DNA of 64,000 bases from Myxococcus stipitatus (GTDB lineage Bacteria > Myxococcota > Myxococcia > Myxococcales > Myxococcaceae): assembly GCF_037414475.1 (NCBI RefSeq), contig NZ_CP147913.1:9186501-9250500 (forward strand). Direction: 5' to 3'. Below the pieces are notes generated by a model. That model saw nothing but the letters and a program-made list of their open reading frames with translations. It ran no database searches and was not told the DNA's origin. The position numbers and the translations under genes were made by a program. Every line of letters begins with the position of its first letter. The stretch's first letter is position 1. Of this stretch, positions 1 to 64,000 are shown in pieces.

Positions 1-1623
1 CACCGCCTGCACGTCGTACGACTGCGGCACGTTCACGTAGATGGCGTCGGCGTCCACGACGTACTCCATCACGGAGTTCGAGCGCGGGGTCGCCGGGTCA
101 CCGGTGTACACGAGCGAACCGGCGAAGTTGTGGCGCAGGCCGAGCGTGTGGCCGACCTCGTGCAGGATGACGTGCGTCAGGTAACGCTCCACCTTCTCCT
201 TCTTGGTGAGCGCCAGCTCCTGGGCGGCCGAGGCCGTCGTCGGCGTCTTCTTCTTCAGCTTCTCGTGACGGGCGTCCGCGCCCTCGCGCAGCGGGGGCAG
301 GGGCATCTCGCACAGGTGGCCAGCGTCGAAGCCGCCCCACGACATCTTCGGCGTCTTGCGGTGCTTCTTCACCTTCGCCGCGACGCGGGCCTGGGCGTCG
401 CCCTCGAAGTCGGCGTCCGCGAGCTCCAGCCACAGGGCGTTGACGTAGACGGAGGCGCCGCGAATCTCCGCGGTGTTGGGGTTGGTGCGCCAGTCGGCGA
501 AGGCGAAGCCCGCCGAGGCATCCGGGTCGAAGATGATGACGTTCTTGTCGTCATCCGCGAAGCCCTCGCTGGTGCCCACGCTGGCCTCGAACACCTTGAA
601 GCCGAAGGCCTGGTTCCAGCCCTCCACGCCGCGCTTCACCGCGCCCACCACGTCGTACTGCTGGAAGCGCGGGTCGGCCTGCACGGCATTCACCGTGTCG
701 GTGATGATCCACTTGATGGGCTTCATGCCCGGGCGGATGTTCCACTTGGCCGCCGTCTGCTCCACCGCGCCGGTGTTGGGAATCAGCCGGGGCTCGCCGC
801 GGAAGTAGTGCTCCTGGTCGGGCAGCGCGGTCGGCGTGTAGCCCTGACCCTCCTGGTAGCGGCGCAGGGCGATGCCCAGCGTGCCGGAGGTGCGCAGCTG
901 GTTGTTCTCCAGATAGTCACTCGAGTCCGGGTCCGCCGCGTCGGCGTAGCCGGTGAAGATCTGCTCGAAGGTGACGCCGTCGGAGATCTTCCGGAAGCGC
1001 TGGGCGAACGAGAGCTCCGTCTCGAAGCGCGTGCCGCCGGCGCCATACGCCTCGCCCATGATGGCGAAGCGGTTCAGTCCGGCCGTCGGGTCCACCAGGA
1101 TGTAGCTGTTGGAGCCGCGCAGGGCGTTGAAGGCGCCATAGTCATTGACGATGGGCCACGCCTCGATGAGGACCTCCGGGTCGAAGATGTCGCTGGTCGT
1201 CTTGCGGTCATCCACGTCGAAGACGAAGAGCTTGCCGTTCTGCTCCTTGAAGCTCACCACCCGCGTCCCCAGCGAGGTGGCCGCGCCGTACATCACCGCT
1301 CCGGGGAACAGCTGCTTGAGGTACGCGGACATGAACCAGCGCTGGTTCAGCTCGCTCTTGCGGATGGCCAGGTAGAAGCTCTCGCCGGAGTTCGTCACCT
1401 GTCCGTCGAGCCGCTGGCGGACGACCGCCTGCTGCTCACTGCTGACCTTGCGCGGGACGGCGACGAACGCGTCGTCCAGGTTCACCTGAAGCGATTCGGC
1501 GGGGGGTTGGGGTGCGGGTTGGGGCTCGTTCGCATCGGTCGCGGGACCGCAACCGACACCGAGGGCCACGATGGTGGTGACGGCGCCGAACCAGCCGCGC
1601 CGCAGCGGGGAATTCCACCTCAT
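1..1623 (-). CDS. Zinc-dependent metalloprotease, lipoprotein-like, 3' end cut by the window
   Basis: The reading frame is open from an ATG at 1623 to the window edge, giving 541 codons with no stop, so the C-terminus is missing. A good GGAGG lies 6 nt upstream of the ATG. The N-terminus has a short hydrophobic segment ending in a GVGCG lipobox-like motif, so an exported lipoprotein is likely. Near the cut end is HEVGHTLGLRHNFAGS, the extended zinc motif HExxHxxGxxH of metzincin-type proteases. The long acidic and aromatic region before it resembles the large DUF5117/DUF4953 secreted zinc proteases, an assignment from memory of the family. No partner gene is adjacent. A plus-strand open frame over the same bases is a shadow. 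Metalloprotease is firm; the exact family and substrate are not. Confidence 0.85.
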   Translation of the reverse strand, partial: MRWNSPLRRGWFGAVTTIVALGVGCGPATDANEPQPAPQPPAESLQVNLDDAFVAVPRKVSSEQQAVVRQRLDGQVTNSGESFYLAIRKSELNQRWFMSAYLKQLFPGAVMYGAATSLGTRVVSFKEQNGKLFVFDVDDRKTTSDIFDPEVLIEAWPIVNDYGAFNALRGSNSYILVDPTAGLNRFAIMGEAYGAGGTRFETELSFAQRFRKISDGVTFEQIFTGYADAADPDSSDYLENNQLRTSGTLGIALRRYQEGQGYTPTALPDQEHYFRGEPRLIPNTGAVEQTAAKWNIRPGMKPIKWIITDTVNAVQADPRFQQYDVVGAVKRGVEGWNQAFGFKVFEASVGTSEGFADDDKNVIIFDPDASAGFAFADWRTNPNTAEIRGASVYVNALWLELADADFEGDAQARVAAKVKKHRKTPKMSWGGFDAGHLCEMPLPPLREGADARHEKLKKKTPTTASAAQELALTKKEKVERYLTHVILHEVGHTLGLRHNFAGSLVYTGDPATPRSNSVMEYVVDADAIYVNVPQSYDVQAV

Positions 1624-1790
1624 TGCTGCCTCCAGTTGTCTTGAGGATTCGCATCACGGCACCCCAGACCCGGGATGCCGCATAGAGTCATCGCTTCAAG
1701 ACGCCTGGAAGTTGCTTCTCACACTGGTTTCTCGAATTGATGTAATCCGGTGGCATTCGCAGTGGGGTTGTGGTGGGGGGCCCACCGGGC

Positions 1791-2483
1791 CTACCCGCGC
1801 TGGGAGTCCAGGTATGCGGCGAAGCCCGCCTTGGACTGGATGCGAAAGACCGGCAATCGCGCGAGCGCGTCGGGGGGGAACACGTACTGTTCGCAGACGA
1901 GGCTCGCGCGCTGCGCACCGTCCTCGGCGCTCAGGAAGGGGAGCACCTCATGCTGGAGGTGTCCCTGGAAGTGCACGAGCAGGCCAGGGCGTGGCTGTAC
2001 CTCGCCGAGAAGCTGGTGGTCCTGGGAGAGGCGCAAGGCCCCTCCGCGCGCGTCCGGGGGAACCTGGAGGTAGAGGACGCTGACGCGGCGGGGCGTGGCC
2101 CCAGGGACACCGCTGGGCCCCTGGAGGGTGGCGTCGATGTGGCGTCCCACGCTCATGCCGGGCTCGAGCAGGAGCAGGTTCAGATAGAATGCGTTGGGGC
2201 GTTCCTCGGGCCGCCCGCGACCGAAGAGCCGCTGCCTCCAGGGGCGCAGGCCCCGCGCGCTCTCCGGATCCAACACCCGCGCGAGATAGGCGCTCAGGAA
2301 CGGGAAGCGCGCCTCCAAGGTGGCCCGGCCCTCGAGTGTGAAGATGAAGGCGAACCCCCGGCTCCCCTGGAAGGTGCCCATCAACGGACTGCGGGCCACG
2401 AAGCGTGAGCCGAGCAACGCGCCGCGGAGCATCTCGAGCTCGGCTGCGGGCAACGCCTGACGGTGAGTGATATACGGGGGCAC
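1791..2483 (-). CDS. 2OG-Fe(II) oxygenase-like protein
   Basis: A 230-residue protein starting at a GTG. It carries the facial-triad pattern of Fe(II)/2-oxoglutarate dioxygenases: H115-x-D117 in GRHIDATL, a distal histidine at about 178 (LQHEV), and an arginine at 192 (RASLVCEQY) that could hold 2-oxoglutarate. The spacing resembles prolyl-4-hydroxylase-like enzymes. The likely reaction is hydroxylation of a small molecule or protein side chain with release of CO2 and succinate; the substrate is unknown. No signal peptide is seen, so it is probably cytoplasmic. It is transcribed divergently from an O-methyltransferase 107 bp away, which may mean the pair modifies the same metabolite; that is only inference. 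Confidence 0.7.
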   Translation of the reverse strand: MPPYITHRQALPAAELEMLRGALLGSRFVARSPLMGTFQGSRGFAFIFTLEGRATLEARFPFLSAYLARVLDPESARGLRPWRQRLFGRGRPEERPNAFYLNLLLLEPGMSVGRHIDATLQGPSGVPGATPRRVSVLYLQVPPDARGGALRLSQDHQLLGEVQPRPGLLVHFQGHLQHEVLPFLSAEDGAQRASLVCEQYVFPPDALARLPVFRIQSKAGFAAYLDSQRG

Positions 2484-2492
2484 GGAAAGTGA

Positions 2493-2530
2493 CGGGAAAT
2501 CCCGATAAACTGGTAGAAATTAGACTTCTA
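2493..2530. promoter_or_regulatory. Divergent promoter region with two small inverted repeats
   Basis: The 107 bp between the oxygenase and methyltransferase genes is clearly more AT-rich than its surroundings. It contains CGGGA-AA-TCCCG at 2493-2504 and TAGAA-N7-TTCTA at 2514-2530. Either could be an operator for divergent control. No convincing -35/-10 pair is claimed. Confidence 0.3.
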
Positions 2531-2590
2531 GGATGACTGCCAAGTTCCAGAATTGATACAACTTGTTCCTACCCTCAAGGTTCCCTCCCC

Positions 2591-3646
2591 ATGAGCCAAC
2601 AGCCTCGTCGTGTCGCTCCGGATGACAGTGCCCCCAGCGCTCCTCCACCCGCACTCGTGATGAGCCAGATGGTCTACGGGTTCTGGGTCTCGCGCTCCCT
2701 GCAGGTCATGGCGGAGCTCGATATCGCCGACATCATCGGTGATGTACCGAAGACGGTGGAAGAGCTCGCGCAAGCGACTGGCTCGAATGCCTCCTCGTTG
2801 CGGCGCCTCTTGCGGCTGTTGTCCGGGCTGGGGGTGCTGGTCAAGGACGAGCAGACGCAGCGCTTCGCCCTCACGGAGCTGGGCGCGATGCTGCGCAAGG
2901 ACAGCCCAGGCTCCGTGTACGGCTCGCTGATGTCCCAGGCCCATCCGCTGTCGTGGCAGGCCTGGGGGGAGCTGACGTACTCGGTGAAGTCGGGCCTGCC
3001 GTCGCTCGAGAAGATCATGGGCGACACGTTCTTCGGCTACCTGTCCAAGCACCCGGATGAGGCGGCGCTCTTCAACAGGAGCATGGCCGCGTACCAGAAC
3101 CTCAACGCGCCCGCGGTGGTGGCCGCGTATGACTTCTCCGGGGCGAAGTCGGTGATGGATCTGGGAGGTGGGACGGGCACGCTGCTGGCGCACATCCTCC
3201 AGGCCCATCCCCACACGAAGGGCGCGCTCTTCGAGCTGCCGCACGTCCGTGACGAGGCCGTGGCGCGGATGGCCGGGCTGGGGCTCTCCTCGCGCACCCA
3301 GGTGGTGGCGGGGGACTTCTTCGAGAAGATTCCCTCCGGCCACGACATCTACATCCTCTCGCAGATCCTCCATGACTGGGAGGATGACCGCTGCGTGCAA
3401 CTGCTCTCCAACGTGCGCGCGGCGATGAACCCCGACTCCAAGCTGCTCATCGTGGAGACGGTGCTGCCGGGCGACAACGTGCCGCACTTCGGGAACCTGT
3501 ACGACGTGGCCATGCTGGTGCTGGTGGGCGGCCGCGAGCGCACGGGCCCCGAATACACCGCGCTGGTGGAGAAGGCCGGCCTGCGTGTCCATCGTGTGTC
3601 GCCGACCTCCATGCCGCCGAGCGTGGTCGAAGTCGTCCCCGCCTGA
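2591..3646 (+). CDS. SAM-dependent O-methyltransferase (acetylserotonin/hydroxyneurosporene type)
   Basis: A 351-residue protein with the two-part layout of plant/bacterial small-molecule O-methyltransferases. Residues about 20-105 form a winged-helix dimerisation region (VEELAQATGSNASSLRRLLRLL). Residues 185-340 form a class I SAM fold with glycine-rich motif VMDLGGGTGTLL at 188-199 and ILHDW at 259-263, where H261 is the expected general base. Length matches the family (about 340-370). It likely methylates a hydroxyl on a secondary metabolite, polyketide or pigment. It lies alone on the plus strand, divergent from a 2OG-Fe(II) oxygenase, which suggests a tailoring pair. The substrate cannot be read from sequence. 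Confidence 0.85.
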   Translation: MSQQPRRVAPDDSAPSAPPPALVMSQMVYGFWVSRSLQVMAELDIADIIGDVPKTVEELAQATGSNASSLRRLLRLLSGLGVLVKDEQTQRFALTELGAMLRKDSPGSVYGSLMSQAHPLSWQAWGELTYSVKSGLPSLEKIMGDTFFGYLSKHPDEAALFNRSMAAYQNLNAPAVVAAYDFSGAKSVMDLGGGTGTLLAHILQAHPHTKGALFELPHVRDEAVARMAGLGLSSRTQVVAGDFFEKIPSGHDIYILSQILHDWEDDRCVQLLSNVRAAMNPDSKLLIVETVLPGDNVPHFGNLYDVAMLVLVGGRERTGPEYTALVEKAGLRVHRVSPTSMPPSVVEVVPA

Positions 3647-3753
3647 AGCGTGAGGGGACGAGGGCTTTGTCGTGGGCCCGCCGAGGGGCCGGGCAGGAAA
3701 ACGCCGGCCTCGGTTTTCCCGGAAGAGATGGCTCGATTAGAGTGCCGGGCGAG

Positions 3754-4545
3754 ATGACGCCCTTCCTTGACGCCATCCTCGCGTTCCCCACCGCCATCTT
3801 CACCACGGTCATGGGCGTGGTGCTGACCTACTGGCTGTTCGTCATCGTGGGCGCGGTGGGCATAGACCTTCTGGATGGCGGGCACGTCGACTTCGAGTCG
3901 GGCGGCAAGGCGCTGGCGGGCTCCCTGGAAGGTGGGGCGAAGGCGGCGGGTGAGGCCATCCAGGGCGGCGGCAAGGCGGTGGGCTCCCATGGCCACGACG
4001 CCGATGTCGAAGGAGGCATCCTCTCCACGCTCGGGTTCGCGGGGATTCCGCTCACGGTGTCGGTGAGCCTGGTGTCGTTCTTCGCGTGGTTCCTGTCGCT
4101 GATGACCACGCCCCTGGCCCATGGGGCGCTGGGGGCCGTGCTGCCCTCGTGGCTCATCAGCGGCGTGCTGGGGCTTGCGTGCTTCCTGGCGGGCCTGGTG
4201 ATTTCAGGCTTCGCGGTGCGGCCACTGCGGCCCGTCTTCGTGGCGCAGAAGGCGCCAGGGCGTGACTCGCTGATGGGGCGCGTGTGCACCATCTCCAGCG
4301 GCAGCGTCACCGACCGCAACGGCCATGCGACGTTCGAGGATGGCGGTGCGGGCTTCATCCTGAACGTGGTGTGCGCCAAGGCCAATGGGTTGACGCGGGG
4401 AGATCCCGCGCTGGTGCTCGCGTACGACGCCCAGCGGGATGTCTACGAGGTGGAGCCCGTGGACTGGTTGCTTCCGGAAGAGATGGCGCAGCTTCGGGAC
4501 CCGGAGCGGGCCGCGGCGCTGGCCCGGTCGCGAGCGCGGACATGA
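3754..4545 (+). CDS. YqiJ-like inner-membrane protein with OB-fold tail
   Basis: The chosen ATG at 3754 gives 263 residues starting MTPFLDAIL; an upstream in-frame ATG at 3667 would add 29 residues that do not look like protein and is rejected. There is an N-terminal membrane segment (residues 10-35), a Gly/Ala-rich stretch, two further membrane segments around 95-160, and a soluble C-terminal beta-rich domain from about 175. This matches YqiJ/NfeD-like proteins, which partner SPFH/flotillin proteins. The next gene, 128 bp downstream, is a flotillin-like gene, the same order as E. coli yqiJ-yqiK. A role in membrane microdomain organisation or envelope stress is inferred from that pairing. Confidence 0.7.
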   Translation: MTPFLDAILAFPTAIFTTVMGVVLTYWLFVIVGAVGIDLLDGGHVDFESGGKALAGSLEGGAKAAGEAIQGGGKAVGSHGHDADVEGGILSTLGFAGIPLTVSVSLVSFFAWFLSLMTTPLAHGALGAVLPSWLISGVLGLACFLAGLVISGFAVRPLRPVFVAQKAPGRDSLMGRVCTISSGSVTDRNGHATFEDGGAGFILNVVCAKANGLTRGDPALVLAYDAQRDVYEVEPVDWLLPEEMAQLRDPERAAALARSRART

Positions 4546-4673
4546 TTTGAGTCGAGGCGCGGACCCGCTCAGAGGGGGGCGGGCCGTGAGTGGATTCGAC
4601 GCCAGGGGGCTTTCGCGGGGGATCCCTGGCGCCTGATACAAGGCCCGCCGTCATCAATTCACAGGAAAAGGCC

Positions 4674-6839
4674 ATGGATCCCATCACCTTGGTAGTCGCC
4701 GTGGGCGGAGGCGTCATCCTCCTCACGGGCATCATCCTCACCATCGTCCGCCTCTACCGGCAGGTGGATCAGGGCAAGGTGCTCATCGTCAACACGCTGA
4801 AGAGCGAGCCGCTGGTCACCTTCTCCGGTGCCGTCGTGTTCCCCATCATCAACCGCGCGGAGGTGATGGACATCTCGCTGAAGACGGTGGAGATCGACCG
4901 CCGCGGCAAGGAGGGCCTCATCTGCCAGGACAACATCCGGGCGGACATCAAGGTCACCTTCTTCGTGCGCGTGAACAAGACGCGCGAGGACGTGCTCAAG
5001 GTCGCCCAGTCCATCGGCTGCGCGCGCGCCAGCGACCAGGAGACGCTGGAGAAGCTGTTCGAGGCCAAGTTCTCCGAGGCCCTCAAGACGGTGGGCAAGA
5101 ACTTCGACTTCGTGGACCTCTACACGAAGCGCGCGGAGATCAAGGACAACGTGGTGGAGGTCATCGGCAAGGACCTCAACGGCTACATGCTGGAGGACTG
5201 CGCCATCGACTATCTGGAGCAGACCCCGGTGGAGATGTTGGACAAGGACAACATCCTGGACGCCGAGGGCATCCGGAAGATCACCAAGCTCACCACCGAG
5301 CAGAACGTCGTCACCAACGAGCTCAAGCAGACCGAGCGCCAGGCGGTGACCAAGCGCAACGTCGAGGCCGACCAGAGCATCTTCGAGCTGGAGCGCCAGC
5401 GCGAGGAGGCGGCCGCGAAGCAGAAGCGCGCCATCGAGACGGTGCAGGCCGAGGAGTCCGCGGAGACCGAGCGCGTCAAGCAGGAGCAGCACTCCAAGGC
5501 GGAGCTGGCGCGCATCAAGGCGGAGCAGGAGATCCTGGTCCAGGAGCAGAACAAGTCGCGCGACATCGAGGTGGCGCAGAAGCACCGCGAGCGCGAGGTG
5601 AGCGTCGAGGCGGAGAACGTGGAGCGGGCGCGCGCGCTGGCGGCCATCAGCCGGGAGCGTGAGACGGAGCTGGAGCGCATCGCCAAGGAGCGCGCGCTGG
5701 AGGAGCAGAAGAAGGACATCGCGGACGTGGTGCGCGCGCGCATCGCCGTGGAGAAGACGGTGGCGCAGGAGGAGGAGCGCATCAAGGACCTGCGCGTGGA
5801 GTCGGACGCGCTGCGCCGCAAGCAGGCGCTCATCATCACCGCCGAGGCGCAGGCGCAGGAGAAGACCGTCAAGGACGTGAACGCCGCCAAGGCGAACAGC
5901 GAGATGGCGGTGTTCATCGCGAAGGAGAAGCTCACGCTGGCGGAGGCCGACCTGGAGGCCGCGGACAAGACGGCCAAGGCGAAGATGCGCCTGGCCGACG
6001 GAATCCAGGCGGAGGCCGCGGCCGAGGGCCTGGCGGGCATCCGCGTGAAGGAGGCGGACGCGGCGGCCACGGAGAAGCTGGGCATGGCGCAGGTGCGCGT
6101 GAAGGAGGCGGAGGCCGGCGCCATCGAGAAGCAGGGCCACGCCCAGGCGCAGATCGTCCGCGAGCGGCTGTTGGCCGAGGCGGCGGGTGAGCAGGAGAAG
6201 GGCCTGGCCAAGGCGCGCGTGCAGGAGGCGGAGGCCGTCGCCATCCAGAAGCGTGGCGAGGCGGAGGCGTTCGCCACGAAGGAGAAGCAGCTCGCGGAGG
6301 CCGCGGCCATCCAGGAGAAGCTGCTCGCCGAGGCCCGGGGTCTGGCGGAGAAGGCCGCGTCCATGAAGCTGATGGACGGGGTGGGGCGCGAGCACGAGGA
6401 GTTCCGCCTGCGGCTCAACAAGGAGCGCGACGTGGAGCTGGAGACCATCCGCGTGCGCAAGGACGTGGCCCACGCCCAGGCCGAGGTGCTGGCCAAGGCG
6501 TTCGCCAACGCGAAGTTCAACATCGTCGGTGGCGACGGCCAGTTCTTCGAGCGCTTCGTCAAGGCGGTGTCCTTCGGAACCGCGGTGGACGGCGCGCTGG
6601 ACCATGGAGAGGCGCTCAAGAAGGCGCTGGGCGGCTACCTCAACGGTGAGAAGGACCTGCCCGCCGACTTGAAGGAGATCCTCTCCAAGCCGGGGCTGAG
6701 CAACGACGCGCAGAACCTGGCCGTGGCCGCGCTGCTGCACCGCATGACGCCGAATGCCTCGACCGACGCGACGGTGGCGAACCTGAAGGCGCTCTTGAGC
6801 ACCGACGGCAAGCCCTCGTCCTCGGACAAGCAGGGCTGA
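4674..6839 (+). CDS. Flotillin/YqiK-like SPFH-domain protein
   Basis: The ATG at 4674 (MDPITLVVAV) has AGGAAAAG just upstream and gives 721 residues; an earlier in-frame start reads through non-protein-like sequence. One N-terminal transmembrane segment (residues 4-24) is followed by an SPFH/band-7 domain (about 35-210) and a very long Ala/Glu/Lys-rich coiled coil (about 220-590) with repeated VKEAEA-type heptads. The tail after about 600 is less regular. It should sit in the inner membrane with the coiled coil in the cytoplasm and form large oligomers. It is longer than typical flotillins (about 450-550 residues) because of the extended coiled coil. The YqiJ-like gene upstream and the giant ATPase gene downstream probably belong to the same functional set. 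Confidence 0.85.
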   Translation: MDPITLVVAVGGGVILLTGIILTIVRLYRQVDQGKVLIVNTLKSEPLVTFSGAVVFPIINRAEVMDISLKTVEIDRRGKEGLICQDNIRADIKVTFFVRVNKTREDVLKVAQSIGCARASDQETLEKLFEAKFSEALKTVGKNFDFVDLYTKRAEIKDNVVEVIGKDLNGYMLEDCAIDYLEQTPVEMLDKDNILDAEGIRKITKLTTEQNVVTNELKQTERQAVTKRNVEADQSIFELERQREEAAAKQKRAIETVQAEESAETERVKQEQHSKAELARIKAEQEILVQEQNKSRDIEVAQKHREREVSVEAENVERARALAAISRERETELERIAKERALEEQKKDIADVVRARIAVEKTVAQEEERIKDLRVESDALRRKQALIITAEAQAQEKTVKDVNAAKANSEMAVFIAKEKLTLAEADLEAADKTAKAKMRLADGIQAEAAAEGLAGIRVKEADAAATEKLGMAQVRVKEAEAGAIEKQGHAQAQIVRERLLAEAAGEQEKGLAKARVQEAEAVAIQKRGEAEAFATKEKQLAEAAAIQEKLLAEARGLAEKAASMKLMDGVGREHEEFRLRLNKERDVELETIRVRKDVAHAQAEVLAKAFANAKFNIVGGDGQFFERFVKAVSFGTAVDGALDHGEALKKALGGYLNGEKDLPADLKEILSKPGLSNDAQNLAVAALLHRMTPNASTDATVANLKALLSTDGKPSSSDKQG

Positions 6840-6855
6840 AGCGGGCAGTAGGGGG

Positions 6856-6884
6856 CCGCCATCGCGCTTGAGCCGCGGTGGCGG
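6856..6884 (+). terminator. Strong hairpin just after the flotillin gene
   Basis: Arms CCGCCATCGCG (6856-6866) and CGCGGTGGCGG (6874-6884) pair over 11 positions with one T-G wobble and a 7-nt loop, 16 nt after the stop codon. There is no U-tract, so it may be a pause, processing or 3'-protection element rather than a classic terminator. Confidence 0.5.
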
Positions 6885-6899
6885 GCATGACGTCACGAC

Positions 6900-6960
6900 G
6901 ACCCCGCCCTGGACCTTCCAGGGTGGTGTCCCGCCTCACGGGCGGGGCGAGGGCGGGGTC
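6900..6960 (+). promoter_or_regulatory. Predicted three-way-junction RNA element upstream of the giant ATPase gene
   Basis: Outer arms GACCCCGCCCT (6900-6910) and AGGGCGGGGTC (6950-6960) are a perfect 11-bp match. Inside are two smaller hairpins: CCTGG/CCAGG around 6909-6923, which competes for the last bases of the outer arm, and CCCGCC/GGCGGG around 6930-6946. The element ends 24 nt before the ATG at 6985. It could be an attenuator or leader structure controlling the ATPase gene. GC-rich sequence makes chance pairing easier, but an 11-bp perfect arm is notable. Confidence 0.4.
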
Positions 6961-6984
6961 CCTGCGAGATTCCGGTGAACACCC

Positions 6985-9900
6985 ATGGCAACTGACGGCG
7001 GTGGCAAGGGCGCGGCGCCCGCGAAGGAAGCGGCGCTCGAGGGGGGCAGCTACGAGGTCATCCGGACGCGGCTGCTCGCGCAGGCGGACGTGTTGGGCTC
7101 GAAGGCGGGGGACCTCAACACCCGCCGCAAGACGTTCTTCGGCGGCACGGAGCTCGCCGTCACGGGCAACGAGCGGGTGCGCACGGAGAACAACTGCGTC
7201 GCGCGCGACATCGTCAGCGTCGGCAAGTACCTGCTCTTCGGCTACAACGTCTTCATCGGCTTGAAGAAGGAGACGTCCGTGGCGGACGTCTTCTCGCTGC
7301 ATCGCTTCGAGAAGACGGCCGACGGCTTCGACCTGTCGGCGGTGCCGCACACGGAGGCCGGCGGCTTCCTGGCGGATCCGCGCTTCATCAAGGACTTCAG
7401 CGAGCTGTACCGCTACTACAAGGACGCGAAGCTCCTGCAGCTTCGTCGCAAGGACGCGCGACTTCTGGCCGTCTTCAAGACGGGCCAGTCCGCGCGCGAC
7501 CTCAAGGTGTTCCGCTTCAACCTGGACACCGAGGGCCGCGCCACCTACCTGGACAACCAGGGCGACAAGGACCACGTCTTCCCGCCGTCACACGACTTCG
7601 AGTGGACGGTGGCGACGCGTGAGAACTACGTGCTGGGCCAGCACCCGCACGTCAATGTGCTGGACCAGGTGTTCGTGGAGACGGTGAAGGGCGACCTCAC
7701 CGTCAAGGTCGAGAACAACACGTCGTCCGGGCTGGGCATCTACAGCGAGCCCGTGGAAGACGTGAACCAGTCGCTGGATGACGCGCGCTTCGCCTGGGCC
7801 CAGGTGGGCGGGCTCATCCTCCTGCGCGTATTGCCCTTCCGTGAGAAGGCGCAGCGCTACCTGGTGTTCAACTCGCGCACGCAGCACGTGGTGCGCATCG
7901 ACGCCATCGGCCAGGCGTGCATCCGGCTCCCGGAGGACCAGGGCATCATCTTCCCGGGCGGCTATTACCTCCAGACGGGCGACTTCAAGGTCTTCGACGG
8001 CGAGGCCACCGGCGCGGGGATGGAGTTCAAGCAGGTCATCCGCTCTCCCAATGGCGAGGACGTGCTCTACGTCTTCCACCAGCGCGAGGAGGGGCGCTAC
8101 CTGCTCTTTCCCTACAACCTGGTGCGCAAGGAGGTTCAGAACCCGCTGGTGTGCAACGGCTACAGCCTCTTCGCGGATGGCGGGCTGGTGGTCTTCCGGG
8201 AGACGTCGCAGGAGCCCACGCGAGTCCACCCCATGCAGGTGTGGCAGACGCCCTTCGTCTCGGACGAGCACGCGGCGGCGACTCCCGCGGCGCCGGGCTA
8301 TCTGGGCAAGGTGGGCAACGCGGAGCTGGTGCGCGGCATCTCCGACGCGTTGACGCTTCAGCGCATCGCGAAGACGGACAAGCCCAACCGGCGGACCTAC
8401 GAGGACCTGGTCGCCGCGGCCACGCGAGCGCTGGATGCGTACTACTGGCTGGGGCACGCGGAGACGGCGCTCCAGGAACCCATCGAGCTGCTCCGGCGGA
8501 CCTCCGAGCTCATCATCGACGAGTTCGAGAAGGTGCTCGCCCTCCAGAAGCGCGCCTCGGAGGCGCTGGCGGAGGCGGAGAAGGCGCAGCTGAAGCTGCT
8601 CTCGCGCGTGCGCCCGGAGCTGCTCACCACGGCCGAGGAGTTCATGCTGGTGCTGGCGGAGCTGCGTCAGCAGCGCGGCCACCTCATCACGCTCAAGGAC
8701 ATCCGCTACATGGACCTGGGGCGCGTGGATGCCCTGGAGAAGGCGGTCGTCGAGGCGTCCGATACCACCAGCGCGGGCTGCGTGGAGTTCCTCCAGAAGG
8801 GCGAGGCGCTCCAGCCGCTGGCGGGACGTCTGGACGAACTGCTCGCGAAGCTGGAGCCGGTGCAGACCACCGCGGAGCTGGCGCCGCTGGGGGAGGACAT
8901 CGAGAAGACGGCCCAGGGTCTCACCGTGCTGGGCGAGGTGGTGGGTGGTCTCCAGGTGGGCGACCCGCTGGCCCGGGCTCGCATCCTGGAGGGAATCTCG
9001 GAGCTGTTCGGCCGCCTCAACCGAGTGCGTGCGAGCCTCTCCGCCAAGCGCAAGGAGCTGTCCGGGCGCGAGAAGCGCGCGGAGTTCGGCGCCCAGTTCA
9101 AGCTGCTGGGGCAGGCCATCGAGAACGCCTTGGCCCAGGCGGATGTCCCCGAGAAGTGTGATGAGGGACTGTCTCGCCTCACCGTGCAGCTCGAGGAGCT
9201 GGAAGGGCGCTTCGGCGAGTTCGACGAGTTCCTGGGGCAGATCACCCAGAAGCGCGAGGAGCTGCTGGAGGCGTTCGGCGCTCGCAAGCAGACGCTGGTG
9301 GACGAGCGTCAGCGGCGCGCGCAGAGCCTCTTCGGCGCCGCGGAGCGCATCCTCCAGGGCGTGCAGCGCCGCTCGAAGGCGTTCAAGTCGGACGATGAAC
9401 TCAACGCGTACTTCGCCACCGACGCGATGATTCTCAAGCTGCGGCAGCTCTCCGAGCAGCTCCTGGGACTCCAGGACAGCGTGCGCTCGGACGAGGTGCA
9501 GTCACGGCTCAAGTCCGCCAAGCAGGATGCGCTGCGGGCCCTGCGCGACAAGCAGGATTTGTTCGCGGACGGGGACTCCGTCATCAAGCTGGGCACGTTC
9601 CGTTTCAACGTCAACACGCAGCCGCTGGACCTGACGCTGGTGCCTCGCGACGGTGCGCTCTTCCTCCAGCTCACCGGCTCCGACTACGCGCAGAAGCTCG
9701 AGGACCCCGAGCTGCTCAAGCACCAGGCCCTCTGGGACCAGCACCTCGTGTCCGAGACGCGCGAGGTGTACCGCGCCGAGTTCCTGGCCGCGTGTGTCCT
9801 CGCGGACGCCGAGGACAACAAGAATGGGCTGACGTTGTCCGCGCTGCATGCGGCGGTGATCGCCGGCACGCTGCTCGAGCGCGTGCGCGGGTACGCGGCG

Positions 9901-12504
9901 GACCGCTTCGATGAAGGCTATGAGCGCGGCGTGCACGACGCGGACGCGGCGGCCATCCTGGAGCGGCTCCTGTCACTGCATCAGGGCGCGGGGCTCCTGC
10001 GCTTCGCTCCGGGGCCTCGGGCCCTGGGCGCGCTCTACTGGGCCTTTGATACGGACGAGGCGGCGCGTGGGCTCCTGCACCGCCGCGCGCGCAGCTTCGC
10101 CCGGCTGCGGCAGACGTTCACCTCGGCGGGTGGGCTGAATGAGCTGGGCGTCGCGCTGGGGGAGGCCGTGGGGGCCTTCCTTCAAGCGCATCGGTTGGCG
10201 CATTCTCCCGCGGAGGCCCGGCTGGCCGGACGCTATCTCGTGGAGGAGTTGGCCGTGGAGCGGCCTCGCTTCACCACGAGCGGCGAGGCGGTCGCGCTGC
10301 GGGATGCATTCCTGGCGCAGATCGAGCGGCAGGGGACTCGCAGTGCCTTCGAGGACGACCTGCGTGGGCTGGAGAAGGACCTGGCCTCGCGGCTGGAGAT
10401 TGCGCGGGCCTGGGTGGAGGCCTACCTGTCCCAGCGCGAGGGCGGCGCGGGCGAGGCGGGCTACTTCCTGCTCGAGACGGCGGTGCTGCTGCTCACCGAG
10501 CGCAAGCTGGACCGCGAGCCCGCGGGGGCGTTGACGGCGGCCGAGGTGTCGGGCCTCTTGGGGAGCCATCCTCGCATCACCGACCGCAAGCTGGCGCTTC
10601 GCCTGGACGAGTTCCTGGGTCGGCTCAACGAGTTCCGTCAGCTCCGCGTGCCTCAGTACCAGTCATACAGAGCGCTGCAGAGGGACTTGCTGGAGCGCGA
10701 GCGCCGCAAGCTGCGGCTGGAGGAGCTGACGCCCAAGGTGCTGTCCTCCTTCGTGCGCAACCGGCTCATCGATGAGGTGTATCTGCCACTCATCGGCGCG
10801 AACCTGGCCAAGCAGCTCGGCGCGGCGGGCGAGGGCAAGCGCACGGACCGCATGGGCATGCTCCTGCTCATGTCTCCGCCGGGCTACGGCAAGACGACGC
10901 TGATGGAGTACGTGGCGAGCCGCCTGGGCCTCACCTTCGTCAAGGTGAACGGGCCGGCGTTGGGGCACTCGGTGAAGTCGCTGGACCCGGCGGAGGCGCC
11001 CAACGCGACGTCTCGGCAGGAGGTGGAGCGCATCAACCTGTCCTTCGAGATGGGCAACAACGTGATGCTCTATCTCGACGACATCCAGCACACGGACCCG
11101 GAGTTGCTCCAGAAGTTCATCTCCCTCTGTGACGGCCAGCGCCGCATCGAAGGCGTGTGGAATGGCCGCACGCGCACCTATGACCTGCGCGGGAAGAAGT
11201 TCTGCGTGGTCATGGCCGGCAATCCCTACACGGAGACGGGCGAGCGCTTCCGCATCCCAGACATGCTCGCCAACCGCGCGGACACCTACAACCTGGGTGA
11301 CATCCTGGACGGGAAGGAGCACCTGTTCGCGCTGAGCTATCTGGAGAACGCGCTCACGTCCAACGTGGTGACGGCGCCGCTGGCCACGCGCGACGCGGCG
11401 GACACGCACCGCCTCATCCGCATGGCGCAGGGAGAGGAAGTGCCCGCGGGCGAGCTGAAGCACGGCTACGCGGCGGCGGAGCTCCAGGAGATCATCGCCG
11501 TCTTCCAGCGGATGTTCCGGGTTCAGTCGGTGCTGCTGAAGGTGAACATGCAGTACATCGCCTCGGCGGCGCAGGATGAGCGCTTCCGCACCGAGCCCGC
11601 CTTCAAGCTCCAGGGCAGCTACCGCAACATGAGCAAGCTGACGGAGAAGCTCGTTGCGGCGATGACTGACGCGGAGCTGGAGCGCCTCATCGACGACCAC
11701 TACCAGGGCGAATCCCAGACGCTCACCACCGCCGCGGAGCAGAACCTGCTCAAGCTCGCGGAGATGCGCGGCCGCCTGACGCCGGAGAAGGCGAAGCGGT
11801 GGGAGGAGATCAAGCAGGGCTTCGCGCGCGTCAAGCGCATGGGGGGAAAGGAAGACGACCCGGTGGCCCGCGTCACCGGCCAGCTCAGCGGCATCGAGGA
11901 GCAGCTGGGCGCGGTGCGCGACGCGGTGGTCCAGGCCGCCGCGCAAGCCCAACAGGGGACGGAGCGCGACGAGGACCCCACGGCCGAGGCCCTGCCGTAC
12001 CTGGAGGCCCTGCGCGACGCGGTGCTCGAAGTGGCGAGGGTGGGGCGCGAGGTGAAGGCCACGCCGCCTCCGCTTCCGCCTCCACCAGCTCCGGTGGCGG
12101 CCGCCGCCACGGACCTGACGCCATACCTCAAGCACCTGGCCCAGCTCCTCAAGGCGCTGACGGAGCGGGTGAGCACGCCTGTGTCGCCTCCCGCCGCGCA
12201 AGCTCCCGCGCAGGACCTGGGGCCGTACATGGATCAGCTCTCGCGTGCCATGGCGGCGCTGGCGGACCGTCCCGTGAACGTGTCCGCGCAGGTCCCCGCG
12301 GAGGCACTCCAGCGGAGCGCCGTGGCGGGGATGTCGCCCGCGGAGCTGAGCCGGCAGATCGAGCTGGTGGAAGGGGTGTTGTTGCCGCTGGAGCGTGCCT
12401 CGCGCCGCGCCGTGCAAGGCGAGGGCGAGGGCGTCAAGTCGCTCCAGGTCTGGCAGAACGTCACCGAGGCGCTCGAGCTGCTTCGCTCCATGCTGCGCCG
12501 CTAG
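6985..12504 (+). CDS. Giant AAA-type ATPase of the DUF3686 'DNA repair ATPase' type
   Basis: An 1839-residue protein. The first 480 residues are a beta-rich region matching what I recall of DUF3686 proteins. A long helical, coiled-coil-rich centre follows (about 480-900). An AAA domain near the C-terminus has Walker A PPGYGKTT at about residue 1298 and Walker B NVMLYLDDIQ at about 1358-1367. After about 1690 there is a Pro-rich linker (PPPLPPPPAP) and a helical tail. Family members are annotated as putative DNA-repair ATPases, largely by inference. Here the gene follows YqiJ-like and flotillin-like genes, suggesting a membrane-linked remodelling ATPase instead. The start ATG has only a weak ribosome site, behind a structured 145-nt leader. 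Confidence 0.75.
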   Translation: MATDGGGKGAAPAKEAALEGGSYEVIRTRLLAQADVLGSKAGDLNTRRKTFFGGTELAVTGNERVRTENNCVARDIVSVGKYLLFGYNVFIGLKKETSVADVFSLHRFEKTADGFDLSAVPHTEAGGFLADPRFIKDFSELYRYYKDAKLLQLRRKDARLLAVFKTGQSARDLKVFRFNLDTEGRATYLDNQGDKDHVFPPSHDFEWTVATRENYVLGQHPHVNVLDQVFVETVKGDLTVKVENNTSSGLGIYSEPVEDVNQSLDDARFAWAQVGGLILLRVLPFREKAQRYLVFNSRTQHVVRIDAIGQACIRLPEDQGIIFPGGYYLQTGDFKVFDGEATGAGMEFKQVIRSPNGEDVLYVFHQREEGRYLLFPYNLVRKEVQNPLVCNGYSLFADGGLVVFRETSQEPTRVHPMQVWQTPFVSDEHAAATPAAPGYLGKVGNAELVRGISDALTLQRIAKTDKPNRRTYEDLVAAATRALDAYYWLGHAETALQEPIELLRRTSELIIDEFEKVLALQKRASEALAEAEKAQLKLLSRVRPELLTTAEEFMLVLAELRQQRGHLITLKDIRYMDLGRVDALEKAVVEASDTTSAGCVEFLQKGEALQPLAGRLDELLAKLEPVQTTAELAPLGEDIEKTAQGLTVLGEVVGGLQVGDPLARARILEGISELFGRLNRVRASLSAKRKELSGREKRAEFGAQFKLLGQAIENALAQADVPEKCDEGLSRLTVQLEELEGRFGEFDEFLGQITQKREELLEAFGARKQTLVDERQRRAQSLFGAAERILQGVQRRSKAFKSDDELNAYFATDAMILKLRQLSEQLLGLQDSVRSDEVQSRLKSAKQDALRALRDKQDLFADGDSVIKLGTFRFNVNTQPLDLTLVPRDGALFLQLTGSDYAQKLEDPELLKHQALWDQHLVSETREVYRAEFLAACVLADAEDNKNGLTLSALHAAVIAGTLLERVRGYAADRFDEGYERGVHDADAAAILERLLSLHQGAGLLRFAPGPRALGALYWAFDTDEAARGLLHRRARSFARLRQTFTSAGGLNELGVALGEAVGAFLQAHRLAHSPAEARLAGRYLVEELAVERPRFTTSGEAVALRDAFLAQIERQGTRSAFEDDLRGLEKDLASRLEIARAWVEAYLSQREGGAGEAGYFLLETAVLLLTERKLDREPAGALTAAEVSGLLGSHPRITDRKLALRLDEFLGRLNEFRQLRVPQYQSYRALQRDLLERERRKLRLEELTPKVLSSFVRNRLIDEVYLPLIGANLAKQLGAAGEGKRTDRMGMLLLMSPPGYGKTTLMEYVASRLGLTFVKVNGPALGHSVKSLDPAEAPNATSRQEVERINLSFEMGNNVMLYLDDIQHTDPELLQKFISLCDGQRRIEGVWNGRTRTYDLRGKKFCVVMAGNPYTETGERFRIPDMLANRADTYNLGDILDGKEHLFALSYLENALTSNVVTAPLATRDAADTHRLIRMAQGEEVPAGELKHGYAAAELQEIIAVFQRMFRVQSVLLKVNMQYIASAAQDERFRTEPAFKLQGSYRNMSKLTEKLVAAMTDAELERLIDDHYQGESQTLTTAAEQNLLKLAEMRGRLTPEKAKRWEEIKQGFARVKRMGGKEDDPVARVTGQLSGIEEQLGAVRDAVVQAAAQAQQGTERDEDPTAEALPYLEALRDAVLEVARVGREVKATPPPLPPPPAPVAAAATDLTPYLKHLAQLLKALTERVSTPVSPPAAQAPAQDLGPYMDQLSRAMAALADRPVNVSAQVPAEALQRSAVAGMSPAELSRQIELVEGVLLPLERASRRAVQGEGEGVKSLQVWQNVTEALELLRSMLRR

Positions 12505-12521
12505 GACGGGGCCTCGTGCCA

Positions 12522-12570
12522 GGACCGGGGCTGAAGAGGCCCCGGTCCATCATGGGCATGAGGCCATGAT
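12522..12570. terminator. Two tandem hairpins between convergent genes
   Basis: GGACCGGGGC (12522-12531) pairs perfectly with GCCCCGGTCC (12539-12548). Immediately after, ATCATGG (12549-12555) pairs with CCATGAT (12564-12570). They fill the 68-bp gap between the ATPase gene (+) and the expansin gene (-), so they probably terminate transcription in both directions. Confidence 0.6.
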
Positions 12571-12572
12571 GC

Positions 12573-13274
12573 CTACTTGAACTGGCTGGTCCCCTCGGTG
12601 GTGCCGTTGTCGAGGACGCGGGAAATGGTGTCCTCCACCTGCTCGCCCGTGGACGCCGTCACGCGCACGCTGAAGGGCCCTTCGCCCATGCCGCTGTCGT
12701 TGACGAAGTAGTTGTAGTCCTGGCGCGGAACGTTCTTCCACGCGCCATCTCCGCGCCGCCACTCCAGCTTGGAGATGGGCAGGCGGTGGTTGCGCACCTG
12801 GATGGCGGTCCACCATGGGTTGCTGCCGTTCTTGAAGTGGTACTTGAGGCTGCCCGCCACATCGCAGGAGACGACCTTCCAGGTGATGTTCACGCGGCCC
12901 AGCCGCATCTCGGCGATCTTCGCGAAGGCCTCGCGGCTCAGGTCCAGGTGGCCCGCGGCGCACTCCGGGCACCGGTCGACGATGCGCACGCGGACGTTGC
13001 CGCTGGGGCCTTGGATGTCCACGCACTGGCCACACGCCGCGCTGTTGGCGTACTGGGGCGTGTTCATCGCCGCGACCATCATGTCATCGGGGCTGGCGTC
13101 GTAGCTGCAATTGCCCGCGCCGGTCGCATCGTAATAGGTCGCGATGCCTTGCTGCTCCTCGCCCAACGGCACGCCGCCGCCGGACGGGTCTTCTCCGCCG
13201 CATCCTCCACAGGCGAGGAGGGTGGTGGCGATGGGAACGAGCAACGAACGGGAGGACAGGGGGAGTGGGCGCAT
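12573..13274 (-). CDS. Secreted bacterial expansin-like lipoprotein
   Basis: The start at 13274 (MRPLPLSSRS) gives 233 residues with a lipoprotein signal ending LLAC (C22). Residues about 42-120 form a double-psi beta-barrel with the expansin hallmarks GIATYYD at the start and VD100RCPEC...GHLD111LS at the end; the two aspartates match the conserved acidic pair of bacterial expansins. Residues 135-233 are the second, carbohydrate-binding-like beta domain, rich in Trp and Tyr (NPWWTAIQV). Expansins loosen polysaccharide networks without hydrolysis. In a predatory soil bacterium the target could be plant debris, fungal walls or its own matrix; this is not determinable. Convergent with the ATPase gene. 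Confidence 0.85.
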   Translation of the reverse strand: MRPLPLSSRSLLVPIATTLLACGGCGGEDPSGGGVPLGEEQQGIATYYDATGAGNCSYDASPDDMMVAAMNTPQYANSAACGQCVDIQGPSGNVRVRIVDRCPECAAGHLDLSREAFAKIAEMRLGRVNITWKVVSCDVAGSLKYHFKNGSNPWWTAIQVRNHRLPISKLEWRRGDGAWKNVPRQDYNYFVNDSGMGEGPFSVRVTASTGEQVEDTISRVLDNGTTEGTSQFK

Positions 13275-13350
13275 ACGCGGCCCAGTGTACCGCAAGGCCT
13301 TCGCCGTTCCTTCACTCCATGGCGGGGAAGGGCGGTGCAATGAATGGCAA

Positions 13351-13391
13351 GAAACAAGAGGTGGAAGGCACCCCCCGGAGCCTTCCACCTC
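13351..13391 (-). terminator. Rho-independent terminator after the VWA gene
   Basis: A perfect 12-bp stem: GAGGTGGAAGGC (13358-13369) with GCCTTCCACCTC (13380-13391). Read on the minus strand it is followed by TTGTTTCTTG, a T-rich tract. It lies 25 nt after the stop of the VWA gene. Confidence 0.75.
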
Positions 13392-13416
13392 CTTCACTTC
13401 GGCTGCGACGGCTGCA

Positions 13417-15252
13417 TCAGTTCCCGCGCGCGGAGGCTCCCGACAGCGCACGGGCCTGCGTCACCAACTGGACGAACTCCAGGCGCTCGGCGTTGCTGGC
13501 GGCGGAGCCTTCGGCCAGCTTCTGCGTGGTCTTCAGGCTCCAGTCCTGGGCCGCCGGGTTGCCGCGGAGGATATCCGCGGTGGCGGCCACGGACAGGGCG
13601 AAGCGGAAGTCGGGCGAGGCCGCCTCCAGTGACGAGGCCACCATGGAGCGCTCGAAGGGGAAGGCCTGCTCGGAGGCCTCGGTGCCGTTGGGGGCCTTGG
13701 CGCGCACGCGCACCGTGGCGAGCTTCTCCTTCGCTCCCGGGATGAGCTCCACCTCGTACATCGCGGTGACGTTGTGGCCCGCGCCAATCTCACCCGCGTC
13801 CACCTTGTCGTTGCGGAAGTCCTTGTCCGCCACGTCGCGGTTCTCATAGCCCAGCAGCCGGTAGCGGCTCACCACCGCGGGGTTGAACTCCACCTGGAGC
13901 TTCACGTCCTTGGCGATGACCTCCAGCGTGCCGGTGAGCTGCGTCTCGAAGACCTTGCGGGCTTCCTTGAGGCTGTCCACGTAGAAGCAGTTGCCGTTGC
14001 CCTTGTCCGCGAGCTTCTCCATCAGGTCGTCGCGGTAGTTGCCCATGCCGAAGCCCACGGTGGTGAGGGTGACGCCCTCGGCCACGTACTTACGGATGCT
14101 CTCCAGCATGGAGTTCGGGTTCAGGTTGGGGCCGATGTTGGTGTCGCCGTCGGTGAGCACCACGACTCGCGACACCACCTGGCCCGACGCCTTCTTCACC
14201 GCGTGCTTGTAGGCCATCTCCATGCCCGAGCCCATCGCGGTGCCTCCGCCGGACTCGAGCGAGTCGAGCGCGGCGTGGATGCGCTTGACGTCCGAGGCGG
14301 GCGTGGGCGGCAGCACGTCCCGCGTGGAGCCCGCATAGGTGACGATGGCCACCGTGTCGTTCTCGTTGAGGTTCTTCACGGCGATCTTCACGGCCTCCTT
14401 GGCGAGCGGAAGCCGGTCGGGCGAGCTCATGGAGCCACTGGTGTCCATGAGGAACACCAGGTGCGCGGCCTTGCGCTGCGAGCGCGAGACGGACTTGCCT
14501 TGCACGCCCACTCGGAGGAAGTGCCGCTTGGCGTCGAAGGGAGAGGGCGCCGCGTCCAGGTGCACCGAGAAGGCGCCGTTCTCCGGCGGGGCATAGCGGA
14601 ACTTGAAGTAGTTGATGAACTCCTCGACCCGCACGGATGAACCTGGGGGGAGGCTGCCCTGCGTGAGGTGGCGGCGCGCCACAGTATACGACGCGGTGTC
14701 CACGTCCGCGCCGAAGGTGGACAAGGGGTCCTTCGCCGTCTCGATGAAGGTGTTGGGCTTCCAGGCCTCGTGGGTGTTTCCTCCCGTGGGAGCGTCGTCG
14801 GCCAGGTCCATCTTCCGCTCGCGATACATGGCCACGCTCATCGGCTTGGCGGCCCTGGCTGGCGGTCTCATGGGGGCGCCCATCTGGGCGCTATCGCCTG
14901 GGCCGGAAGGGCTATACGCCACGCTGGGGGCCGTGGCGGTGGGCGCCCCGGCGACAACCCCCACGACTCCGCCCTGCGCCCTCACGGCCTTCGCGGAGAA
15001 TTCATCCTCCGAGACATCGTCGGTGTCCGTGTCCTTGGGCGAAGGAGCGGCGGCCGCGAGAGGTGGGGCCGGGGAGTTGTCGCTCCCTTCACTCATCTTC
15101 ATGTGGGACACGTCGGCGACGGCCTGGGCCTCTGGCGCCATCACGCGTTCCTCTTTCGTGGGCTTGGAGCTGGTGCAGGCCGGCAAGGCGCAGGTAGCGA
15201 GCAAGGCGCTGCCCCACAGGCACAGGCCGCGCTTCAGGAAGGTTCGGGACAT
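13417..15252 (-). CDS. VWA-domain lipoprotein, YfbK-like
   Basis: A 611-residue protein with a lipoprotein signal (LPAC, C26) and a low-complexity linker up to about residue 150. An N-terminal conserved block around 160-250 (FINYFKFRY, then VRVGVQG-like sequence) precedes a von Willebrand A domain with an intact MIDAS metal site D270-T-S-G-S, followed by VVLTDGDTN. The C-terminal third (about 440-610) matches the DUF3520 region typical of E. coli YfbK-type proteins. It should be anchored in the envelope facing the periplasm or outside and bind a protein partner through the metal site. No operon partner is adjacent: a terminator follows it and a divergent gene lies upstream. Confidence 0.85.
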   Translation of the reverse strand: MSRTFLKRGLCLWGSALLATCALPACTSSKPTKEERVMAPEAQAVADVSHMKMSEGSDNSPAPPLAAAAPSPKDTDTDDVSEDEFSAKAVRAQGGVVGVVAGAPTATAPSVAYSPSGPGDSAQMGAPMRPPARAAKPMSVAMYRERKMDLADDAPTGGNTHEAWKPNTFIETAKDPLSTFGADVDTASYTVARRHLTQGSLPPGSSVRVEEFINYFKFRYAPPENGAFSVHLDAAPSPFDAKRHFLRVGVQGKSVSRSQRKAAHLVFLMDTSGSMSSPDRLPLAKEAVKIAVKNLNENDTVAIVTYAGSTRDVLPPTPASDVKRIHAALDSLESGGGTAMGSGMEMAYKHAVKKASGQVVSRVVVLTDGDTNIGPNLNPNSMLESIRKYVAEGVTLTTVGFGMGNYRDDLMEKLADKGNGNCFYVDSLKEARKVFETQLTGTLEVIAKDVKLQVEFNPAVVSRYRLLGYENRDVADKDFRNDKVDAGEIGAGHNVTAMYEVELIPGAKEKLATVRVRAKAPNGTEASEQAFPFERSMVASSLEAASPDFRFALSVAATADILRGNPAAQDWSLKTTQKLAEGSAASNAERLEFVQLVTQARALSGASARGN

Positions 15253-15290
15253 GCGTTCTCCAGGGTGGAAGAGGACGGGGCCACCTCGAA

Positions 15291-15343
15291 ACGCGTGACC
15301 TGGGGAAACGGTCTATTCCGATGAATTTTCCCCACTCACGCGT
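15291..15343. promoter_or_regulatory. 53-bp composite inverted repeat in a divergent promoter
   Basis: Outer arms ACGCGTGA (15291-15298) and TCACGCGT (15336-15343) are perfect inverted copies. Inner arms GGGGAAA (15302-15308) and TTTCCCC (15327-15333) are also perfect. The element sits between the VWA gene (start 15252, minus) and the VOC gene (start 15412, plus), where an operator or cruciform could control both. Confidence 0.4.
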
Positions 15344-15411
15344 CCGCTCGATGGAGCATGGACTTCCGCTGTCCTTGTCCGGAGCAGGGGCGTCTGACAG
15401 GGTGCCGGCCC

Positions 15412-15900
15412 ATGTCGACTTCAAGACCCTTCCGAATCCTGGGCATCCAGCAGATCGCCATCGGCGGCGCCGACAAGGGCCCGCTCCGCAAGCTCTGGGT
15501 GGACTTGCTGGGCCTGACGCCTCACGGCACCTATCGCAGTGAGCGGGAGAACGTGGATGAGGACATCGTCACCGCGGGGGCGGGCCCCTTCAAGGTGGAG
15601 GTGGACCTGATGCAGCCCATCAACCCCGAGGGCAAGCCCCGGGTCCACGAGACGCCGCTCAACCACGTGGGGCTGTGGGTGGATGACCTGCCGGGCGCCG
15701 TGGCCTGGTTGGAGTCACAGGGTCTGCGCTTCGCGCCGGGCGGCATCCGCAAGGGCGCTGCGGGCTTCGACATCTGCTTCGTCCACCCCAAGGGCAACGA
15801 GCAGTTCCCCTACGGAGGCGAGGGCGTGCTCATCGAGCTGGTGCAGGCACCGCCGGAGATCATCGCCGCGTTCAACCAGCTCGCGGCTGGCGGTCACTGA
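15412..15900 (+). CDS. VOC (glyoxalase/bleomycin-resistance) family protein
   Basis: The ATG at 15412 gives 162 residues ([17 protein letters not shown]). The sequence has two beta-alpha-beta-beta-beta halves: [11 protein letters not shown]...[10 protein letters not shown] and [25 protein letters not shown]...[12 protein letters not shown] and the C-terminal IELVQ glutamate are typical metal-ligand positions of the vicinal oxygen chelate fold. It may be a small dioxygenase, epimerase (methylmalonyl-CoA epimerase-like) or resistance protein; these cannot be separated from sequence alone. Its last 7 bases overlap the end of the convergent membrane-protein gene. Confidence 0.75.
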
Positions 15901-16994
15901 GTCAAGGCGGGACGCATCCGCTTGCCCACGGTCCGGAGCGCTGTCTTCACGAGGTGCTCCAGCCGGTCCCACGCCAGGCACAGCATCCACGTGGCGACGA
16001 TGATGACGGCCGTGAGCACCCAGTACTGCACCCACCCGCTGCGGTCGCCCCAGAAGCGCTGGAAGGAGAAGACGCCTCCAATCCGGTAGAACAGCAGCAT
16101 CTCGTGGAAGAAGTAGGCGGAGAGCGACGAGGTCCCGAAGACCTCGATGAAGCGCCGCACCCTCGACGGCTCCTGTCCCGAGGACATGCGGGCCTCCAGC
16201 CCCATGAGCGCCAGCAGCACCGCGCACACCCAGGCGAAGCGCGCCGCGGAGTTGGAGGGGTTGCAGACGAAGAAGCGGTGAGGCGGATAGAGCGAGTAGA
16301 GGAAGTCTCCGGACGCCGCGGCGATGGCGCCCACCGCCACGAGCAGGACGAGGGCCACCATCAACGCGCGCCGGCCCCAGGCTCCCGCGAGTGTCCCCGC
16401 GAAGAGCCCCAGCCACGCGAAGCCGATCCACGGCAGCAGGGGGAACGGCGCGAAGGAGGACTTGTTCGTGAACATGGCCCACGGCTCCGGGACATGCTCC
16501 CCGAAGGGCGCCACGGCGAAGACTCCTCCGGCCAGCGCCAGGCTCACGGCGGCCAGCACGCGGGGGCGCGAGGCGAGCGCGGCCGCCACCGGCAGCATCA
16601 ACAGCAGACACAGGCCCACGCACTGGAGGATGTCCATGCGGAGAATCCACTTGGGCTCGCGCAGGAGGGGGAACCAGGCCCAGTTGACCAGGGTGGCGAC
16701 CAGGAGCACCTCGCCGGTGCGGCGGAGGTTGCGGGGCACTCGCTCCCGCAACTGCCCGCTCGCGGCGCTGCGCACCATGACGAGCGCCAGCGCGAAGCCC
16801 GCGGAGAAGATGAACGCGGGAGCGACCAGCCCGTCGACCTTGAGCAGGCGGCCCACCCAGAGGCTCTTGCGCAGCTCCGGGGTGAGCAGCGCCAGCGTGT
16901 GCGTCTGCACCATGAACAACACGGCGATGCCGCGCAGCCAGTCGATGGCGCGCACGCGGTCCTGGGACACGGGGAGGGGCGGGGAGGTCGTCAC
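15894..16994 (-). CDS. Polytopic membrane protein, DUF1624/HGSNAT-like acyltransferase family
   Basis: I favour a GTG start at 16994 (366 residues, starting before [20 protein letters not shown]); an in-frame ATG at 17072 would add a basic, unlikely leader. About 9-10 transmembrane segments are visible. The opening motif R[15 protein letters not shown]...H is the signature of the heparan-alpha-glucosaminide acetyltransferase-like DUF1624 family and related acyltransferase-3 proteins. The conserved histidine in VQTHTLAL could take part in acyl transfer across the membrane. It likely modifies a surface sugar or lipid. The 3' end overlaps the VOC gene by 7 bp in a tail-to-tail arrangement. Confidence 0.7.
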
Positions 16995-17136
16995 GGGCGA
17001 GCGCACCCTACGGCAAGTCCAGGCAGGCGGGTATGGGGAGCGAACAGGGCGAGCCCCTGGCCCCTGGGACATGAGAAGATGGGTGCCGGCCGTGGGTTGT
17101 GGATGAGGAGCCCGGAACGGCGGCGCGAGGTGGCTC

Positions 17137-18291
17137 GTGAGTGATGAAGTGAGTCGGAGGGATGCGCTGAGGTTGCTCGCGGCGGCGGGAGCCACGTCGG
17201 CGGCGAGCTGCACGCGCAGCCCGGGAAAATCATCGGAGGAGCAGGGGATGAGTCAGCAGCAGGTGAGTGAGCAACCCGTCGTCATGGGCCTGGGCCCCCT
17301 CAAGGGAATGCCGTGGCCCACGCCCGACCCCTTCTTGTTCTGTGTGCACCACGACGACCGGTATCCCGAAGGCACCGAGAAGATGGGCCCCGCCCCCTCG
17401 CTGCTCGCGGGGCGGCAGATGGGCCAGGACTTCGATGGGCGCGATGGCTGGAACATGTACCACGGGAGCGTGGTCCCCGGTTTTCCCCAGCACCCGCACC
17501 GGGGCTTCGAGACGGTGACCATCGTCCGCAAGGGTCTGTTGGACCACTCGGACTCGCTGGGGGCGGCCGCGCGCTTCGGCGGCGGAGACGTGCAGTGGCT
17601 CACGGCGGGCAGCGGCGTGCTGCACTCCGAGATGTTCCCGCTGCTCAAGTCGGACAAGCCCAATCCGGTGGAGCTGTTCCAGATCTGGCTCAACCTGCCA
17701 AGCGTGGACAAGCTCGTCACGCCGCACTTCTCCATGCTCTGGAACCACGTCATCCCCCGGCATGTGGCGAAGGACGACGCCGGGCGCACCACCGAGGTCA
17801 CCGTGGTCGCGGGCTCGCTGGGGGATGTCCGCGCGCCTCCGCCTCCGCCGAAGTCCTGGGCCTCGCGCGTGGACACCGACGTGGCCATCTGGACGCTGAA
17901 GCTGTCGCCCGGCGCGCGCTGGACGATTCCCGCCGCCGCGCGGGGGAGCAATCGCTTCCTGTACTTCTTCAAGGGCTCCTCGCTGAAGGTGGGCGGCCGC
18001 GCCATCCCCGCTTCGCATGTCCTCCAGCTCAGGCCGGAGGTGGACGCGGTGCTGGAGAACGGCCCCGACGAGACGGAGCTCTTGATGCTGCAAGGCCGGC
18101 CCATCAACGAGCCGGTGGCCCAGCACGGCCCCTTCGTGATGAACACGCGCCAGGAGATCCAGCAGGCGTTCCTCGACTACCAGCGCACGGGCTTCGGCGG
18201 GTGGCCGTGGAAGAGCGATGACCCGGTCCATCCTCGCGAGGAGGGGCGCTTCGCCCGCCACGCCGATGGCCGGATGGAGCGGCCTGCCTGA
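17137..18291 (+). CDS. Pirin-family cupin with an N-terminal Tat-like signal
   Basis: A GTG start with GAGG 8 nt upstream gives 384 residues. Residues 5-25 (SRRDALRLLAAAGATSAASC) look like a twin-arginine signal ending in a lipobox-like cysteine, so the protein is probably exported folded. From about 60 on it is a two-cupin pirin: HPHRGFETVTIV and LHSEMFP carry the His/Glu metal ligands of the N-terminal cupin, and the C-terminal half ends in the usual LLMLQGRPINEPV. Some pirins show quercetin dioxygenase activity; others bind regulators. Export is unusual, since most pirins are cytoplasmic. A strong terminator follows. Confidence 0.85.
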   Translation: MSDEVSRRDALRLLAAAGATSAASCTRSPGKSSEEQGMSQQQVSEQPVVMGLGPLKGMPWPTPDPFLFCVHHDDRYPEGTEKMGPAPSLLAGRQMGQDFDGRDGWNMYHGSVVPGFPQHPHRGFETVTIVRKGLLDHSDSLGAAARFGGGDVQWLTAGSGVLHSEMFPLLKSDKPNPVELFQIWLNLPSVDKLVTPHFSMLWNHVIPRHVAKDDAGRTTEVTVVAGSLGDVRAPPPPPKSWASRVDTDVAIWTLKLSPGARWTIPAAARGSNRFLYFFKGSSLKVGGRAIPASHVLQLRPEVDAVLENGPDETELLMLQGRPINEPVAQHGPFVMNTRQEIQQAFLDYQRTGFGGWPWKSDDPVHPREEGRFARHADGRMERPA

Positions 18292-18318
18292 CGAGTCCTC
18301 CGTGTCTTGAAGGCAGCT

Positions 18319-18352
18319 CCAGGGGACAGGGGACCGGTGGTCCCTCCCCTGG
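18319..18352 (+). terminator. Strong hairpin after the pirin gene
   Basis: CCAGGGGA (18319-18326) pairs with TCCCCTGG (18345-18352), enclosing a second perfect stem GGGACC/GGTCCC (18330-18335 / 18339-18344) with a 3-nt loop. It lies 28 nt after the stop codon. No U-tract. Confidence 0.55.
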
Positions 18353-18385
18353 GGACAGCCCGGGCGAGGGAGCCCCACGCATGGC

Positions 18386-19867
18386 ATGCCGTTGAGCGTG
18401 AAAGCCGCGCGGACACATGTGCATAGAGGAAGTGTGCCCGACTCCGCAGGCTCATCACCCCAGGGTCCCCCTTCCGCGCCAACGCGAGGCTCGAAGCTTG
18501 CCTCCATCGCGGTGGCGAGCGCGCTGTTCATGGAGTTCGTCGACTCCACGGCGCTGTCCACCGCGCTGCCCGCGCTCTCGGTGGCGTTCGGCACGGACCC
18601 CATCCACCTCAAGCTCGCGTTGACGTCGTACATCCTGGCCCTGGCCGTGCTGGCGCCCGCGAGTGGGTGGGTGGCGGACCGCTTCGGTCCCCGCCGCGTC
18701 TTCCTCATCGCGATGAGCGTGTTCCTCCTGAGCTCGGTGCTCTGCGGCTTCTCGCGGACGCTGCCCCAGATCGTTGTCTTCCGCACGCTCCAGGGCCTGG
18801 GCGGCGCGCTGATGACGCCTGTCGGAAGGCTCATCGTGGTGGGCTCGGCGCCTCGCGAGAAGCTGGTGTCCGCCCTGAGCTGGTTCACCATGCCCGCGCT
18901 GGTGGGGCCGCTGGTGGGTCCGCCCATCGCGGGGCTCATCCTGGGGTTGACGGATTGGCCTTGGATCTTCTTCGTCAATGTCCCCGTAGGGGTGCTGGGC
19001 ATGCTCGCGGTGGCGCGCTTCGTCCCCGAGCTGCCCCAGCCGCATCCCGGCCCGTTCGACTGGAAGGGCTATGCGCTCGCCGCGGTGAGCATCACGCTGT
19101 TGATGGGTACGGCGGAGACGGTGGGCGTGGGGCTGGTGCCCGCGTGGCTCCAGCTCGTCACGGCGGCGGTGGCCGCGGGCGCGCTGGTGTGGTTCGTGCG
19201 GCATGCGTCCCGGGTGGAGCGGCCCGTGCTGGACCTGCGAATCCTGAAGCAGGCCACCTTCCGCGCCAGCACCGTGGGCGGCGGCCTGGTGCGGATGGGC
19301 TTGGGCGCCACGCCGTTCCTGCTGCCCTTGATGCTTCAGGTGGGGCTGGGGTGGGGCCCGTTCGAAGCGGGCATGGTGACCATCGGCACGGGCCTGGGTG
19401 CCATGTCGTGCAAGCCCCTGGCTCCGTGGGTCATCCGCCGGGTGGGCTTTCGCACCACGCTCATCGGCTCCAACCTGGCCGCCGCGGTGATGACGGCGCT
19501 GCCGGCCTTGTTCCGTGACTCGACGCCCATCCCCCTCATCGTGGGGACGCTGTTCGTGGGCGGCTTCGTGCGCTCGCTCCAGTTCACGGCCATCAACGCG
19601 GTGGCGTACGCGGACATCACTCCGGAGGCGGTGAGCCGCGCCTCGACGCTCGCCGTGGTGACGCAGCAGATGGCGCTGGCCGTGGGCATCAGCTTCGGCG
19701 CGCTCATGCTGCACGTGGCGCGAGGCGGCGGAGACCTGCCCTTGACGCCCGACCGCTTCCTCTTGCCGTTCGTCGCGGTGGGTGTGGTGTCCTCGCTCGC
19801 CGGGCCGCTGTTCCACCGGCTGCCGGAGGACGCGGGTTCGAGAATCGGCGGACGCGCGGTGCGCTGA
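18386..19867 (+). CDS. MFS drug:H+ antiporter, DHA2 (EmrB/QacA) type
   Basis: A 493-residue protein with about 14 membrane segments, the DHA2 count. Segment 1 has FMEFVDSTALSTALPAL, the DHA2-typical acidic residue motif. The loop after it carries motif A, GWVADRFGPRRV, and segment 5 has an antiporter motif C-like run GPLVGPPIAGLI. It should export amphipathic compounds across the inner membrane using the proton gradient. The start is uncertain: the ATG at 18386 or a GTG at 18434 next to GAGGAAG are both possible. It is not obviously co-transcribed with anything and ends at a bidirectional terminator. Confidence 0.85.
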   Translation: MPLSVKAARTHVHRGSVPDSAGSSPQGPPSAPTRGSKLASIAVASALFMEFVDSTALSTALPALSVAFGTDPIHLKLALTSYILALAVLAPASGWVADRFGPRRVFLIAMSVFLLSSVLCGFSRTLPQIVVFRTLQGLGGALMTPVGRLIVVGSAPREKLVSALSWFTMPALVGPLVGPPIAGLILGLTDWPWIFFVNVPVGVLGMLAVARFVPELPQPHPGPFDWKGYALAAVSITLLMGTAETVGVGLVPAWLQLVTAAVAAGALVWFVRHASRVERPVLDLRILKQATFRASTVGGGLVRMGLGATPFLLPLMLQVGLGWGPFEAGMVTIGTGLGAMSCKPLAPWVIRRVGFRTTLIGSNLAAAVMTALPALFRDSTPIPLIVGTLFVGGFVRSLQFTAINAVAYADITPEAVSRASTLAVVTQQMALAVGISFGALMLHVARGGGDLPLTPDRFLLPFVAVGVVSSLAGPLFHRLPEDAGSRIGGRAVR

Positions 19868-19887
19868 GCACCCGTGTGGGGAACAAC

Positions 19888-19922
19888 CTCGCTGCCCGGG
19901 GGGAGGGTTCCCGGGCAGCGAG
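19888..19922. terminator. Bidirectional terminator, perfect 13-bp stem
   Basis: CTCGCTGCCCGGG (19888-19900) and CCCGGGCAGCGAG (19910-19922) are perfect inverted copies with a 9-nt loop. It fills the 64-bp gap between the MFS gene (+) and the Cys-rich lipoprotein gene (-). Confidence 0.7.
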
Positions 19923-19931
19923 TCCAGCCGA

Positions 19932-21125
19932 CTACAGACCGTCGTGGTAGCAGAAGCCGTAGCCGAGGTCGGAGCCGCCACCCGCGAGCGGGTAGTTCAT
20001 GTAGCCCAGCTCCTCACCGGGGCCGCACTCGCTGCGAGCGCGCGTGTAGCGCAGGCACGTGCCCTTGCCCGTGCGATTCAGGTCCAGGCAGATGCCGCGC
20101 GCGCCCTCGGTGCCACAGAACTCGGCGAAGCCCACGTTGCACTCCTGGCCAATCAGCGCCGGGTCGAACGCGAAGCCGATGGGCTCCAGGACGGACTGCT
20201 CGATGCACAGGCCGTACACGCCGCACACCGTGCCCGTCGGGCAGCCGGGGTTGGCCGCCATGAAGTCACACGACTTGAGGCACTGGGCGTTGTCGGAGAG
20301 CAGGTCCGTGCAGGCGTAGCCCTGCTCACAGTCCGTCGACGCCAGGTCGTACTCGTTCGTCGCGGCCGTCACCGTGCAGGCCTCGCCCTGCGTCTTGGTG
20401 CCCAGCGAACGCTCCAGCGTGCCGTCGCTGGCCACGTAGTCGTCGGCCACGCAGGTGGTGTCCGGGAGGTTCGCCGTCAGCGAGCCCTGGCGAGGATCGC
20501 ACCCGCCCGGGCGCACCGTGTTCCACGTCGCGAAGCGGATCCACTTGCACTCGCCGCCCGGCACCACCGCGCTGCCCCAGTAGGGCGCGTTCATCGGCGC
20601 GGCGTCCACGGACTCGCGCAGCACCACGTTCACCAGCGCGCCCACCGTCTGCTGCGGCGACACCTTCAGCGCGAGCAGCATCTGCCCGGACTCCGCCATC
20701 AGGAACTTCTCCGTCGGCGCGCCGACGTCCTGGTAGCCATAGACACACTGGTCACACGTGAACATGTTGGCGCCTTCGGCGGCCAGGTCATACAGGCCCG
20801 GGCCGGTGTTCACATCCAGCCGGATGCGCGCGATGTCCACCGCGCTCGGGTCGCCGAAGCTGTTGAAGTTGCCGCGGTACGTGGGCTGCTGCCCATACCG
20901 CGTCGGCGTCAGCTGGATGCCGTTCTTCAGCTCGCCCATCGTGATTTCGGTACACCCGGCCGGCGGCGTCAGCAGCTTCGCCTGCGCCTCGGCCTCGCTC
21001 ACCGCTTGCTGCTCGGGTGCAGGCTCCTTCGTCGTCGTCGGACCACAGCCCACCAGGCCCGCGAGCAACACCGCTCCCCAGCGCAAACCATTCACAGTTG
21101 AAGAACCTTGGAAACGGGACGACAT
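19932..21125 (-). CDS. Cys-rich secreted lipoprotein of unknown function
   Basis: The ATG at 21125 has GGGAG 6 nt upstream and gives 397 residues; longer in-frame extensions cross the promoter region. The signal ends in LVGCG, a lipobox. The body (about 60-215) looks beta-rich with one CDQC pair. The C-terminal half (215-397) carries many cysteines in a spaced pattern (CVADD, CTVTAA, CEQGYACTDLL, CLKSCDF, CPTGTVCGVYGLC, CNVGFAEFCG, CLDL, CGPGEE, GFCYH), suggesting disulfide-stabilised repeats as in several myxobacterial surface proteins. No catalytic motif is recognised. It is transcribed in the same direction as the contractile-tail operon but is separated from it by 367 bp. Confidence 0.75.
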   Translation of the reverse strand: MSSRFQGSSTVNGLRWGAVLLAGLVGCGPTTTKEPAPEQQAVSEAEAQAKLLTPPAGCTEITMGELKNGIQLTPTRYGQQPTYRGNFNSFGDPSAVDIARIRLDVNTGPGLYDLAAEGANMFTCDQCVYGYQDVGAPTEKFLMAESGQMLLALKVSPQQTVGALVNVVLRESVDAAPMNAPYWGSAVVPGGECKWIRFATWNTVRPGGCDPRQGSLTANLPDTTCVADDYVASDGTLERSLGTKTQGEACTVTAATNEYDLASTDCEQGYACTDLLSDNAQCLKSCDFMAANPGCPTGTVCGVYGLCIEQSVLEPIGFAFDPALIGQECNVGFAEFCGTEGARGICLDLNRTGKGTCLRYTRARSECGPGEELGYMNYPLAGGGSDLGYGFCYHDGL

Positions 21126-21201
21126 GATTTCTCCCATGAGTCGAGATTGGGCACGCACGTGTGCCATCCGTCCGGAACTCCCAGGGGTTCCGGCACCATG
21201 T

Positions 21202-21214
21202 GTATCTGAGATAC
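21202..21214. promoter_or_regulatory. Perfect palindrome GTATCT-G-AGATAC
   Basis: A 6+1+6 perfect inverted repeat in a region of otherwise irregular sequence, 77 bp upstream of the lipoprotein start at 21125. The size and symmetry fit a dimeric repressor or activator site. The cognate protein is unknown. Confidence 0.35.
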
Positions 21215-21429
21215 GAATGCATCCGCGTTCCGATTGAGCACCGGAACGGCGCGAGGCGACCTTCGAACCGAAGCACTTCGCCCCGTGCAGCAAGGGAACG
21301 GAGCGGTGCGTTAATTGTCGCGTGCGATTTTTCGCGCGTATCTGGAGTGTCCTGAATCTCGGATTGGTTCTGACTGCGCGTGTGGGGCGGTTGCTCGCGG
21401 TGTTGGTGGCAAGCGCTTGTCGCGGGACG

Positions 21430-21482
21430 CGCGAGCCGCAATCACATCGCGGTTTCCCACCAGGGAAGGCAGACGGCTCGCG
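21430..21482 (-). terminator. Probable terminator of the contractile-tail operon
   Basis: CGCGAGCCG (21430-21438) pairs perfectly with CGGCTCGCG (21474-21482), and a small inner stem TTCCC/GGGAA lies between. It starts 10 nt after the stop codon of the last tail gene (minus strand). There is no U-tract. Confidence 0.45.
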
Positions 21483-21492
21483 ACGAGGGGCC

Positions 21493-22260
21493 CTACGTGT
21501 CGCGGCGCACTTCCCGGATGATGCCCACGGGCTCGGGCGTGCCCAGGGAAATGAGCTGCTCGCAGTCGCCGCGGATGAGGAAGTTCGCCTGGGCGCGGCT
21601 GAAGGGCGTGGTGCCCACGGTCTCCAGCGTGCGCGTGACGCCCAGCAGGGCGGCGGCGGGTTGGAGCAGGCGCATGCGGACGCCTGACTCGTCGGGGAAG
21701 GTGTCCTCGTCCTCCAGGTTCCCCAGGTCCGCGCTGGCGGCCAGGGCGGCGGCCAGCGCACGCGACAAAAGTGGCGCGGCGTTGCCCGGTGCCTTCACCC
21801 ACGCGCGGATGGACAGCTTCAATTCGCAGCGCCGCCGCTCCAGGAAGCCCTCGGCGCGTTCACCGCGCAGGAAGGCGACCACGGCTTCGTCGGCCGTCAC
21901 GGGGGCGCGGTAGAGGCGCAGCGTGGTGCCCTCGACGGTGTAGTCGTCTCCTCGGAGGAGGGGGCGGCCCGGCGGCGACTCGACTTCCACCACCTGGCCC
22001 CGGGCCTGGGCGGGGAGCGCGAAGTCCCGCGTCGTTCCGTTGCCGGACCAACGGTGGACCTGGGCGAAGTACGAGGGCTGTCTCTGCGCCGCGAGGTCAT
22101 CGCCTTCGGGGAGCACCAGCTTGAAGCTCGAGGCGCAGACCTCCACGAGCGCCTCCGCGTCGGCGGCGGGGCCCTGTGAGGGCCCGGTCGCCACATCCAC
22201 CGTTTCGGGAACGGCGGGACGGAGCGCATCGTGAAAGTAGGACTCGACGGCGAGGAGCAT
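21493..22260 (-). CDS. Last gene of the contractile-tail operon; possible tail terminator/cap (low confidence)
   Basis: A 255-residue protein starting MLLAVESYFHDALRP. The first 60 residues resemble the opening of tail-terminator-like proteins of contractile systems (a helix followed by VDVATGPSQGP, then a beta strand LVEVCASSFKLVL); the DUF4255/Pvc16 type is the nearest I can recall, without a firm signature. The rest is alternating beta and helix, ending SLGTPEPVGIIREV. It follows the 566-aa gene by 12 bp, so it is in the same operon. If it caps the sheath and tube it would set the distal end of the particle. Confidence 0.45.
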   Translation of the reverse strand: MLLAVESYFHDALRPAVPETVDVATGPSQGPAADAEALVEVCASSFKLVLPEGDDLAAQRQPSYFAQVHRWSGNGTTRDFALPAQARGQVVEVESPPGRPLLRGDDYTVEGTTLRLYRAPVTADEAVVAFLRGERAEGFLERRRCELKLSIRAWVKAPGNAAPLLSRALAAALAASADLGNLEDEDTFPDESGVRMRLLQPAAALLGVTRTLETVGTTPFSRAQANFLIRGDCEQLISLGTPEPVGIIREVRRDT

Positions 22261-22272
22261 GGCGAAGGGGCC

Positions 22273-23973
22273 TCACGAGCGAGGGAAGAGCCCGTAGGTC
22301 TCCCGGCGGGGGATGACGACCTGGAGCTCGGACAAGGTGACGTCACCCGCCGCGGCGGAGCGGATGAGGACTTCCAGCGGAGGGGGACTTCCGGTGCCGC
22401 CGGGCGGTGTGAGCGTGGCCAGCGCCTGGGCATCCAACGCCACGATGCCGGCCTCGTCGGGGGTGACGTCCAGGGTCCGCGTTCCCCAGCGGAGCTGGAG
22501 GCGGGGGCGCGGAGGCGGCTCGGACGGGACGGGGCGCAAGCGCGGGCGCGAGCAGGCCCAGAGTTCCTGCGGATTCACGTCCGTGCCGGGGATGGTGACC
22601 TCGTGAGGGAGCCAGGGACTGAGGGCCTCGGTGCGATGCAGCGCGGGGCCGGGCAGCGTCGTGCTGGCCTCGTCCCTGAAGTCCGTGAGGCTCCAGAGGA
22701 CCTCTCCCTCCGTCGTGGAGAGGACCGCCCACCACGTTCCCGCGCCGAGCGTGAGCGCCTTCTCGGGCGCGAAGGAGACCCAGCGCGCGGGCCAGGGCGC
22801 GGCGCCTTCCTCCAGGAGCCGCAGTGGCATCGGGCCCGTGGGCAGGGGTGTCTCGTCGGGCCTGCCATGCACATCGGCGTGGATGGTGACGGTTCCCTCC
22901 ACCTTCCGGGTGAGGGAGCGCAGATGGAGGTCCAGCGCGGCGAGTCTCCCCACCGCGCCGGTGGAGGTGAACGACTGCGCGGCGGCGATACCGGAGCCGC
23001 AGTGGTAGGCGAGGGGCGGGTGCTCCGGGGGACGGGGCGTGAGGGGCAGGCTCTCTTCGCGCAGCTGGTGACGGACCTGGAAGCGCACCTCGGAGAGGGG
23101 CCGGTCCTTGGGCACGGCGACCTGCGCCGCCGCCATCCCATCCGTGCCCAGTGAGAGCGTCTGCGTCCGCGCGCCCGTGCTCCATTGCTGGATGATGTCG
23201 AGCGTGTCCAGGACGAGCTGGACGCGGTCGAACATGCCCAGGCCGGAGGAGCGGAGGGACACGGCCACCGTTCCGGACAGGAGGTTCGCGGGCCAGGCGC
23301 GCTGGAGCGCGGCGCTGAGCGCGTCCTCCATCACCAGCTCCTGACGCGGAAGCATGGGCACCGAGTGATGGAAGAAGAGGGTGCCCGCGCCGTCGCCGAC
23401 GAAGGCGGTGAGGTCGGGAGGTCGGGCCGGTGCGCGCAGGATGATGCTCTGGAGCTGCGTCGCGGACAGCGTCTTGGGGGTGCCCACCGGCGGCGGCGCG
23501 GCGTTGGCTTCGACGAACTCGACCAGGAGTCGGCCGGCGAGGATGCCGGGCAGATTCTCCACGGTGTTCGTCGACACCGTGTCGGAGGGCGTCGGGGGAT
23601 ACCAGGAGCCCCCTTCCGCGACGCTCAAGCGGCCCTTCTTCGCGGTCTGCACGGGATTGGTGGTGACGAGCTTCAACTCCACGGAGGAGAGCGGCCGGCG
23701 GGAGCCCCAGTCCAGGCTGAGCCAGGTGATGGACCTGGCCGGGTCCAGGGCCGTCTGTCCATCGCTCGTGGCCAGCGTGGAGGCGGGGGTCAGGTTCAAC
23801 GTCACGTCGTCCGCTGGCGCGCGGACCTTGAGCGCCGCGCGCACCAGCGTCACGCCCTCGGGGACGTCCAGGGCGACGACGAGGCCCGAGGCATCCACGG
23901 GCACCTGGGCGGACGAGGGCGGCGTGGCCGTCCCCGTATAGGTCAGCCTGGCGGCGATGCGCGTATCACTCAT
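22273..23973 (-). CDS. Unassigned 566-aa beta-rich structural protein of the tail operon
   Basis: No catalytic motif and no signal peptide are visible. The sequence is rich in short alternating beta strands with many Pro, Thr and Leu, and contains WLSLDWGSRRPLSSVELKLV and a later RWVSFAPEKALTLGAGTWWAVL, which look like jelly-roll or carbohydrate-binding-type domains in series. Its place directly after the S74 fibre gene and a small coiled-coil gene suggests a fibre accessory, receptor-binding or spike-decorating protein. Spacing is 25 bp from the upstream 69-aa gene and 12 bp to the next gene, so the genes are co-transcribed. It is the largest gene in the operon with no family I recognise. 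Confidence 0.65.
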   Translation of the reverse strand: MSDTRIAARLTYTGTATPPSSAQVPVDASGLVVALDVPEGVTLVRAALKVRAPADDVTLNLTPASTLATSDGQTALDPARSITWLSLDWGSRRPLSSVELKLVTTNPVQTAKKGRLSVAEGGSWYPPTPSDTVSTNTVENLPGILAGRLLVEFVEANAAPPPVGTPKTLSATQLQSIILRAPARPPDLTAFVGDGAGTLFFHHSVPMLPRQELVMEDALSAALQRAWPANLLSGTVAVSLRSSGLGMFDRVQLVLDTLDIIQQWSTGARTQTLSLGTDGMAAAQVAVPKDRPLSEVRFQVRHQLREESLPLTPRPPEHPPLAYHCGSGIAAAQSFTSTGAVGRLAALDLHLRSLTRKVEGTVTIHADVHGRPDETPLPTGPMPLRLLEEGAAPWPARWVSFAPEKALTLGAGTWWAVLSTTEGEVLWSLTDFRDEASTTLPGPALHRTEALSPWLPHEVTIPGTDVNPQELWACSRPRLRPVPSEPPPRPRLQLRWGTRTLDVTPDEAGIVALDAQALATLTPPGGTGSPPPLEVLIRSAAAGDVTLSELQVVIPRRETYGLFPRS

Positions 23974-23998
23974 GGAGAGGTCCCTGCCGCGCGGGCCT

Positions 23999-24208
23999 TC
24001 AGCGGGCGGCTTCCTTGATGTCCGTCACGGTGGCGGCGCTGGACTCGTTCGAGGGCAGCAACTCCTGGAGCACCTCGATGGCGCCCTCGATGCGAAGCAT
24101 CGTCTGCACCAACTGCGTGCGCCGGGTGTCCAGCTCCGCCAGCATCTTCTGTCCCGCCTCGTGCTCGGACTTCAGGTCCGCGAGGCGCTTCTCGAGGGTC
24201 TCCTTCAT
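23999..24208 (-). CDS. 69-aa coiled-coil protein of the tail operon
   Basis: A small acidic helical protein with clear heptads through residues 1-50 (LEKRLADLKSEHEAGQKML, then TQLVQTMLRIEGAIEVLQEL). Its start ATG overlaps the stop of the S74 fibre gene (ATGA), so it is translationally coupled to it. It may trimerise and act as a fibre chaperone or connector. No known family is recognised. Confidence 0.65.
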   Translation of the reverse strand: MKETLEKRLADLKSEHEAGQKMLAELDTRRTQLVQTMLRIEGAIEVLQELLPSNESSAATVTDIKEAAR

Positions 24209-25950
24209 GACTTCCGCTCCTGTTCCTGGAGGCGCTGCTCGAGCGCCGCGATGCGTTCGTCGTATTGCTGCTTGAGTTCCTTGAGGGCCGCGATGGCGAG
24301 CACGCTGAAGGCCTCGTACGCGAGACCCTTCAAGGGCTGGCCATCCTCCTTCTTCCGGGGCGCGGTCGAGACGAGCTCCGGGAAGAGCGGCTCCACCTCC
24401 TGCGCGACCAGGCCCAGCTGGTGATGACCCGACGACTTCAGGTCGAAGCTCACCGGGCGCAGCGCGAGCACCCTCGGGAGGACTCCCTCGAGCGACTCGA
24501 TGTTCTCCTTCAGCGACAGGTCGGAGAACTTATGCCACTCGCCATCCTGGGGCATGTAACGGCCGTTGCCGTTGCTGTGGAAGAGGTGGAGGGTTCCTTG
24601 TCCCTCGAAGGCGAGGTCGACGAAGCGCCCGGAGCCATTCTCCGTGAGCTTGATGCCCGCGTTGTTATCTCGCTGGACGACGTGCAGCGGCACGTTGGGA
24701 CGCGGCGTCCCGATGCCGATGTTGCCGTTGTAGATGATCATCCGCTCGCCGCCGGACTGGGCGAAGACGATGACGTCACCCGGGTCGTTCTCGTTGGAGA
24801 TGACCAGCCTTCCGTTCTCCTCTTCGCCGGGCAGCGGATTGGGCGCGCGGTAGTAGCGGATGCTCGCGGAGTCGCCGTTGCCGCCCCACGGGTCCAGCGG
24901 GAACTGGATGCCATTGCCGGGCGCGTTGCCGATGGAGGGGATGACGGCCCCGCTGACGCGGAGGCTGCCGCCCTGGACATCCAGCCGGGCGCCGGGGGCC
25001 GCCGTCCCGATGCCCACGTTGCCGTCCGCCCCCATCCACAGGGCGTGGTTGTTGTTCACGATGAAGGAGAACGCGTTGTTCAGCCGCGCGCCCACGTCCC
25101 ACATCAGGCCCGTGGCGACGCCGCCGCTCAAGCCGTAGCGGATGGAGGCGCGGTTCTCGGCGTTGTTCCAGACGACGTGGGGGTTGTTGATCATCAACCC
25201 CGCCGCGCCGCCCGCGCCGATGGTGACCTGGGGCTGGCCGTTGCCCCACAAGGTCGTGGTGTTCACCACCAGGCGGTCAAACCCCGCCGCCGCCGAGGAC
25301 AGCCGGATATCCAGCGCGCCTTGCGGGTCCGTGGTGTTGAGGCCCAGGTTGCCGCCCGCCTTGAGATGAAGGCGGGGCGTTCCGTAGCCGCCGCCGTTCT
25401 CTCCATCACCGCCGCCCTCGGAGATTTGGAACCCCTCGGCCGCGGCGCCCAGCTCTCCCTTGAGCAGCCAGCTCTTGTTGCGGCTGCGAAGCTGGAGCGC
25501 GGCTCCGTCGGTGCCGCCCGTCGTCTTCAACAGCAAACCCACGCCCCAGGCCTGGCTCCCCGAGGAGCGGATCTCCACGGCCGCGTTGTTGTCCGCGGTG
25601 CTCTGGACAAGCAGGCGCCGCGTGCTGGGCCCCGTGCCGATTCCCACGTTGGCCATGGCGGAGAACGGGCCGGTGACGGTGCCTCCCGTGAGGGACAACT
25701 TCGCGGCCTCGGTGTCGGCCATCCACTTGGAGATGTCGACGTTCTTCACCGTCAACCCGAGCGTGGCCTCGACCTTGTTCACCTTCAGCGTCGCGGTGGG
25801 CGAGATGCTGCTGCCATCGAGTGGCTGGCCGTCATCTCCGCCGCGGTGTGTGTGAGAACGAATCTCGTCCCGCGTCTTGATCTGCATGTTGTTCCAGGTG
25901 TCCGCCAGGATGGGGTCACCTGATTTCGCGGGGTAGTAGGGCTCACTCAT
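24205..25950 (-). CDS. Tail fibre with C-terminal S74 intramolecular chaperone
   Basis: A 581-residue protein. The N-terminus (MSEPYYPAKSGDPILADTWN) probably docks to the baseplate and is followed by SHTHRGGDDG, an HxH element of the kind that binds metal in trimeric fibres. The middle has repeated fibre motifs NVGIGTGPSTRRLLVQ, NLGLNTTDPQGALDI, NVGIGTAAPGARLDV and NIGIGTPRPNVPLHV. The C-terminus (about 470-581) is a peptidase-S74-type self-cleaving chaperone: SDLSLKENI gives the Ser476/Lys481 dyad, ending in a long helix (IAALKELKQQYDERIAALEQ). In phage fibres this domain helps the trimer fold and then cuts itself off. It should determine target binding of the particle. The start overlaps the gpI-like stop by 4 bp. 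Confidence 0.85.
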   Translation of the reverse strand: MSEPYYPAKSGDPILADTWNNMQIKTRDEIRSHTHRGGDDGQPLDGSSISPTATLKVNKVEATLGLTVKNVDISKWMADTEAAKLSLTGGTVTGPFSAMANVGIGTGPSTRRLLVQSTADNNAAVEIRSSGSQAWGVGLLLKTTGGTDGAALQLRSRNKSWLLKGELGAAAEGFQISEGGGDGENGGGYGTPRLHLKAGGNLGLNTTDPQGALDIRLSSAAAGFDRLVVNTTTLWGNGQPQVTIGAGGAAGLMINNPHVVWNNAENRASIRYGLSGGVATGLMWDVGARLNNAFSFIVNNNHALWMGADGNVGIGTAAPGARLDVQGGSLRVSGAVIPSIGNAPGNGIQFPLDPWGGNGDSASIRYYRAPNPLPGEEENGRLVISNENDPGDVIVFAQSGGERMIIYNGNIGIGTPRPNVPLHVVQRDNNAGIKLTENGSGRFVDLAFEGQGTLHLFHSNGNGRYMPQDGEWHKFSDLSLKENIESLEGVLPRVLALRPVSFDLKSSGHHQLGLVAQEVEPLFPELVSTAPRKKEDGQPLKGLAYEAFSVLAIAALKELKQQYDERIAALEQRLQEQERKS

Positions 25951-27344
25951 GACTGGAACCTCGAGGTATCGAAGCGGGTACCGTTGAAGACGCCGTCCCA
26001 GGTGAGCTTCTCCTGGGGTTCGGAGAACTGTTCGTGCAGCGAGATGGTGGAGCCGAACGAGGTCAGCTCATCTGTCGCGTCGAGCTGCTCGCTGAAGAAG
26101 AAGGGGTCGAGCTCGAGGTTGAGCGGGCCCTCGCTCGCGATGAGCGACTCCGGAGGCATGGGGAGGGTGAGCTCGATGCGGGTGCGAACGCCCGCGCAGC
26201 GCCCGTACTCCAGCGCCGCCGCCAGCTCCTTCACCAACCCCGGCAGCCCAGGCACCACCCCTTCTTCGTTGGGCACCAGGAGATGGGGCGGGATGTGATT
26301 GGCCGGGATGCGCAGGGTGCAGGTCGCGGGGGTGACTTCCGTCCACGAGAAGCGCAGCTCCGCACGGGGCGTGTCGCGCACGGGCAGGGCCTGCGCCTCG
26401 GCGGCCTGTTGCCGCTCGCTGGACCAGCCCAGCAGATAGGCGCGGACCTCCTGCCGCTCGACGGTGTCGTAGGTCCAATGGCTGTCACCTGGGGATAGCT
26501 CCGGGAGGCCATGGTCCTCCTTGAACACGGAGAAGCGGGCCTCCGGCATGTCGAAGCGCGCCATCACCCCCACGTCGTTCGGTCCCGCGAATCGCGTGGG
26601 GTGGGCCAGGATGATGGGCGTGTCCACGGGGCGGCCATCAAGGATGGGTGGACGGCCGTCGCGCAGCAGCAGCGTGGAGCCTGGCGGGATGCGGCCCAGG
26701 AAGATGACGTCGAGCCCCAACTCCTCGTGCCGGAGGATGGGCACGGCGATCTCCCGCTCGGTTGCCTTGAGCGAGATTTCGACCTGCGCGGTCTCCAGGC
26801 CCTGGTTGGTGGTGAGCAGCCGCTGCTCCCGGCCGAAATTGCGGAAGCTGGAGCCCGCGGGCATCTCCGGGTTGTCCGCCAGCTCGATGCGGAGGTCGCG
26901 GTAGGTGCCGTCCGCGCGGGGCACGGAGAAGAGGCCGACCGCGGTGTCTCCCTCCCACACAATCCGAGGCGGCTGCCGCGCCATGTAGACGAGGGAGACC
27001 AGGCGGAGCAGGGCGGGCGCGGAGGCCAGGCCGGTGCGGTGCAGCTCCACCATGGCCGCCAGCCGCTCGCGCAGATAGACGTCGGACTCGCCCCGGCGTG
27101 GAGACACGCCGTAGAGCATCGCGACACGTCCCAGCTCCGAGTCCGCCTTGTTCAACAGCGTGGCGTCGACCGCGAAGCCTCGCGCGAGTGAGTACCAGCG
27201 CGAACGCATCAGCCGCGTGAGGCCCGACTCCATCGTCTCCAGCTCTTGGGAGAGCGAGCCGAAGAAGCTTTGGATCTTCGTTCCGGACTGGAGAACGGGG
27301 GGCAGGTACCCCAGCATGCGGCGTCTGCGTTGGTCCGCGCTCAT
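25947..27344 (-). CDS. gpI-like tail/baseplate protein, enlarged
   Basis: A 465-residue protein. Residues 1-130 match the phage tail protein I pattern: LGYLPPVLQ near the start, a helix LSQELETMESGLTRLMRSRW, then YLRERLAAMVELHRTGLASAPALLRLV. gpI of phage P2 is under 200 residues, so about 300 residues here are an extension, beta-rich and with RDGRPPILDGRPVDTPIIL. It should join the wedge of the baseplate and link to the fibre encoded next. The ATG overlaps the gpJ-like stop by 4 bp (ATGA), indicating translational coupling. Confidence 0.75.
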   Translation of the reverse strand: MSADQRRRRMLGYLPPVLQSGTKIQSFFGSLSQELETMESGLTRLMRSRWYSLARGFAVDATLLNKADSELGRVAMLYGVSPRRGESDVYLRERLAAMVELHRTGLASAPALLRLVSLVYMARQPPRIVWEGDTAVGLFSVPRADGTYRDLRIELADNPEMPAGSSFRNFGREQRLLTTNQGLETAQVEISLKATEREIAVPILRHEELGLDVIFLGRIPPGSTLLLRDGRPPILDGRPVDTPIILAHPTRFAGPNDVGVMARFDMPEARFSVFKEDHGLPELSPGDSHWTYDTVERQEVRAYLLGWSSERQQAAEAQALPVRDTPRAELRFSWTEVTPATCTLRIPANHIPPHLLVPNEEGVVPGLPGLVKELAAALEYGRCAGVRTRIELTLPMPPESLIASEGPLNLELDPFFFSEQLDATDELTSFGSTISLHEQFSEPQEKLTWDGVFNGTRFDTSRFQS

Positions 27345-28921
27345 CCGACCCCCACCAGCTCGGCCCCGCCGAACTCCAGCCGCACATCGGCCTTCACCAG
27401 CAGCTGGGTGACCTGGTCCGGAATGGCCAGGGCGGGCGAGTTCGGAGCGACCAGCGACACGGTGATGCCGGTCTCCAGCGTGACGTCACAGCCCAGCAGG
27501 GATTGGATGCGGGCCTGGGACTGCAGACCTTGCTGCAGCGAATCCCAGGTGAGGTGCGCCTCGCGTCCCATCTGCGCTTCCTCGGAGAGCCTGGCGGCGA
27601 AGACGTCCAGCGCGCCACGCAGCGCCTCGCGCACCTGCTCGGGCGTGCGAGCTTCTCCGCTGGAGAGCGACACCACCAGGTCCAGCCGCCACATGGGCGT
27701 GCGCAGCCGGGTGATGCGCGGCGGCTTCTTCTCCAGGTCGATGCGCCCCGCCTCCAGGGGCTCCATCTTCCAGTCGCGGTTGGCGCCGTACACGCGGCTG
27801 CGGGATTCGCGCACCAGGGTCTTCTGCGTGGGCGGGTTGCCCGTCAGGCCCCAGACATACGTCTCCACGCCCAGGTCGCTCACGCGGCGCACGGCGGGAT
27901 TTCCGAAGAGCACGGCCTCCAGCTTGCGGCGGATGACGGGGGCTCCCACGGGCAGCTCCCGCATGTACTGCGCGAGCGCCTGCTGAAGGTCCCGCCGCAG
28001 CCGGTCGAACGTCACTTCATCCATGTCATCGCGGGTGGGCTCCACCCGGAAGTCCACCTGGAAGAAGATGGTGCGCGCGTAGCGGAGCCGGACGCGGATG
28101 CCAGCGGCCTTCGTCTCACGGATGGCGGCTTCGACGCGGGCGACCCCTTCGACGTCGGCCTCGAAGTCGGTGTCACCCACGAGCACGTCCACGACACCGG
28201 GCGGTGCATCGGCGGGCTCGCGCACGGTGACTTGCTGCACGCCTTGCTGGTGCACGGCGGCGGCGATGGACTCCAGCGTGCCCTTCTCTCCGTCGCGCAG
28301 CGCGGTGCGGGCGCGAGCGCGGAGGTTCTCATCCGTCTCGTTGTCCGAGCCTCGGCGCAGGGGGCCGGGATTGGTGACGGCCTCGATGCCCAGGATGGGC
28401 CGGGGCATCAGCGTCAGTCGGAAGGGGTCGATGGCGGGCGGGGCCTCGCGGTCGGGTTGCTCCTCGTCCTGGACCTCCTGCACGGGGATGACGACGCGGG
28501 TGTCGCCCTTGATGAGGGTGGCGTCCTCCATCGTCTCGAAGAGCGGCAGCGGCTTGCCGTCCGCGCCGAGGCCGGTGACCTGGCGCCCCGCGGGAATGCC
28601 GATGTCATCCGGTGCCGGCGTGGCGCGGCTGAGCTCCACCTGGCCCATGAGCCGCCCGGCGCGTGCGCGCTTCAGGCCCAGGACAGCCACCACGTTGTCC
28701 AGGGCGGGGCCCTCGGCGGTGTCGAGGTAGCCCGCGCGATGCGACAGCTCGAGCATGGCGTAGAACGTCGCCATCTCGCGCGCGTAGGCCTCCGCCAGGG
28801 TGCGGGCCATGCCTCCGGCGTTGGGGTCCATGCCGGGCCCCAGGTTCTCCAGCAGCCGCTCGACGATGGCGCTGAAGGTGTTCTGGTCGGAAGGGTAGAG
28901 GCTCAAAAGGTGATCTCCCAC
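27341..28921 (-). CDS. Baseplate J/gp47-like protein
   Basis: A 526-residue protein with the baseplate-J pattern: N-terminal helices (NTFSAIVERLLENLG, TLAEAYAREMATFYAML), GYLDTAEGPALDNVVAVLGLKR, then NPGPLRRGSDNETDENLRAR and ESIAAAVHQQGVQQVTVREP, typical of the gpJ core. It is longer than P2 gpJ (302 residues) and nearer to the larger baseplate proteins of extracellular contractile systems. The start is either GTG 28921 or, with a better GGGAG site and a tight overlap with the preceding stop, TTG 28906. It should form baseplate wedges with the gp25-like and gpI-like proteins. Confidence 0.85.
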   Translation of the reverse strand: MGDHLLSLYPSDQNTFSAIVERLLENLGPGMDPNAGGMARTLAEAYAREMATFYAMLELSHRAGYLDTAEGPALDNVVAVLGLKRARAGRLMGQVELSRATPAPDDIGIPAGRQVTGLGADGKPLPLFETMEDATLIKGDTRVVIPVQEVQDEEQPDREAPPAIDPFRLTLMPRPILGIEAVTNPGPLRRGSDNETDENLRARARTALRDGEKGTLESIAAAVHQQGVQQVTVREPADAPPGVVDVLVGDTDFEADVEGVARVEAAIRETKAAGIRVRLRYARTIFFQVDFRVEPTRDDMDEVTFDRLRRDLQQALAQYMRELPVGAPVIRRKLEAVLFGNPAVRRVSDLGVETYVWGLTGNPPTQKTLVRESRSRVYGANRDWKMEPLEAGRIDLEKKPPRITRLRTPMWRLDLVVSLSSGEARTPEQVREALRGALDVFAARLSEEAQMGREAHLTWDSLQQGLQSQARIQSLLGCDVTLETGITVSLVAPNSPALAIPDQVTQLLVKADVRLEFGGAELVGVG

Positions 28922-29388
28922 GTCATCTTCATGACCATGTTGGGACCGCGGTTGACCTCCTCGAAGCGGACCCGGTTGAAGAGGATGGCCGTGGAGGCGC
29001 CCTGGAGAATCTGGATGCCGGCCTCGGTGAGCGGCTGCACCGTGGACTGCCCGAGGGCGGGCAGGGTGGCCGTCACGGTGGCGCGGACCAGGCTGGAGCC
29101 GTCGCTCTGCTTGATGACCTCCACCTTGGGCGTGGGGTCGATGGCTTCATCCACCTTGGTGCCCAGCTTGTCATCCGCTGGGACGGGCGCGTTGATGCCC
29201 GTGCCCACGACGATGGACCAGCGCGTGGGCAGCGCGTTGACGCGGCCCATGAGCAACTCGGCGACCAGCTGCTTGCCCGAAATCGTGATGAGGTTGGGGA
29301 CCCGGCGGCGCTCCATCAGCGAGCCGTCCAGGTTCAGCAGCTCGAGGGTCAGCACTCCGTTCATGCCCTGCGTTTCCTTGCCGTTCAT
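28903..29388 (-). CDS. Small structural protein of the tail operon
   Basis: ATG at 29388, with GGGGAG 7 nt upstream, gives 161 residues; a GTG one codon earlier is also possible. The sequence is mixed alpha/beta: LELLNLDGSLMERRRVPNLI, SGKQLVAELLMGRVNALPTR, IVVGTGINAPVPADD, then beta strands to the end (MVMKMTWEITF). No catalytic residues stand out. It lies between the gp25-like and gpJ-like genes, so a baseplate or fibre-adaptor role is likely. I do not recognise a named family. Confidence 0.6.
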   Translation of the reverse strand: MNGKETQGMNGVLTLELLNLDGSLMERRRVPNLITISGKQLVAELLMGRVNALPTRWSIVVGTGINAPVPADDKLGTKVDEAIDPTPKVEVIKQSDGSSLVRATVTATLPALGQSTVQPLTEAGIQILQGASTAILFNRVRFEEVNRGPNMVMKMTWEITF

Positions 29389-29435
29389 CACGCTCTCCCC
29401 ACGTCGATTCCGTACCCGTTGTCACGCCGACCCGC

Positions 29436-29846
29436 TCACCCCAGGTCCAGCGCCAATCCCAATTCCACCGCGTCGCCGGTGATGGCCTTGATGCGCGCCC
29501 GTACATCCACCGCGCCTGGCAGGTCCGCGCGGGCCGTGACGCTCAGCTCCAGCACCTCGTCCACGCGAGGGTCTTCCTTGATGGCCTGGCGCACGTAGCG
29601 GCGCAGCAGGTCCAGGTTGGCGCGGTCCAGCGGCTCGCCGATGAGGTCCGCCACGCGGCTTCCATAGCGCTGGTGGCCCAGCTGGCTCAGGTGGCCGCGG
29701 TAGATGATGAGCCGCAGCGTCAGCGCCTGGACCAGGTTGTCCTTGCCGCTCACGGTGGTGGCGCCGCCGTGGTCGGTCCAATCGAGGTCCGCGCCACCCG
29801 ACTCGGAGAAGGCCAGGCGCAGGTCGGTCTTGAGCTCGTTGGCCAT
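29436..29846 (-). CDS. gpW/gp25-family baseplate protein
   Basis: A 136-residue protein with the gp25 pattern: an N-terminal strand region, LTLRLIIYRGHLSQLGHQRYGSR early on, GEPLDRANLDLLRRYVRQAI in the middle, and EDPRVDEVLELSVTA towards the end. gp25-like proteins are lysozyme-fold wedge components that connect baseplate and sheath and are among the most conserved parts of contractile systems. The length is normal for the family. Its start overlaps the stop of the three-repeat gene by one base (TGATG), so the two are translationally coupled. Confidence 0.88.
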   Translation of the reverse strand: MANELKTDLRLAFSESGGADLDWTDHGGATTVSGKDNLVQALTLRLIIYRGHLSQLGHQRYGSRVADLIGEPLDRANLDLLRRYVRQAIKEDPRVDEVLELSVTARADLPGAVDVRARIKAITGDAVELGLALDLG

Positions 29847-30496
29847 CAGAGCAATCTCCCCGGGCCCGCCGTCGCTCCGGGCGAGCTGGGAATGCCCGGA
29901 GAGACCTTCAGGCGCGTCATCATCTGCGTGAGCGCATTGGACAGCGTTTCGGCCATGGCGCCCGCGAGGTCCGGAGCGTTCTCGCCCCGGATGCCACCGG
30001 CCTGGAGGAAGCTCAGCGCGATGGGCTGGAGCATGGGCTTGGCGGGAGCAGCGCCCATGAGGTTGCCTGGGGCCGACGTGGTGAACCCCGCGATGGCCAT
30101 GCCCGGCGCCACCTTCACCTGTGTGGTGAAGAGAATCAGCGCCTGCTCCACCGTCTGCGCGATGGCCTTCGCCAGCGCGTCCCTTTGCTCGCCGTTGATC
30201 TTGTTCGAAGCCAGCAGGCCCTTGGCGATGGGCTCAATCTGGGAGGAGCCGGGGCCTCCCGCGGGCGGAGGCAACAACATGCCGGGTCCCACGGTGCTGC
30301 CTGAGCCTGGAGGCGGCGGCGCGGCGGCGGGAATGCCGGGAGAGACCATGGCCATGTTCACGAAGAGCATGAAGGCCTGGCCGCAGGTGTCGCCCAGCGC
30401 GGTGGCCAGGTCGGGGGCGTTCTCACCCCGGAGGCTCGCGGACTGCATGGCGCTCTTGGCGAGGCTGCCTATCTCGGATCCACTGGGCGCGGGCAT
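29846..30496 (-). CDS. 216-aa protein with three internal ~48-residue repeats, tail operon
   Basis: ATG at 30496, 2 bp after the spike gene stop. Residues 9-56, 87-134 and 156-203 are copies of one helical unit. Each has a G-E-N/Q-x-x-D-L/A-A core, a hydrophobic helix and an ending V-x-P-G-I/M; the string RGENAPDLA occurs exactly in units 1 and 3. The units are joined by Pro/Gly linkers (AAAPPPPGSG, VGPGMLLPPPAG, SAPGNLMGAAP). No known domain is recognised. It is encoded between spike and gp25, normally a hub/baseplate position, so a pseudo-threefold plug, hub collar or adaptor under the trimeric spike is possible. Function is unknown. Confidence 0.65.
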   Translation of the reverse strand: MPAPSGSEIGSLAKSAMQSASLRGENAPDLATALGDTCGQAFMLFVNMAMVSPGIPAAAPPPPGSGSTVGPGMLLPPPAGGPGSSQIEPIAKGLLASNKINGEQRDALAKAIAQTVEQALILFTTQVKVAPGMAIAGFTTSAPGNLMGAAPAKPMLQPIALSFLQAGGIRGENAPDLAGAMAETLSNALTQMMTRLKVSPGIPSSPGATAGPGRLL

Positions 30497-30498
30497 GG

Positions 30499-31131
30499 TT
30501 ACTTGGCCTTCACGTCCTTCGAGCCCTTGAGCGGAGCGCCGGTGAAGTAGCACTTGTGGCTCTGCTCGGTGATGACGCCGCTGCCGCTCTTGCCCAGGTC
30601 GATCTTGCCGGAGGCGTCCACCGTGCAGTCGGTGCACTTGAGCTCCACGTTGCCCTCCACCTCCAGCTTCAGGTCCGTCTTGCCCTTGATGGTGATGACG
30701 TCGTCCTGCTTCACCGTCACCACCGTCTCGCCCGCGGTGATGACCACCGACTGCTCCTGGTCGATGGCGATGGACGTCTTGCCACCGGGAGGCGACACGA
30801 CGCGCCACTCATCCGCCTCGTGGATGGGCGGGTTGAGCTTGTCGGAGTAGAGGCGGCCGGTGATGACGGGGCGGTTGGGGTCGCCGTTGATGTACGTGAT
30901 GACGACCAGGTCGCCGGCGTGCGGGGCGCTCACCATGCCGATGTGTGGCGTGGCGATGGGGACGCGGCGCAGCTCGAGGTTGCTCTCGCGCAGCTTCACG
31001 TTGCATTCGTGGTTGTGCTCGTCGCCATCCGCGTGAGGGAAGGCGCTCGTCACGACGCCGATGTCGCCCAGCTTCAGCGACGCCAGTTCATCCCGGATGA
31101 TGGCGCGGAGGAGGGTGACCAGGTCGCTCAT
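30499..31131 (-). CDS. gpV/VgrG-like baseplate spike protein
   Basis: A 210-residue protein. Residues about 20-95 are a gp5/gpV OB-fold (LGDIGVVTSAFPHADGDEHN, LELRRVPIATPHIGMVSAPH, GDLVVITYINGDPNRPVITG). Residues 110-200 are a repeating beta-strand run (SVVITAGETVVTVKQDDVI, TIKGKTDLKLEVEGNVEL, KCTDCTVDASGKIDL) that should wind into a triple-stranded beta-helix needle. The length fits short tailocin/phage spikes rather than VgrG (about 600). It forms the membrane-piercing tip below the tube. There is no separate PAAR-repeat gene nearby. The start overlaps the previous stop by 4 bp (ATGA). Confidence 0.88.
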   Translation of the reverse strand: MSDLVTLLRAIIRDELASLKLGDIGVVTSAFPHADGDEHNHECNVKLRESNLELRRVPIATPHIGMVSAPHAGDLVVITYINGDPNRPVITGRLYSDKLNPPIHEADEWRVVSPPGGKTSIAIDQEQSVVITAGETVVTVKQDDVITIKGKTDLKLEVEGNVELKCTDCTVDASGKIDLGKSGSGVITEQSHKCYFTGAPLKGSKDVKAK

Positions 31132-31667
31132 GTCGGGGCTCCCGAGGGAAGCGCCAGGTTTCCGCCACCGGTGAGGGACGCGCCCGCGACCAGCGCCTCA
31201 CCGAGCTTCTTGAGGGTCTCCTTCACCTGGACCACGGACTCGCGAAGGGACTCGAGGGACTGCTGGGGCAGATAGCCCTGGAGGATGAGGGTGACGCCGG
31301 CGCGGAGCTTCTCGAGGACGACGGACGCGGCATGGGCCGCGCCAGCCAGCGGGGCGAGTGGCTCCAGCCCCATCTCCCGCATCTCGTCCTCGGACTTGTC
31401 GCCAATGGCCTTGAGCCCATCCAGCGCGGGGTCCAGGCTCTCGAGCAGCGCGGGGATGGCGGCGACCTGCTCCAGCTTGGCGATCCAGCTGATGATGAGG
31501 TCCAGGGCCTTGCCCAGCGCGTCGATGCCCACCTTCACGGGGGCGCCGATGCCGAACTGGCGTACGAGGGCGACGATGGCATTCACCGTGTCCGTCTTGA
31601 GCAGCTTGTCCACGGCGACGACGAGTCGGGTGATGCCGTCGACGATGTCGGCGGTCGTGGTGCTCAC
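31128..31667 (-). CDS. Helical hydrophobic protein of the tail operon, unknown
   Basis: GTG start at 31667 overlapping the preceding stop by 4 bp (GTGA). The 179 residues are nearly all amphipathic helix (DIVDGITRLVVAVDKLL, GIDALGKALDLIISWIAKLE, HAASVVLEKLRAGVTLILQG) and end in a Gly/Ser tail (ASLTGGGNLALPSGAPT). No cysteines, no signal peptide, no catalytic motif. It resembles in style the protein at 38038-38547, also linked to this operon, and the helical C-terminal half of its upstream neighbour. Candidates are an internal tube ligand, a short tape-measure-like protein or a cargo. No family is recognised. Confidence 0.6.
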   Translation of the reverse strand: MSTTTADIVDGITRLVVAVDKLLKTDTVNAIVALVRQFGIGAPVKVGIDALGKALDLIISWIAKLEQVAAIPALLESLDPALDGLKAIGDKSEDEMREMGLEPLAPLAGAAHAASVVLEKLRAGVTLILQGYLPQQSLESLRESVVQVKETLKKLGEALVAGASLTGGGNLALPSGAPT

Positions 31668-32548
31668 GGAAGTTTCTCCAGGTCCTTGAAGGGGCCGAGC
31701 GGGTCGAAGTTGCCGATGGCGCTGCCCAGCGCTCCGGCCTCCTTGCCCACGGCTTGAAGCTTGGCGAGGAAGTCGCTGGCGCCCGCGATGCCCTTGACGA
31801 CGGCGAGCGCCGCGCCCAGGTCCAGGCCGGTCATCTCTTCCAGGATGCTGATGCCTTCGGTGGCGAGCTTCTCGATGAACTCACCGATGCTCCCCGCTTG
31901 GGAGAGCGACTGCACGAGGCCGATGATGGCGCCGGGGTTCACCTTGCCGAGCGCGCCCATGAGGCTTCCGAAGTTCTTGCCCGACAGCGAGCCCTTGGCG
32001 CTGTTGACCACCGAGCCCAGCTCGTCTGGAGAGAGGTGGGCGAGGAGGTCCGGGTTCGCGTCGACGGCGTCCATCAGCGACTCGGGGTTCTGGAGCACGC
32101 CCGCGGCGTCCGTGTTGCTCTTCGCCCAGTCCTGCGCGTCGCTGGCCACGGCGTCGTTCACCGCGCTGACGCCCGCGTCCTGGCTGGCGGGGGGCTCGAC
32201 GTACTCCTTGACGCGCAGGAAGAAGCTGAAGCGGTTCTGGTGGCCGGCGAGCTGGCGCACCTGGAAGTCCGCGATGAGGACGTCGGTGAGGTCCGCGCCG
32301 GCGATGGCATCCGAGGCGAACGACATGGGCGTCGCCTTCGTCTGTGCTTGTCTCAATTCCTCCAGCGCGGCTTGAGGGTCCTCTCCGAGCAGGAGCCCCT
32401 CCATGACGACGGTGACGGGCTCGCGGCCCAGGTCCTGGAAGACGCTGCCGGCCTGACCGGGCACACGCTGCTGCACGAGGTTGCGCGCGTCCTCGGTGTA
32501 GATTTGCGTGAGCCCGACGAGCTCGATTTTTCCGATGCGGACGGGCAT
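31664..32548 (-). CDS. Mu gpN / DNA-circulation-N-like hub adaptor with helical C-terminal half
   Basis: ATG at 32548, one base after the gpD-like stop, gives 294 residues. Residues 1-125 fit the N-terminal domain of Mu gpN-type tail proteins (DNA_circ_N): KIELVGLTQIYTEDARNLVQ, RVPGQAGSVFQDLGREPVTV, then LADFQVRQLAGHQNRFSFFLRV-like strands. Such proteins bind between tube and hub rather than circularising DNA. Residues 135-294 are Ala/Gly/Leu-rich helices (SLMGALGKVNPGAIIGLVQS) that are not part of that domain. The gene order gpD-like, gpN-like, spike is typical of the hub module. Confidence 0.6.
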   Translation of the reverse strand: MPVRIGKIELVGLTQIYTEDARNLVQQRVPGQAGSVFQDLGREPVTVVMEGLLLGEDPQAALEELRQAQTKATPMSFASDAIAGADLTDVLIADFQVRQLAGHQNRFSFFLRVKEYVEPPASQDAGVSAVNDAVASDAQDWAKSNTDAAGVLQNPESLMDAVDANPDLLAHLSPDELGSVVNSAKGSLSGKNFGSLMGALGKVNPGAIIGLVQSLSQAGSIGEFIEKLATEGISILEEMTGLDLGAALAVVKGIAGASDFLAKLQAVGKEAGALGSAIGNFDPLGPFKDLEKLP

Positions 32549-32549
32549 G

Positions 32550-33578
32550 TCAGAGTTCCATCCGGGTGGTGAAGCCCGTGCGGGCATTCAGGGTGTGGCG
32601 CACCGAGCGGACCCGGAGGACCACGCGGGACAGGAGCGATTCCACGGGGTGGCCTTCGGGGATGTCGTTCACCTGGATGAGGTCCCCCGGTTTCACGGCG
32701 GGAGCCCCGAGCACCTCGAGGAAGCCGTGCAAGGGGCGGGAGGCGAGGGCGGTGGTGCGGGCCTTGGCCTGGGTGGATGCGTCGTCACCGGAGCGCACCG
32801 CGCCGTCCTTCACTTCGCGAGACTGCTGTCCCGTGGAGCCCGTTCGCACCTTGCCGTTCGCGCCGAGCGCGGCCTTGCCGTGAATGGGGGCGAGGTCATC
32901 GACGAGCCAGTGCGCCTTCTTCTCGCCCTGGGAGCTGGCGGCGCCCTCGCCCCAGACCTCGAAGCCGTCGATGACGGTGAGCGGACGGCTGAGCTGGGTG
33001 CGGAGGACTTGGGAGCGATAGACGAAGGTGTGGTCGGCGCTGCCCTGCTTGGGCGCGGCGAAGTGGACCTTGCCCTGGCCATCCGTGAAGACATCGAAGC
33101 CGGCCTGCGCCGCCAACTGGTGGATGTGGCGCAGGGCCCGGGGGCCCCGGTGGAGGACGTAGCTGGCAAACGTGGGCCCATCCTCGATGGTGCCTGGCGT
33201 GGCGCCCGCCTTGTTGACGAGATCTCGAACGATGGAGCCCGCGGTCATTTGTTCGTAGGCGCCCGAGACATCGAGCCGCGCGAGCTTCGCGAGTGCATCA
33301 CCGCCGAGCACGAGGGACGTGTCGGGGGCACCACGGGACTCCAGCACCTGGCCCGTGAAGACGGTGACGGCGCCGTCGCCGCCGTCGAGGGAGATGGTGG
33401 TGGCTTCGCCGGGAGGAGGGAGCGGGGAGTCGGAGGGAACCAGCTCCACGGAGCACCGTCCGCCCGCGCCGTCCATGGTCAACTCGCTCGTGATGGAGCG
33501 GACGAAGGCCTGTCCCTGGCGGGAGGAGTGAGAGGCTCGCAGCGAGCCGATGGTCACGGAGTATCCGATGCCGGCCAT
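32550..33578 (-). CDS. gpD-like baseplate hub protein (late control D type)
   Basis: ATG at 33578 (MAGIGYSVTIGS), with GGAGG 9 nt upstream inside the previous gene, gives 342 residues. The pattern is that of phage late control gpD / Mu gp44 hub proteins: N-terminal beta-barrel with VFTGQVLESRGAPDTSLVLG, then LDVSGAYEQMTAGSIVRDLV, a helix, RALRHIHQLAAQAGFDVFTD, and C-terminal PGDLIQVNDIPEGHPVESLL. The hub adapts the sixfold tube to the threefold spike. There is no LysM repeat. The gene sits 4 bp after the disordered protein gene. Confidence 0.8.
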   Translation of the reverse strand: MAGIGYSVTIGSLRASHSSRQGQAFVRSITSELTMDGAGGRCSVELVPSDSPLPPPGEATTISLDGGDGAVTVFTGQVLESRGAPDTSLVLGGDALAKLARLDVSGAYEQMTAGSIVRDLVNKAGATPGTIEDGPTFASYVLHRGPRALRHIHQLAAQAGFDVFTDGQGKVHFAAPKQGSADHTFVYRSQVLRTQLSRPLTVIDGFEVWGEGAASSQGEKKAHWLVDDLAPIHGKAALGANGKVRTGSTGQQSREVKDGAVRSGDDASTQAKARTTALASRPLHGFLEVLGAPAVKPGDLIQVNDIPEGHPVESLLSRVVLRVRSVRHTLNARTGFTTRMEL

Positions 33579-33582
33579 GTGC

Positions 33583-35172
33583 TCAGACCTCCATTCCGTG
33601 ACGGCGAGCTGTCTCGCGAAGGATGTCCACCAGGGCGTCTTCCAACGTGCGGCGGTCCAACCCTGGCGCCGCGCTGTCGGAGCCAACCTGGACATTCACG
33701 TTGAAGGTATTGCGGACACCCGCGGACTCGTTCGCGGGTGCGCGGCTCGCGGTCTCCGAGGGCTGCGCCTGACGAGTGAGCTGCTCGGCGCGAGTCACCA
33801 GCGGAGCCAACTCCTGGGTCACCTGCCGCGCGAGTTGAGCGGTCGGGCTGGGAGGCGGGGGCGATGTGTCCGAGGGAGGCGCGAAGTGGAGCCGGGTCTT
33901 CGGTCGTGCGCCCGTGGCTGGGGCCCGTAAAGCCGAAGGTGTGGAGGTCGGTGAGAGCAGCCGCACGACGGGCCGTGGTGACGACGTGTTCTCGCGAGGG
34001 GCTTCGGGACGAGCGGACGACGCGGGAAGATTCGGTGAGCCGGCGGCGTGCGAGTCCTGAAGTGGCTCGGGCCCAGCGGCGGTTTGATACGAAATGGAGT
34101 GGGCGCCGGACGCGGCTGGAACGGTCGCGGGCCGCGAGGCGGCTGCGGGAGCGCTGGAGTGCGGCGGTGAGGGCAGAGGTGCTTCAAGCCGTTCGGCGGC
34201 CGAGCGAGCCGGAGCTTCCGAAGTGACCTCGTGACGAGGGACCGATGCGGCGAGAGGCTGCGCCGAGGAGGTGCTCTCGCTTCGAGCGGGATGCGGCACG
34301 GCAGCGGGCACGCCTTCGGCGGAAGGAGTCAGAGGGCGGAGCAGACGAACCACCTGTCGCTCAGGAGGTCGTGGAGGCGTCGCCTTGATGGAGATGCTCA
34401 ATCCCGAAGGGATGGAGGAGGGCGCTGGAGCGGCCGCGTGATGCGAAAGCGCGTCTCCCGAAGTGACTCCAGTCTTGTCTTCACGGGGTTCCGCACGGGG
34501 CGAGAAGGTACTGGTTCCCCCCATGGGCCGATGGGGGGACGCACCGTGGGGGCCGACGGGTTCGCGCGACGTCGCAGGAGACACGACGGAGTCGGGACTC
34601 CGCGCGGGTGAGCTCGGCGCGAAAGGCACCGTGGGGACGGCCCTCTCTTTCATCACACGAGGTTCGGTGGCTGCGACCGGCGTCCGGCCAGTCGAGTCGT
34701 GCGAGTGTGACGCGTTCCTCGCCCGTTCTGGTGAATCGGCGGATGCACCGGTCCGCGCGGTATCGCTGTCGCGGTCAGTCGGACGCGGTGAGGTGACGGA
34801 GAGCGGCGAGGTTCCCGGCTCGATAGCGAGGCCGTCCTTCCGCATGACGCCGGAAGGCGCAGCAGCTCTCCTCGATGGATCAGGCGAAGTGCCTTCGGTC
34901 CGCATCGCCGTGGCCTCGGGCGCGTCCGACCTCATCTCGGACGAGGCACTCGATTGCGAAAGAGGCGGTGCTCCCATCGGTGCCGTCTCGCGTGATCGGA
35001 CAACCTCGGACGTGGAGGCTTCGTCCGTCGCGATGGCTTGCTCCCGCGAGGCTTCCACGGGCGCGGAGGCCGGCACCGCGACGCCGAGCTGCCGGGCGAC
35101 GACTTCGATGGCGCGGAACGCGGGGCGGGAGAGCCGTGAGGTCAGCTCGGCGGTGGTGAACGTCTTGCGCAT
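33583..35172 (-). CDS. 529-aa mostly disordered Pro/Ser/Ala/Arg-rich protein in the tape-measure position
   Basis: ATG at 35172 shares its A with the preceding TGA (TGATG), and the gene ends 4 bp before the hub gene, so it is a genuine member of the operon. Only the ends look folded: residues 1-40 (MRKTFTTAELTSRLSRPAF, AIEVVARQLGVAV) and about 488-529 (RNTFNVNVQVGSDS, LDRRTLEDALVDILRETARR). The roughly 440 residues between are low complexity in Pro, Ser, Ala, Thr, Arg and Glu, with no coiled coil. In contractile tails the gene after the assembly chaperone usually encodes a long helical tape measure. This one could be a divergent length-control protein, a chaperone or a cargo; no family is recognised. 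Confidence 0.65.
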   Translation of the reverse strand: MRKTFTTAELTSRLSRPAFRAIEVVARQLGVAVPASAPVEASREQAIATDEASTSEVVRSRETAPMGAPPLSQSSASSEMRSDAPEATAMRTEGTSPDPSRRAAAPSGVMRKDGLAIEPGTSPLSVTSPRPTDRDSDTARTGASADSPERARNASHSHDSTGRTPVAATEPRVMKERAVPTVPFAPSSPARSPDSVVSPATSREPVGPHGASPHRPMGGTSTFSPRAEPREDKTGVTSGDALSHHAAAPAPSSIPSGLSISIKATPPRPPERQVVRLLRPLTPSAEGVPAAVPHPARSESTSSAQPLAASVPRHEVTSEAPARSAAERLEAPLPSPPHSSAPAAASRPATVPAASGAHSISYQTAAGPEPLQDSHAAGSPNLPASSARPEAPRENTSSPRPVVRLLSPTSTPSALRAPATGARPKTRLHFAPPSDTSPPPPSPTAQLARQVTQELAPLVTRAEQLTRQAQPSETASRAPANESAGVRNTFNVNVQVGSDSAAPGLDRRTLEDALVDILRETARRHGMEV

Positions 35173-36032
35173 CAGTCGTCCTCCACTTGAATGACCACCG
35201 CGTCGGGAAAGTCGGAGAGCCTCGGTGTCCGCCGCTGGGGTGTGGGAGCGGGGGCCTGTGGCTCGGTGAGTCGCAACATGGCGAGCAACCGGTCCACCTC
35301 GGCGGCGGGGGTTGCCCAGACCTGGGAGGGGGTCCATCCCAGGGCACGACAGAGCTTCAGGGTCACCTCGGCGAGGATGCGTGCCTCGGCTCCCGGGGTT
35401 CGAAGAGTCTGGTCTTCGTTCCGTTCATCCCCCGTGTTGATGGAGACCACGGCCTCCAGCAGCGCCGTGGTGCTGGCGCCATCGAGCGTGTCCAGGGGAA
35501 CGGCCGGAACGATTTCCACGACAGACACCGCGAGCATGGCGCGCAGGTAGCGCTCCAGGTTCAGCTCGCGAGCACCGTCGGGCTCCAAGGTCAGACTCTC
35601 TTCCATCGCCCGGGCTCGCTCGGAGAACGTCCACGGACGAAGCCGTGCCCGCACATCTCCGGCCTGGACCCATCCCTCGGGAAGTGTCCCGAGTGAAGAC
35701 TCACGGGCCCCGCCCAGGGCCCACCACAGCGCCAGCGGAGTCAGCTCCGAGAAGCGAGACTCCGGAACACCCGAGCCGCGCAGCACGTCCGAGGCGAACC
35801 CATCCGCGTCGAAGGTCATCCCCGAGACGTCGAGCCAGGCATGGACCCCCAGCGCCCGCAGGTGTGAGTCGAAGCTCCAGGGATGGAGCTGGAAGCGCTC
35901 GCCCGTGGAGGCCTCGACCTCCGGTGCCCCGGAGATGACTCCGGGGTGGAGGTGGAAGGTCTGGCCGTCGATCTCGATGGAGATCGCCGCCGCGCCGGCC
36001 TCCAGGTGTGGGCTCGCGGGCGCCTCCCTCAC
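35172..36032 (-). CDS. Tail-assembly-chaperone-like protein
   Basis: GTG start at 36032, 3 bp after the tube gene, gives 286 residues. The N-terminal part shows internally similar strands (FHLHPGVIS, FQLHPWSFD, ARLRPWTFS). The C-terminal part has LCRALGWTPSQVWATPAAEVDRLLAML, here cited in pieces: CRALGWTPSQVW and AAEVDRLLAM. This resembles the short region in tail assembly proteins that precede tape-measure genes. Position directly after sheath and tube supports that reading. It should be cytoplasmic and help assemble tube on the tape measure. A larger size than usual and the repeated N-terminal motif are odd. Confidence 0.5.
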   Translation of the reverse strand: MREAPASPHLEAGAAAISIEIDGQTFHLHPGVISGAPEVEASTGERFQLHPWSFDSHLRALGVHAWLDVSGMTFDADGFASDVLRGSGVPESRFSELTPLALWWALGGARESSLGTLPEGWVQAGDVRARLRPWTFSERARAMEESLTLEPDGARELNLERYLRAMLAVSVVEIVPAVPLDTLDGASTTALLEAVVSINTGDERNEDQTLRTPGAEARILAEVTLKLCRALGWTPSQVWATPAAEVDRLLAMLRLTEPQAPAPTPQRRTPRLSDFPDAVVIQVEDD

Positions 36033-36035
36033 GGC

Positions 36036-36425
36036 TTATTCCTCGCGGAGCCGGGTCGCCGTGAAGGCGTACGTCGTGGCCGCGCTGCCGTGCGCGTCCA
36101 TCTGGAAGGACTTGCCCTCGACGAAGCAGTCGTCGAACGACAGCGTCCGTGTGTCGTCGGTGCCCTCGGTGCGCTTGAGGTTGGCCACGAGCTGGAACTT
36201 GCCGCGTGCGTCGAGCAGCGCGTCCAGCTTCACGGCGGCGGAGCGGATGACCAATTCACCCACGACGGTGCGCAGGCCGAAGATGACGTCGACGCGCTCG
36301 TTGGAGCCGATGGCGCGGATGTCCTCGCGTTCGGTGACCACACGGAAGGCGATGGACTGGAGGCCTTCCACGGCCTCGCCGTCGACGAGGATGCTGCTAC
36401 GGTTGGCGGAGAATACCGTTGGCAT
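36036..36425 (-). CDS. Contractile tail tube protein
   Basis: A 129-residue beta-rich protein starting MPTVFSANRSSILVDGE. Strands alternate through SIAFRVVTEREDIRAIGS, RVDVIFGLRTVVGELVIRS and a C-terminal FAFTATRL-like strand (TYAFTATRL). It follows the sheath gene by 15 bp, the standard sheath-tube order, and the size fits inner-tube subunits (about 130-170). Family membership rests mainly on order and composition, because tube proteins diverge strongly. Hexamers would stack into the rigid needle. Confidence 0.7.
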   Translation of the reverse strand: MPTVFSANRSSILVDGEAVEGLQSIAFRVVTEREDIRAIGSNERVDVIFGLRTVVGELVIRSAAVKLDALLDARGKFQLVANLKRTEGTDDTRTLSFDDCFVEGKSFQMDAHGSAATTYAFTATRLREE

Positions 36426-36440
36426 CTGGGTGGTTCCTCA

Positions 36441-37811
36441 TCAGACCTGGACCGTGATGGTCGCGTAGATGTAGTCGATGGCGCGCACGGGTCTGACGGC
36501 CATGTTGACCCTCACGATTCCTTGCGCGAAGTCCTGTTGCGACGAGTAGACCTCCACCTTGAAGGCGGGGTCCTTTCCGTCGGTGGAGGGGACGATGGCG
36601 CCTTCCTTCTGCATCTGCACCAGCGCCTCCACCAGCTTCTGCTTCAGCGCGCTGCGTCCGTCCGCGTTGTTGAGCAGACCGATGAACAGGTCGCCCACCA
36701 TCTTCAGCGTGCGCACCGCGCGGTCCGCCACGCGGCGGACGTTGATCTGATCTCCATCCGTGGTCAGTCCCCGCACGACGATGGTGCCGCGCCCGCGCTC
36801 GGTCACCACGGGGACGACGTAGGAGCGCAGGAGCGCCTTCTGCTCCTCCACGCTCAGCGAAATCTCGTTCAAGCCCGTCACGCGCTTGAAGGTCGGCGAC
36901 TGGTGTGGCGTCAGGCTGCCCACCATGCCAGCCACCGCGCCCACCGAGCCATGCGGCGCGACGAGGACGAAGCGATCACTCACTAGGTTCGAGGCGAGCT
37001 GTCCATGCTCCTCCATCGTCCCGGTGAGGGGCACCTGTCCGAAGCCGATGCGCCCCTTGCTGTCGCCGCTCATGGCGTTGCAGTGGCTGATGACGTCGCC
37101 GTAGATGCGGGTGACCTTGGCGCGATCAGAGAAGTCCTGGACCGCGGCCATCACCAGGTCCACGTCTGGCTGGTCGCGCAGGCGGCCCAGGGCGGTGGCG
37201 TACTCTTCGGGCGTGGCGTCCTTGCCGGTCGCGAGCGTGTACGTGCCCTCGGTGGGCCAGCCCACGCCCTTCGTCGTGTCCACGCGAATGAAGGACGACG
37301 TGTCGAGCGAGGAGACCAGCGACGTCGCGTTGATGTTGCGCAGGGTCTCCGAGGCGCCGCTGGAGGGGTGGGTGACCTCCAGGTCGTAGGACACCGACTT
37401 GTCGATGTTGTTGCGGTAGGCGACCTTGATGGTGATGCCGTTGGCCCAGAGGCCCGGGGCGCGCGCCACGAAGGTGGCGCCGTACTTCTCACCCGAAGAG
37501 CCCGCGGGATACTTGCTGACGTCCGCCGCGATGGCGACCATCGCGCTCGCGCCAGCCGTCGCCGGCAAGGGCGAAATCACCAACTCGGAGACGCCGTTGT
37601 CCAGCGCCTGGCGGGCCTCCGGGAGGCTGTAGGCGCTGGCGCGCCCCGTGACCTCCAGGAAGCGCGACCAACTGCTCGCGCGGACGACCTTGCCCTGGGA
37701 TGACTCCAAGAAGCCTGTGATTCCAAGAACCCCAGACGGTGCAAGCTGTTGGGGCAATACTTCCTTGACGACCGTCACTTGGACGCCAGGAATGATGAGA
37801 CCTGTGGCCAT
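36441..37811 (-). CDS. Contractile tail sheath protein
   Basis: The ATG at 37811 has GGGGAG directly upstream and gives 456 residues (MATGLIIPGVQVTVVKEV). The pattern is that of P2/Mu-type tail sheaths: an N-terminal handshake strand with PGVQV, then FLEVTGRASAYSLPEARQAL and a central beta-rich domain (YGATFVARAPGLWANGITIK). The conserved C-terminal domain follows: RRVADRAVRTLKMVGDLFIG, LFIGLLNNADGRSALKQKL, ending RPVRAIDYIYATITVQV. The length is normal for short sheaths (about 400-480). It contracts to drive the tube. It is the first unambiguous tail gene of the operon; the upstream 226 bp may carry the promoter. Confidence 0.9.
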   Translation of the reverse strand: MATGLIIPGVQVTVVKEVLPQQLAPSGVLGITGFLESSQGKVVRASSWSRFLEVTGRASAYSLPEARQALDNGVSELVISPLPATAGASAMVAIAADVSKYPAGSSGEKYGATFVARAPGLWANGITIKVAYRNNIDKSVSYDLEVTHPSSGASETLRNINATSLVSSLDTSSFIRVDTTKGVGWPTEGTYTLATGKDATPEEYATALGRLRDQPDVDLVMAAVQDFSDRAKVTRIYGDVISHCNAMSGDSKGRIGFGQVPLTGTMEEHGQLASNLVSDRFVLVAPHGSVGAVAGMVGSLTPHQSPTFKRVTGLNEISLSVEEQKALLRSYVVPVVTERGRGTIVVRGLTTDGDQINVRRVADRAVRTLKMVGDLFIGLLNNADGRSALKQKLVEALVQMQKEGAIVPSTDGKDPAFKVEVYSSQQDFAQGIVRVNMAVRPVRAIDYIYATITVQV

Positions 37812-37972
37812 ACGCTCCCCGACCCTCGCGAGCGAGGGGGTGGAAAACCCTGCTCCGGGTGCAGGTTCCCTGGACCGCATACCTGGGCATACGCCCACCC
37901 CTCACGGGGCACGGTCCTATTCCAAGACATGACAATGAAAAGGACGTGCGCCGGGCCGTGACGGCACGCCAA

Positions 37973-38012
37973 CTCCTGGCGGCGAGCGAAGACGCCCGCG
38001 ACTCGCCAGGAG
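37973..38012 (-). terminator. Hairpin between the helical-protein gene and the sheath gene
   Basis: CTCCTGGC (37973-37980) pairs perfectly with GCCAGGAG (38005-38012); a further GAG/CTC step is possible inside. It lies 25 nt beyond the stop of the 38038 gene on the minus strand. It could partly uncouple that gene from the sheath operon. No U-tract. Confidence 0.35.
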
Positions 38013-38037
38013 GCACGACAGACGACGGATGGGAGTG

Positions 38038-38547
38038 TCAGGGATTGGTGGCGGGGATCTGCACGCCCGTCTTCCTCAGCGCCGCGATGGTGGTCGCCGC
38101 GAGCTGGGAGACTTCGTTGATGAGCGCCTTGCCCACGTTGAGCAGCAGGTCGACGATGGCCACGACGTGCTCGACGCCCGCGCCCACGAAGTCGACGATG
38201 ATGTTCAGGAAGCGCTGCCCGGTCAGCGCCAGGTTCCGAGCCGAATCAGGGAGCAGATCCAGGGTGGAATTCACCAAGTCGCGTCCCGCCTCCAGCACGT
38301 TCTTGATGGACTCGACGACCTGCGGATCCATCAAAGGCTTGATGAGTCCTTCAACTTGTTTGAGCACAGAGCTCAACACGTTGCGTACAGGCGTCCAGAT
38401 AACGGAAATCTTGTCGGTGATGGTCTTGAATCCATTGCCGCTCACGGCGATGTACAGTTTGTACAGAGCCTGCTCGACCTGGATTGCGATGTTGTCCACC
38501 GTAGCCAACGCATCGGAAACGTTCGCCGCCGCTGCCTCTGCTGCCAT
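38038..38547 (-). CDS. Helical hydrophobic protein upstream of the sheath gene, unknown
   Basis: A 169-residue protein with GGGGGA 7 nt before its ATG. It is almost wholly amphipathic helix: ALATVDNIAIQVEQALYKLY, VLSSVLKQVEGLIKPLMD, LNIIVDFVGAGVEHVVAIV, LLLNVGKALINEVSQLAATT. It has no signal peptide, cysteine or catalytic motif. It resembles the 31128-31667 protein in length and character. The gene is oriented with the tail operon but separated from the sheath by 226 bp with a hairpin, so it may be the first gene or an independently expressed partner, for example cargo or internal ligand. No family is recognised. Confidence 0.6.
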   Translation of the reverse strand: MAAEAAAANVSDALATVDNIAIQVEQALYKLYIAVSGNGFKTITDKISVIWTPVRNVLSSVLKQVEGLIKPLMDPQVVESIKNVLEAGRDLVNSTLDLLPDSARNLALTGQRFLNIIVDFVGAGVEHVVAIVDLLLNVGKALINEVSQLAATTIAALRKTGVQIPATNP

Positions 38548-38688
38548 TTAGATGTCCCCCTCAGTGGAACTGAGCGCGCCCATGCGAAACATGGACGCAC
38601 TCACAGAGTATGATGATGAACACTCCGGATTCAAGTGTTTATCAGGTAGGGGGCGAAAACGTGGTTTAGCCCTACCATTTGCGGGTTG

Positions 38689-40263
38689 TCATTGCTGACC
38701 CCGGGGTGATGTGACGCACGAGGTCGAGGGATGCAAACCCGGATGAGGTTTGAGTTTCCATAGCTCGTAGCCATGTTCTTCGTCATGCGCGACGAAGTAG
38801 ATGTTTCTTCCCGCGCAGGTGAACGCATGCGGAGACGACGAGGCGGAGCCGGGCTCGAGTTCTTGTAGCAAGCCTGTTCCTCGTATCGTGCCATCGGTCA
38901 CGCACAGCTCCCGTCCCTGGTCTTGGGTGTGACAGCCGAAGAGGACGTGATTGCCGATGCCCAGCATGTCGTAGCGTTCGATGAGCGGCGCGGAGTTCTG
39001 TCTCACGGTGACCTTGTCGTGAAGCAGTCGAGTGCCTGGGTTGCTGCCATCCGTCACCCAGAGCTGGCCGTTGGGTTCTCCCTCCTCGGCACCGTTCACG
39101 AGGAGCATCAAGTAGAGCCGCCCATCCACCATGAGTGACGACATGAGCGAGGGGGGATACCGCGCACCCGGTGCGCTGGGGATGGTCACCACGAGCTCGG
39201 GCGCGCCATCCGGGCCCTTGCGGATGCGCAGCTTCCACACGGTCAGGCCCACGGATTGGTGCTGCAGGACATAGAGGTGGTCCTTCGTCTGTTGGAGCAG
39301 GGTCGCTGGTGCATCCAGCACCTTGCGGGTTCCCGCTTCCGTGCCGTTGGTGGTCCAGAGCTCGGGCTCTCCGGTGCGTGAGGGGGTGAAGTACACCTCG
39401 TCGCCCACGGCCATGGGCGGACCCCCGGAGCACGGGACGGAGCCCAGGGGGCCCGGGCGAAGGTCCTTCAACAGGCGGGTTCCTTCGGGGGTGCCGTCGC
39501 TCACCCAGGGCTCGTTCCCAGTCTCCGAGCCAATGAGTCCGAAGAAGAGCCAATCCCCCGCGGAGGCCTCACAGGAAGTGGCGGGGCCGTAGGTCTCGTT
39601 GGAGAGAGTGAAGACGGGCCGGGTGCCGGCGAGCGTTCCATCGGTCGACCAGAGCTCGGTGGGACCCGGGTCATAAGGGGAGGGGAGCAGCGCCCGGAGG
39701 AAGTAGAGCCGATTTCGAATCGGCATGACGGGTGTCACTGAGTTGCCGAAGGGCGTGGGGGAGTCCATGAGTCGTACGGTGCCCGGCGTCGTGCCGTCGC
39801 TCGCCCAGGCTTCGCCGTACATCTCGGTATGGTTGATGGTCAGGTACAGCGTGTCGCGAATGACTTGCGCCTTGCTGATGCCATTGAACATGCCCGCAGA
39901 AGGAGGGAAGGACTGGATGCGGCGGGTGTTCCGAGAGGTGCCATCGCTGGCCCACAGCTCTCCCTCGGGATATCCAGTGGAGTAGTCGACGGCGAAGTAG
40001 ACCTCGCCACGGAAGTCCACCAGGTGAGAGGGCCGGGGCCAGCCGGGGTCGGGGCTGGGTGTCGGGGTTTGGATGAGGTCCGTGACGCGGCGGGCCCGTC
40101 CGAACCGTCCTCCTCCGGGGCCGTGCTCCTCGTCTCCGCCAGGAGATTCCTCGCTGACGAGGGATGAGGGAGTCGGGGTGGATTCATCGGGGTCCGCGGT
40201 GGTGCCTTCGCAGCCCAGCCCAAGCCAGGCGAAAAGGCATACAGCTCCTGCCGGAACGCGCAT
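38689..40263 (-). CDS. Lipoprotein with ELWxxDGTxxGT repeats, predicted beta-propeller
   Basis: Start at 40263 (MRVPAGAVCLF) gives 524 residues with a lipobox LGLGC. After an acidic Pro-rich linker, seven repeats of the E-L/P-W-x-x-D/N-G-T-x-x-G-T type can be counted (ELWASDGT, EAWASDGT, ELWSTDGT, EPWVSDGT, ELWTTNGT, QLWVTDGS, ELCVTDGT), plus a degenerate last YELWKLKP. This repeat family is widespread in myxobacteria and is thought to form a beta-propeller on the cell surface. Binding partner unknown. It lies between the tail-associated genes and the DUF3105 gene, all on the minus strand, with no sign of an operon. Confidence 0.8.
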   Translation of the reverse strand: MRVPAGAVCLFAWLGLGCEGTTADPDESTPTPSSLVSEESPGGDEEHGPGGGRFGRARRVTDLIQTPTPSPDPGWPRPSHLVDFRGEVYFAVDYSTGYPEGELWASDGTSRNTRRIQSFPPSAGMFNGISKAQVIRDTLYLTINHTEMYGEAWASDGTTPGTVRLMDSPTPFGNSVTPVMPIRNRLYFLRALLPSPYDPGPTELWSTDGTLAGTRPVFTLSNETYGPATSCEASAGDWLFFGLIGSETGNEPWVSDGTPEGTRLLKDLRPGPLGSVPCSGGPPMAVGDEVYFTPSRTGEPELWTTNGTEAGTRKVLDAPATLLQQTKDHLYVLQHQSVGLTVWKLRIRKGPDGAPELVVTIPSAPGARYPPSLMSSLMVDGRLYLMLLVNGAEEGEPNGQLWVTDGSNPGTRLLHDKVTVRQNSAPLIERYDMLGIGNHVLFGCHTQDQGRELCVTDGTIRGTGLLQELEPGSASSSPHAFTCAGRNIYFVAHDEEHGYELWKLKPHPGLHPSTSCVTSPRGQQ

Positions 40264-40456
40264 CTGTCTTCTCCTCGAGCGCCGGCACGTGATCCTCAAA
40301 CACAGTCAACGCGCCCAGGTGGCTTGAGGTGTCGGGCTCTCCTGGTGACGATCCGGGCGCCTCGTGAGGGTGTGTCGCGAAGCGCGGATGCCAACCCACC
40401 CCGGAGAAGACGTGTTGGTGTTTCAACGTTGGGCCTGCCCGTGGCAGGGCGAGGCT

Positions 40457-40999
40457 TCAGGGGCCGGGGCAGGCGAGGCCGGGTTCGGGTGCGTCCGCGT
40501 CCTGATGTGACAGCAGGCAGCGAAGCGCTTCGGGGTCCGCCGAGTCCGCCGAGTAGGTGCGCCGCCACAACATCGCGGCCACGCGTTGAGGCAGGAGCGG
40601 ATCCTGCGCCACCAGGGCCCGGCGGACGCCGTTGGCGCCGGTGGGGACGGAGGCCACGGCGGCCTCGAGCTTCGCGACCTCGTCCGGGCAGCCCTCCGGG
40701 CAGTTGTAGAGAAACACCGCGTGCCCGTGCTCGAGGTTGTGGACGTACAGGCAGCGGGACACCGGCTCTGCATAGACGCCGCAGCGGGCCACGCTGCCGC
40801 AGTGGGGGCCGGAGTTGGGTGGGTTTTCCCCGTTGCCGCAGGCCGGGCTGTCGCAGACCGCCAGGTGGTTGGAGGACGTCGGCGCCGAGAGCGGGAAGCT
40901 GAATCGCTCACAGCCCGTGGGCTCCTGCGAGGAGTCACATGCGGGCAATGACAACAGGGCGACGAGCGAGGGCAGGACGAGGACGGGTTTGAAGTTCAC
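40457..40999 (-). CDS. DUF3105 lipoprotein
   Basis: A GTG start at 40999 gives 180 residues with a signal ending SLPACDSS (lipobox LPAC). The conserved core is CGVYAEPVSRCLYVHNLEHGH, cited here as CGVYAEPV and YVHNLEHG, which is the DUF3105 signature with its His-Asn-Leu-Glu-His-Gly motif. Around it are several cysteine pairs (CDSPACG, HCGSVARC, NCPEGC) probably forming disulfides. The biochemical role of DUF3105 is unknown. The upstream 139 bp is a divergent promoter region shared with a peptidase gene. Confidence 0.8.
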   Translation of the reverse strand: MNFKPVLVLPSLVALLSLPACDSSQEPTGCERFSFPLSAPTSSNHLAVCDSPACGNGENPPNSGPHCGSVARCGVYAEPVSRCLYVHNLEHGHAVFLYNCPEGCPDEVAKLEAAVASVPTGANGVRRALVAQDPLLPQRVAAMLWRRTYSADSADPEALRCLLSHQDADAPEPGLACPGP

Positions 41000-41138
41000 G
41001 GGCCCGTCATATCGCACGCGTCCCGGGCCCTGGGTGAGAGGGCTTTCGCGGCGCGTCACCCACCCGACGTGGGCCGGGGACTGGCGGGCCTACTTTCGGG
41101 GTGTCATCGGACGGCGGTTCCTCTACGGTCGGCCCCCT

Positions 41139-42971
41139 ATGAACTGGACCCGACTTCCCAAGTCGTTCTTGCGCTCGGCCCTGGCGGCCCTGGTGCTGAC
41201 CTCCGCGCCGGGCCTGGCTCAGGCCCCCGCCGCGAAGCCCACGCCGGAAGAGGCCCGGCAGTTCGCCCAGAAGGTGAACGCGGATCTCAAGCGCCTGTGG
41301 ACCAAGCAGGCCACCGCCGAGTGGATCAAGTCCACGTACATCACCGACGACTCGGAGCGGAACGCCGCCTACGTCAACGAAGAGGTGTTGGGCTACGTCA
41401 ACGGCGCCATCAAGGAGTCGCGCCGGTTCGACGGGCTGAAGCTCGACCCGGACACCGCGCGCACGCTGCACCTGCTGCGCGTGTCGCAGGCGCTGCCGGC
41501 GCCGTCGGATGCGCAGAAGCGCTCGGAGCTGGCGACGACGGCGGCCAGGCTGGAGGGCCTCTATGGCAAGGGCAAGTACTGCGGCCCGGACGGCAAGGGC
41601 AAGTGCAGGGACCTGGAGGAGCTCTCCGACGTGATGGCGGAGAGCCGCGACTACAACGCGCTGCTGGACGCGTGGCAGGGGTGGCACACGATCTCCCGGC
41701 CCATGCGTCCGCTGTACGAACGTTTGGTCACCATCTCCAACGACGGCGCGAAGGACATCGGCTTCAGCGACCTGGGGGGCCTGTGGCGCTCGGGCTACGA
41801 CATGCCGCCCGCCGAGTTCGAGAAGGAGGCCCAGCGCCTGTGGGGCCAGGTGAAGCCGCTCTATGACGACCTGCACTGCTACGTGCGGGGCCGGCTGGCG
41901 AAGCAGTACGGCGCGGACAAGGTGCCCGCGGGCAAGCCCATCCCCGCGCACCTGCTGGGCAACATGTGGGCTCAGGAGTGGAACAACATCTACCCGCTCG
42001 TGGAGCCCTTCCCCGGCCAGGCCAGCCTGGACGTGGACTCCGAGCTGAAGAAGCAGGACTACGACCCGGTGAAGATGGTCCGCCTGGGTGAGAAGTTCTT
42101 CACGTCGCTGGGTCTCAAGTCGCTGCCGGAGACCTTCTACGAGCGCTCCCAGTTCACCAAGCCGAGGGACCGCGAGGTCGTCTGCCACGCCAGCGCCTGG
42201 GACGTGACGTACGAGAACGACGTGCGCATCAAGATGTGCATCAAGCCCACCGAGGAGGACCTCGTCACCATCCACCACGAGCTGGGCCACAACTACTACT
42301 ACACCTACTATTACAACCTGCCCGTGCTCTATCAGGCCGGCGCCAACGACGGCTTCCATGAGGCCATCGGTGACGCGCTGACCCTGTCCATCACCCCCGC
42401 GTATCTGCAGCAGGTGGGGCTGCTCAAGGCGGTGGAGAAGAACGACAAGAACCTCATCAACCTCCAGATGAAGGACGCGCTGGAGAAGGTGGCGTTCCTG
42501 CCGTTCGGTCTGCTGGTGGACCAGTGGCGCTGGGAGGTCTTCTCCGGCCGGGTGAAGCCGGCGGACTACAACAAGTCCTGGTGGGCGCTGCGCCAGAAGT
42601 ACCAGGGCGTGGCCGCGCCGGTGGCTCGCTCCGAGCAGGACTTCGACCCGGGCGCCAAGTACCACGTGCCCGCGAACGTCCCGTACACGCGCTACTTCCT
42701 GGCGCGCATCCTCCAGTTCCAGTTCCACAAGGCCCTATGCGAGGCGGCGGGTCACAAGGGCCCCCTGCACGAGTGCTCCATCTATGGGAACAAGGAGGCT
42801 GGAAAGCGGCTCCAGGCCATGCTGGAGCTGGGGGCGAGCAAGCCCTGGCCGGACGCGCTCCAGGTGGTGACGGGCACTCGGCAGATGGATGCCACGCCGC
42901 TGTTGGACTATTTCAGCCCCCTGCGTCAATGGCTGAAGGCCCAGAACAAGGGCCAGAAGTGTGGCTGGTAG
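41139..42971 (+). CDS. M2-family peptidyl-dipeptidase (ACE-like), secreted
   Basis: The ATG at 41139 gives 610 residues with a Sec signal (SALAALVLTSAPGLAQA). The zinc site is H380-E-L-G-H384 followed 24 residues later by E408 in EAIGDAL, the exact spacing of angiotensin-converting enzyme. Flanking sequence IHHELGHNYYYTYYYNLPVL and downstream FSPLRQWL fit the family, and so does the length. It should remove C-terminal dipeptides from peptides in the periplasm or outside, useful for a predator digesting prey protein. No ribosome site is obvious. A cold-shock gene and then another gluzincin follow on the same strand. Confidence 0.92.
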   Translation: MNWTRLPKSFLRSALAALVLTSAPGLAQAPAAKPTPEEARQFAQKVNADLKRLWTKQATAEWIKSTYITDDSERNAAYVNEEVLGYVNGAIKESRRFDGLKLDPDTARTLHLLRVSQALPAPSDAQKRSELATTAARLEGLYGKGKYCGPDGKGKCRDLEELSDVMAESRDYNALLDAWQGWHTISRPMRPLYERLVTISNDGAKDIGFSDLGGLWRSGYDMPPAEFEKEAQRLWGQVKPLYDDLHCYVRGRLAKQYGADKVPAGKPIPAHLLGNMWAQEWNNIYPLVEPFPGQASLDVDSELKKQDYDPVKMVRLGEKFFTSLGLKSLPETFYERSQFTKPRDREVVCHASAWDVTYENDVRIKMCIKPTEEDLVTIHHELGHNYYYTYYYNLPVLYQAGANDGFHEAIGDALTLSITPAYLQQVGLLKAVEKNDKNLINLQMKDALEKVAFLPFGLLVDQWRWEVFSGRVKPADYNKSWWALRQKYQGVAAPVARSEQDFDPGAKYHVPANVPYTRYFLARILQFQFHKALCEAAGHKGPLHECSIYGNKEAGKRLQAMLELGASKPWPDALQVVTGTRQMDATPLLDYFSPLRQWLKAQNKGQKCGW

Positions 42972-42981
42972 CGGTCCGGGG

Positions 42982-43011
42982 TGGACTTCCCTGGGAAAGG
43001 GCGCATAGATT
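42982..43011 (+). promoter_or_regulatory. Putative housekeeping promoter of the cold-shock gene
   Basis: TGGACT (42982-42987), then 18 bp, then TAGATT (43006-43011): four of six matches to each sigma-70 element. It would give a 5' leader of roughly 75 nt before the ATG at 43092, similar in kind to long csp leaders. Confidence 0.35.
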
Positions 43012-43091
43012 ATCCCGCGTCCTTTTAGGGTTCGCTCAAGCAGGACCGGACGGCGGATTTTCGCGTCCGTGACGAAAGAAGAAGAAAGCAA

Positions 43092-43295
43092 ATGGCTACT
43101 GGTACCGTGAAGTGGTTCAACGATGCGAAGGGCTTTGGCTTCATCACCCAGGACGGCGGTGGTGAGGACGTGTTCTGCCACCACACCGCCATCAACATGG
43201 ACGGGTTCCGCACCCTCCAGGAGGGCCAGAAGGTGGAGTTCGAGGTGGCCCGTGGCCCCAAGGGTCTGCAGGCGCAGAACGTTCGCGCTGCCTGA
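43092..43295 (+). CDS. CspA-family cold-shock protein
   Basis: A 67-residue protein, [18 protein letters not shown] at the start. RNP1 is KGFGFI and RNP2 is VFCHHTAI, in which the usual VFVH is replaced by VFCH, the only slight oddity. The length is standard for a single OB-fold CSP. It binds single-stranded RNA/DNA and keeps mRNA unfolded in the cold or in stationary phase. GAAAGAAGAAGAAAG precedes the start. It is flanked by its own putative promoter and a terminator, so it is monocistronic. Confidence 0.95.
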
Positions 43296-43336
43296 TTCCC
43301 GGCGTCGTTCGTAACGACTTCCTGGATGCATCACGA

Positions 43337-43376
43337 GGGTCCGGCCTTCCAACAAGGGTCGGGCCCTTCGTGTTTC
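43337..43376 (+). terminator. Rho-independent terminator after the cold-shock gene
   Basis: GGGTCCGGCCTT (43337-43348) pairs with AAGGGTCGGGCCC (43354-43366) with one bulged G and two G-T pairs, loop CCAAC, followed by TTCGTGTTTCT. It ends just before the ribosome site of the next gene. Confidence 0.7.
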
Positions 43377-43386
43377 TGGAGTGCTC

Positions 43387-45543
43387 ATGTCTTCACCGAA
43401 GCCCCGCCGCCTGTCCCTGGTTCGCTCCTGGCCCCTGATGCTGGCGCTGGGATGTGCCACCGCGTCGAACCCCTCCGCGCCGCAGGCCCCGGCGGCCAGT
43501 CCTCCGCCTCCCACGAGCGCCCCGCGCGCGCCGGAAGCGGCTCAGGAAGCCCAGGCCATGAAGCCCACGTTCGACGCCGCGGCGGTGAAGGCGGAGCTGG
43601 TCGCGAAGCATGGAGAGGCCCAGCGCGCGCGCATCGAGCGGGGCGTGGACCAGGTGGCCCGCCTGTGGCGGGAGCAGGACGGCGACCTGTCTGTCTTCGC
43701 CCGGGCGCAGTTCGTGTCGGACCCGAAGGTGCTCGACGCCACGTTCACCCGGCTGGAGCGGGTGTTCGAGCAGCTGGACGGGCACATGCTCGAGTTGGGG
43801 CGGGAGATGCAGTGGTACTCGGACCTGGACTTGGGGCCGCTGCTGCCGGTGGAGCCGCTGGTGGCTTCGTATGACCCGTCCGCGCACGTGACGGAGGACC
43901 TGTTCCAGTCGAAGGTCGCCTTCGTGGTGCTGCTCAACTTCCCGCTCACCACGCTGAACGAGCGCACGGAGAAGGGCGCGTCCTGGACGCGGCGCGAGTG
44001 GGCGGAGGCGCGGCTGGCCGGGCGCTTCAGCATGCGGGTGCCGGCGGAGATCTCCCGGGAGATCTCTCAAGCCGTCTCGGCCGCGGGGCTCTACATCGAC
44101 GAGTACAACGTCTGGATGCACCACCTGGTGGACGCGCGCGGCGAGCGGCTGTTCCCCAAGGGGATGCGTCTCATCAGCCATTGGAACCTGCGGGACGAGC
44201 TGAAGGCGGACTACGCGGACCCTCGAGGGGCCGAGAAGCAGCGGATGATCGTGCAGGTGATGGAGCGCATCATCACCCAGACGATTCCCGCGGCGGTCAT
44301 CGACAATCCCCGGCTGGACTGGAACCCGTTCACCAACGCGGTGACGGTGGCGCCGCCGGAGTCGGTGGAAGCGGATGCGCCGCCCAAGGAGGCTCGGGCG
44401 GACGCGGCGCGTGAGCAGGACATCCGCTACGAGCGGATGCTCGACATCTTCCGGGCCGAGCGCAAAGCCGACCCGTACGCCCCGGTGGCGCCCACGCGGA
44501 TTGCCCGGGCCTTCGAGTTGGGCCGCGAGCTTCCCGAGGCGCGCGTGAAGGCCCTGCTGACGCAGGTGCTGGAGTCCCCCCTGGTGCCCCGGGTGGCGCG
44601 TGAGATTGAGACGCGCCTGGGGCGCAAGTTGGAGCCGCAGGACGTCTGGTACGCGGGCTTCAAGTCCGGGGTGAAGCGGCCGGAGTCGGAGCTGGATGCC
44701 CTCACACGCAAGCGCTACCCGAACGCGGATGCGTTCGCCAAGGACCTGCCTCGAATCCTCCGAGGCATGGGCTTCAGCGCGGCGAAGGCGGACTGGCTCG
44801 CGGCGCGCATTCGCGTGGATGCCTCACGCGGCGCGGGGCACGCGATGCAGGCGATGCGGCGGGGCGACTTCCCCCGGCTGCGCACGCGCGTGGAGAAGGA
44901 GGGCATGAGCTACAAGGGTTACAACATCGCCGTCCACGAGCTGGGCCACAACGTGGAGCAGGTGTTCAGTCTGTACGGCGTGGACCACACCTTGCTCACG
45001 GGGGTGCCCAACAATGCCTTCACCGAGGCGCTGGCCTTCGTGTTCCAGGCGCGTGACATGGAGTTGTTGGGGTTGGGCAAGGCGGACGCCACGAGCGAGC
45101 GTGAGCGCGTGCTGAGCGACTTCTGGCAGGCCTGGGAGCGCTCGGGAATCGCGATGGTGGACATGGCCGTGTGGCATTGGCTCTACGAGCACCCGGACGC
45201 CACGCCGGCGCAGCTGCGCGAGGCGGTGGTGGACATCTCCCGCGACGTGTGGGACCGCTATTTCGCTCCGGTGTTGGGCGGCAAGGGCACCACGCTGCTG
45301 GCCATTTACAGCCACATGATCAGTTATCCGCTGTATCTGCCCGACTATCCCTTGGGCCATCTCATCGCGCGTCAAATCGAGGAGCATTTGTCACGCAAGG
45401 GGCCGCTGGGCGCGGAGTTCGAGCGCATGGCCACGTATGGCTCGGTGACGCCGGACTTGTGGATGACCCACGCGACGGGGGCACCGGTGAGTGCTGACCC
45501 ACTCCTGCGTGCGACGGAAGCCGCCCTCAAAGGCAAACCTTGA
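43387..45543 (+). CDS. Lipoprotein gluzincin metallopeptidase of unassigned family
   Basis: ATG at 43387 with GGAG 6 nt upstream gives 718 residues. The signal ends LALGC (lipobox), then a Pro/Ala-rich linker. The zinc motif is H517-E-L-G-H521 in NIAVHELGHNVEQVF, with E547 (FTEALAF) as the likely third ligand, the gluzincin layout of M2/M3/M32 peptidases. The sequence around it matches none of these closely from memory. Residues 60-250 and 400-500 are helical, as expected for a closed clam-shell oligopeptidase. It is probably envelope-anchored and degrades peptides, a companion to the ACE-like enzyme encoded just upstream. Confidence 0.75.
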   Translation: MSSPKPRRLSLVRSWPLMLALGCATASNPSAPQAPAASPPPPTSAPRAPEAAQEAQAMKPTFDAAAVKAELVAKHGEAQRARIERGVDQVARLWREQDGDLSVFARAQFVSDPKVLDATFTRLERVFEQLDGHMLELGREMQWYSDLDLGPLLPVEPLVASYDPSAHVTEDLFQSKVAFVVLLNFPLTTLNERTEKGASWTRREWAEARLAGRFSMRVPAEISREISQAVSAAGLYIDEYNVWMHHLVDARGERLFPKGMRLISHWNLRDELKADYADPRGAEKQRMIVQVMERIITQTIPAAVIDNPRLDWNPFTNAVTVAPPESVEADAPPKEARADAAREQDIRYERMLDIFRAERKADPYAPVAPTRIARAFELGRELPEARVKALLTQVLESPLVPRVAREIETRLGRKLEPQDVWYAGFKSGVKRPESELDALTRKRYPNADAFAKDLPRILRGMGFSAAKADWLAARIRVDASRGAGHAMQAMRRGDFPRLRTRVEKEGMSYKGYNIAVHELGHNVEQVFSLYGVDHTLLTGVPNNAFTEALAFVFQARDMELLGLGKADATSERERVLSDFWQAWERSGIAMVDMAVWHWLYEHPDATPAQLREAVVDISRDVWDRYFAPVLGGKGTTLLAIYSHMISYPLYLPDYPLGHLIARQIEEHLSRKGPLGAEFERMATYGSVTPDLWMTHATGAPVSADPLLRATEAALKGKP

Positions 45544-45548
45544 CGTGA

Positions 45549-45572
45549 AGCGGTGGTAGGCTCGCCACCGCT
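45549..45572 (+). promoter_or_regulatory. Hairpin covering the ribosome-binding region of the methyltransferase gene
   Basis: AGCGGTGG (45549-45556) and CCACCGCT (45565-45572) form a perfect 8-bp stem with an 8-nt loop, ending 1 nt before the ATG at 45574. No other Shine-Dalgarno sequence is seen, so the stem may limit initiation. It may also weakly terminate the peptidase transcript. Confidence 0.4.
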
Positions 45573-45573
45573 C

Positions 45574-46527
45574 ATGCCCATCAAGCATCGCATCAAGGCG
45601 TTGCTGGCCCAGGGGTTGGTGAAGGGGGGCCAGCGGCTCGGTCTTCTCGATGACCCGCGCATGTTCCAGGTCTTCGAGCGGACGGGTTACCACGTCACGC
45701 CCAACCACTTCTATCAACCCATTCCAGACACGGGTGAGTTGCCCGACGCCCTCTGGAGTGCGCGCTCGAAGATGGTGGGCGTGGATTTGCGCGAGGCGCG
45801 GCAGCTCGAGTGGCTGGAGCGCTTCGCGGCGAAGTACCGAGGCGAGTACGACGCGCTCCCGCGCAGCTCCGAGGGGGTGCCTCCTCACGGGTTCCACCTG
45901 GACAACAGCGCGTTCGGGACGGTGGACGCGGAGGTGTTGTACTGCCTGGTGCGGGAGCTGAAGCCTCGCAGGCTCTTCGAGATTGGCTCCGGGTGGTCCA
46001 CGCGGCTGTCCGCGCAGGCGTGCCGGGTGAATCAAGCCGAGGGCGCTCCCGCGTGTGAGCTCGTGGCGTTCGAGCCCTATCCCAGCCAGGTGCTGCGTGA
46101 GGGCTTCCCGGGGCTGACGCGCCTGGAGCCGGTGAAGGCGCAGGACATCCCGGTGAGCGAGGTGGAGCGGCTGGAGGAGAACGACATCCTGTTCATCGAC
46201 TCCAGCCACGTGCTCAAGGTGGGCAGCGACGTCCAGGTGGAGTTCCTGGAGCTGTTGCCTCGGCTGCGCAAGGGCGTCGTCGTGCACCTGCACGACATCT
46301 TCCTGCCCGCGGAGTACCCCCGGAACTGGGTGCTGGAGCACCGCCGGTTCTGGACGGAGCAGTACCTGCTCCAGGCGTTCCTGTCGTTCAACGACAGCTT
46401 CGAGGTGCTCTGGGGCAGCAGCTTCATGCACCTGACGCATCCGGAGCGGCTGCGTCAGGTGTTCGCGTCGTATCGCGGGGCGCCTCGGGACTGGCCCGGG
46501 AGCTTCTGGATTCGCCGCGTGAAGTGA
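45574..46527 (+). CDS. Class I SAM-dependent methyltransferase (Methyltransf_24-like)
   Basis: ATG at 45574 gives 317 residues (MPIKHRIKALLAQ). The SAM motif I is LFEIGSGWSTRLSAQA, motif II region is ELVAFEPYPSQVL, and DILFIDSSHVLKVGSD with VVVHLHDIFLP complete the fold as in family-24 methyltransferases often found in glycan or natural-product clusters. About 100 N-terminal residues precede the fold. Substrate unknown. It starts 31 bp after the metallopeptidase gene, whose stop is followed by a hairpin covering the initiation region, and ends 9 bp from the convergent FKBP gene. Confidence 0.8.
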   Translation: MPIKHRIKALLAQGLVKGGQRLGLLDDPRMFQVFERTGYHVTPNHFYQPIPDTGELPDALWSARSKMVGVDLREARQLEWLERFAAKYRGEYDALPRSSEGVPPHGFHLDNSAFGTVDAEVLYCLVRELKPRRLFEIGSGWSTRLSAQACRVNQAEGAPACELVAFEPYPSQVLREGFPGLTRLEPVKAQDIPVSEVERLEENDILFIDSSHVLKVGSDVQVEFLELLPRLRKGVVVHLHDIFLPAEYPRNWVLEHRRFWTEQYLLQAFLSFNDSFEVLWGSSFMHLTHPERLRQVFASYRGAPRDWPGSFWIRRVK

Positions 46528-46536
46528 TCGTCCTGG

Positions 46537-47262
46537 CTACGGGCGGGACGTGTCGCCGGGCACGTCCACCAGCTCCACGTCGAAGGTGAGGACGGCGTTG
46601 GGAGGAATGCGCGAGCCGGAAGGAGGGCGCTCGCCGTATGCGGTGCCGCTGGGGCACGTCAGCTTGGCCTTGCCGCCGACCTTCATCCTCGCGACGCCCT
46701 GGGTCCAGCAGGGGATGACGCCGTTGAGGGGGAACTCCACGGGGATGCCGCGCTTGGCGGACGTGTCGAAGATGGTGCCGTCGACCAGCCGGCCCTCGTA
46801 GTGGACCTTCACGGTGTCGGTGACGCGAGGGCTCTTGCCAGAGCCCGCCTTGATTTCACGGTAGATGACGCCCGAGGGGAGCTTCACCGCGTTGGGCTCC
46901 TTGGCCGCGCGCTCGAGCGTGGCGTTGCCGGCCTGGGCCTGGCGCGTCTTGGCGAACGCTTGAATCTTGGAGGCGTACTCCTTCGGTTCGATGGAGGAGG
47001 TGACACCGCTCATGCCGTCGGAGATGCCGCGCTGGAGGATCTTCAACTCCTCGGGGGAGAGGGCGAAGAGGGAGAGGTCCTTCCCCACGCTCAGGCCCAA
47101 CGCGTAGATGGTCTTCGACTCCTCGGGGAGGTCATCCGGAGACGTCTCCACCGCCCCCGCCTTCGCGGCGGACTCGTTCTTCTTCGCGGTGCTCCCACCC
47201 TGGGCCTGCGCCCCCGTGGTGCCGAGCACCAGGGTGAGCGTCGCCATCCACATCGTTCGCAT
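46537..47262 (-). CDS. FkpA-like FKBP-type peptidyl-prolyl isomerase
   Basis: ATG at 47262 with AGGTGG 5 nt upstream gives 241 residues with a Sec signal (TLVLGTTGAQA). Residues about 45-125 form the helical FKBP N-terminal dimerisation domain (YALGLSVGKDLSLFALSPEE). Residues 130-237 are the FKBP domain: VKVHYEGRLVDGTIFDTS, PVEFPLNGVIPCWTQGV, YGERPPSGSRIPPNAVLTFD. It acts in the periplasm as foldase/chaperone, useful for outer-membrane and secreted proteins. Monocistronic; it shares a 236-bp divergent promoter region with the PilZ gene. Confidence 0.92.
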   Translation of the reverse strand: MRTMWMATLTLVLGTTGAQAQGGSTAKKNESAAKAGAVETSPDDLPEESKTIYALGLSVGKDLSLFALSPEELKILQRGISDGMSGVTSSIEPKEYASKIQAFAKTRQAQAGNATLERAAKEPNAVKLPSGVIYREIKAGSGKSPRVTDTVKVHYEGRLVDGTIFDTSAKRGIPVEFPLNGVIPCWTQGVARMKVGGKAKLTCPSGTAYGERPPSGSRIPPNAVLTFDVELVDVPGDTSRP

Positions 47263-47498
47263 GCATCCACCTTTCATCATGAGGGCTGGAATATAGGCCC
47301 TGGGCTCACTCGCCCAGCACGAACTGGGCACCTGCTGCTTCGGGAGGCATGCAGGCTCGCGGAAAGAATTCAGCGGCGGGGAACGGCGCCGAAAGTGGGT
47401 GGGTCGTTTTCTTGCGCGTTCAGCCTCTGCCTCTACCCTGCGGCCAGGTTGCTTCAACCCCGGAGCAACCTGTTGCACGCAGCGGAGGTCACGGAGCG

Positions 47499-47846
47499 AT
47501 GAGCGACAAGCGGAAGGCGAAGCGGGCGCCCCTCGACATCTACTTGAACAAGTACATGGGCGGAGTGCCGTACATGTCGCGAGCCGCGGACATCAGCCCG
47601 GAAGGGGTGAGTCTGGCGCGCTTGATTGAGCCCCAGCACGACGCGAAGCGCGTGGGCCTCCAGTTCCAGCTCCCCGGCTCGGAGGAGATCATCTACGCCG
47701 AGGGCGAAGTCGTCCGCGAGTGGGTGGAGCTGAACTCCGCCAAGCGCGAGCACTCGGGCGTGCGCTTCACGCTGCTGACCGAGCGGCACCGCAAGATGAT
47801 TGATGCCTACGTCGACCGGCACGGCCGCCCGGCGAGCGAGAACTGA
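47499..47846 (+). CDS. PilZ-domain protein (c-di-GMP binding candidate)
   Basis: ATG at 47499 behind GGAGGTCACGGAGCG gives 115 residues. The c-di-GMP motif appears as R5-KAK-R9 near the N-terminus and DISPEGVSL in the loop that supplies the D/N-x-S-x-x-G signature. The rest is the small beta-barrel (GLQFQLPGSEEIIYAEGEVV, GVRFTLL). Stand-alone PilZ proteins act as adaptors in motility, polysaccharide or development control. Both motif halves are intact, so binding is plausible. Located 115 bp before an LPP20-like gene, probably independently expressed. Confidence 0.85.
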   Translation: MSDKRKAKRAPLDIYLNKYMGGVPYMSRAADISPEGVSLARLIEPQHDAKRVGLQFQLPGSEEIIYAEGEVVREWVELNSAKREHSGVRFTLLTERHRKMIDAYVDRHGRPASEN

Positions 47847-47961
47847 CACGTCGCGTTGGGCCTCTGGGTTGTCTTGACTTCCCACGAGGTGGGCTCCTTG
47901 AATGGGCGGCCATGCTGCCCAGGGACTACCCACGGAATCGGGTGTGGAGGGGAGGCGCTCC

Positions 47962-48777
47962 GTGAGGCTCGCGAGATGGGCATTGTTGTTGTGGATGGTG
48001 CCGTTGTCGGCACCAGGCCAGGGCAGGGTGATGAAGCCCTCGGCTCCCTCCACCGTCGAGGTGGTTCGTCCGGTGGGGAGCGCGGGGGTGAACTGGGAAG
48101 GGCAGGTGCTTCGGGCGACGGGAGCGGGAGCCCCCGACCTGAAGGCGGCCAATCCAGCGCAGGCCCGGTTGGGCGCGGAGCGTGCGGCGAAGCAGGACGC
48201 GTCCCGGAATCTGTTGGAGCAGGTGCGAGGACTCCACGTCAGCGCGGGCCGCAGCGTGGGCGAGGAGATGGCGCGCGACGAGGTCCGTGGCCGCGTTGAA
48301 ACGGCGGTCAGCGGGTACAAGGTCGTCGCCAAACGTTTCTTTTCGGACAGTGGCGTGGAGGTGGACGTCGAGGTGCCGCTTGCGGCCATCACGTCCGCGT
48401 TGGTGACGCCGGCTCCCGATGCCCCCATTGTCTTCAATGCGGAGGGGGCCCGGCGGTACACGGGGCTGGTGGTGGATGCGCGGGGCCTGGGCTTGAAGCC
48501 GGTGCTCGCGCCGCGCTTGCTGGATGCGGCGGGCAAGGCGCTCTACGGCGCCTCGGCCTTGTCGAGCGAGATCCGGGAGTCGACGGGTGTCGCCGCGTGG
48601 TTCAGCAACCTGGAGACGGCGAAGAAGTCCGCGCTGGTGGGTGAGAAGCCCATGGTGGTGAAGGCCCGGAGCGTGAAGGGTTCCGACCTGGTGCTCTCGG
48701 CGGAGGACGCGAAGCTGCTGGGCGAGGTCAACACCCGCTTCCTGTCCGAGGGCCGCGTCGTCATCGTCGCGCAATAG
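47962..48777 (+). CDS. LPP20-like exported protein
   Basis: A GTG start at 47962 with GGAGG upstream gives 271 residues and a signal peptide (ALLLWMVPLSAPGQG); an ATG 60 nt earlier is also in frame. The core resembles the LPP20 domain: QARLGAERAAKQDASRNLLE, LHVSAGRSVGEEMARDEV, VSGYKVVAKRFFSDSGVEVD. The tail carries two motifs typical of myxobacterial relatives (GLVVDARGLGLKPVLAPRLL and a late GRVVIVAQ). LPP20-like proteins are envelope proteins of unclear function, some linked to flagella or motility. It is followed after 17 bp by a PEGA-like lipoprotein, suggesting an operon. Confidence 0.65.
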   Translation: MRLARWALLLWMVPLSAPGQGRVMKPSAPSTVEVVRPVGSAGVNWEGQVLRATGAGAPDLKAANPAQARLGAERAAKQDASRNLLEQVRGLHVSAGRSVGEEMARDEVRGRVETAVSGYKVVAKRFFSDSGVEVDVEVPLAAITSALVTPAPDAPIVFNAEGARRYTGLVVDARGLGLKPVLAPRLLDAAGKALYGASALSSEIRESTGVAAWFSNLETAKKSALVGEKPMVVKARSVKGSDLVLSAEDAKLLGEVNTRFLSEGRVVIVAQ

Positions 48778-48794
48778 AGATAGAACGCCGGAGG

Positions 48795-49214
48795 ATGCTT
48801 CCGAGGCTCAAGAGCACGCGGCGAATGTCTTCGATGGAAGTCTGGCAAGGGCGGCTGCTTCCGCGTGGGGTGAGGGCGGCCGGGGTTGGGTGGCTCCTCG
48901 CTTCCTGGGTGGGCTGCGCCGGGACTCAAGAGCCGGACACGCTGGCGCGGGCGCGCGAGCTGATGGCCGGGGCCCGCAATCCCAGTGGTGACGTGGCGCT
49001 GCGCTGCGAGCCCGAGGACGCCGAGGTCTACCTGGACGGCGTGCTCCAGGGACTGTGCAGCGACTACTCGGGCAACCCCAAAGGGCTCAGCCTGGGGGTG
49101 GGGCTGCATCAGATCGAGGTCAAGAAGCAGGGGTACTGGCCCTACACGACGTACTATGAGCCGAGCGGTGCGCGGGCCCGGCTGACGGTTCAGCTCCGCG
49201 CGTCGACCCCTTAG
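48795..49214 (+). CDS. Small PEGA-like lipoprotein
   Basis: A 139-residue protein with possible starts at 48795 (ATG) or 48825 (MSSMEVWQG). The signal ends WVGCAG, a lipobox. After a helical linker, residues 65-135 fit a PEGA-type surface beta domain: ALRCEPEDAEVYLDGVLQG, then GLSLGVGLHQIEVKKQGYW, PYTTYYEPSG, RLTVQL. PEGA domains often follow S-layer or kinase proteins. It lies 17 bp after the LPP20-like gene. Confidence 0.7.
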   Translation: MLPRLKSTRRMSSMEVWQGRLLPRGVRAAGVGWLLASWVGCAGTQEPDTLARARELMAGARNPSGDVALRCEPEDAEVYLDGVLQGLCSDYSGNPKGLSLGVGLHQIEVKKQGYWPYTTYYEPSGARARLTVQLRASTP

Positions 49215-49323
49215 CGGGGACCTCGAATCGCAATGGCGGCTCGCAGGAGCCGTAGTCCGCGAGTGCTTCGCGGAAGGAGCGTGGGTCATCAGACGGCGCA
49301 ACAAGAAGAGCCAGGCAGGGTCG

Positions 49324-50511
49324 GTGAGTCAGGCGCCAGTGCCCCCGGTGCTCCAGGCGGTCCGGCCGCAAGGCGTGGAGCCGGCCCCCGAGGCCCTGGC
49401 GCCCCCGGTCCCCGAAGGTGAGCTGACGGAGCTCGAGGCGCGTCGAATCGACCTCTGGTGGTCGGGTGTCATGGTGGGCTCGCTGGGGTTGGTCTTCGCG
49501 CTCCTGGCGGTGTTCGGTGGCGTGGCGGTGCCCGTCCTGCTGGCGCTCGCGGGGGCCTACATCTTCAATCCGATGGTGACGTCGCTGGAGCGGCGAGGTC
49601 TGGACCGCACCCTGGGGACGACGCTCGTCTTCACAGCGGGGACGCTGCTCCTGGCGGGGGCGGTGCTCTACCTCATCCCCGTGTTCCGCGATGAGGCGCT
49701 GAAGCTCCCGGACTTCTTCAGCCGGGCGAGCACCCAGGTGGTCCCGAGGGTGGAGGCGCTCTTGGGGCGCTCCGTGCCGGACCTGGTGCGGCAGCGCACG
49801 GCGGAGCTGGGACAGCAGGCCTCCGACCTGGTGCAGAGCGCGGGTCCCGCCGCGGCGCGCCTCCTGGCGGCCTTCGCGGGCAACACGGCGCGCTTCGTGG
49901 CGACGCTGTTGGGGTTGGCGGTGGTGCCGGTGCTGGCCTTCTTCTTCCTCCAGGACTACCCGCGGCTGATGGGGCGGGTGAAGGACCTGTTGCCTCGCCG
50001 CGCGGTGGGGTTGGTGGGGCGGCGCTTCGCGGAGGTGGACGAGGTGCTCTCGGCCTTCGTCCGAGGCCAGCTCACGGTGGGGGCGCTGCTGTCGGTCATC
50101 TACGCGGTGGGGTTGTCGGCCGCGCGCATCGACATGGCCATCGTCATCGGGGTGATCGCCGGGTTCGGCAACATGGTGCCGTACCTGGGCACGGGCGTGG
50201 GCATCCTCCTGTCTCTCGTGGGGGTGATGCTGTCCTGGCAGGGGCCCTGGCAGATTGGAATGGTGGTGGGCACCTTCGTCGTCGGGCAGATGCTGGAGGG
50301 CTTCGTCATCACCCCGCGCATCGTGGGGGAGAAGGTGGGTCTGGCGCCCGTCGCGGTCATCATCGCCATCCTCGCGTTCGGCGAGCTGTTCGGCTTCGTG
50401 GGCATCCTCCTGGCGGTGCCGGTGGCTGCCATCCTCAAGGTGGTCCTGCGCGTGGTGGTCCAGCGCTACCAGCGGACAGCCCTCTACATGGGGGAGACCC
50501 GTTCGCCGTGA
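49324..50511 (+). CDS. AI-2E (PerM/TqsA) family membrane protein
   Basis: A GTG start gives 395 residues; the first 40 are a Pro/Ala-rich cytoplasmic leader. Eight or so membrane segments follow, in the family's order: SLGLVFALLAVFGGVAVPVL, LVFTAGTLLLAGAVLYL, a large loop (75-190), then LGLAVVPVLAFFFLQDYPRL, GALLSVIYAVGL, GVIAGFGNMVPYLGTGVGIL and a C-terminal QMLEGFVITPRIVGEKVGL. The motif PYLGTGVG and LEGFVITPRIVG are characteristic. These proteins export small molecules or act as Na+/Li+:H+ antiporters; substrate unknown. A UDG gene follows 31 bp later. Confidence 0.85.
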   Translation: MSQAPVPPVLQAVRPQGVEPAPEALAPPVPEGELTELEARRIDLWWSGVMVGSLGLVFALLAVFGGVAVPVLLALAGAYIFNPMVTSLERRGLDRTLGTTLVFTAGTLLLAGAVLYLIPVFRDEALKLPDFFSRASTQVVPRVEALLGRSVPDLVRQRTAELGQQASDLVQSAGPAAARLLAAFAGNTARFVATLLGLAVVPVLAFFFLQDYPRLMGRVKDLLPRRAVGLVGRRFAEVDEVLSAFVRGQLTVGALLSVIYAVGLSAARIDMAIVIGVIAGFGNMVPYLGTGVGILLSLVGVMLSWQGPWQIGMVVGTFVVGQMLEGFVITPRIVGEKVGLAPVAVIIAILAFGELFGFVGILLAVPVAAILKVVLRVVVQRYQRTALYMGETRSP

Positions 50512-50542
50512 GGGCCGGGCGTTCGATTCACGGGAGCCTGTG

Positions 50543-51229
50543 GTGACGAAGCTGGAGAAGCTGCACAAGGAGATGGTGGCGTGCCGGGCCTGTCCCCGGC
50601 TGGTGGAGTGGCGGGAGGAAGTCGCCCGGGTGAAGCGCCGCGCGTACCGGGAGTGGACCTACTGGGGCAAGCCGGTGCCGGGGTTCGGGGATGCGAGGGC
50701 GCGGCTGGTCATCGTGGGGTTGGCGCCCGCGGCGCATGGGGCGAACCGGACGGGGCGGATGTTCACCGGAGATCGCTCCGGGGACTTCCTCTTCTCGGGG
50801 CTGCACCGCGCGGGCTTCGCGAACCAGGGGACCAGCGAGCACCGGGAGGACGGCCTGGCCCTGAAGGACGCCTTCATCGTGGCGGCGGGTCGCTGTGCTC
50901 CGCCGGACAACAAGCCTCTTCCGGAGGAGCTGGCCCGCTGCGCCCCATTTCTTGATCGCGAGATGGCGCTGCTGCCGGGCCGGGTGCTCCTAGCCCTGGG
51001 GGCCATTGGATGGAACGCGGCGCTGGCCTCCTTGGAGCGAAGCGGGGTGGCGTTCGGTCCGCCGCGCCCGGCGTTCGGCCATGGGGCGGAGGTGGCCCTT
51101 CCAGGGGGGCGGACCTTGATGGGCTGCTACCACGTCAGTCAGCAGAACACGCAGACGGGGCGGCTGACGCCGGCCATGTTCGACGCGGTGATGGCGAGGG
51201 TCCGGGCGCTGCTCGCGCAGGCACCGTGA
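50543..51229 (+). CDS. Family-5 uracil-DNA glycosylase (UdgB-like), Fe-S type
   Basis: A GTG start with GGGAG 8 nt upstream gives 228 residues. Four cysteines sit at C14, C17, C118 and C133 (ACRAC, GRCAPP, RCAPF), matching the 4Fe-4S cluster of families 4/5. Motif 1 is VGLAPAAHGANRTGRMFTGD, with the A-A-H sequence of family 5 in place of a catalytic acidic residue. The C-terminal motif is CYHVSQQNTQTGRL. It excises uracil, and probably hypoxanthine and other damaged bases, from DNA, useful in a high-GC genome. Translational coupling with the AI-2E gene is unlikely (31 bp gap). Confidence 0.9.
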   Translation: MTKLEKLHKEMVACRACPRLVEWREEVARVKRRAYREWTYWGKPVPGFGDARARLVIVGLAPAAHGANRTGRMFTGDRSGDFLFSGLHRAGFANQGTSEHREDGLALKDAFIVAAGRCAPPDNKPLPEELARCAPFLDREMALLPGRVLLALGAIGWNAALASLERSGVAFGPPRPAFGHGAEVALPGGRTLMGCYHVSQQNTQTGRLTPAMFDAVMARVRALLAQAP

Positions 51230-51259
51230 GGAAGATTGTGGGTTCGTCTCCGTGTTTGC

Positions 51260-51289
51260 TTGACAGTCGCGGGAGCCCGCTGGTATTCC
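51260..51289 (+). promoter_or_regulatory. Sigma-70-type promoter of tRNA-Val
   Basis: TTGACA (51260-51265), an 18-bp spacer, and TATTCC (51284-51289). The first base of the tRNA is at 51309, about 20 nt downstream. A perfect -35 makes this one of the clearest promoters in the window. Confidence 0.65.
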
Positions 51290-51308
51290 CCGCGCACCTC
51301 AGCGCAAC

Positions 51309-51380
<72 letters not shown>

Positions 51381-51399
51381 ACACATGAAGTGATCTCCA

Positions 51400-51442
51400 G
51401 CGGGCGGCACGGCTTTCAAGAGCCCTGCCGCCCGCGGTTTTT
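51400..51442 (+). terminator. Rho-independent terminator/attenuator between tRNA-Val and thrS
   Basis: GCGGGCGGCACGGCT (51400-51414) pairs with AGCCCTGCCGCCCGC (51421-51435) over 15 positions with one mismatch, 6-nt loop, followed by GGTTTTT. It ends 12 nt before the thrS start, so it would either end the tRNA transcript or act as an attenuator for thrS. Confidence 0.75.
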
Positions 51443-51454
51443 CCGAGGTATCGC

Positions 51455-53383
51455 ATGTCCGACATGATCACGGTGACGCTCCCCGACGGCAGTCAGAAGC
51501 AGACCGCCCGGGGCACCACCATCGCGGACTTCGTGCGGGAGAGCATTGGCGCGGGTCTGGCGAAGGCCGCGTTGTTCGCTCGGGTGAACGGTCAGGACAT
51601 GGACCTGGCCCGGAAGCTCGACGAGGACGCGAAGCTCCAGATCTTCACGCCCAAGAGCCCGGAGTCGCTGGAGCTCATCCGGCATGACGCCGCCCACGTG
51701 GTGGCGAGCGCCGTCCAGCGGCTCTTCCCCGGCACGCAGGTGACCATCGGTCCCGCGACGGAGGAGGGCTTCTACTACGACTTCTTCCGTGAGAAGCCCT
51801 TCACGCCCGAGGACCTGGAGAAGATCGAGGCCGAGGCCAACGCCGAGCTGAAGAAGGACGCGGCGTTCGTCCGGACCGAGATCTCCATGGACGACGCCAT
51901 CCGCCTCTTCGAGGAGAAGGGCGAGAAGTTCAAGGTGGAGATCGTCAAGGACATCGCCGCGCGCGGTGCCCAGACGCTGACCCTCTACACCCACGGCGAC
52001 TGGGTGGACTTCTGCCTGGGGCCCCACGCCCCGAGCACCGGGAAGATCGGCGTCATCAAGATCCTCTCGTCCAGCGGAGCCTACTGGCGCGGCGACCACC
52101 GCAACCCGATGCTCCAGCGCGTGTACGGCACGGCCTTCTTCGACAAGAAGGCGATGCAGGAGTACCTGACGCGCGTCGAGGAGGCGAAGAAGCGCGACCA
52201 CCGCAAGCTGGGCAAGGAGCTGGACCTCTTCCACTTCCACCCGTACGCGCCGGGCGCCGCCTTCTGGACCGCGAAGGGCACCACGTTCTACCAGACGCTC
52301 TCCGACTGGATGCGCCGGCTCACCGCGGGCGACGGCTACGTGGAGATCAAGACGCCCCTGATGTTCAACAAGGGCCTCTGGGAGACGAGCGGTCACTGGG
52401 GCAAGTACAAGGAGAACATGTTCCTCGTGCTCGACAACGAGACGGGGGAGCATGACTTCTCGCTCAAGCCGATGAACTGCCCGTCGCACCACCTGTTCTA
52501 CGGCTTCAAGAAGCACAGCTACCGCGACCTGCCGCTGCGCCTGCACACCCAGGATGTGCTCCACCGCAACGAGGCCGCGGGTTCGCTCGGTGGCCTCACG
52601 CGCGTGCGCCAGTTCGCCCAGGACGACGCGCACATCTACTGCACCGAGGCGCAGATCACCGATGAGGTGCGGCGCTTCGTGAAGCTGCTGGACCACGTCT
52701 ACAAGGCGGTGGGGCTCACCTACGCGGTGAAGCTGTCCACGCGCCCCGAGCAGCGCCTGGGGGATGACTCCCTCTGGGATCGCGCTGAGGGGGGCCTCAA
52801 GGCCGCGCTGGAGTCGCTGGGCCTGGCGTACGAGCTGGCCCCGGGTGACGGCGCGTTCTACGGGCCGAAGATCGACTTCGCGGTGTCCGACAGCATCGGC
52901 CGCCGGTGGCAGCTGGGCACCATGCAGCTGGACTACCTGGCGCCGGAGCGCTTCGACCTGTCGTACGTGGGCGAGGACAACGCGCTGCACCGGCCCGTGG
53001 TGCTCCACCGCGCCATCTTCGGCTCCTTCGAGCGCTTCACGGCGATCCTCATCGAGCACTTCGCGGGGGCCTTCCCCGCGTGGCTGGCGCCCGTGCAGGC
53101 GGTCATCGTCACCGTGGCGGACCGTCAGGCGGACTATGCTCGCAAGGTGCGCGACACGCTGCGGGCCAAGGGCTTCCGCGTGGACTACGACGAGCGTGGC
53201 ATGACGCTCAACGCGAAGATCCGCGAGGCGCAGATCCAGAAGATCCCCTTCACGCTGGTGGTAGGCGACAACGAGGTCGCCGCGGAGGGCGTGGCGCCCC
53301 GCAGGTACGGCGGCGAAGACCTCAAGAGCATGAAGCTCACCGACTTCGAGGCCCTGCTGGCCAAGGAGGCCGCGCTCCCCTGA
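51455..53383 (+). CDS. thrS: Threonyl-tRNA synthetase
   Basis: A 642-residue enzyme of normal length that charges tRNA-Thr. Domains in order: TGS (1-65), N2 editing domain with H77-DAA-H81, class II catalytic core (about 245-535) with motif 2 region [19 protein letters not shown] and motif 3 near [18 protein letters not shown], and the anticodon-binding domain (540-642). The zinc-binding cysteine is in [14 protein letters not shown] lies upstream of the ATG. The gene starts 12 nt after a terminator hairpin and no separate promoter is seen, so expression may depend on readthrough from the tRNA-Val promoter. In most bacteria infC follows; here it does not. Confidence 0.97.
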
Positions 53384-53424
53384 CGTGTGGGGTTCAAGGC
53401 TGGCCCGTGTCTTGCGGACGGGTC

Positions 53425-53452
53425 TTGACTCCCTGTCGCACCCAAGTATGGT
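53425..53452 (+). promoter_or_regulatory. Sigma-70-type promoter for rpmI-rplT
   Basis: TTGACT (53425-53430), 16-bp spacer, TATGGT (53447-53452), 42 bp after the thrS stop. It would produce a leader of about 215 nt before rpmI. The 292 bp between thrS and rpmI contains no credible gene and is too short for a normal infC; the leader could hold an L20-type autoregulatory site, which I cannot confirm by eye. Confidence 0.5.
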
Positions 53453-53675
53453 GCCGGACCTTCAATGGGTAGGGGTGTAGGTCTGGCGGGTAGGCGGGGA
53501 GGCGGGCAACCCAACGGAGCGACAGTCGGGTGATCGGTCCGTACCCTCTGGAGTGCGGTAGCCATTCCAGTCGAAGCGAAAGAGTGATAGAGGCTGCCGG
53601 CTCCTGCCGTGGCCTGGGATGACAACGCCTGAGGCCGCGAAGCTGACGGCACGCTGTAAGGAAGGAATCAGGACG

Positions 53676-53882
53676 ATGCCGAAGTTGAAGACCCGCAGTG
53701 GCGCGAAGAAGCGCTTCCAGGTGAAGAAGAGCGGCAAGGTCAAGCACGCCAAGGCCTTTGGCAAGCACCTCTTCACCCACGCCAAGACGCCGAAGCAGAA
53801 GCGCGGCAACCGCGGCACCAGCCATCTTCGCGACATGGACGCGAAGAAGGTCATCAAGGAAATGTTCCCCTACGGGGCCTGA
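53676..53882 (+). CDS. rpmI: 50S ribosomal protein L35
   Basis: A 68-residue protein with the bL35 signature MPKLKTRSGAKKRFQVKKSG at the start and HLRDMDAKKVIKEMFPYG at the end. AAGGAAGGA precedes the ATG at 53676; the longer in-frame start at 53619 adds 19 residues foreign to the family. A small, highly basic protein of the large ribosomal subunit. It begins the rpmI-rplT pair and is not preceded by infC as in most bacteria. Confidence 0.97.
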   Translation: MPKLKTRSGAKKRFQVKKSGKVKHAKAFGKHLFTHAKTPKQKRGNRGTSHLRDMDAKKVIKEMFPYGA

Positions 53883-53976
53883 GTTTCGACTCAGACACCT
53901 CGTGGCCCTTGGCGGAGCGGCGTGAAGCCTGCGCCGTGTGGGGCTGACAACCTACGCAGTCCGGAGTGAGTGAAAC

Positions 53977-54324
53977 ATGCGCGTCAAGAAGGGTGTAAAG
54001 GCTCGTCGCCGTCGCAATAGTATTTTGAAGCTGGCCAAGGGTTTCCGCGGCCGCCGGAAGAACTGCTACCGCCGGGCGAACCAGGCGGTGGAGCGCGCGC
54101 TGGACTACGCCAGCCGTGACCGCATGCAGCGCAAGCGGGACTTCCGTCGCCTGTGGATCGTCCGCATCAACGCGGCGGCCCGTACGGTGGGTCTGTCCTA
54201 CTCGAAGCTGATCGCCGGCCTGACCAAGGCGAAGATCAGCCTGGACCGCAAGGTGCTGTCCGACATGGCCATCGCGGATCCCGCGGGCTTCGCGGCCGTC
54301 GCCAACATCGCGAAGGCGGCCTGA
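53977..54324 (+). CDS. rplT: 50S ribosomal protein L20
   Basis: A 115-residue bL20: basic N-terminal arm [20 protein letters not shown], then [20 protein letters not shown] and the globular C-terminal domain ([20 protein letters not shown]). It binds 23S rRNA early in assembly and in many bacteria represses its own operon. It lies 94 bp after rpmI and is followed by three hairpins and a U-tract before pheS. Confidence 0.97.
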
Positions 54325-54331
54325 GACACAC

Positions 54332-54389
54332 ACTGGCCCGAAAGGGCTGGTGACAGAGCGGATGGGGTGGCCCTCACGGGTCGCCCATC
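54332..54389 (+). promoter_or_regulatory. Two hairpins in the rplT-pheS gap
   Basis: First: ACTGGCCC (54332-54339), GAAA tetraloop, GGGCTGGT (54344-54351), eight pairs with two wobbles. Second: GATGGG (54361-54366) with CCCATC (54384-54389) plus further inner pairs. Together with the terminator at 54403 they form a three-hairpin leader ahead of pheS. A 16-codon open frame (GTG 54350 to TGA 54400) lies across them but has no Phe codon. Confidence 0.4.
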
Positions 54390-54402
54390 TGCGTAAGTGA
54401 AC

Positions 54403-54433
54403 GGGCTGCCTCGCCAGGGCGGCCCTTTTTTTT
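54403..54433 (+). terminator. Rho-independent terminator (possible attenuator) between rplT and pheS
   Basis: GGGCTGCC (54403-54410) pairs with GGCGGCCC (54418-54425) with one T-G wobble, followed by eight T's (54426-54433). It is the best intrinsic terminator in the window and lies 52 nt before the pheS start. Confidence 0.85.
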
Positions 54434-54485
54434 GCCCCGGATAGGCCATGGGCCTGGGGCCACGTGGAACGGAGGCGACACAGCC

Positions 54486-55535
54486 ATGCGGGACAGGTTG
54501 CAGGCGTTGGCGGAGGCTGCTCGGCAGGAGATTGCCCAGGCGGCGGATCTCCCCGCGGTGGAGGCGCTTCGGGTCCGCTATCTGGGCAAGAAGGGTGAGC
54601 TGTCCGGCGTGCTCGGCGGAATGGGCAAGCTGCCCCCGGACGAGCGGCGCGCCCTGGGCGAGGTGGCGAACACGGTCAAGGCGGAGCTGGAGAAGCTGCT
54701 CTCGGACGCCATCCAGCGCGCGGAGGACGCGGCGCTGGAGGCCCGGCTCCAGGGCCCTGGGCTGGACGTGACGCTGCCGGGCCGTACGGTGGCGCCCGGA
54801 AGCCGGCACCCAGTGTCGAGGACGATGGAGGACATCGTCCGGACGTTCTCCCGGCTGGGCTTCGACGTGGCCAGTGGTCCGGAAATCGAGCTGGACTACT
54901 TCAACTTCGAGGCGCTGAACCTCCCGAAGGACCACCCCGCGCGGGACATGCAGGACACGTTCTACGTGGAGGAGTTCTCGCTGGGGCACGCGAAGAAGGC
55001 GGACAGCTCCGTGCTGTTGCGCACGCACACGTCGCCGGTCCAGGTTCGCTACATGCTTCAGCGCAAGCCGCCCATCCGCGCGGTGATGCCGGGGCGGGTG
55101 TACCGGCGCGACTCGGACATCACCCACACGCCCATGTTCCACCAGGTGGAGGGGCTGCTGGTGGACAAGGACGTGACGTTCGCGGAGCTGAAGGGCTCGC
55201 TGGATGCGTTCGTGAAGGCGTTCTTCGGCTCGGACACGCGTACGCGCTTCCGCCCGTCGTTCTTCCCCTTCACCGAGCCGTCGGCCGAGGTGGACATCTC
55301 CTGCACCTCGTGTGGCGGCAAGGGCTGCCGCGTGTGCAAGCAGACGGGGTGGCTGGAGGTGTTGGGCAGCGGAATGGTGCATCCCAACGTGTTCACCTCC
55401 GCGGGGTATGACCCGGGTGAGGTGACGGGGTACGCGTTCGGCATGGGCGTGGAGCGCATCGCCATGCTGCGCTACCGCATCGACGACCTGCGGATGATGT
55501 TCGAGAACGACGCGCGGTTCCTCGAGCAGTTCTGA
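54486..55535 (+). CDS. pheS: Phenylalanyl-tRNA synthetase alpha subunit
   Basis: ATG at 54486 with GGAGG 10 nt upstream gives 349 residues, normal for the bacterial subunit. The N-terminal coiled-coil arm (1-95) binds tRNA-Phe. The class II catalytic core follows, with FDVASGPEIELDYFNFEALN, LLRTHTSPVQVRYM, PGRVYRRDSDITHTPMFHQV (motif 2) and FAFGMGVERIAMLRY-like YAFGMGVERIAMLRY (motif 3). A CTSCGGKGCRVCKQTGW segment carries four cysteines, seen in many bacterial PheS. It forms an alpha2-beta2 enzyme with PheT, encoded 91 bp downstream. Confidence 0.97.
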   Translation: MRDRLQALAEAARQEIAQAADLPAVEALRVRYLGKKGELSGVLGGMGKLPPDERRALGEVANTVKAELEKLLSDAIQRAEDAALEARLQGPGLDVTLPGRTVAPGSRHPVSRTMEDIVRTFSRLGFDVASGPEIELDYFNFEALNLPKDHPARDMQDTFYVEEFSLGHAKKADSSVLLRTHTSPVQVRYMLQRKPPIRAVMPGRVYRRDSDITHTPMFHQVEGLLVDKDVTFAELKGSLDAFVKAFFGSDTRTRFRPSFFPFTEPSAEVDISCTSCGGKGCRVCKQTGWLEVLGSGMVHPNVFTSAGYDPGEVTGYAFGMGVERIAMLRYRIDDLRMMFENDARFLEQF

Positions 55536-55626
55536 GTCCTGCGGGGCGCGGAGCCCGCATGCCGCCCGTGGGGGTGGCGCGGCCCGCGCTCCTGTCTTCG
55601 TCCCGAGTGAGCAAGAGGGTGGACCT

Positions 55627-58041
55627 GTGAAGATTTCAGTGAAGTGGCTCGGCGATTACGTGGCGCTGCCGCCGTCGGTGGACGAGCTGGCGCGCAAGTT
55701 GACCGCCGCGGGCCTCGAGATTGAGGGAATGGAGCGCCCGGCCGAAGGGCTCAAGGGCGTGGTGGTGGCCCAGATTCAGGAGTCCGTGCAGCACCCCAAC
55801 GCGGACAAGCTCTCCGTCACGAAGATCGACGCGGGAACCGGCACGCTGCTGCAGGTGGTGTGCGGCGCGAAGAACTTCAAGGTCGGCGACAAGGTGCCCC
55901 TGGCCACGGTGGGCGCGAAGCTGCCCAACGGCATGGAGATCAAGCAGGCCGCGCTGCGAGGCGTGGACAGCTCCGGCATGCTCTGCTCCGCGAAGGAGCT
56001 GGGGCTGAGCGAGGAGTCGAGCGGCCTGCTCATCCTGTCGCCGGACCAGAAGGTCGGCACGCCCATCGCCGAGGCGCTGGGACTGGATGACGTGGTGCTG
56101 GAGGTCAACGTCACGCCGAACCGGCCGGACGCGCTCAGCCACCTGGGCGTCGCCCGCGAGGTGGGTGTGGTGACGGGAGCGGCGCTGAAGGTGCCCCAGC
56201 CGAAGCCCGCTGAGTCGGGCGCGCCCACGTCCGAGAAGGTGAAGGTCCGGGTGGAGAACCCCGAGCGCTGCCCGAGGTACGCGGCGCGGGTGGTGGAGAA
56301 CGTCACCATCAAGCCCTCGCCGCAGTGGATGCAGGAGCGGCTGAAGGCCTGTGGCGTGCGCGCCATCAACAACGTGGTGGACGTCACCAACTATGTGAAT
56401 CTGGAGTACGGCCAGCCGCTGCACGCGTTCGACCTGGACAAGCTCGCGGGGCAGGAGATCGTCGTCCGCATGGCGGCGAAGGGCGAGAAGCTGACCACGC
56501 TGGACGGCAAGGCGCGGGCGCTGGACTCGGACGACCTGGTCATCTGTGACAAGTCCACGCCGCAGGCGCTCGCGGGTGTCATGGGCGGCGGGGACAGCGA
56601 GGTGACGGAGAAGACGACGCGGCTGGTGCTGGAGTCGGCGAACTTCGCGGGCTCGGGCGTGCGGCGGACGGCGAAGCGGCACGTGCTGCACACGGAGGCG
56701 TCGCACCGCTTCGAGCGGGGCGCGGACCTGGACGCGGTGGTGCCGGCGCTGGAGCGGGCCGCGCAGCTCATCGCGGAGCTGTCGGGTGGCACGGTGGCGC
56801 CGGGTCGGGTGGACGTGTACCCGGCCGAGAAGCCGCCCCGGCAGGTGACGCTGCGCTTTGCTCGGGTGGAGAAGGTCCTGGGCGTCTCGGTGGCGGAGGC
56901 CGAGGTGCGCCGCATCCTGGAGGCGCTGGGCTTCAAGAAGGTCGCGCAGAGCGCGGGGCAGGCGACGTACGAGGTGCCTCGGGCGCGCGTGGACGTGGAG
57001 CGTGAGGAGGACCTGCTGGAGGAGGTCGCTCGCGTGTACGGCTACGACAACATCCCGGCGAAGCTGCCGCGCGGTCTGGCCGAACTGGCGCCGGAGCCCG
57101 CGCACTCCGAGGCGGAGCGGCGGTTGCGTCAGGCGCTTGCGGGCGCGGGGCTGAGCGAGGTCGTGAACTACTCGTTCGTCGCGCCGAAGAGCCTGGAGGT
57201 GCTCGGCCTGAAGGAGCAGCCGGTGGCGCTGCTCAATCCGTTGAGTGTCGAGCAGTCGGTGATGCGCACCAGCCTGTTGCCCGGGCTGCTGGAGAACCTG
57301 TCGCGCAGCGTGCGGCACCAGGTGGAGTCGGTGTCGGTGTACGAGACGGGCCGGGCCTACTTCCGCGACGCGGAGGGAGGGCAGGGGATTCGGCCCGCGG
57401 CGCGCGAGGTGCATCGTGTGGCGGGGTTGGTGTGGGGTCTGCGCGGGGGCGGCCGGAGCTGGACGCAGAAGGATGCCCGGGCGGACTTCTACGACGCGAA
57501 GGGCGCGGTGGAGGCGGTGCTCGCGGCGCTGCGCGTGGAGGGCACCACCTGGTCACCGGGTGGGCCGGCGGCGTACCACCCGAAGGCCAGCGCGGAGGTG
57601 AAGGGCGCGGACGGGACGGTGCTGGGCCATGTGGGCGAGTTGCATCCGCGCGTGGTGAAGGCGCTGGGGTTGCCGGAGGGCGTGGTCGTGTTCGAGCTGG
57701 ACACGGCGCCGCTGTATGCGGCCGCGCGGCTGGTGCCCGAGTACCACCCGCTGCCAAAGTTCCCGGCGGTGCTGCGCGACCTGGCGGTGGTGGTGCCGGT
57801 GGAGCAGGCGAACGAGGAAGTGCGGAAGGTGATTCTGGAGGTCGGCGGGCCGCTGGTGGAGGACGCGCTGGTGTTCGACGTCTACACGGGCAAGCCGATT
57901 CCCGAGGGGAAGAAGAACCTGGCGTACGCGCTGCGCTACCGGTCGCCGGACCGGACGCTGACGGACGTCGAGGTCAGCGAGGCGCATCAGCGCATCATCA
58001 GCGAGGTGAACCAGAGGCTGGGTGCTTCGCTGCGTGCCTGA
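55627..58041 (+). CDS. pheT: Phenylalanyl-tRNA synthetase beta subunit
   Basis: A GTG start gives 804 residues, typical length. Domains: a tRNA-binding OB-fold (40-150, VVVAQIQESVQHPNADKLSV), B3/B4 editing domain (200-400, with SHRFERGADLDAVVPALERA), B5 (about 405-475), catalytic-like core (480-690) and the C-terminal ferredoxin-fold anticodon-binding domain (710-804, FPAVLRDLAVVVPVEQANEE). The B3/B4 region hydrolyses mischarged Tyr-tRNA-Phe. It follows pheS closely and precedes ihfA, the usual order pheS-pheT-ihfA. Confidence 0.97.
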   Translation: MKISVKWLGDYVALPPSVDELARKLTAAGLEIEGMERPAEGLKGVVVAQIQESVQHPNADKLSVTKIDAGTGTLLQVVCGAKNFKVGDKVPLATVGAKLPNGMEIKQAALRGVDSSGMLCSAKELGLSEESSGLLILSPDQKVGTPIAEALGLDDVVLEVNVTPNRPDALSHLGVAREVGVVTGAALKVPQPKPAESGAPTSEKVKVRVENPERCPRYAARVVENVTIKPSPQWMQERLKACGVRAINNVVDVTNYVNLEYGQPLHAFDLDKLAGQEIVVRMAAKGEKLTTLDGKARALDSDDLVICDKSTPQALAGVMGGGDSEVTEKTTRLVLESANFAGSGVRRTAKRHVLHTEASHRFERGADLDAVVPALERAAQLIAELSGGTVAPGRVDVYPAEKPPRQVTLRFARVEKVLGVSVAEAEVRRILEALGFKKVAQSAGQATYEVPRARVDVEREEDLLEEVARVYGYDNIPAKLPRGLAELAPEPAHSEAERRLRQALAGAGLSEVVNYSFVAPKSLEVLGLKEQPVALLNPLSVEQSVMRTSLLPGLLENLSRSVRHQVESVSVYETGRAYFRDAEGGQGIRPAAREVHRVAGLVWGLRGGGRSWTQKDARADFYDAKGAVEAVLAALRVEGTTWSPGGPAAYHPKASAEVKGADGTVLGHVGELHPRVVKALGLPEGVVVFELDTAPLYAAARLVPEYHPLPKFPAVLRDLAVVVPVEQANEEVRKVILEVGGPLVEDALVFDVYTGKPIPEGKKNLAYALRYRSPDRTLTDVEVSEAHQRIISEVNQRLGASLRA

Positions 58042-58140
58042 ATTCCTGAATGAAGTCAGAGGGTTGACTTGGCTTCCTGAAGGCTGCAACAGTGTCCCGG
58101 CGTTCACCTCACCGTGGGTGGGGGAACTCCGAGGGCTCGC

Positions 58141-58530
58141 ATGACGAAGGCGGACATCATCGAGGGCGTCTACGAGAAGGTCGGCTTCTCGAAGAAGGAG
58201 TCGGCCGAAATCGTGGAGCTCGTGTTCGACACGCTCAAGGAGACGCTGGAGCGTGGGGACAAGATCAAGATCTCCGGGTTCGGCAACTTCCAGGTGCGCC
58301 AGAAGAAGGCGCGGGTGGGCCGCAACCCGCAGACGGGCAAGGAGATTGAAATCTCTGCCCGTCGGGTGCTGACCTTCCGGCCGAGTCAGGTGTTGAAGAG
58401 TGCCTTGAACGGGGAGGCACCGCCGGATGACCACGCGGAGATCGACGCGCGGGAAGAGGCGGCGGCGGATGCGGCGGAGGCTCGGGGGGAAGATTTCGAT
58501 GAAGAGGGGATGGAAGATTCAGAGGGGTAG
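58141..58530 (+). CDS. ihfA: Integration host factor alpha-like protein with acidic tail
   Basis: ATG at 58141 gives 129 residues. Residues 1-95 are a typical IHF/HU fold: [40 protein letters not shown], then the DNA-binding arm [18 protein letters not shown] with the intercalating proline. The remaining roughly 34 residues form a strongly acidic tail rich in Asp, Glu and Ala, ending EEGMEDSEG, not present in the E. coli protein (99 residues). IHF bends DNA at promoters, recombination sites and origins. A tail like this could tune DNA affinity or bind partners. The position after pheT is conserved in many bacteria. Confidence 0.92.
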
Positions 58531-58558
58531 GATTTCCCACGGCGCCTTCTTCTCTTGC

Positions 58559-58587
58559 TTGACCTGAGCGTCGTGTAGGGGCATAAG
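58559..58587 (+). promoter_or_regulatory. Sigma-70-type promoter of tRNA-Pro
   Basis: TTGACC (58559-58564), 17-bp spacer, CATAAG (58582-58587), with the tRNA beginning at 58626. Confidence 0.5.
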
Positions 58588-58624
58588 GGCGCACCGCTTC
58601 ACGGCGGCCGCAGCAAAGAAGTTC

Positions 58625-58702
<78 letters not shown>

Positions 58703-58707
58703 TCGAA

Positions 58708-58758
58708 GGCCCTGGAGTTTCCGGAGAAATCCGGTGACTCCAGGGCCTTCACCTTTTT
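58708..58758 (+). terminator. Terminator after tRNA-Pro
   Basis: GGCCCTGGAGT (58708-58718) and ACTCCAGGGCC (58737-58747) are perfect inverted copies, with a small inner CCGGA/TCCGG stem, followed by TTCACCTTTTT. Confidence 0.8.
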
Positions 58759-58860
58759 GGGCTTCTGGAGCCCCGCTGCGTTCCTCTCGCTGATCGCGAC
58801 CGCGGCGCCCATCTCACTCCTGACGAGCGCAGCACCCAGGTCTCGCGGTGCCACCGTATG

Positions 58861-58888
58861 CGCTGCCCGCCCGGTTTCGCGGGCAGCG
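58861..58888 (-). terminator. Hairpin downstream of the NRPS gene
   Basis: CGCTGCCCGC (58861-58870) and GCGGGCAGCG (58879-58888) are a perfect 10-bp inverted repeat, 26 bp beyond the NRPS stop on the minus strand. No U-tract. The 212 bp between tRNA-Pro and the NRPS otherwise holds only the tRNA terminator. Confidence 0.45.
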
Positions 58889-58914
58889 ACGGGGCTGCTT
58901 GAGGCCGTCGTTCG

Positions 58915-61900
58915 TCAGGGCTCCTCTTCCAGCTCAGCCATCATCCGGCTCAGTTCGTCGGGGTCGACCTGAGACGCGAGCGAGGCCTCGATGTGCGTGG
59001 AGAGGTTCGCAATCGTGGGGGTCTCGAAGATCTCCCGCAGCGGCAGTTGGACGCCGAAGAGCTCATCGACTCGCGAGATGGCTTGTGTGGCGAGCAGTGA
59101 GTGGCCCCCCAGCTCGAAGAAGCTGTCGTTGCGGCCAACCTGGGAGATGCCCAACAGCTCCATGAAGATGGCTCCGAGCTGCGTTTCGATTTCGCCTCGA
59201 GGCGGCTCGAAGTCCAATCCCTGATCCATCCGCGCCCGATCCGGTGCGGGGAGCGCGTTGCGGTCGAGCTTGCCGTTGGAGGTGAGGGGCAGGGCGTCCA
59301 TCGCGACGAAGGCGGAGGGCACCATGTACTCGGGCAGTCGCTGGAGCAGGTGAGTGCGAAGGGCGGTCGTGTCCAACGCGTGGCCGTCCGTCAGGACGGC
59401 GTAGGCGACGAGGCGGATGTCACCGGGCACATCCTCGCGGACGAGGGCTACGGCCTCGTGGATGGAGGGGTGCTGAGAGAGAACGGCTTCGACTTCGCCC
59501 AACTCGATGCGGAAGCCGCGCAACTTCACCTGCGAGTCGGCGCGGCCGAGGAAGTCGAGCTCACCCGAGGCCAGCCAACGCACGCGGTCCCCGGTGCGGT
59601 AGAGGCGCGCGCCGGGGGGGGAGGTGAAGGGGTTGGGGATGAAGCGCTCGGCGGTGAGGTCCGGGCGGTGCAGGTAACCCCGGGCGAGGCCAGGGCCGCC
59701 GACGTAGAGCTCCCCAGGCACGCCCAGGGGGACGGGGTGAAGGGCTGAGTCGAGGACGTACAACCGCACGTTGGGAAGAGCGCGGCCAATGGTGAGGTGA
59801 TTGGGATTGACGGAGCCGGGAGTCACGGAGGCGCAGACGGTGACTTCGGTGGGGCCGTAGGCGTTGAGCAGCAAGCGGCCGTGGCCCCAGCGTCGGGCTA
59901 GTTCAGCAGGCAGGGCCTCTCCAGCGGAGGCGAGCGTGCGCAGCGAGTCGAGGCCTTCGGGCGAAGTCTGCGCCAGCACGGAAGGCGTGAGGGTGGCGGT
60001 GGTGATGGCCTGCTTCTGAAGCAGCGATTGAAGGGGCAGGCCGGGCATGAGGGCGTCGCGCGGGGCCAGGCAGAGTTGTGCGCCGCTGAGGAGTGCGGAG
60101 AAGCATTCCCAGACGGAGGCGTCGAAGCCGAAGGCGGCGAACTGAAGAGCCTTCTGTCCGGGCTCCAGGCGAAGGGCGCCCGCGGCGGCGAGAGCGGTAT
60201 TGCAGAGGCCGCGGTGAGTGAGGAGTGTGCCCTTGGGCTGACCGGTGGAGCCGGAGGTGAAGATGACGTAGGCCAACTGGTCTGCGTGGGCGACGGAAGG
60301 CAGGTTGTCGTCGGGAAGAGAAGAGAGCTGTGCCCAGTCGGAGTCGAGGCAGAAGAGCAGCTCGTTCTGGCTGGGGAGTTCGTCCGCGAGGTGTTGCTGG
60401 GTGAGGAGAACAGGGACAGCGGCCTGCTGAAGCATGAAGGCGAGGCGTTGAGCAGGGTAGCTGGGGTCCAGCGGGACGTAGGCGCCGCCAGCCTTGAGCA
60501 CGCCGAGCATGGCTACGGCCATGTCGAGGGAGCGCTCGACGCAGAGGCCGACGAGGGTGTCGGGGCCGACGCCGAGAGAGCGCAGGTGGCGAGCGAGCTG
60601 GTTGGCTCGAGAGTTGAGCTGGAGGTAGGTGAGGGAAGAGGACTCGAAGCTGACGGCTGGCGCGTGAGGCGTGCGCTGCACCTGGGCTTCGAAGAGCTGG
60701 TGAGCGGTGGTGTCTGGACGCTCCAGATGCGTCTGGTTCCAGTCCACGAGCAGTTGCTGGCGCTCGGAGGCGGGCAGCATGGGCAACTGAGAGAGGCGCA
60801 GACTCGGAGCGGTTACGGCCGACTCCAGCAGCGTCCTCAGGTGGCCCATCATCCGCTCGATGGTCTGCGCCTCGAACAGGTCCGTGCTGTATTCGCAGAA
60901 AGCCGAGAGGCCTTGCTCGGTTTCATTGAACGACAGCGTGAGGTCGAACTTCGACGTGTGGTGTATCGACGGGACCATCTCCATCGTGAGGTCCGGCAGC
61001 TCCAGCTTGCTCCGAGGCTGATTCTGGAGGACGAGCTTGACCTGGAAGAGGGGCGCGTGACCGAGGCTGCGCTCGGGGTTGAGTTCGCGCACCAATTCCT
61101 CGAAGGGCACGTCCTGGTGGGCGTAGGCCCCCAGAGACACCTCTCGCACTCGGCCGAGCAGCTCGCGGAAGGTGGGGTCTCCGTCGAGCTTCGTGCGCAT
61201 GACGAGCTGATTGATGAAGAAGCCGATGAGGCCCTCGGTCTCCGCATGTGTGCGATTGGCGATGTCGGTGCCGACGACGATATCTGTCTGTCCTGAGTAG
61301 CGGGCCAGCAGCACGTCGAAGGCGGCTAGCAGCGTCATGTACAGCGTGACGCCCTCGCGCTGGCTCAGCGTCTTCATCGCCGTCACCAACTCCAAGGGGA
61401 GCCCGAACTCGTAGTTCTCTCCTTGGACGGTGCGCGCCGTCGGACGCGGCTTGTCGGTGGGCAGCTGCAGCAGTTGAGGAATGCCGTCGAGTTGCTGGCG
61501 CCACCAGCCCAACTGGCTCTGGAGCACCTCGCCCTCAAGCCACTGGCGCTGCCATGCGGCGTAGTCGGCGTATTGGATGGCCAGCTCGGGCAGCGGCGAG
61601 GGCTGGCCCGCGCTGAGCGCCACGTAGCCCGTGGCCACCTCGCGCACGAGGATGCTCATGGACCAACCGTCCGAGATGATGTGGTGCATCGTCAGCAGCA
61701 GCACATGTCTGCGCTCGGCCAGCCTCAGCAGCGTGACGCGCATCAGCGGAGCCCGTGACAGCTCGAAGGGACGCTTTGCCTCTTCGCTGGTGAGGCGCTC
61801 TACCTCGGCCTCCAGCTCGGTTGACGACAGACCAGACAGGTCCACCACGGGCACAGGCAGCGTCAACGTGGGGGTGCTGCGCTGCACCGTCGAGCCCTGC

Positions 61901-64000
61901 TCCGGATGGAACGTGGCTCGCAGCCCCTCATGGCGGCGGATGACCTCGTTGAAGCTCCTCTCCAGCGCCGAGACGTCCAGCACGCCCTCCAGCCGCAGGG
62001 CCACCGGCATGTTGTAGAGCGGGCTGTCCGGCTCGAGCTGGTTGAGGAACAAGAGGCGGTGCTGCGCGAACGACAGTGGCAGTGTGCTCCCTCGCGCATG
62101 GGGCTGGAGCGGCGGGGCCTGGACGCCCTGATCGGCCCGAGCCGCCACCGCGATGCGCGCCGAGAGCGCGGCCACAGTGCGCAGCTCGAAGAGGTCGCTG
62201 AGCGGCAGTTCCACCTGGAAGGCACTTCGAATGCGGCTGGTGACCTGGGTGGCCAGCAGCGAATGGCCGCCAAGGTCGAAGAAGTCATCATCCGTACTCA
62301 CCACGTCCACGGCCAGCAGCTCACGCCAGATGGCGGCGATGATCTCCTCCACGGGCGTGCGCGGAGCGATGAAGGGTTTGTCCTTCTCGCGTGAGAGCTC
62401 CGGAGCAGGCAATGCGCTGCGGTCGAGCTTGTCGTTGGAGGTGAGGGGCAGGGCGTCCATCGCGACGAAGGCGGAGGGCACCATGTACTCGGGCAGCCGC
62501 TGGAGCAGGTGAGTGCGAAGGGCGGCCGTGTCCAACGCGTGGCCGTCCGCCAGGACGACGTAGGCGACGAGGCGGCTGTCACCAGGGACGTCCTCGCGCA
62601 CGAGGGCGACAGCCTCGTGGATGGAGGGGTGCTGAGAGAGGACGGCTTCGACTTCGCCCAACTCGATGCGGAAGCCACGCAGCTTCACCTGGGAGTCGGC
62701 GCGGCCGAGGAAGTCGAGCTCACCCGAGACGAGCCAACGCACGCGGTCCCCGGTGCGGTAGAGGCGCGCGCCGGGGGTGGAGGTGAAGGGGTTGGGGATG
62801 AAGCGCTCGGCGGTGAGGTCCGGGCGGTGGAGGTAGCCCCGAGCGAGGCCAGGGCCGCCGACGTAGAGCTCCCCAGGCACGCCCAGGGGGACGGGGTGGA
62901 GGGCGGAGTCGAGGACGTACAACCGCACGTTGGGCAGCGCACGGCCAATGGTGAGGAGGCTGGGGTTGACGGGGCCGGGAGTCACGGAGGCGCAGACGGT
63001 GACTTCGGTGGGGCCGTAGGCGTTGAGAAGCAGGCGGCCGTGGCCCCAGCGTCGGGCCAGTTCAGGAGGCAGGGCCTCACCAGCGGAGGCGAGGGTGCGA
63101 AGCGAGTCGAGGCCTTCGGGCGAAGTCTGCGCGAGAACGGAGGGCGTGAGAGTGGCGGTGGTGATGGCCTGCTTCTGAAGCAGCGAGTGAAGGGGCAGGC
63201 CGGGCATGAGGGCGTCGCGCGGGGCCAAGCAGAGTTGTGCGCCGCTGAGGAGAGCGGAGAAGCATTCCCAGACGGAGGCGTCGAAGCCGAAGGCGGCGAA
63301 CTGAAGAGCCTTCTGCCCCGGCTCCAGGCGGAGGGCGCCCGCGGCGGCGAGAGCGGTGTTGCAGAGGCCGCGGTGAGTGAGGAGTGTGCCCTTGGGCAGG
63401 CCGGTGGAGCCAGAGGTGAAGATGACGTAGGCGAGGTTTTCACCGCCGCTGAGGGGGGCGAGGTTGTCGTCGGGAAGAGAAGAGAGCTGTGCCCAGTCGG
63501 AGTCGAGGCAGAAGAGCAGCTCGTTCTGGCTGGGGAGTTCGTCCGCGAGGTGTTGCTGGGTGAGGAGAACGGGGACGGCGGCCTGCTGGAGCATGAAGGC
63601 GAGGCGTTGAGCAGGGTAGCTGGGGTCCAGCGGGACGTAGGCGCCACCGGCCTTGAGAACGCCGAGCAGGGCGACGGCCATGTCGAGGGAGCGCTCGACG
63701 CAGAGGCCGACGAGGGTGTCGGGGCCGACGCCGAGAGAGCGCAGGTGGCGAGCGAGTTGGTTGGCGCGGGAGTTGAGCTGGAGGTAGGTGAGGGAAGAGG
63801 ACTCGAAGCTGACGGCGGGAGCGTGAGGCGTGCGCAGCACCTGGGCTTCGAAGAGCTGGTGAGCGGTGGTGTCGGGGCGCTCCAGGTGCGTCTGGTTCCA
63901 GTCCACGAGCAGTTGCTGGCGCTCGGAGGCGGGCAGCATGGGCAACTGAGAGAGGCGCAGACTCGGAGTGGTTACGGCCGACTCCAGCAGCGTCTTCAGG
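58915..64000 (-). CDS. Non-ribosomal peptide synthetase, 3' part (A-PCP-C-A-PCP), 5' end outside the window
   Basis: The frame is open from the window edge to the stop at 58917-58915, at least 1694 residues. In order: the end of a condensation domain (LKTLLESAVTTPSLRLSQL), A1, PCP1 (FFDLGGHSLL, phosphopantetheine Ser codon at 62260-62262), C domain with MHHIISDGWS (LCL-type), A2, PCP2 (FFELGGHSLL, Ser codon 59098-59100), then a short tail ending DELSRMMAELEEEP. Both A domains give the same specificity residues by alignment to GrsA (FDASVW, TLTPSVL, TLASAGEA, NAYGPTEVTVC), reading D-A-W-T-A-A-A-V-C-K, close to the Phe-type code. No epimerase, thioesterase or reductase follows. The acidic tail may dock to a downstream partner encoded elsewhere. 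Confidence 0.95.
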   Translation of the reverse strand, partial: LKTLLESAVTTPSLRLSQLPMLPASERQQLLVDWNQTHLERPDTTAHQLFEAQVLRTPHAPAVSFESSSLTYLQLNSRANQLARHLRSLGVGPDTLVGLCVERSLDMAVALLGVLKAGGAYVPLDPSYPAQRLAFMLQQAAVPVLLTQQHLADELPSQNELLFCLDSDWAQLSSLPDDNLAPLSGGENLAYVIFTSGSTGLPKGTLLTHRGLCNTALAAAGALRLEPGQKALQFAAFGFDASVWECFSALLSGAQLCLAPRDALMPGLPLHSLLQKQAITTATLTPSVLAQTSPEGLDSLRTLASAGEALPPELARRWGHGRLLLNAYGPTEVTVCASVTPGPVNPSLLTIGRALPNVRLYVLDSALHPVPLGVPGELYVGGPGLARGYLHRPDLTAERFIPNPFTSTPGARLYRTGDRVRWLVSGELDFLGRADSQVKLRGFRIELGEVEAVLSQHPSIHEAVALVREDVPGDSRLVAYVVLADGHALDTAALRTHLLQRLPEYMVPSAFVAMDALPLTSNDKLDRSALPAPELSREKDKPFIAPRTPVEEIIAAIWRELLAVDVVSTDDDFFDLGGHSLLATQVTSRIRSAFQVELPLSDLFELRTVAALSARIAVAARADQGVQAPPLQPHARGSTLPLSFAQHRLLFLNQLEPDSPLYNMPVALRLEGVLDVSALERSFNEVIRRHEGLRATFHPEQGSTVQRSTPTLTLPVPVVDLSGLSSTELEAEVERLTSEEAKRPFELSRAPLMRVTLLRLAERRHVLLLTMHHIISDGWSMSILVREVATGYVALSAGQPSPLPELAIQYADYAAWQRQWLEGEVLQSQLGWWRQQLDGIPQLLQLPTDKPRPTARTVQGENYEFGLPLELVTAMKTLSQREGVTLYMTLLAAFDVLLARYSGQTDIVVGTDIANRTHAETEGLIGFFINQLVMRTKLDGDPTFRELLGRVREVSLGAYAHQDVPFEELVRELNPERSLGHAPLFQVKLVLQNQPRSKLELPDLTMEMVPSIHHTSKFDLTLSFNETEQGLSAFCEYSTDLFEAQTIERMMGHLRTLLESAVTAPSLRLSQLPMLPASERQQLLVDWNQTHLERPDTTAHQLFEAQVQRTPHAPAVSFESSSLTYLQLNSRANQLARHLRSLGVGPDTLVGLCVERSLDMAVAMLGVLKAGGAYVPLDPSYPAQRLAFMLQQAAVPVLLTQQHLADELPSQNELLFCLDSDWAQLSSLPDDNLPSVAHADQLAYVIFTSGSTGQPKGTLLTHRGLCNTALAAAGALRLEPGQKALQFAAFGFDASVWECFSALLSGAQLCLAPRDALMPGLPLQSLLQKQAITTATLTPSVLAQTSPEGLDSLRTLASAGEALPAELARRWGHGRLLLNAYGPTEVTVCASVTPGSVNPNHLTIGRALPNVRLYVLDSALHPVPLGVPGELYVGGPGLARGYLHRPDLTAERFIPNPFTSPPGARLYRTGDRVRWLASGELDFLGRADSQVKLRGFRIELGEVEAVLSQHPSIHEAVALVREDVPGDIRLVAYAVLTDGHALDTTALRTHLLQRLPEYMVPSAFVAMDALPLTSNGKLDRNALPAPDRARMDQGLDFEPPRGEIETQLGAIFMELLGISQVGRNDSFFELGGHSLLATQAISRVDELFGVQLPLREIFETPTIANLSTHIEASLASQVDPDELSRMMAELEEEP
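59256..60841 (-). repeat. NRPS direct repeat, copy in module 2
   Basis: Nearly identical at DNA level to 62415-64000, offset by 3159 bp, which is one module. It covers the A domain and the junction with the preceding C domain. Most divergence is in short patches, for example around 60272-60310, while flanking stretches of dozens of bases are identical or nearly so. Confidence 0.85.
62415..64000 (-). repeat. NRPS direct repeat, copy in module 1
   Basis: Partner of 59256-60841. The match continues up to the window edge, so its true upstream limit is outside. Such repeats are typical of recently duplicated or gene-converted modules and can cause mis-assembly. Confidence 0.85.

What the first reader, a model, noticed from the sequence alone, without database searches (positions are those of the whole stretch)
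21493..37811. Headless contractile-tail particle encoded in one coupled minus-strand operon
Seventeen genes with 1-4 bp overlaps or short gaps encode sheath, tube, hub, spike, gp25, gpJ, gpI and an S74 fibre. No portal, capsid, terminase, integrase, holin, lysin or regulator gene is visible in or beside it, which argues for a domesticated contractile injection system or tailocin, not a prophage. The AAA+ ATPase typical of extracellular contractile injection systems is also absent, so it fits neither standard category cleanly.
Basis: partly seen in the sequence, partly recalled or inferred. Interest (0 to 1): 0.8.

Follow-up and report, generated by a model that had tools for sequence, protein, structure and literature searches.

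The report
Headless contractile tail of myxobacteria
A block of 18 genes in a soil myxobacterium appears to encode a phage-tail-like contractile particle with no virus head; it is kept by selection, has moved between related bacteria, differs from the injection machine also present in the same genome, and probably serves as a fibre-aimed weapon.

Summary
Seventeen tightly packed minus-strand genes (21493-37811) encode a contractile tail, and an 18th (38038-38547) belongs to the unit (found in 15 of 18 other loci). The order is kept in the 18 loci, apart from truncated ones and rearrangements in one distant relative. No significant head, packaging, lysis, integrase or AAA+ match was found in it. 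dN/dS is below 0.55 in every comparison (spike 0.01-0.03); the S74 fibre and a Pro/Ser/Ala-rich candidate tape measure change fastest. In one clade of 11 genomes it sits 18-37 kb from pheT; elsewhere it sits at other places and gene trees disagree, so it has moved between genera, though no mobility gene was found. The same genome also has a canonical eCIS (Pvc16_N, fused hub, CIS_TMP, AAA+) 2.1 Mb away, so this is a second, distinct lineage. A triple-repeat protein after the spike, split 2+1 in one relative, may cap the trimeric spike in place of PAAR. Target, cargo and release are unknown; a fibre-aimed antibacterial particle is most likely.

The parts
38038..38547 (-). 169-aa helical-looking protein, 18th gene of the unit
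   Evidence: 5' of the sheath in 15 of 18 other loci; dN/dS 0.11-0.16; weak PHROG tape-measure hits, best E 5e-4; alignment of 11 rows
36441..37811 (-). g1 tail sheath, 456 aa
   Evidence: Pfam Phage_sheath_1C 8.7e-8; Phage_sheath_1 2.3e-4, below cut-off; PHROG tail sheath 8e-19; AF2 model of modest confidence, pLDDT 62, matches sheaths
36036..36425 (-). g2 tube, 129 aa (by position, size and conservation)
   Evidence: follows the sheath in the 17 other loci that reach it; dN/dS 0.05-0.11; one match in each of 24 genomes; no PDB profile hit
35172..36032 (-). g3, 286 aa, candidate tail-assembly chaperone
   Evidence: position; 3 of 20 homologues match Phage_TAC_6, best E 0.036, not significant
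33583..35175 (-). g4, about 530 aa, Pro/Ser/Ala/Thr/Arg/Gly-rich, candidate tape measure
   Evidence: conserved ends, hypervariable middle (15 rows); 416-640 aa in 17 other loci, start approximate in 3; dN/dS 0.27-0.53; no family hit
32550..33578 (-). g5 baseplate hub, 342 aa, VgrG/gpD-like
   Evidence: PHROG hub 9.7e-6; NCBIfam VgrG_rel 1.7e-11, below its cut-off; profile hit to 9gtr chain q, E 8e-8
31664..32548 (-). g6 DUF6046 / DNA_circ_N-like protein, 294 aa
   Evidence: Pfam DUF6046 1.5e-6; DNA_circ_N 0.0031, below cut-off
31128..31667 (-). g7, 179 aa, partly similar to g6
   Evidence: blastp g6 vs g7, 37% over 56-59 residues, E 1e-4 to 8e-4; 13-row alignment
30499..31131 (-). g8 spike, 210 aa (separate from the hub)
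   Evidence: Phage_base_V 1e-6; dN/dS 0.012-0.027
29846..30496 (-). g9 triple-repeat protein, candidate pseudo-threefold spike cap (ATG at 30496)
   Evidence: three repeats, pairwise z 13.7-17.3 against 500 shuffles; 214-216 aa in 17 of 18 other loci; a two-repeat and a one-repeat ORF in the 18th, G081
29436..29846 (-). g10 gp25-like wedge / sheath initiator, 136 aa
   Evidence: PHROG baseplate 4e-15; Pfam Sheath_initiator 8.5e-6, below cut-off
28903..29391 (-). g11, 162 aa, phage-associated family
   Evidence: phrog_5417 5.7e-15, function unknown; a tail fibre family 1.6e-4
27341..28921 (-). g12 baseplate J, 526 aa
   Evidence: Pfam Baseplate_J 1.3e-11; PHROG wedge 1e-32
25947..27344 (-). g13, 465 aa, in gpI position
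   Evidence: weak PHROG baseplate/tail hits, E 0.0018 and 0.0075
24205..25950 (-). g14 tail fibre with C-terminal S74 chaperone domain, 581 aa
   Evidence: Peptidase_S74 7.5e-11; S74 in 7 of the 10 divergent homologues scanned; dN/dS 0.38-0.47
23999..24208 (-). g15 small coiled-coil-like protein after the fibre, 69 aa
   Evidence: weak coiled-coil families; found in 17 of 18 other loci, not in L040
22273..23973 (-). g16, 566 aa, sub-threshold 'choice-of-anchor R' match
   Evidence: NCBIfam 1.8e-5, below cut-off; no Pfam or PHROG hit
21493..22260 (-). g17 predicted tail terminator with an inserted beta domain, 255 aa
   Evidence: AF2 pLDDT 83.5; lambda gpU Z 12.2, rmsd 2.3, 123 residues; S. coelicolor CIS cap Z 8.7, Afp cap Z 8.5; Foldseek best hit a phage neck, E 2.9e-9, TM-score 0.42

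Best explanation
The locus encodes a complete headless contractile tail kept by selection in Myxococcaceae. Supported by sequence or predicted fold: sheath, separate hub and spike, gp25/J baseplate, S74 fibre, tail terminator, no head genes. Inferred: g2 is the tube; g3 chaperones assembly; g4, anchored by its conserved ends, sets tube length; g17 caps tube and sheath; g9, three tandem repeats in one chain, caps the trimeric spike as PAAR does elsewhere; g14, trimerised with help of its S74 domain, binds a target cell; contraction then drives the tube through the envelope. Most likely use: an antibacterial particle against competitors, kin or prey, released by producer lysis with no lysis gene in the cluster. 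Whether it kills by puncture (R-tailocin-like) or carries an effector is open; I put puncture somewhat ahead because no cargo gene is part of the conserved unit.
For: Families. Terminator fold. Hub profile hits 9gtr chain q. Order kept across 18 other loci with the exceptions listed in the full report; between loci at different sites, called flank ORFs shared one match only, 32% over 220 residues. dN/dS under 0.55 in 18 of 18 genes in 3 pairwise comparisons, without a significance test. One tube match per genome, in 24 of 195 phylum genomes; sheath in the same 24, of 145 order genomes, own genome included. Fast-changing fibre. g9: significant repeats, still three in all when split 2+1. A review (PMC6070905, passages) reports phage-like, largely defective, non-propagating particles in Myxococcus supernatants (1976); no link to this locus is shown.
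Against: No expression or particle data. No lysis gene, regulator or toxin recognised in the cluster. Tube, chaperone and tape-measure roles are positional. A Pro-rich tape measure is unusual, and its length runs from 530 to 640 aa among the four closest genomes. The sheath model is of modest confidence. The g9 cap has no structural test. Terminators also occur in headed phages. The 1976 particles resembled phage Mx1, so they may have been something else.
Confidence: 0.55

Rival explanations
1. An eCIS-like extracellular injector that loads an effector encoded elsewhere in the genome.
For: Hub profile hits 9gtr chain q at 8e-8 and 7aef chain q at 0.012; the one paper found that holds the code 9gtr is on the S. 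coelicolor CIS (listing). NCBIfam VgrG_rel 1.7e-11, below cut-off. No lysis cassette found.
Against: No AAA+, Pvc16_N, CIS_TMP or PAAR match in the cluster; the genome's canonical eCIS has the first three. No conserved cargo gene at the borders.
Confidence: 0.25
2. A contact-dependent or intracellular device (T6SS-mode, or Streptomyces-like death of the producer).
For: No release genes found. Foldseek's first sheath match is the H. borinquense sheath (9ezm, E 1.1e-13), a membrane-bound system (PMC11566945, abstract and passages). The 169-aa protein has a hydrophobic stretch (KD19 1.81).
Against: An S74 fibre suggests binding to an outside target; no clear membrane protein in the cluster; many phage sheaths match the same modest model about as well (Z 9-13).
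Confidence: 0.15
3. A decaying prophage tail with no function.
For: Phage-derived families; portal genes elsewhere in the chromosome.
Against: Open frames and low dN/dS throughout, nearly constant order across genera, no head family among 11 window flank proteins.
Confidence: 0.03

Closest known systems
Extracellular contractile injection systems (Afp/PVC, AlgoCIS, S. coelicolor CIS)
   Same: Headless sheath-baseplate cluster with terminator and fibre; hub profile hits CIS-type hub chains; terminator fold shared.
   Different: No AAA+, Pvc16_N, CIS_TMP or PAAR family match; hub and spike are separate genes; fibre, two further genes and the terminator follow the baseplate genes.
R-type tailocins (R-pyocin, diffocin, monocin)
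   Same: Headless contractile tail with variable fibre; terminator resembles the pyocin R2 collar (Z 9.9) and diffocin collar (Z 9.3).
   Different: No holin/lysin or regulator recognised in the unit; S74 fibre; low-complexity candidate tape measure; triple-repeat g9.
Contractile phage tails with baseplate J (SPO1-like, haloviruses and others)
   Same: gp25, J and DNA_circ_N-like proteins; J matches 87 phage records, all under 60% identity.
   Different: No head genes; the sheath has no tblastn match at 1e-5 among 50,697 phage records.
Myxococcus PLTS/eCIS (MXAN_4492-4510, table in PMC4122934, passage)
   Same: Myxobacterial headless contractile cluster.
   Different: The own genome's canonical eCIS at 7.122-7.141 Mb is a separate locus with Pvc16_N, fused hub-spike, CIS_TMP and AAA+. 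Whether it corresponds to MXAN_4492-4510 was not tested.

Membership tests
eCIS (Afp/PVC type) | Sheath, hub, spike, gp25 and J in one cluster without head genes | tested here: met
eCIS (Afp/PVC type) | AAA+ ATPase in the cluster | tested here: not met
   no AAA match in the 18 proteins; control: found in the same genome's canonical eCIS, 1.6e-26
eCIS (Afp/PVC type) | Pvc16_N (PF14065) terminator | tested here: not met
   no match in 18 g17 homologues at E 0.5; the only match in the genome is at 7.12 Mb. The predicted fold belongs to the wider terminator class
eCIS (Afp/PVC type) | CIS_TMP (PF19268) tape measure | tested here: not met
   g4 has no Pfam hit; the canonical eCIS protein hits at 3.1e-82
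eCIS (Afp/PVC type) | PAAR spike tip | tested here: not met
   no PAAR family match in the 18 proteins; PAAR was not sought elsewhere in the genome
eCIS (Afp/PVC type) | Published rule: at least ten core genes by eCIS HMMs and one of Afp12, 13, 14, 16 (PMC8213781, passage) | not testable with these tools
   those HMMs are not held here
R-type tailocin | Headless contractile tail with terminator and fibre | tested here: met
R-type tailocin | Linked lysis cassette and regulators | tested here: not met
   none recognised among the 18 proteins and 11 window flank proteins. Among 123 flank ORFs of other loci two match 'minor tail protein with lysin activity' (1.8e-27), not traced further
R-type tailocin | Released and bactericidal | not testable with these tools
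   needs culture work
Prophage | Portal, terminase, capsid nearby | tested here: not met
   nearest Phage_portal about 749 kb away. Other portal, terminase and capsid families were not searched genome-wide
T6SS | TssJLM membrane complex and ClpV | tested here: not met
   no such Pfam match among the cluster proteins

The most novel reading that the evidence does not exclude
A third, myxobacterial class of headless contractile particle that is neither eCIS nor R-tailocin: its spike is capped by a PAAR-unrelated protein whose three tandem repeats imitate a trimer, its length is set by a disordered Pro/Ser/Ala-rich ruler, and the whole 17-kb unit passes between genera without mobility genes of its own.
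Probability: 0.35. Interest if true: 0.72.

Novelty: new variant of a known kind. Interest (0 to 1): 0.55.

Why it matters
Myxobacteria are social predators with several known killing devices; a second contractile particle beside the canonical eCIS would be a new one to test. The 2+1 split of the triple-repeat protein makes a clear structural prediction about spike tips, and the low-complexity candidate ruler tests what a tape measure needs to be. It is also one candidate source for the defective, phage-like particles seen in Myxococcus supernatants in 1976, although nothing here links them and those particles were said to resemble phage Mx1.

Tried and rejected
Viral relatives: scans of IMG/VR with the sheath and tube alignments gave 118 and 62 pattern matches, none confirmed; tblastn in phages of the sheath, g11 and the last 50 residues of g4 gave none. 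The contig scans reach close relatives mainly.

PDB profile searches: no hit for sheath, tube, g17, g3, g6, g16; only unconvincing rows for g9, g13 and g11, among them an AAA+ chain at E 0.093 for g11. Only the hub hit a tail protein.

Borders: no shared word of 13 or more between 20201-21492 and 38548-39900. Promoter-like sites 1 against 0.7 expected, terminator-like 9 against 7.2.

Empty site: not clean. In the four cluster-free relatives sampled the outer neighbours are kept, but 17137, 18386, 19932 and 38689 were not found in the stretch.

The sheath model (pLDDT 62) does not rank sheath families; top VIA rows lie close together, most with rmsd above 14. In the VIA table for g17 the rows are mostly terminators and neck proteins; exceptions are the top row (2gjv, unknown function, Z 12.7), 4acv (Listeria antigen B, Z 10.9), 2l25 (unnamed, 7.3) and tailspike/baseplate rows for the inserted domain. 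Hits of small proteins (g15, g7) to enzyme or eukaryotic families were judged chance.

Flanks of other loci: 123 of 135 called ORFs (12 short or cut ones dropped) were scanned against PHROGs; 52 families matched and only 25 were shown, none of these labelled head or packaging by description.

Literature: searches and passages of ten papers showed no description of this cluster; no paper was read whole, supplements were not read, the library is open-access only, and eCIS catalogues that include Myxococcota may hold it.
Full report
WHAT IS THERE. Between 38547 and 21493 on the minus strand lie 18 genes. Profile searches give sheath, hub, DUF6046/DNA_circ_N protein, spike OB protein, gp25, J and an S74 fibre. 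Tube, chaperone (g3), tape measure (g4) and gpI (g13) are positional readings. The 169-aa gene upstream sits 5' of the sheath in 15 of 18 other loci, so it belongs to the unit.

NO HEAD, BUT A CAP. No cluster protein has a significant match to head, packaging, lysis, integration or AAA+ families; the weak rows with such labels are given in the observation check. Eleven window flank proteins gave no head or packaging family. The 10.31-Mb single-contig chromosome has no Pfam TerL_ATPase match and three Phage_portal genes, the nearest about 749 kb away; other terminase, portal and capsid families were not searched genome-wide. The last gene, without a convincing family hit in 18 homologues, gave a confident AlphaFold2 model (pLDDT 83.5). 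Foldseek's first hits are phage necks (E 2.9e-9, TM-score 0.42), with the PlPVC1 cap at rank 7. VIA's first row is a protein of unknown function (2gjv, Z 12.7), then lambda gpU (Z 12.2 over 123 residues); the pyocin R2 collar has Z 9.9, the S. coelicolor CIS cap 8.7, the Afp cap 8.5. Residues about 63-136 form an inserted domain resembling a tailspike domain (TSP4, Z 7.1, 69 residues). So the tail probably carries its own terminator; headed phages have such proteins too.

IS IT REAL AND MAINTAINED. The sheath occurs in 24 of 145 genomes of the order, and the tube once in each of the same 24 among 195 of the phylum, own genome included. A genome-contig scan with J gave 8 loci, one of them a distant Polyangia MAG (L040). 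Eighteen other loci were compared. Exceptions to the order: L037 and L040 are cut at their starts; G081 has g6 and g7 fused, g11 after g13, g15 and g16 exchanged, and its g17 cut by the end of the stretch; g4 was not detected by tblastn in G081 or L040, nor g13 in G081, nor g7 and g15 in L040, although ORFs fill the g4, g13 and g7 slots; the 169-aa gene was not found in G081, L037 or L040. Flank ORFs of loci that I grouped as different sites shared one match, 32% over 220 residues, at E 1e-10 or better; several loci hold little upstream flank. Against three close genomes pairwise dN/dS is below 0.55 for all 18 genes: spike 0.01-0.03, tube 0.05-0.11, sheath 0.10-0.12, S74 fibre 0.38-0.47, g4 0.27-0.53 (one aligned piece per gene, no significance test).

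HOW IT TRAVELS. In 11 genomes the sheath lies 18-37 kb from pheT (places). These 11 form a clade in both the sheath-tube tree (24 genomes) and the PheT tree (28 genomes, G121 left out), with minor differences inside. In four of the ten genomes of the genus without a sheath match, the genes at 15894 and 40995 are both kept, 4.7-10.0 kb apart instead of about 24 kb, with no cluster gene between; but four nearer neighbours (17137, 18386, 19932, 38689) were not found there, so the site is not a clean empty one. In five genomes where both lie on one long contig (G105, G110, G101, G048, G070) sheath and pheT are 0.2 Mb or more apart. G058, G062 and G070 are one clade by PheT; in the cluster tree G058 joins G101 and G108 (100/99), G070 joins the 11-genome side (96/93), and G062 stands apart with weak support. 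This implies transfer. No integrase or border repeat was seen.

DISTINCT FROM THE eCIS IN THE SAME GENOME. At 7.122-7.141 Mb the chromosome has Pvc16_N (4.4e-33), sheath, a hub with GPD and OB domains in one chain, J, CIS_TMP (3.1e-82) and AAA+ (1.6e-26). The finding's cluster has none of Pvc16_N, CIS_TMP, AAA+ or a fused hub, yet its hub profile hits 9gtr chain q, a VgrG/gp5-type protein (8e-8); the one paper found with that code is on the S. coelicolor CIS (listing).

TWO ODD PARTS. g9, directly after the spike, is three tandem repeats of about 65 residues (pairwise z 13.7-17.3 against 500 shuffles, window protein). It is 214-216 aa in 17 of 18 other loci. In G081 the slot holds a two-repeat ORF followed by a one-repeat ORF that begins with MPAP like the full protein (a draft assembly): three repeats are kept although the gene is split. 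I infer a pseudo-threefold cap for the trimeric spike, doing what PAAR proteins do elsewhere (recalled geometry). g4 is 416-640 aa in 17 other loci, 54-70% P/S/A/T/R/G, with conserved ends and a hypervariable middle (the start is approximate in L035, G081 and L040). Its place between the chaperone-like g3 and the hub suggests a ruler; this is inference.

MECHANISM. Assembly from the baseplate, length set by g4, capping by g17, target binding by the S74 fibre, contraction and puncture by spike g8 with g9. The fibre is among the fastest-changing parts, and 7 of 10 divergent fibres scanned keep S74 (L054, L059 and L040 do not), which suits a changing range of targets. Release and cargo are not explained by any gene in the unit. 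Two distant members carry an extra protein of about 650 aa before the spike; the G081 copy has a peptidoglycan-binding domain (3.3e-7), the L040 copy was read but not scanned. This would fit a bacterial target there.

PRIOR REPORTS. Passages of PMC6070905 say that Brown and colleagues (1976) saw phage-like, largely defective, non-propagating particles similar to phage Mx1 in supernatants of several Myxococcus species, and lysis of some bacteria near M. virescens. PMC4122934 (passage) lists an eCIS-like cluster in M. xanthus. PMC11937823 (passages) describes transcribed eCIS clusters with T4 gp19-type tubes in marine Myxococcota; g2 has no Pfam match. PMC12923769 (passage) counts Myxococcota among eCIS bearers. 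I found no description of this cluster (listings and passages only).

VERDICT. Real, ordered, selected, headless tail: about 0.93. Antibacterial fibre-aimed particle: 0.55. A new lineage of a known kind of machine, with two parts worth a structural test.

Noticed in passing
own genome G000:C1:7122322-7141066 (L114, L115): A canonical eCIS (Pvc16_N, sheath, fused VgrG-type hub, J, CIS_TMP, AAA+) in the same chromosome, just after genes that read like polyketide synthases (recalled resemblance, not searched).
   Followed up: partly
own genome G000:C1:8458503, 7933621 and 2469541: Three phage portal genes, so prophages or relics probably lie elsewhere in the chromosome.
   Followed up: no
L059:9821-11794 and L040 about 5472-7769: Distant members of the cluster carry an extra protein of about 650 aa between g7 and the spike; the L059 copy has a PG_binding_1 domain.
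   Followed up: partly
sheath gene of L036, L038 and relatives against window 36441-37811: The sheath carries an insertion of variable length after about residue 105 (456 to 528 aa), Ala/Lys-rich, as if a surface domain were being added.
   Followed up: no
G095, G105, G110, G114: A second, weaker sheath match (29-35% identity) lies elsewhere in these four genomes, possibly their canonical eCIS or another lineage.
   Followed up: no
flank ORFs of other loci (A14): Two of 123 flank ORFs match a PHROG family of minor tail proteins with lysin activity (1.8e-27); which ORFs they are was not traced.
   Followed up: no
L038: The record is titled Comamonas sp. KCTC 72670, but its contig length equals that of G108, which the tool places in the window's genus; it looks like a mislabelled myxobacterial assembly.
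   Followed up: partly
window 58915-63945, minus strand: A 1676-aa open frame that reads like a nonribosomal peptide synthetase (recalled resemblance, not searched).
   Followed up: no
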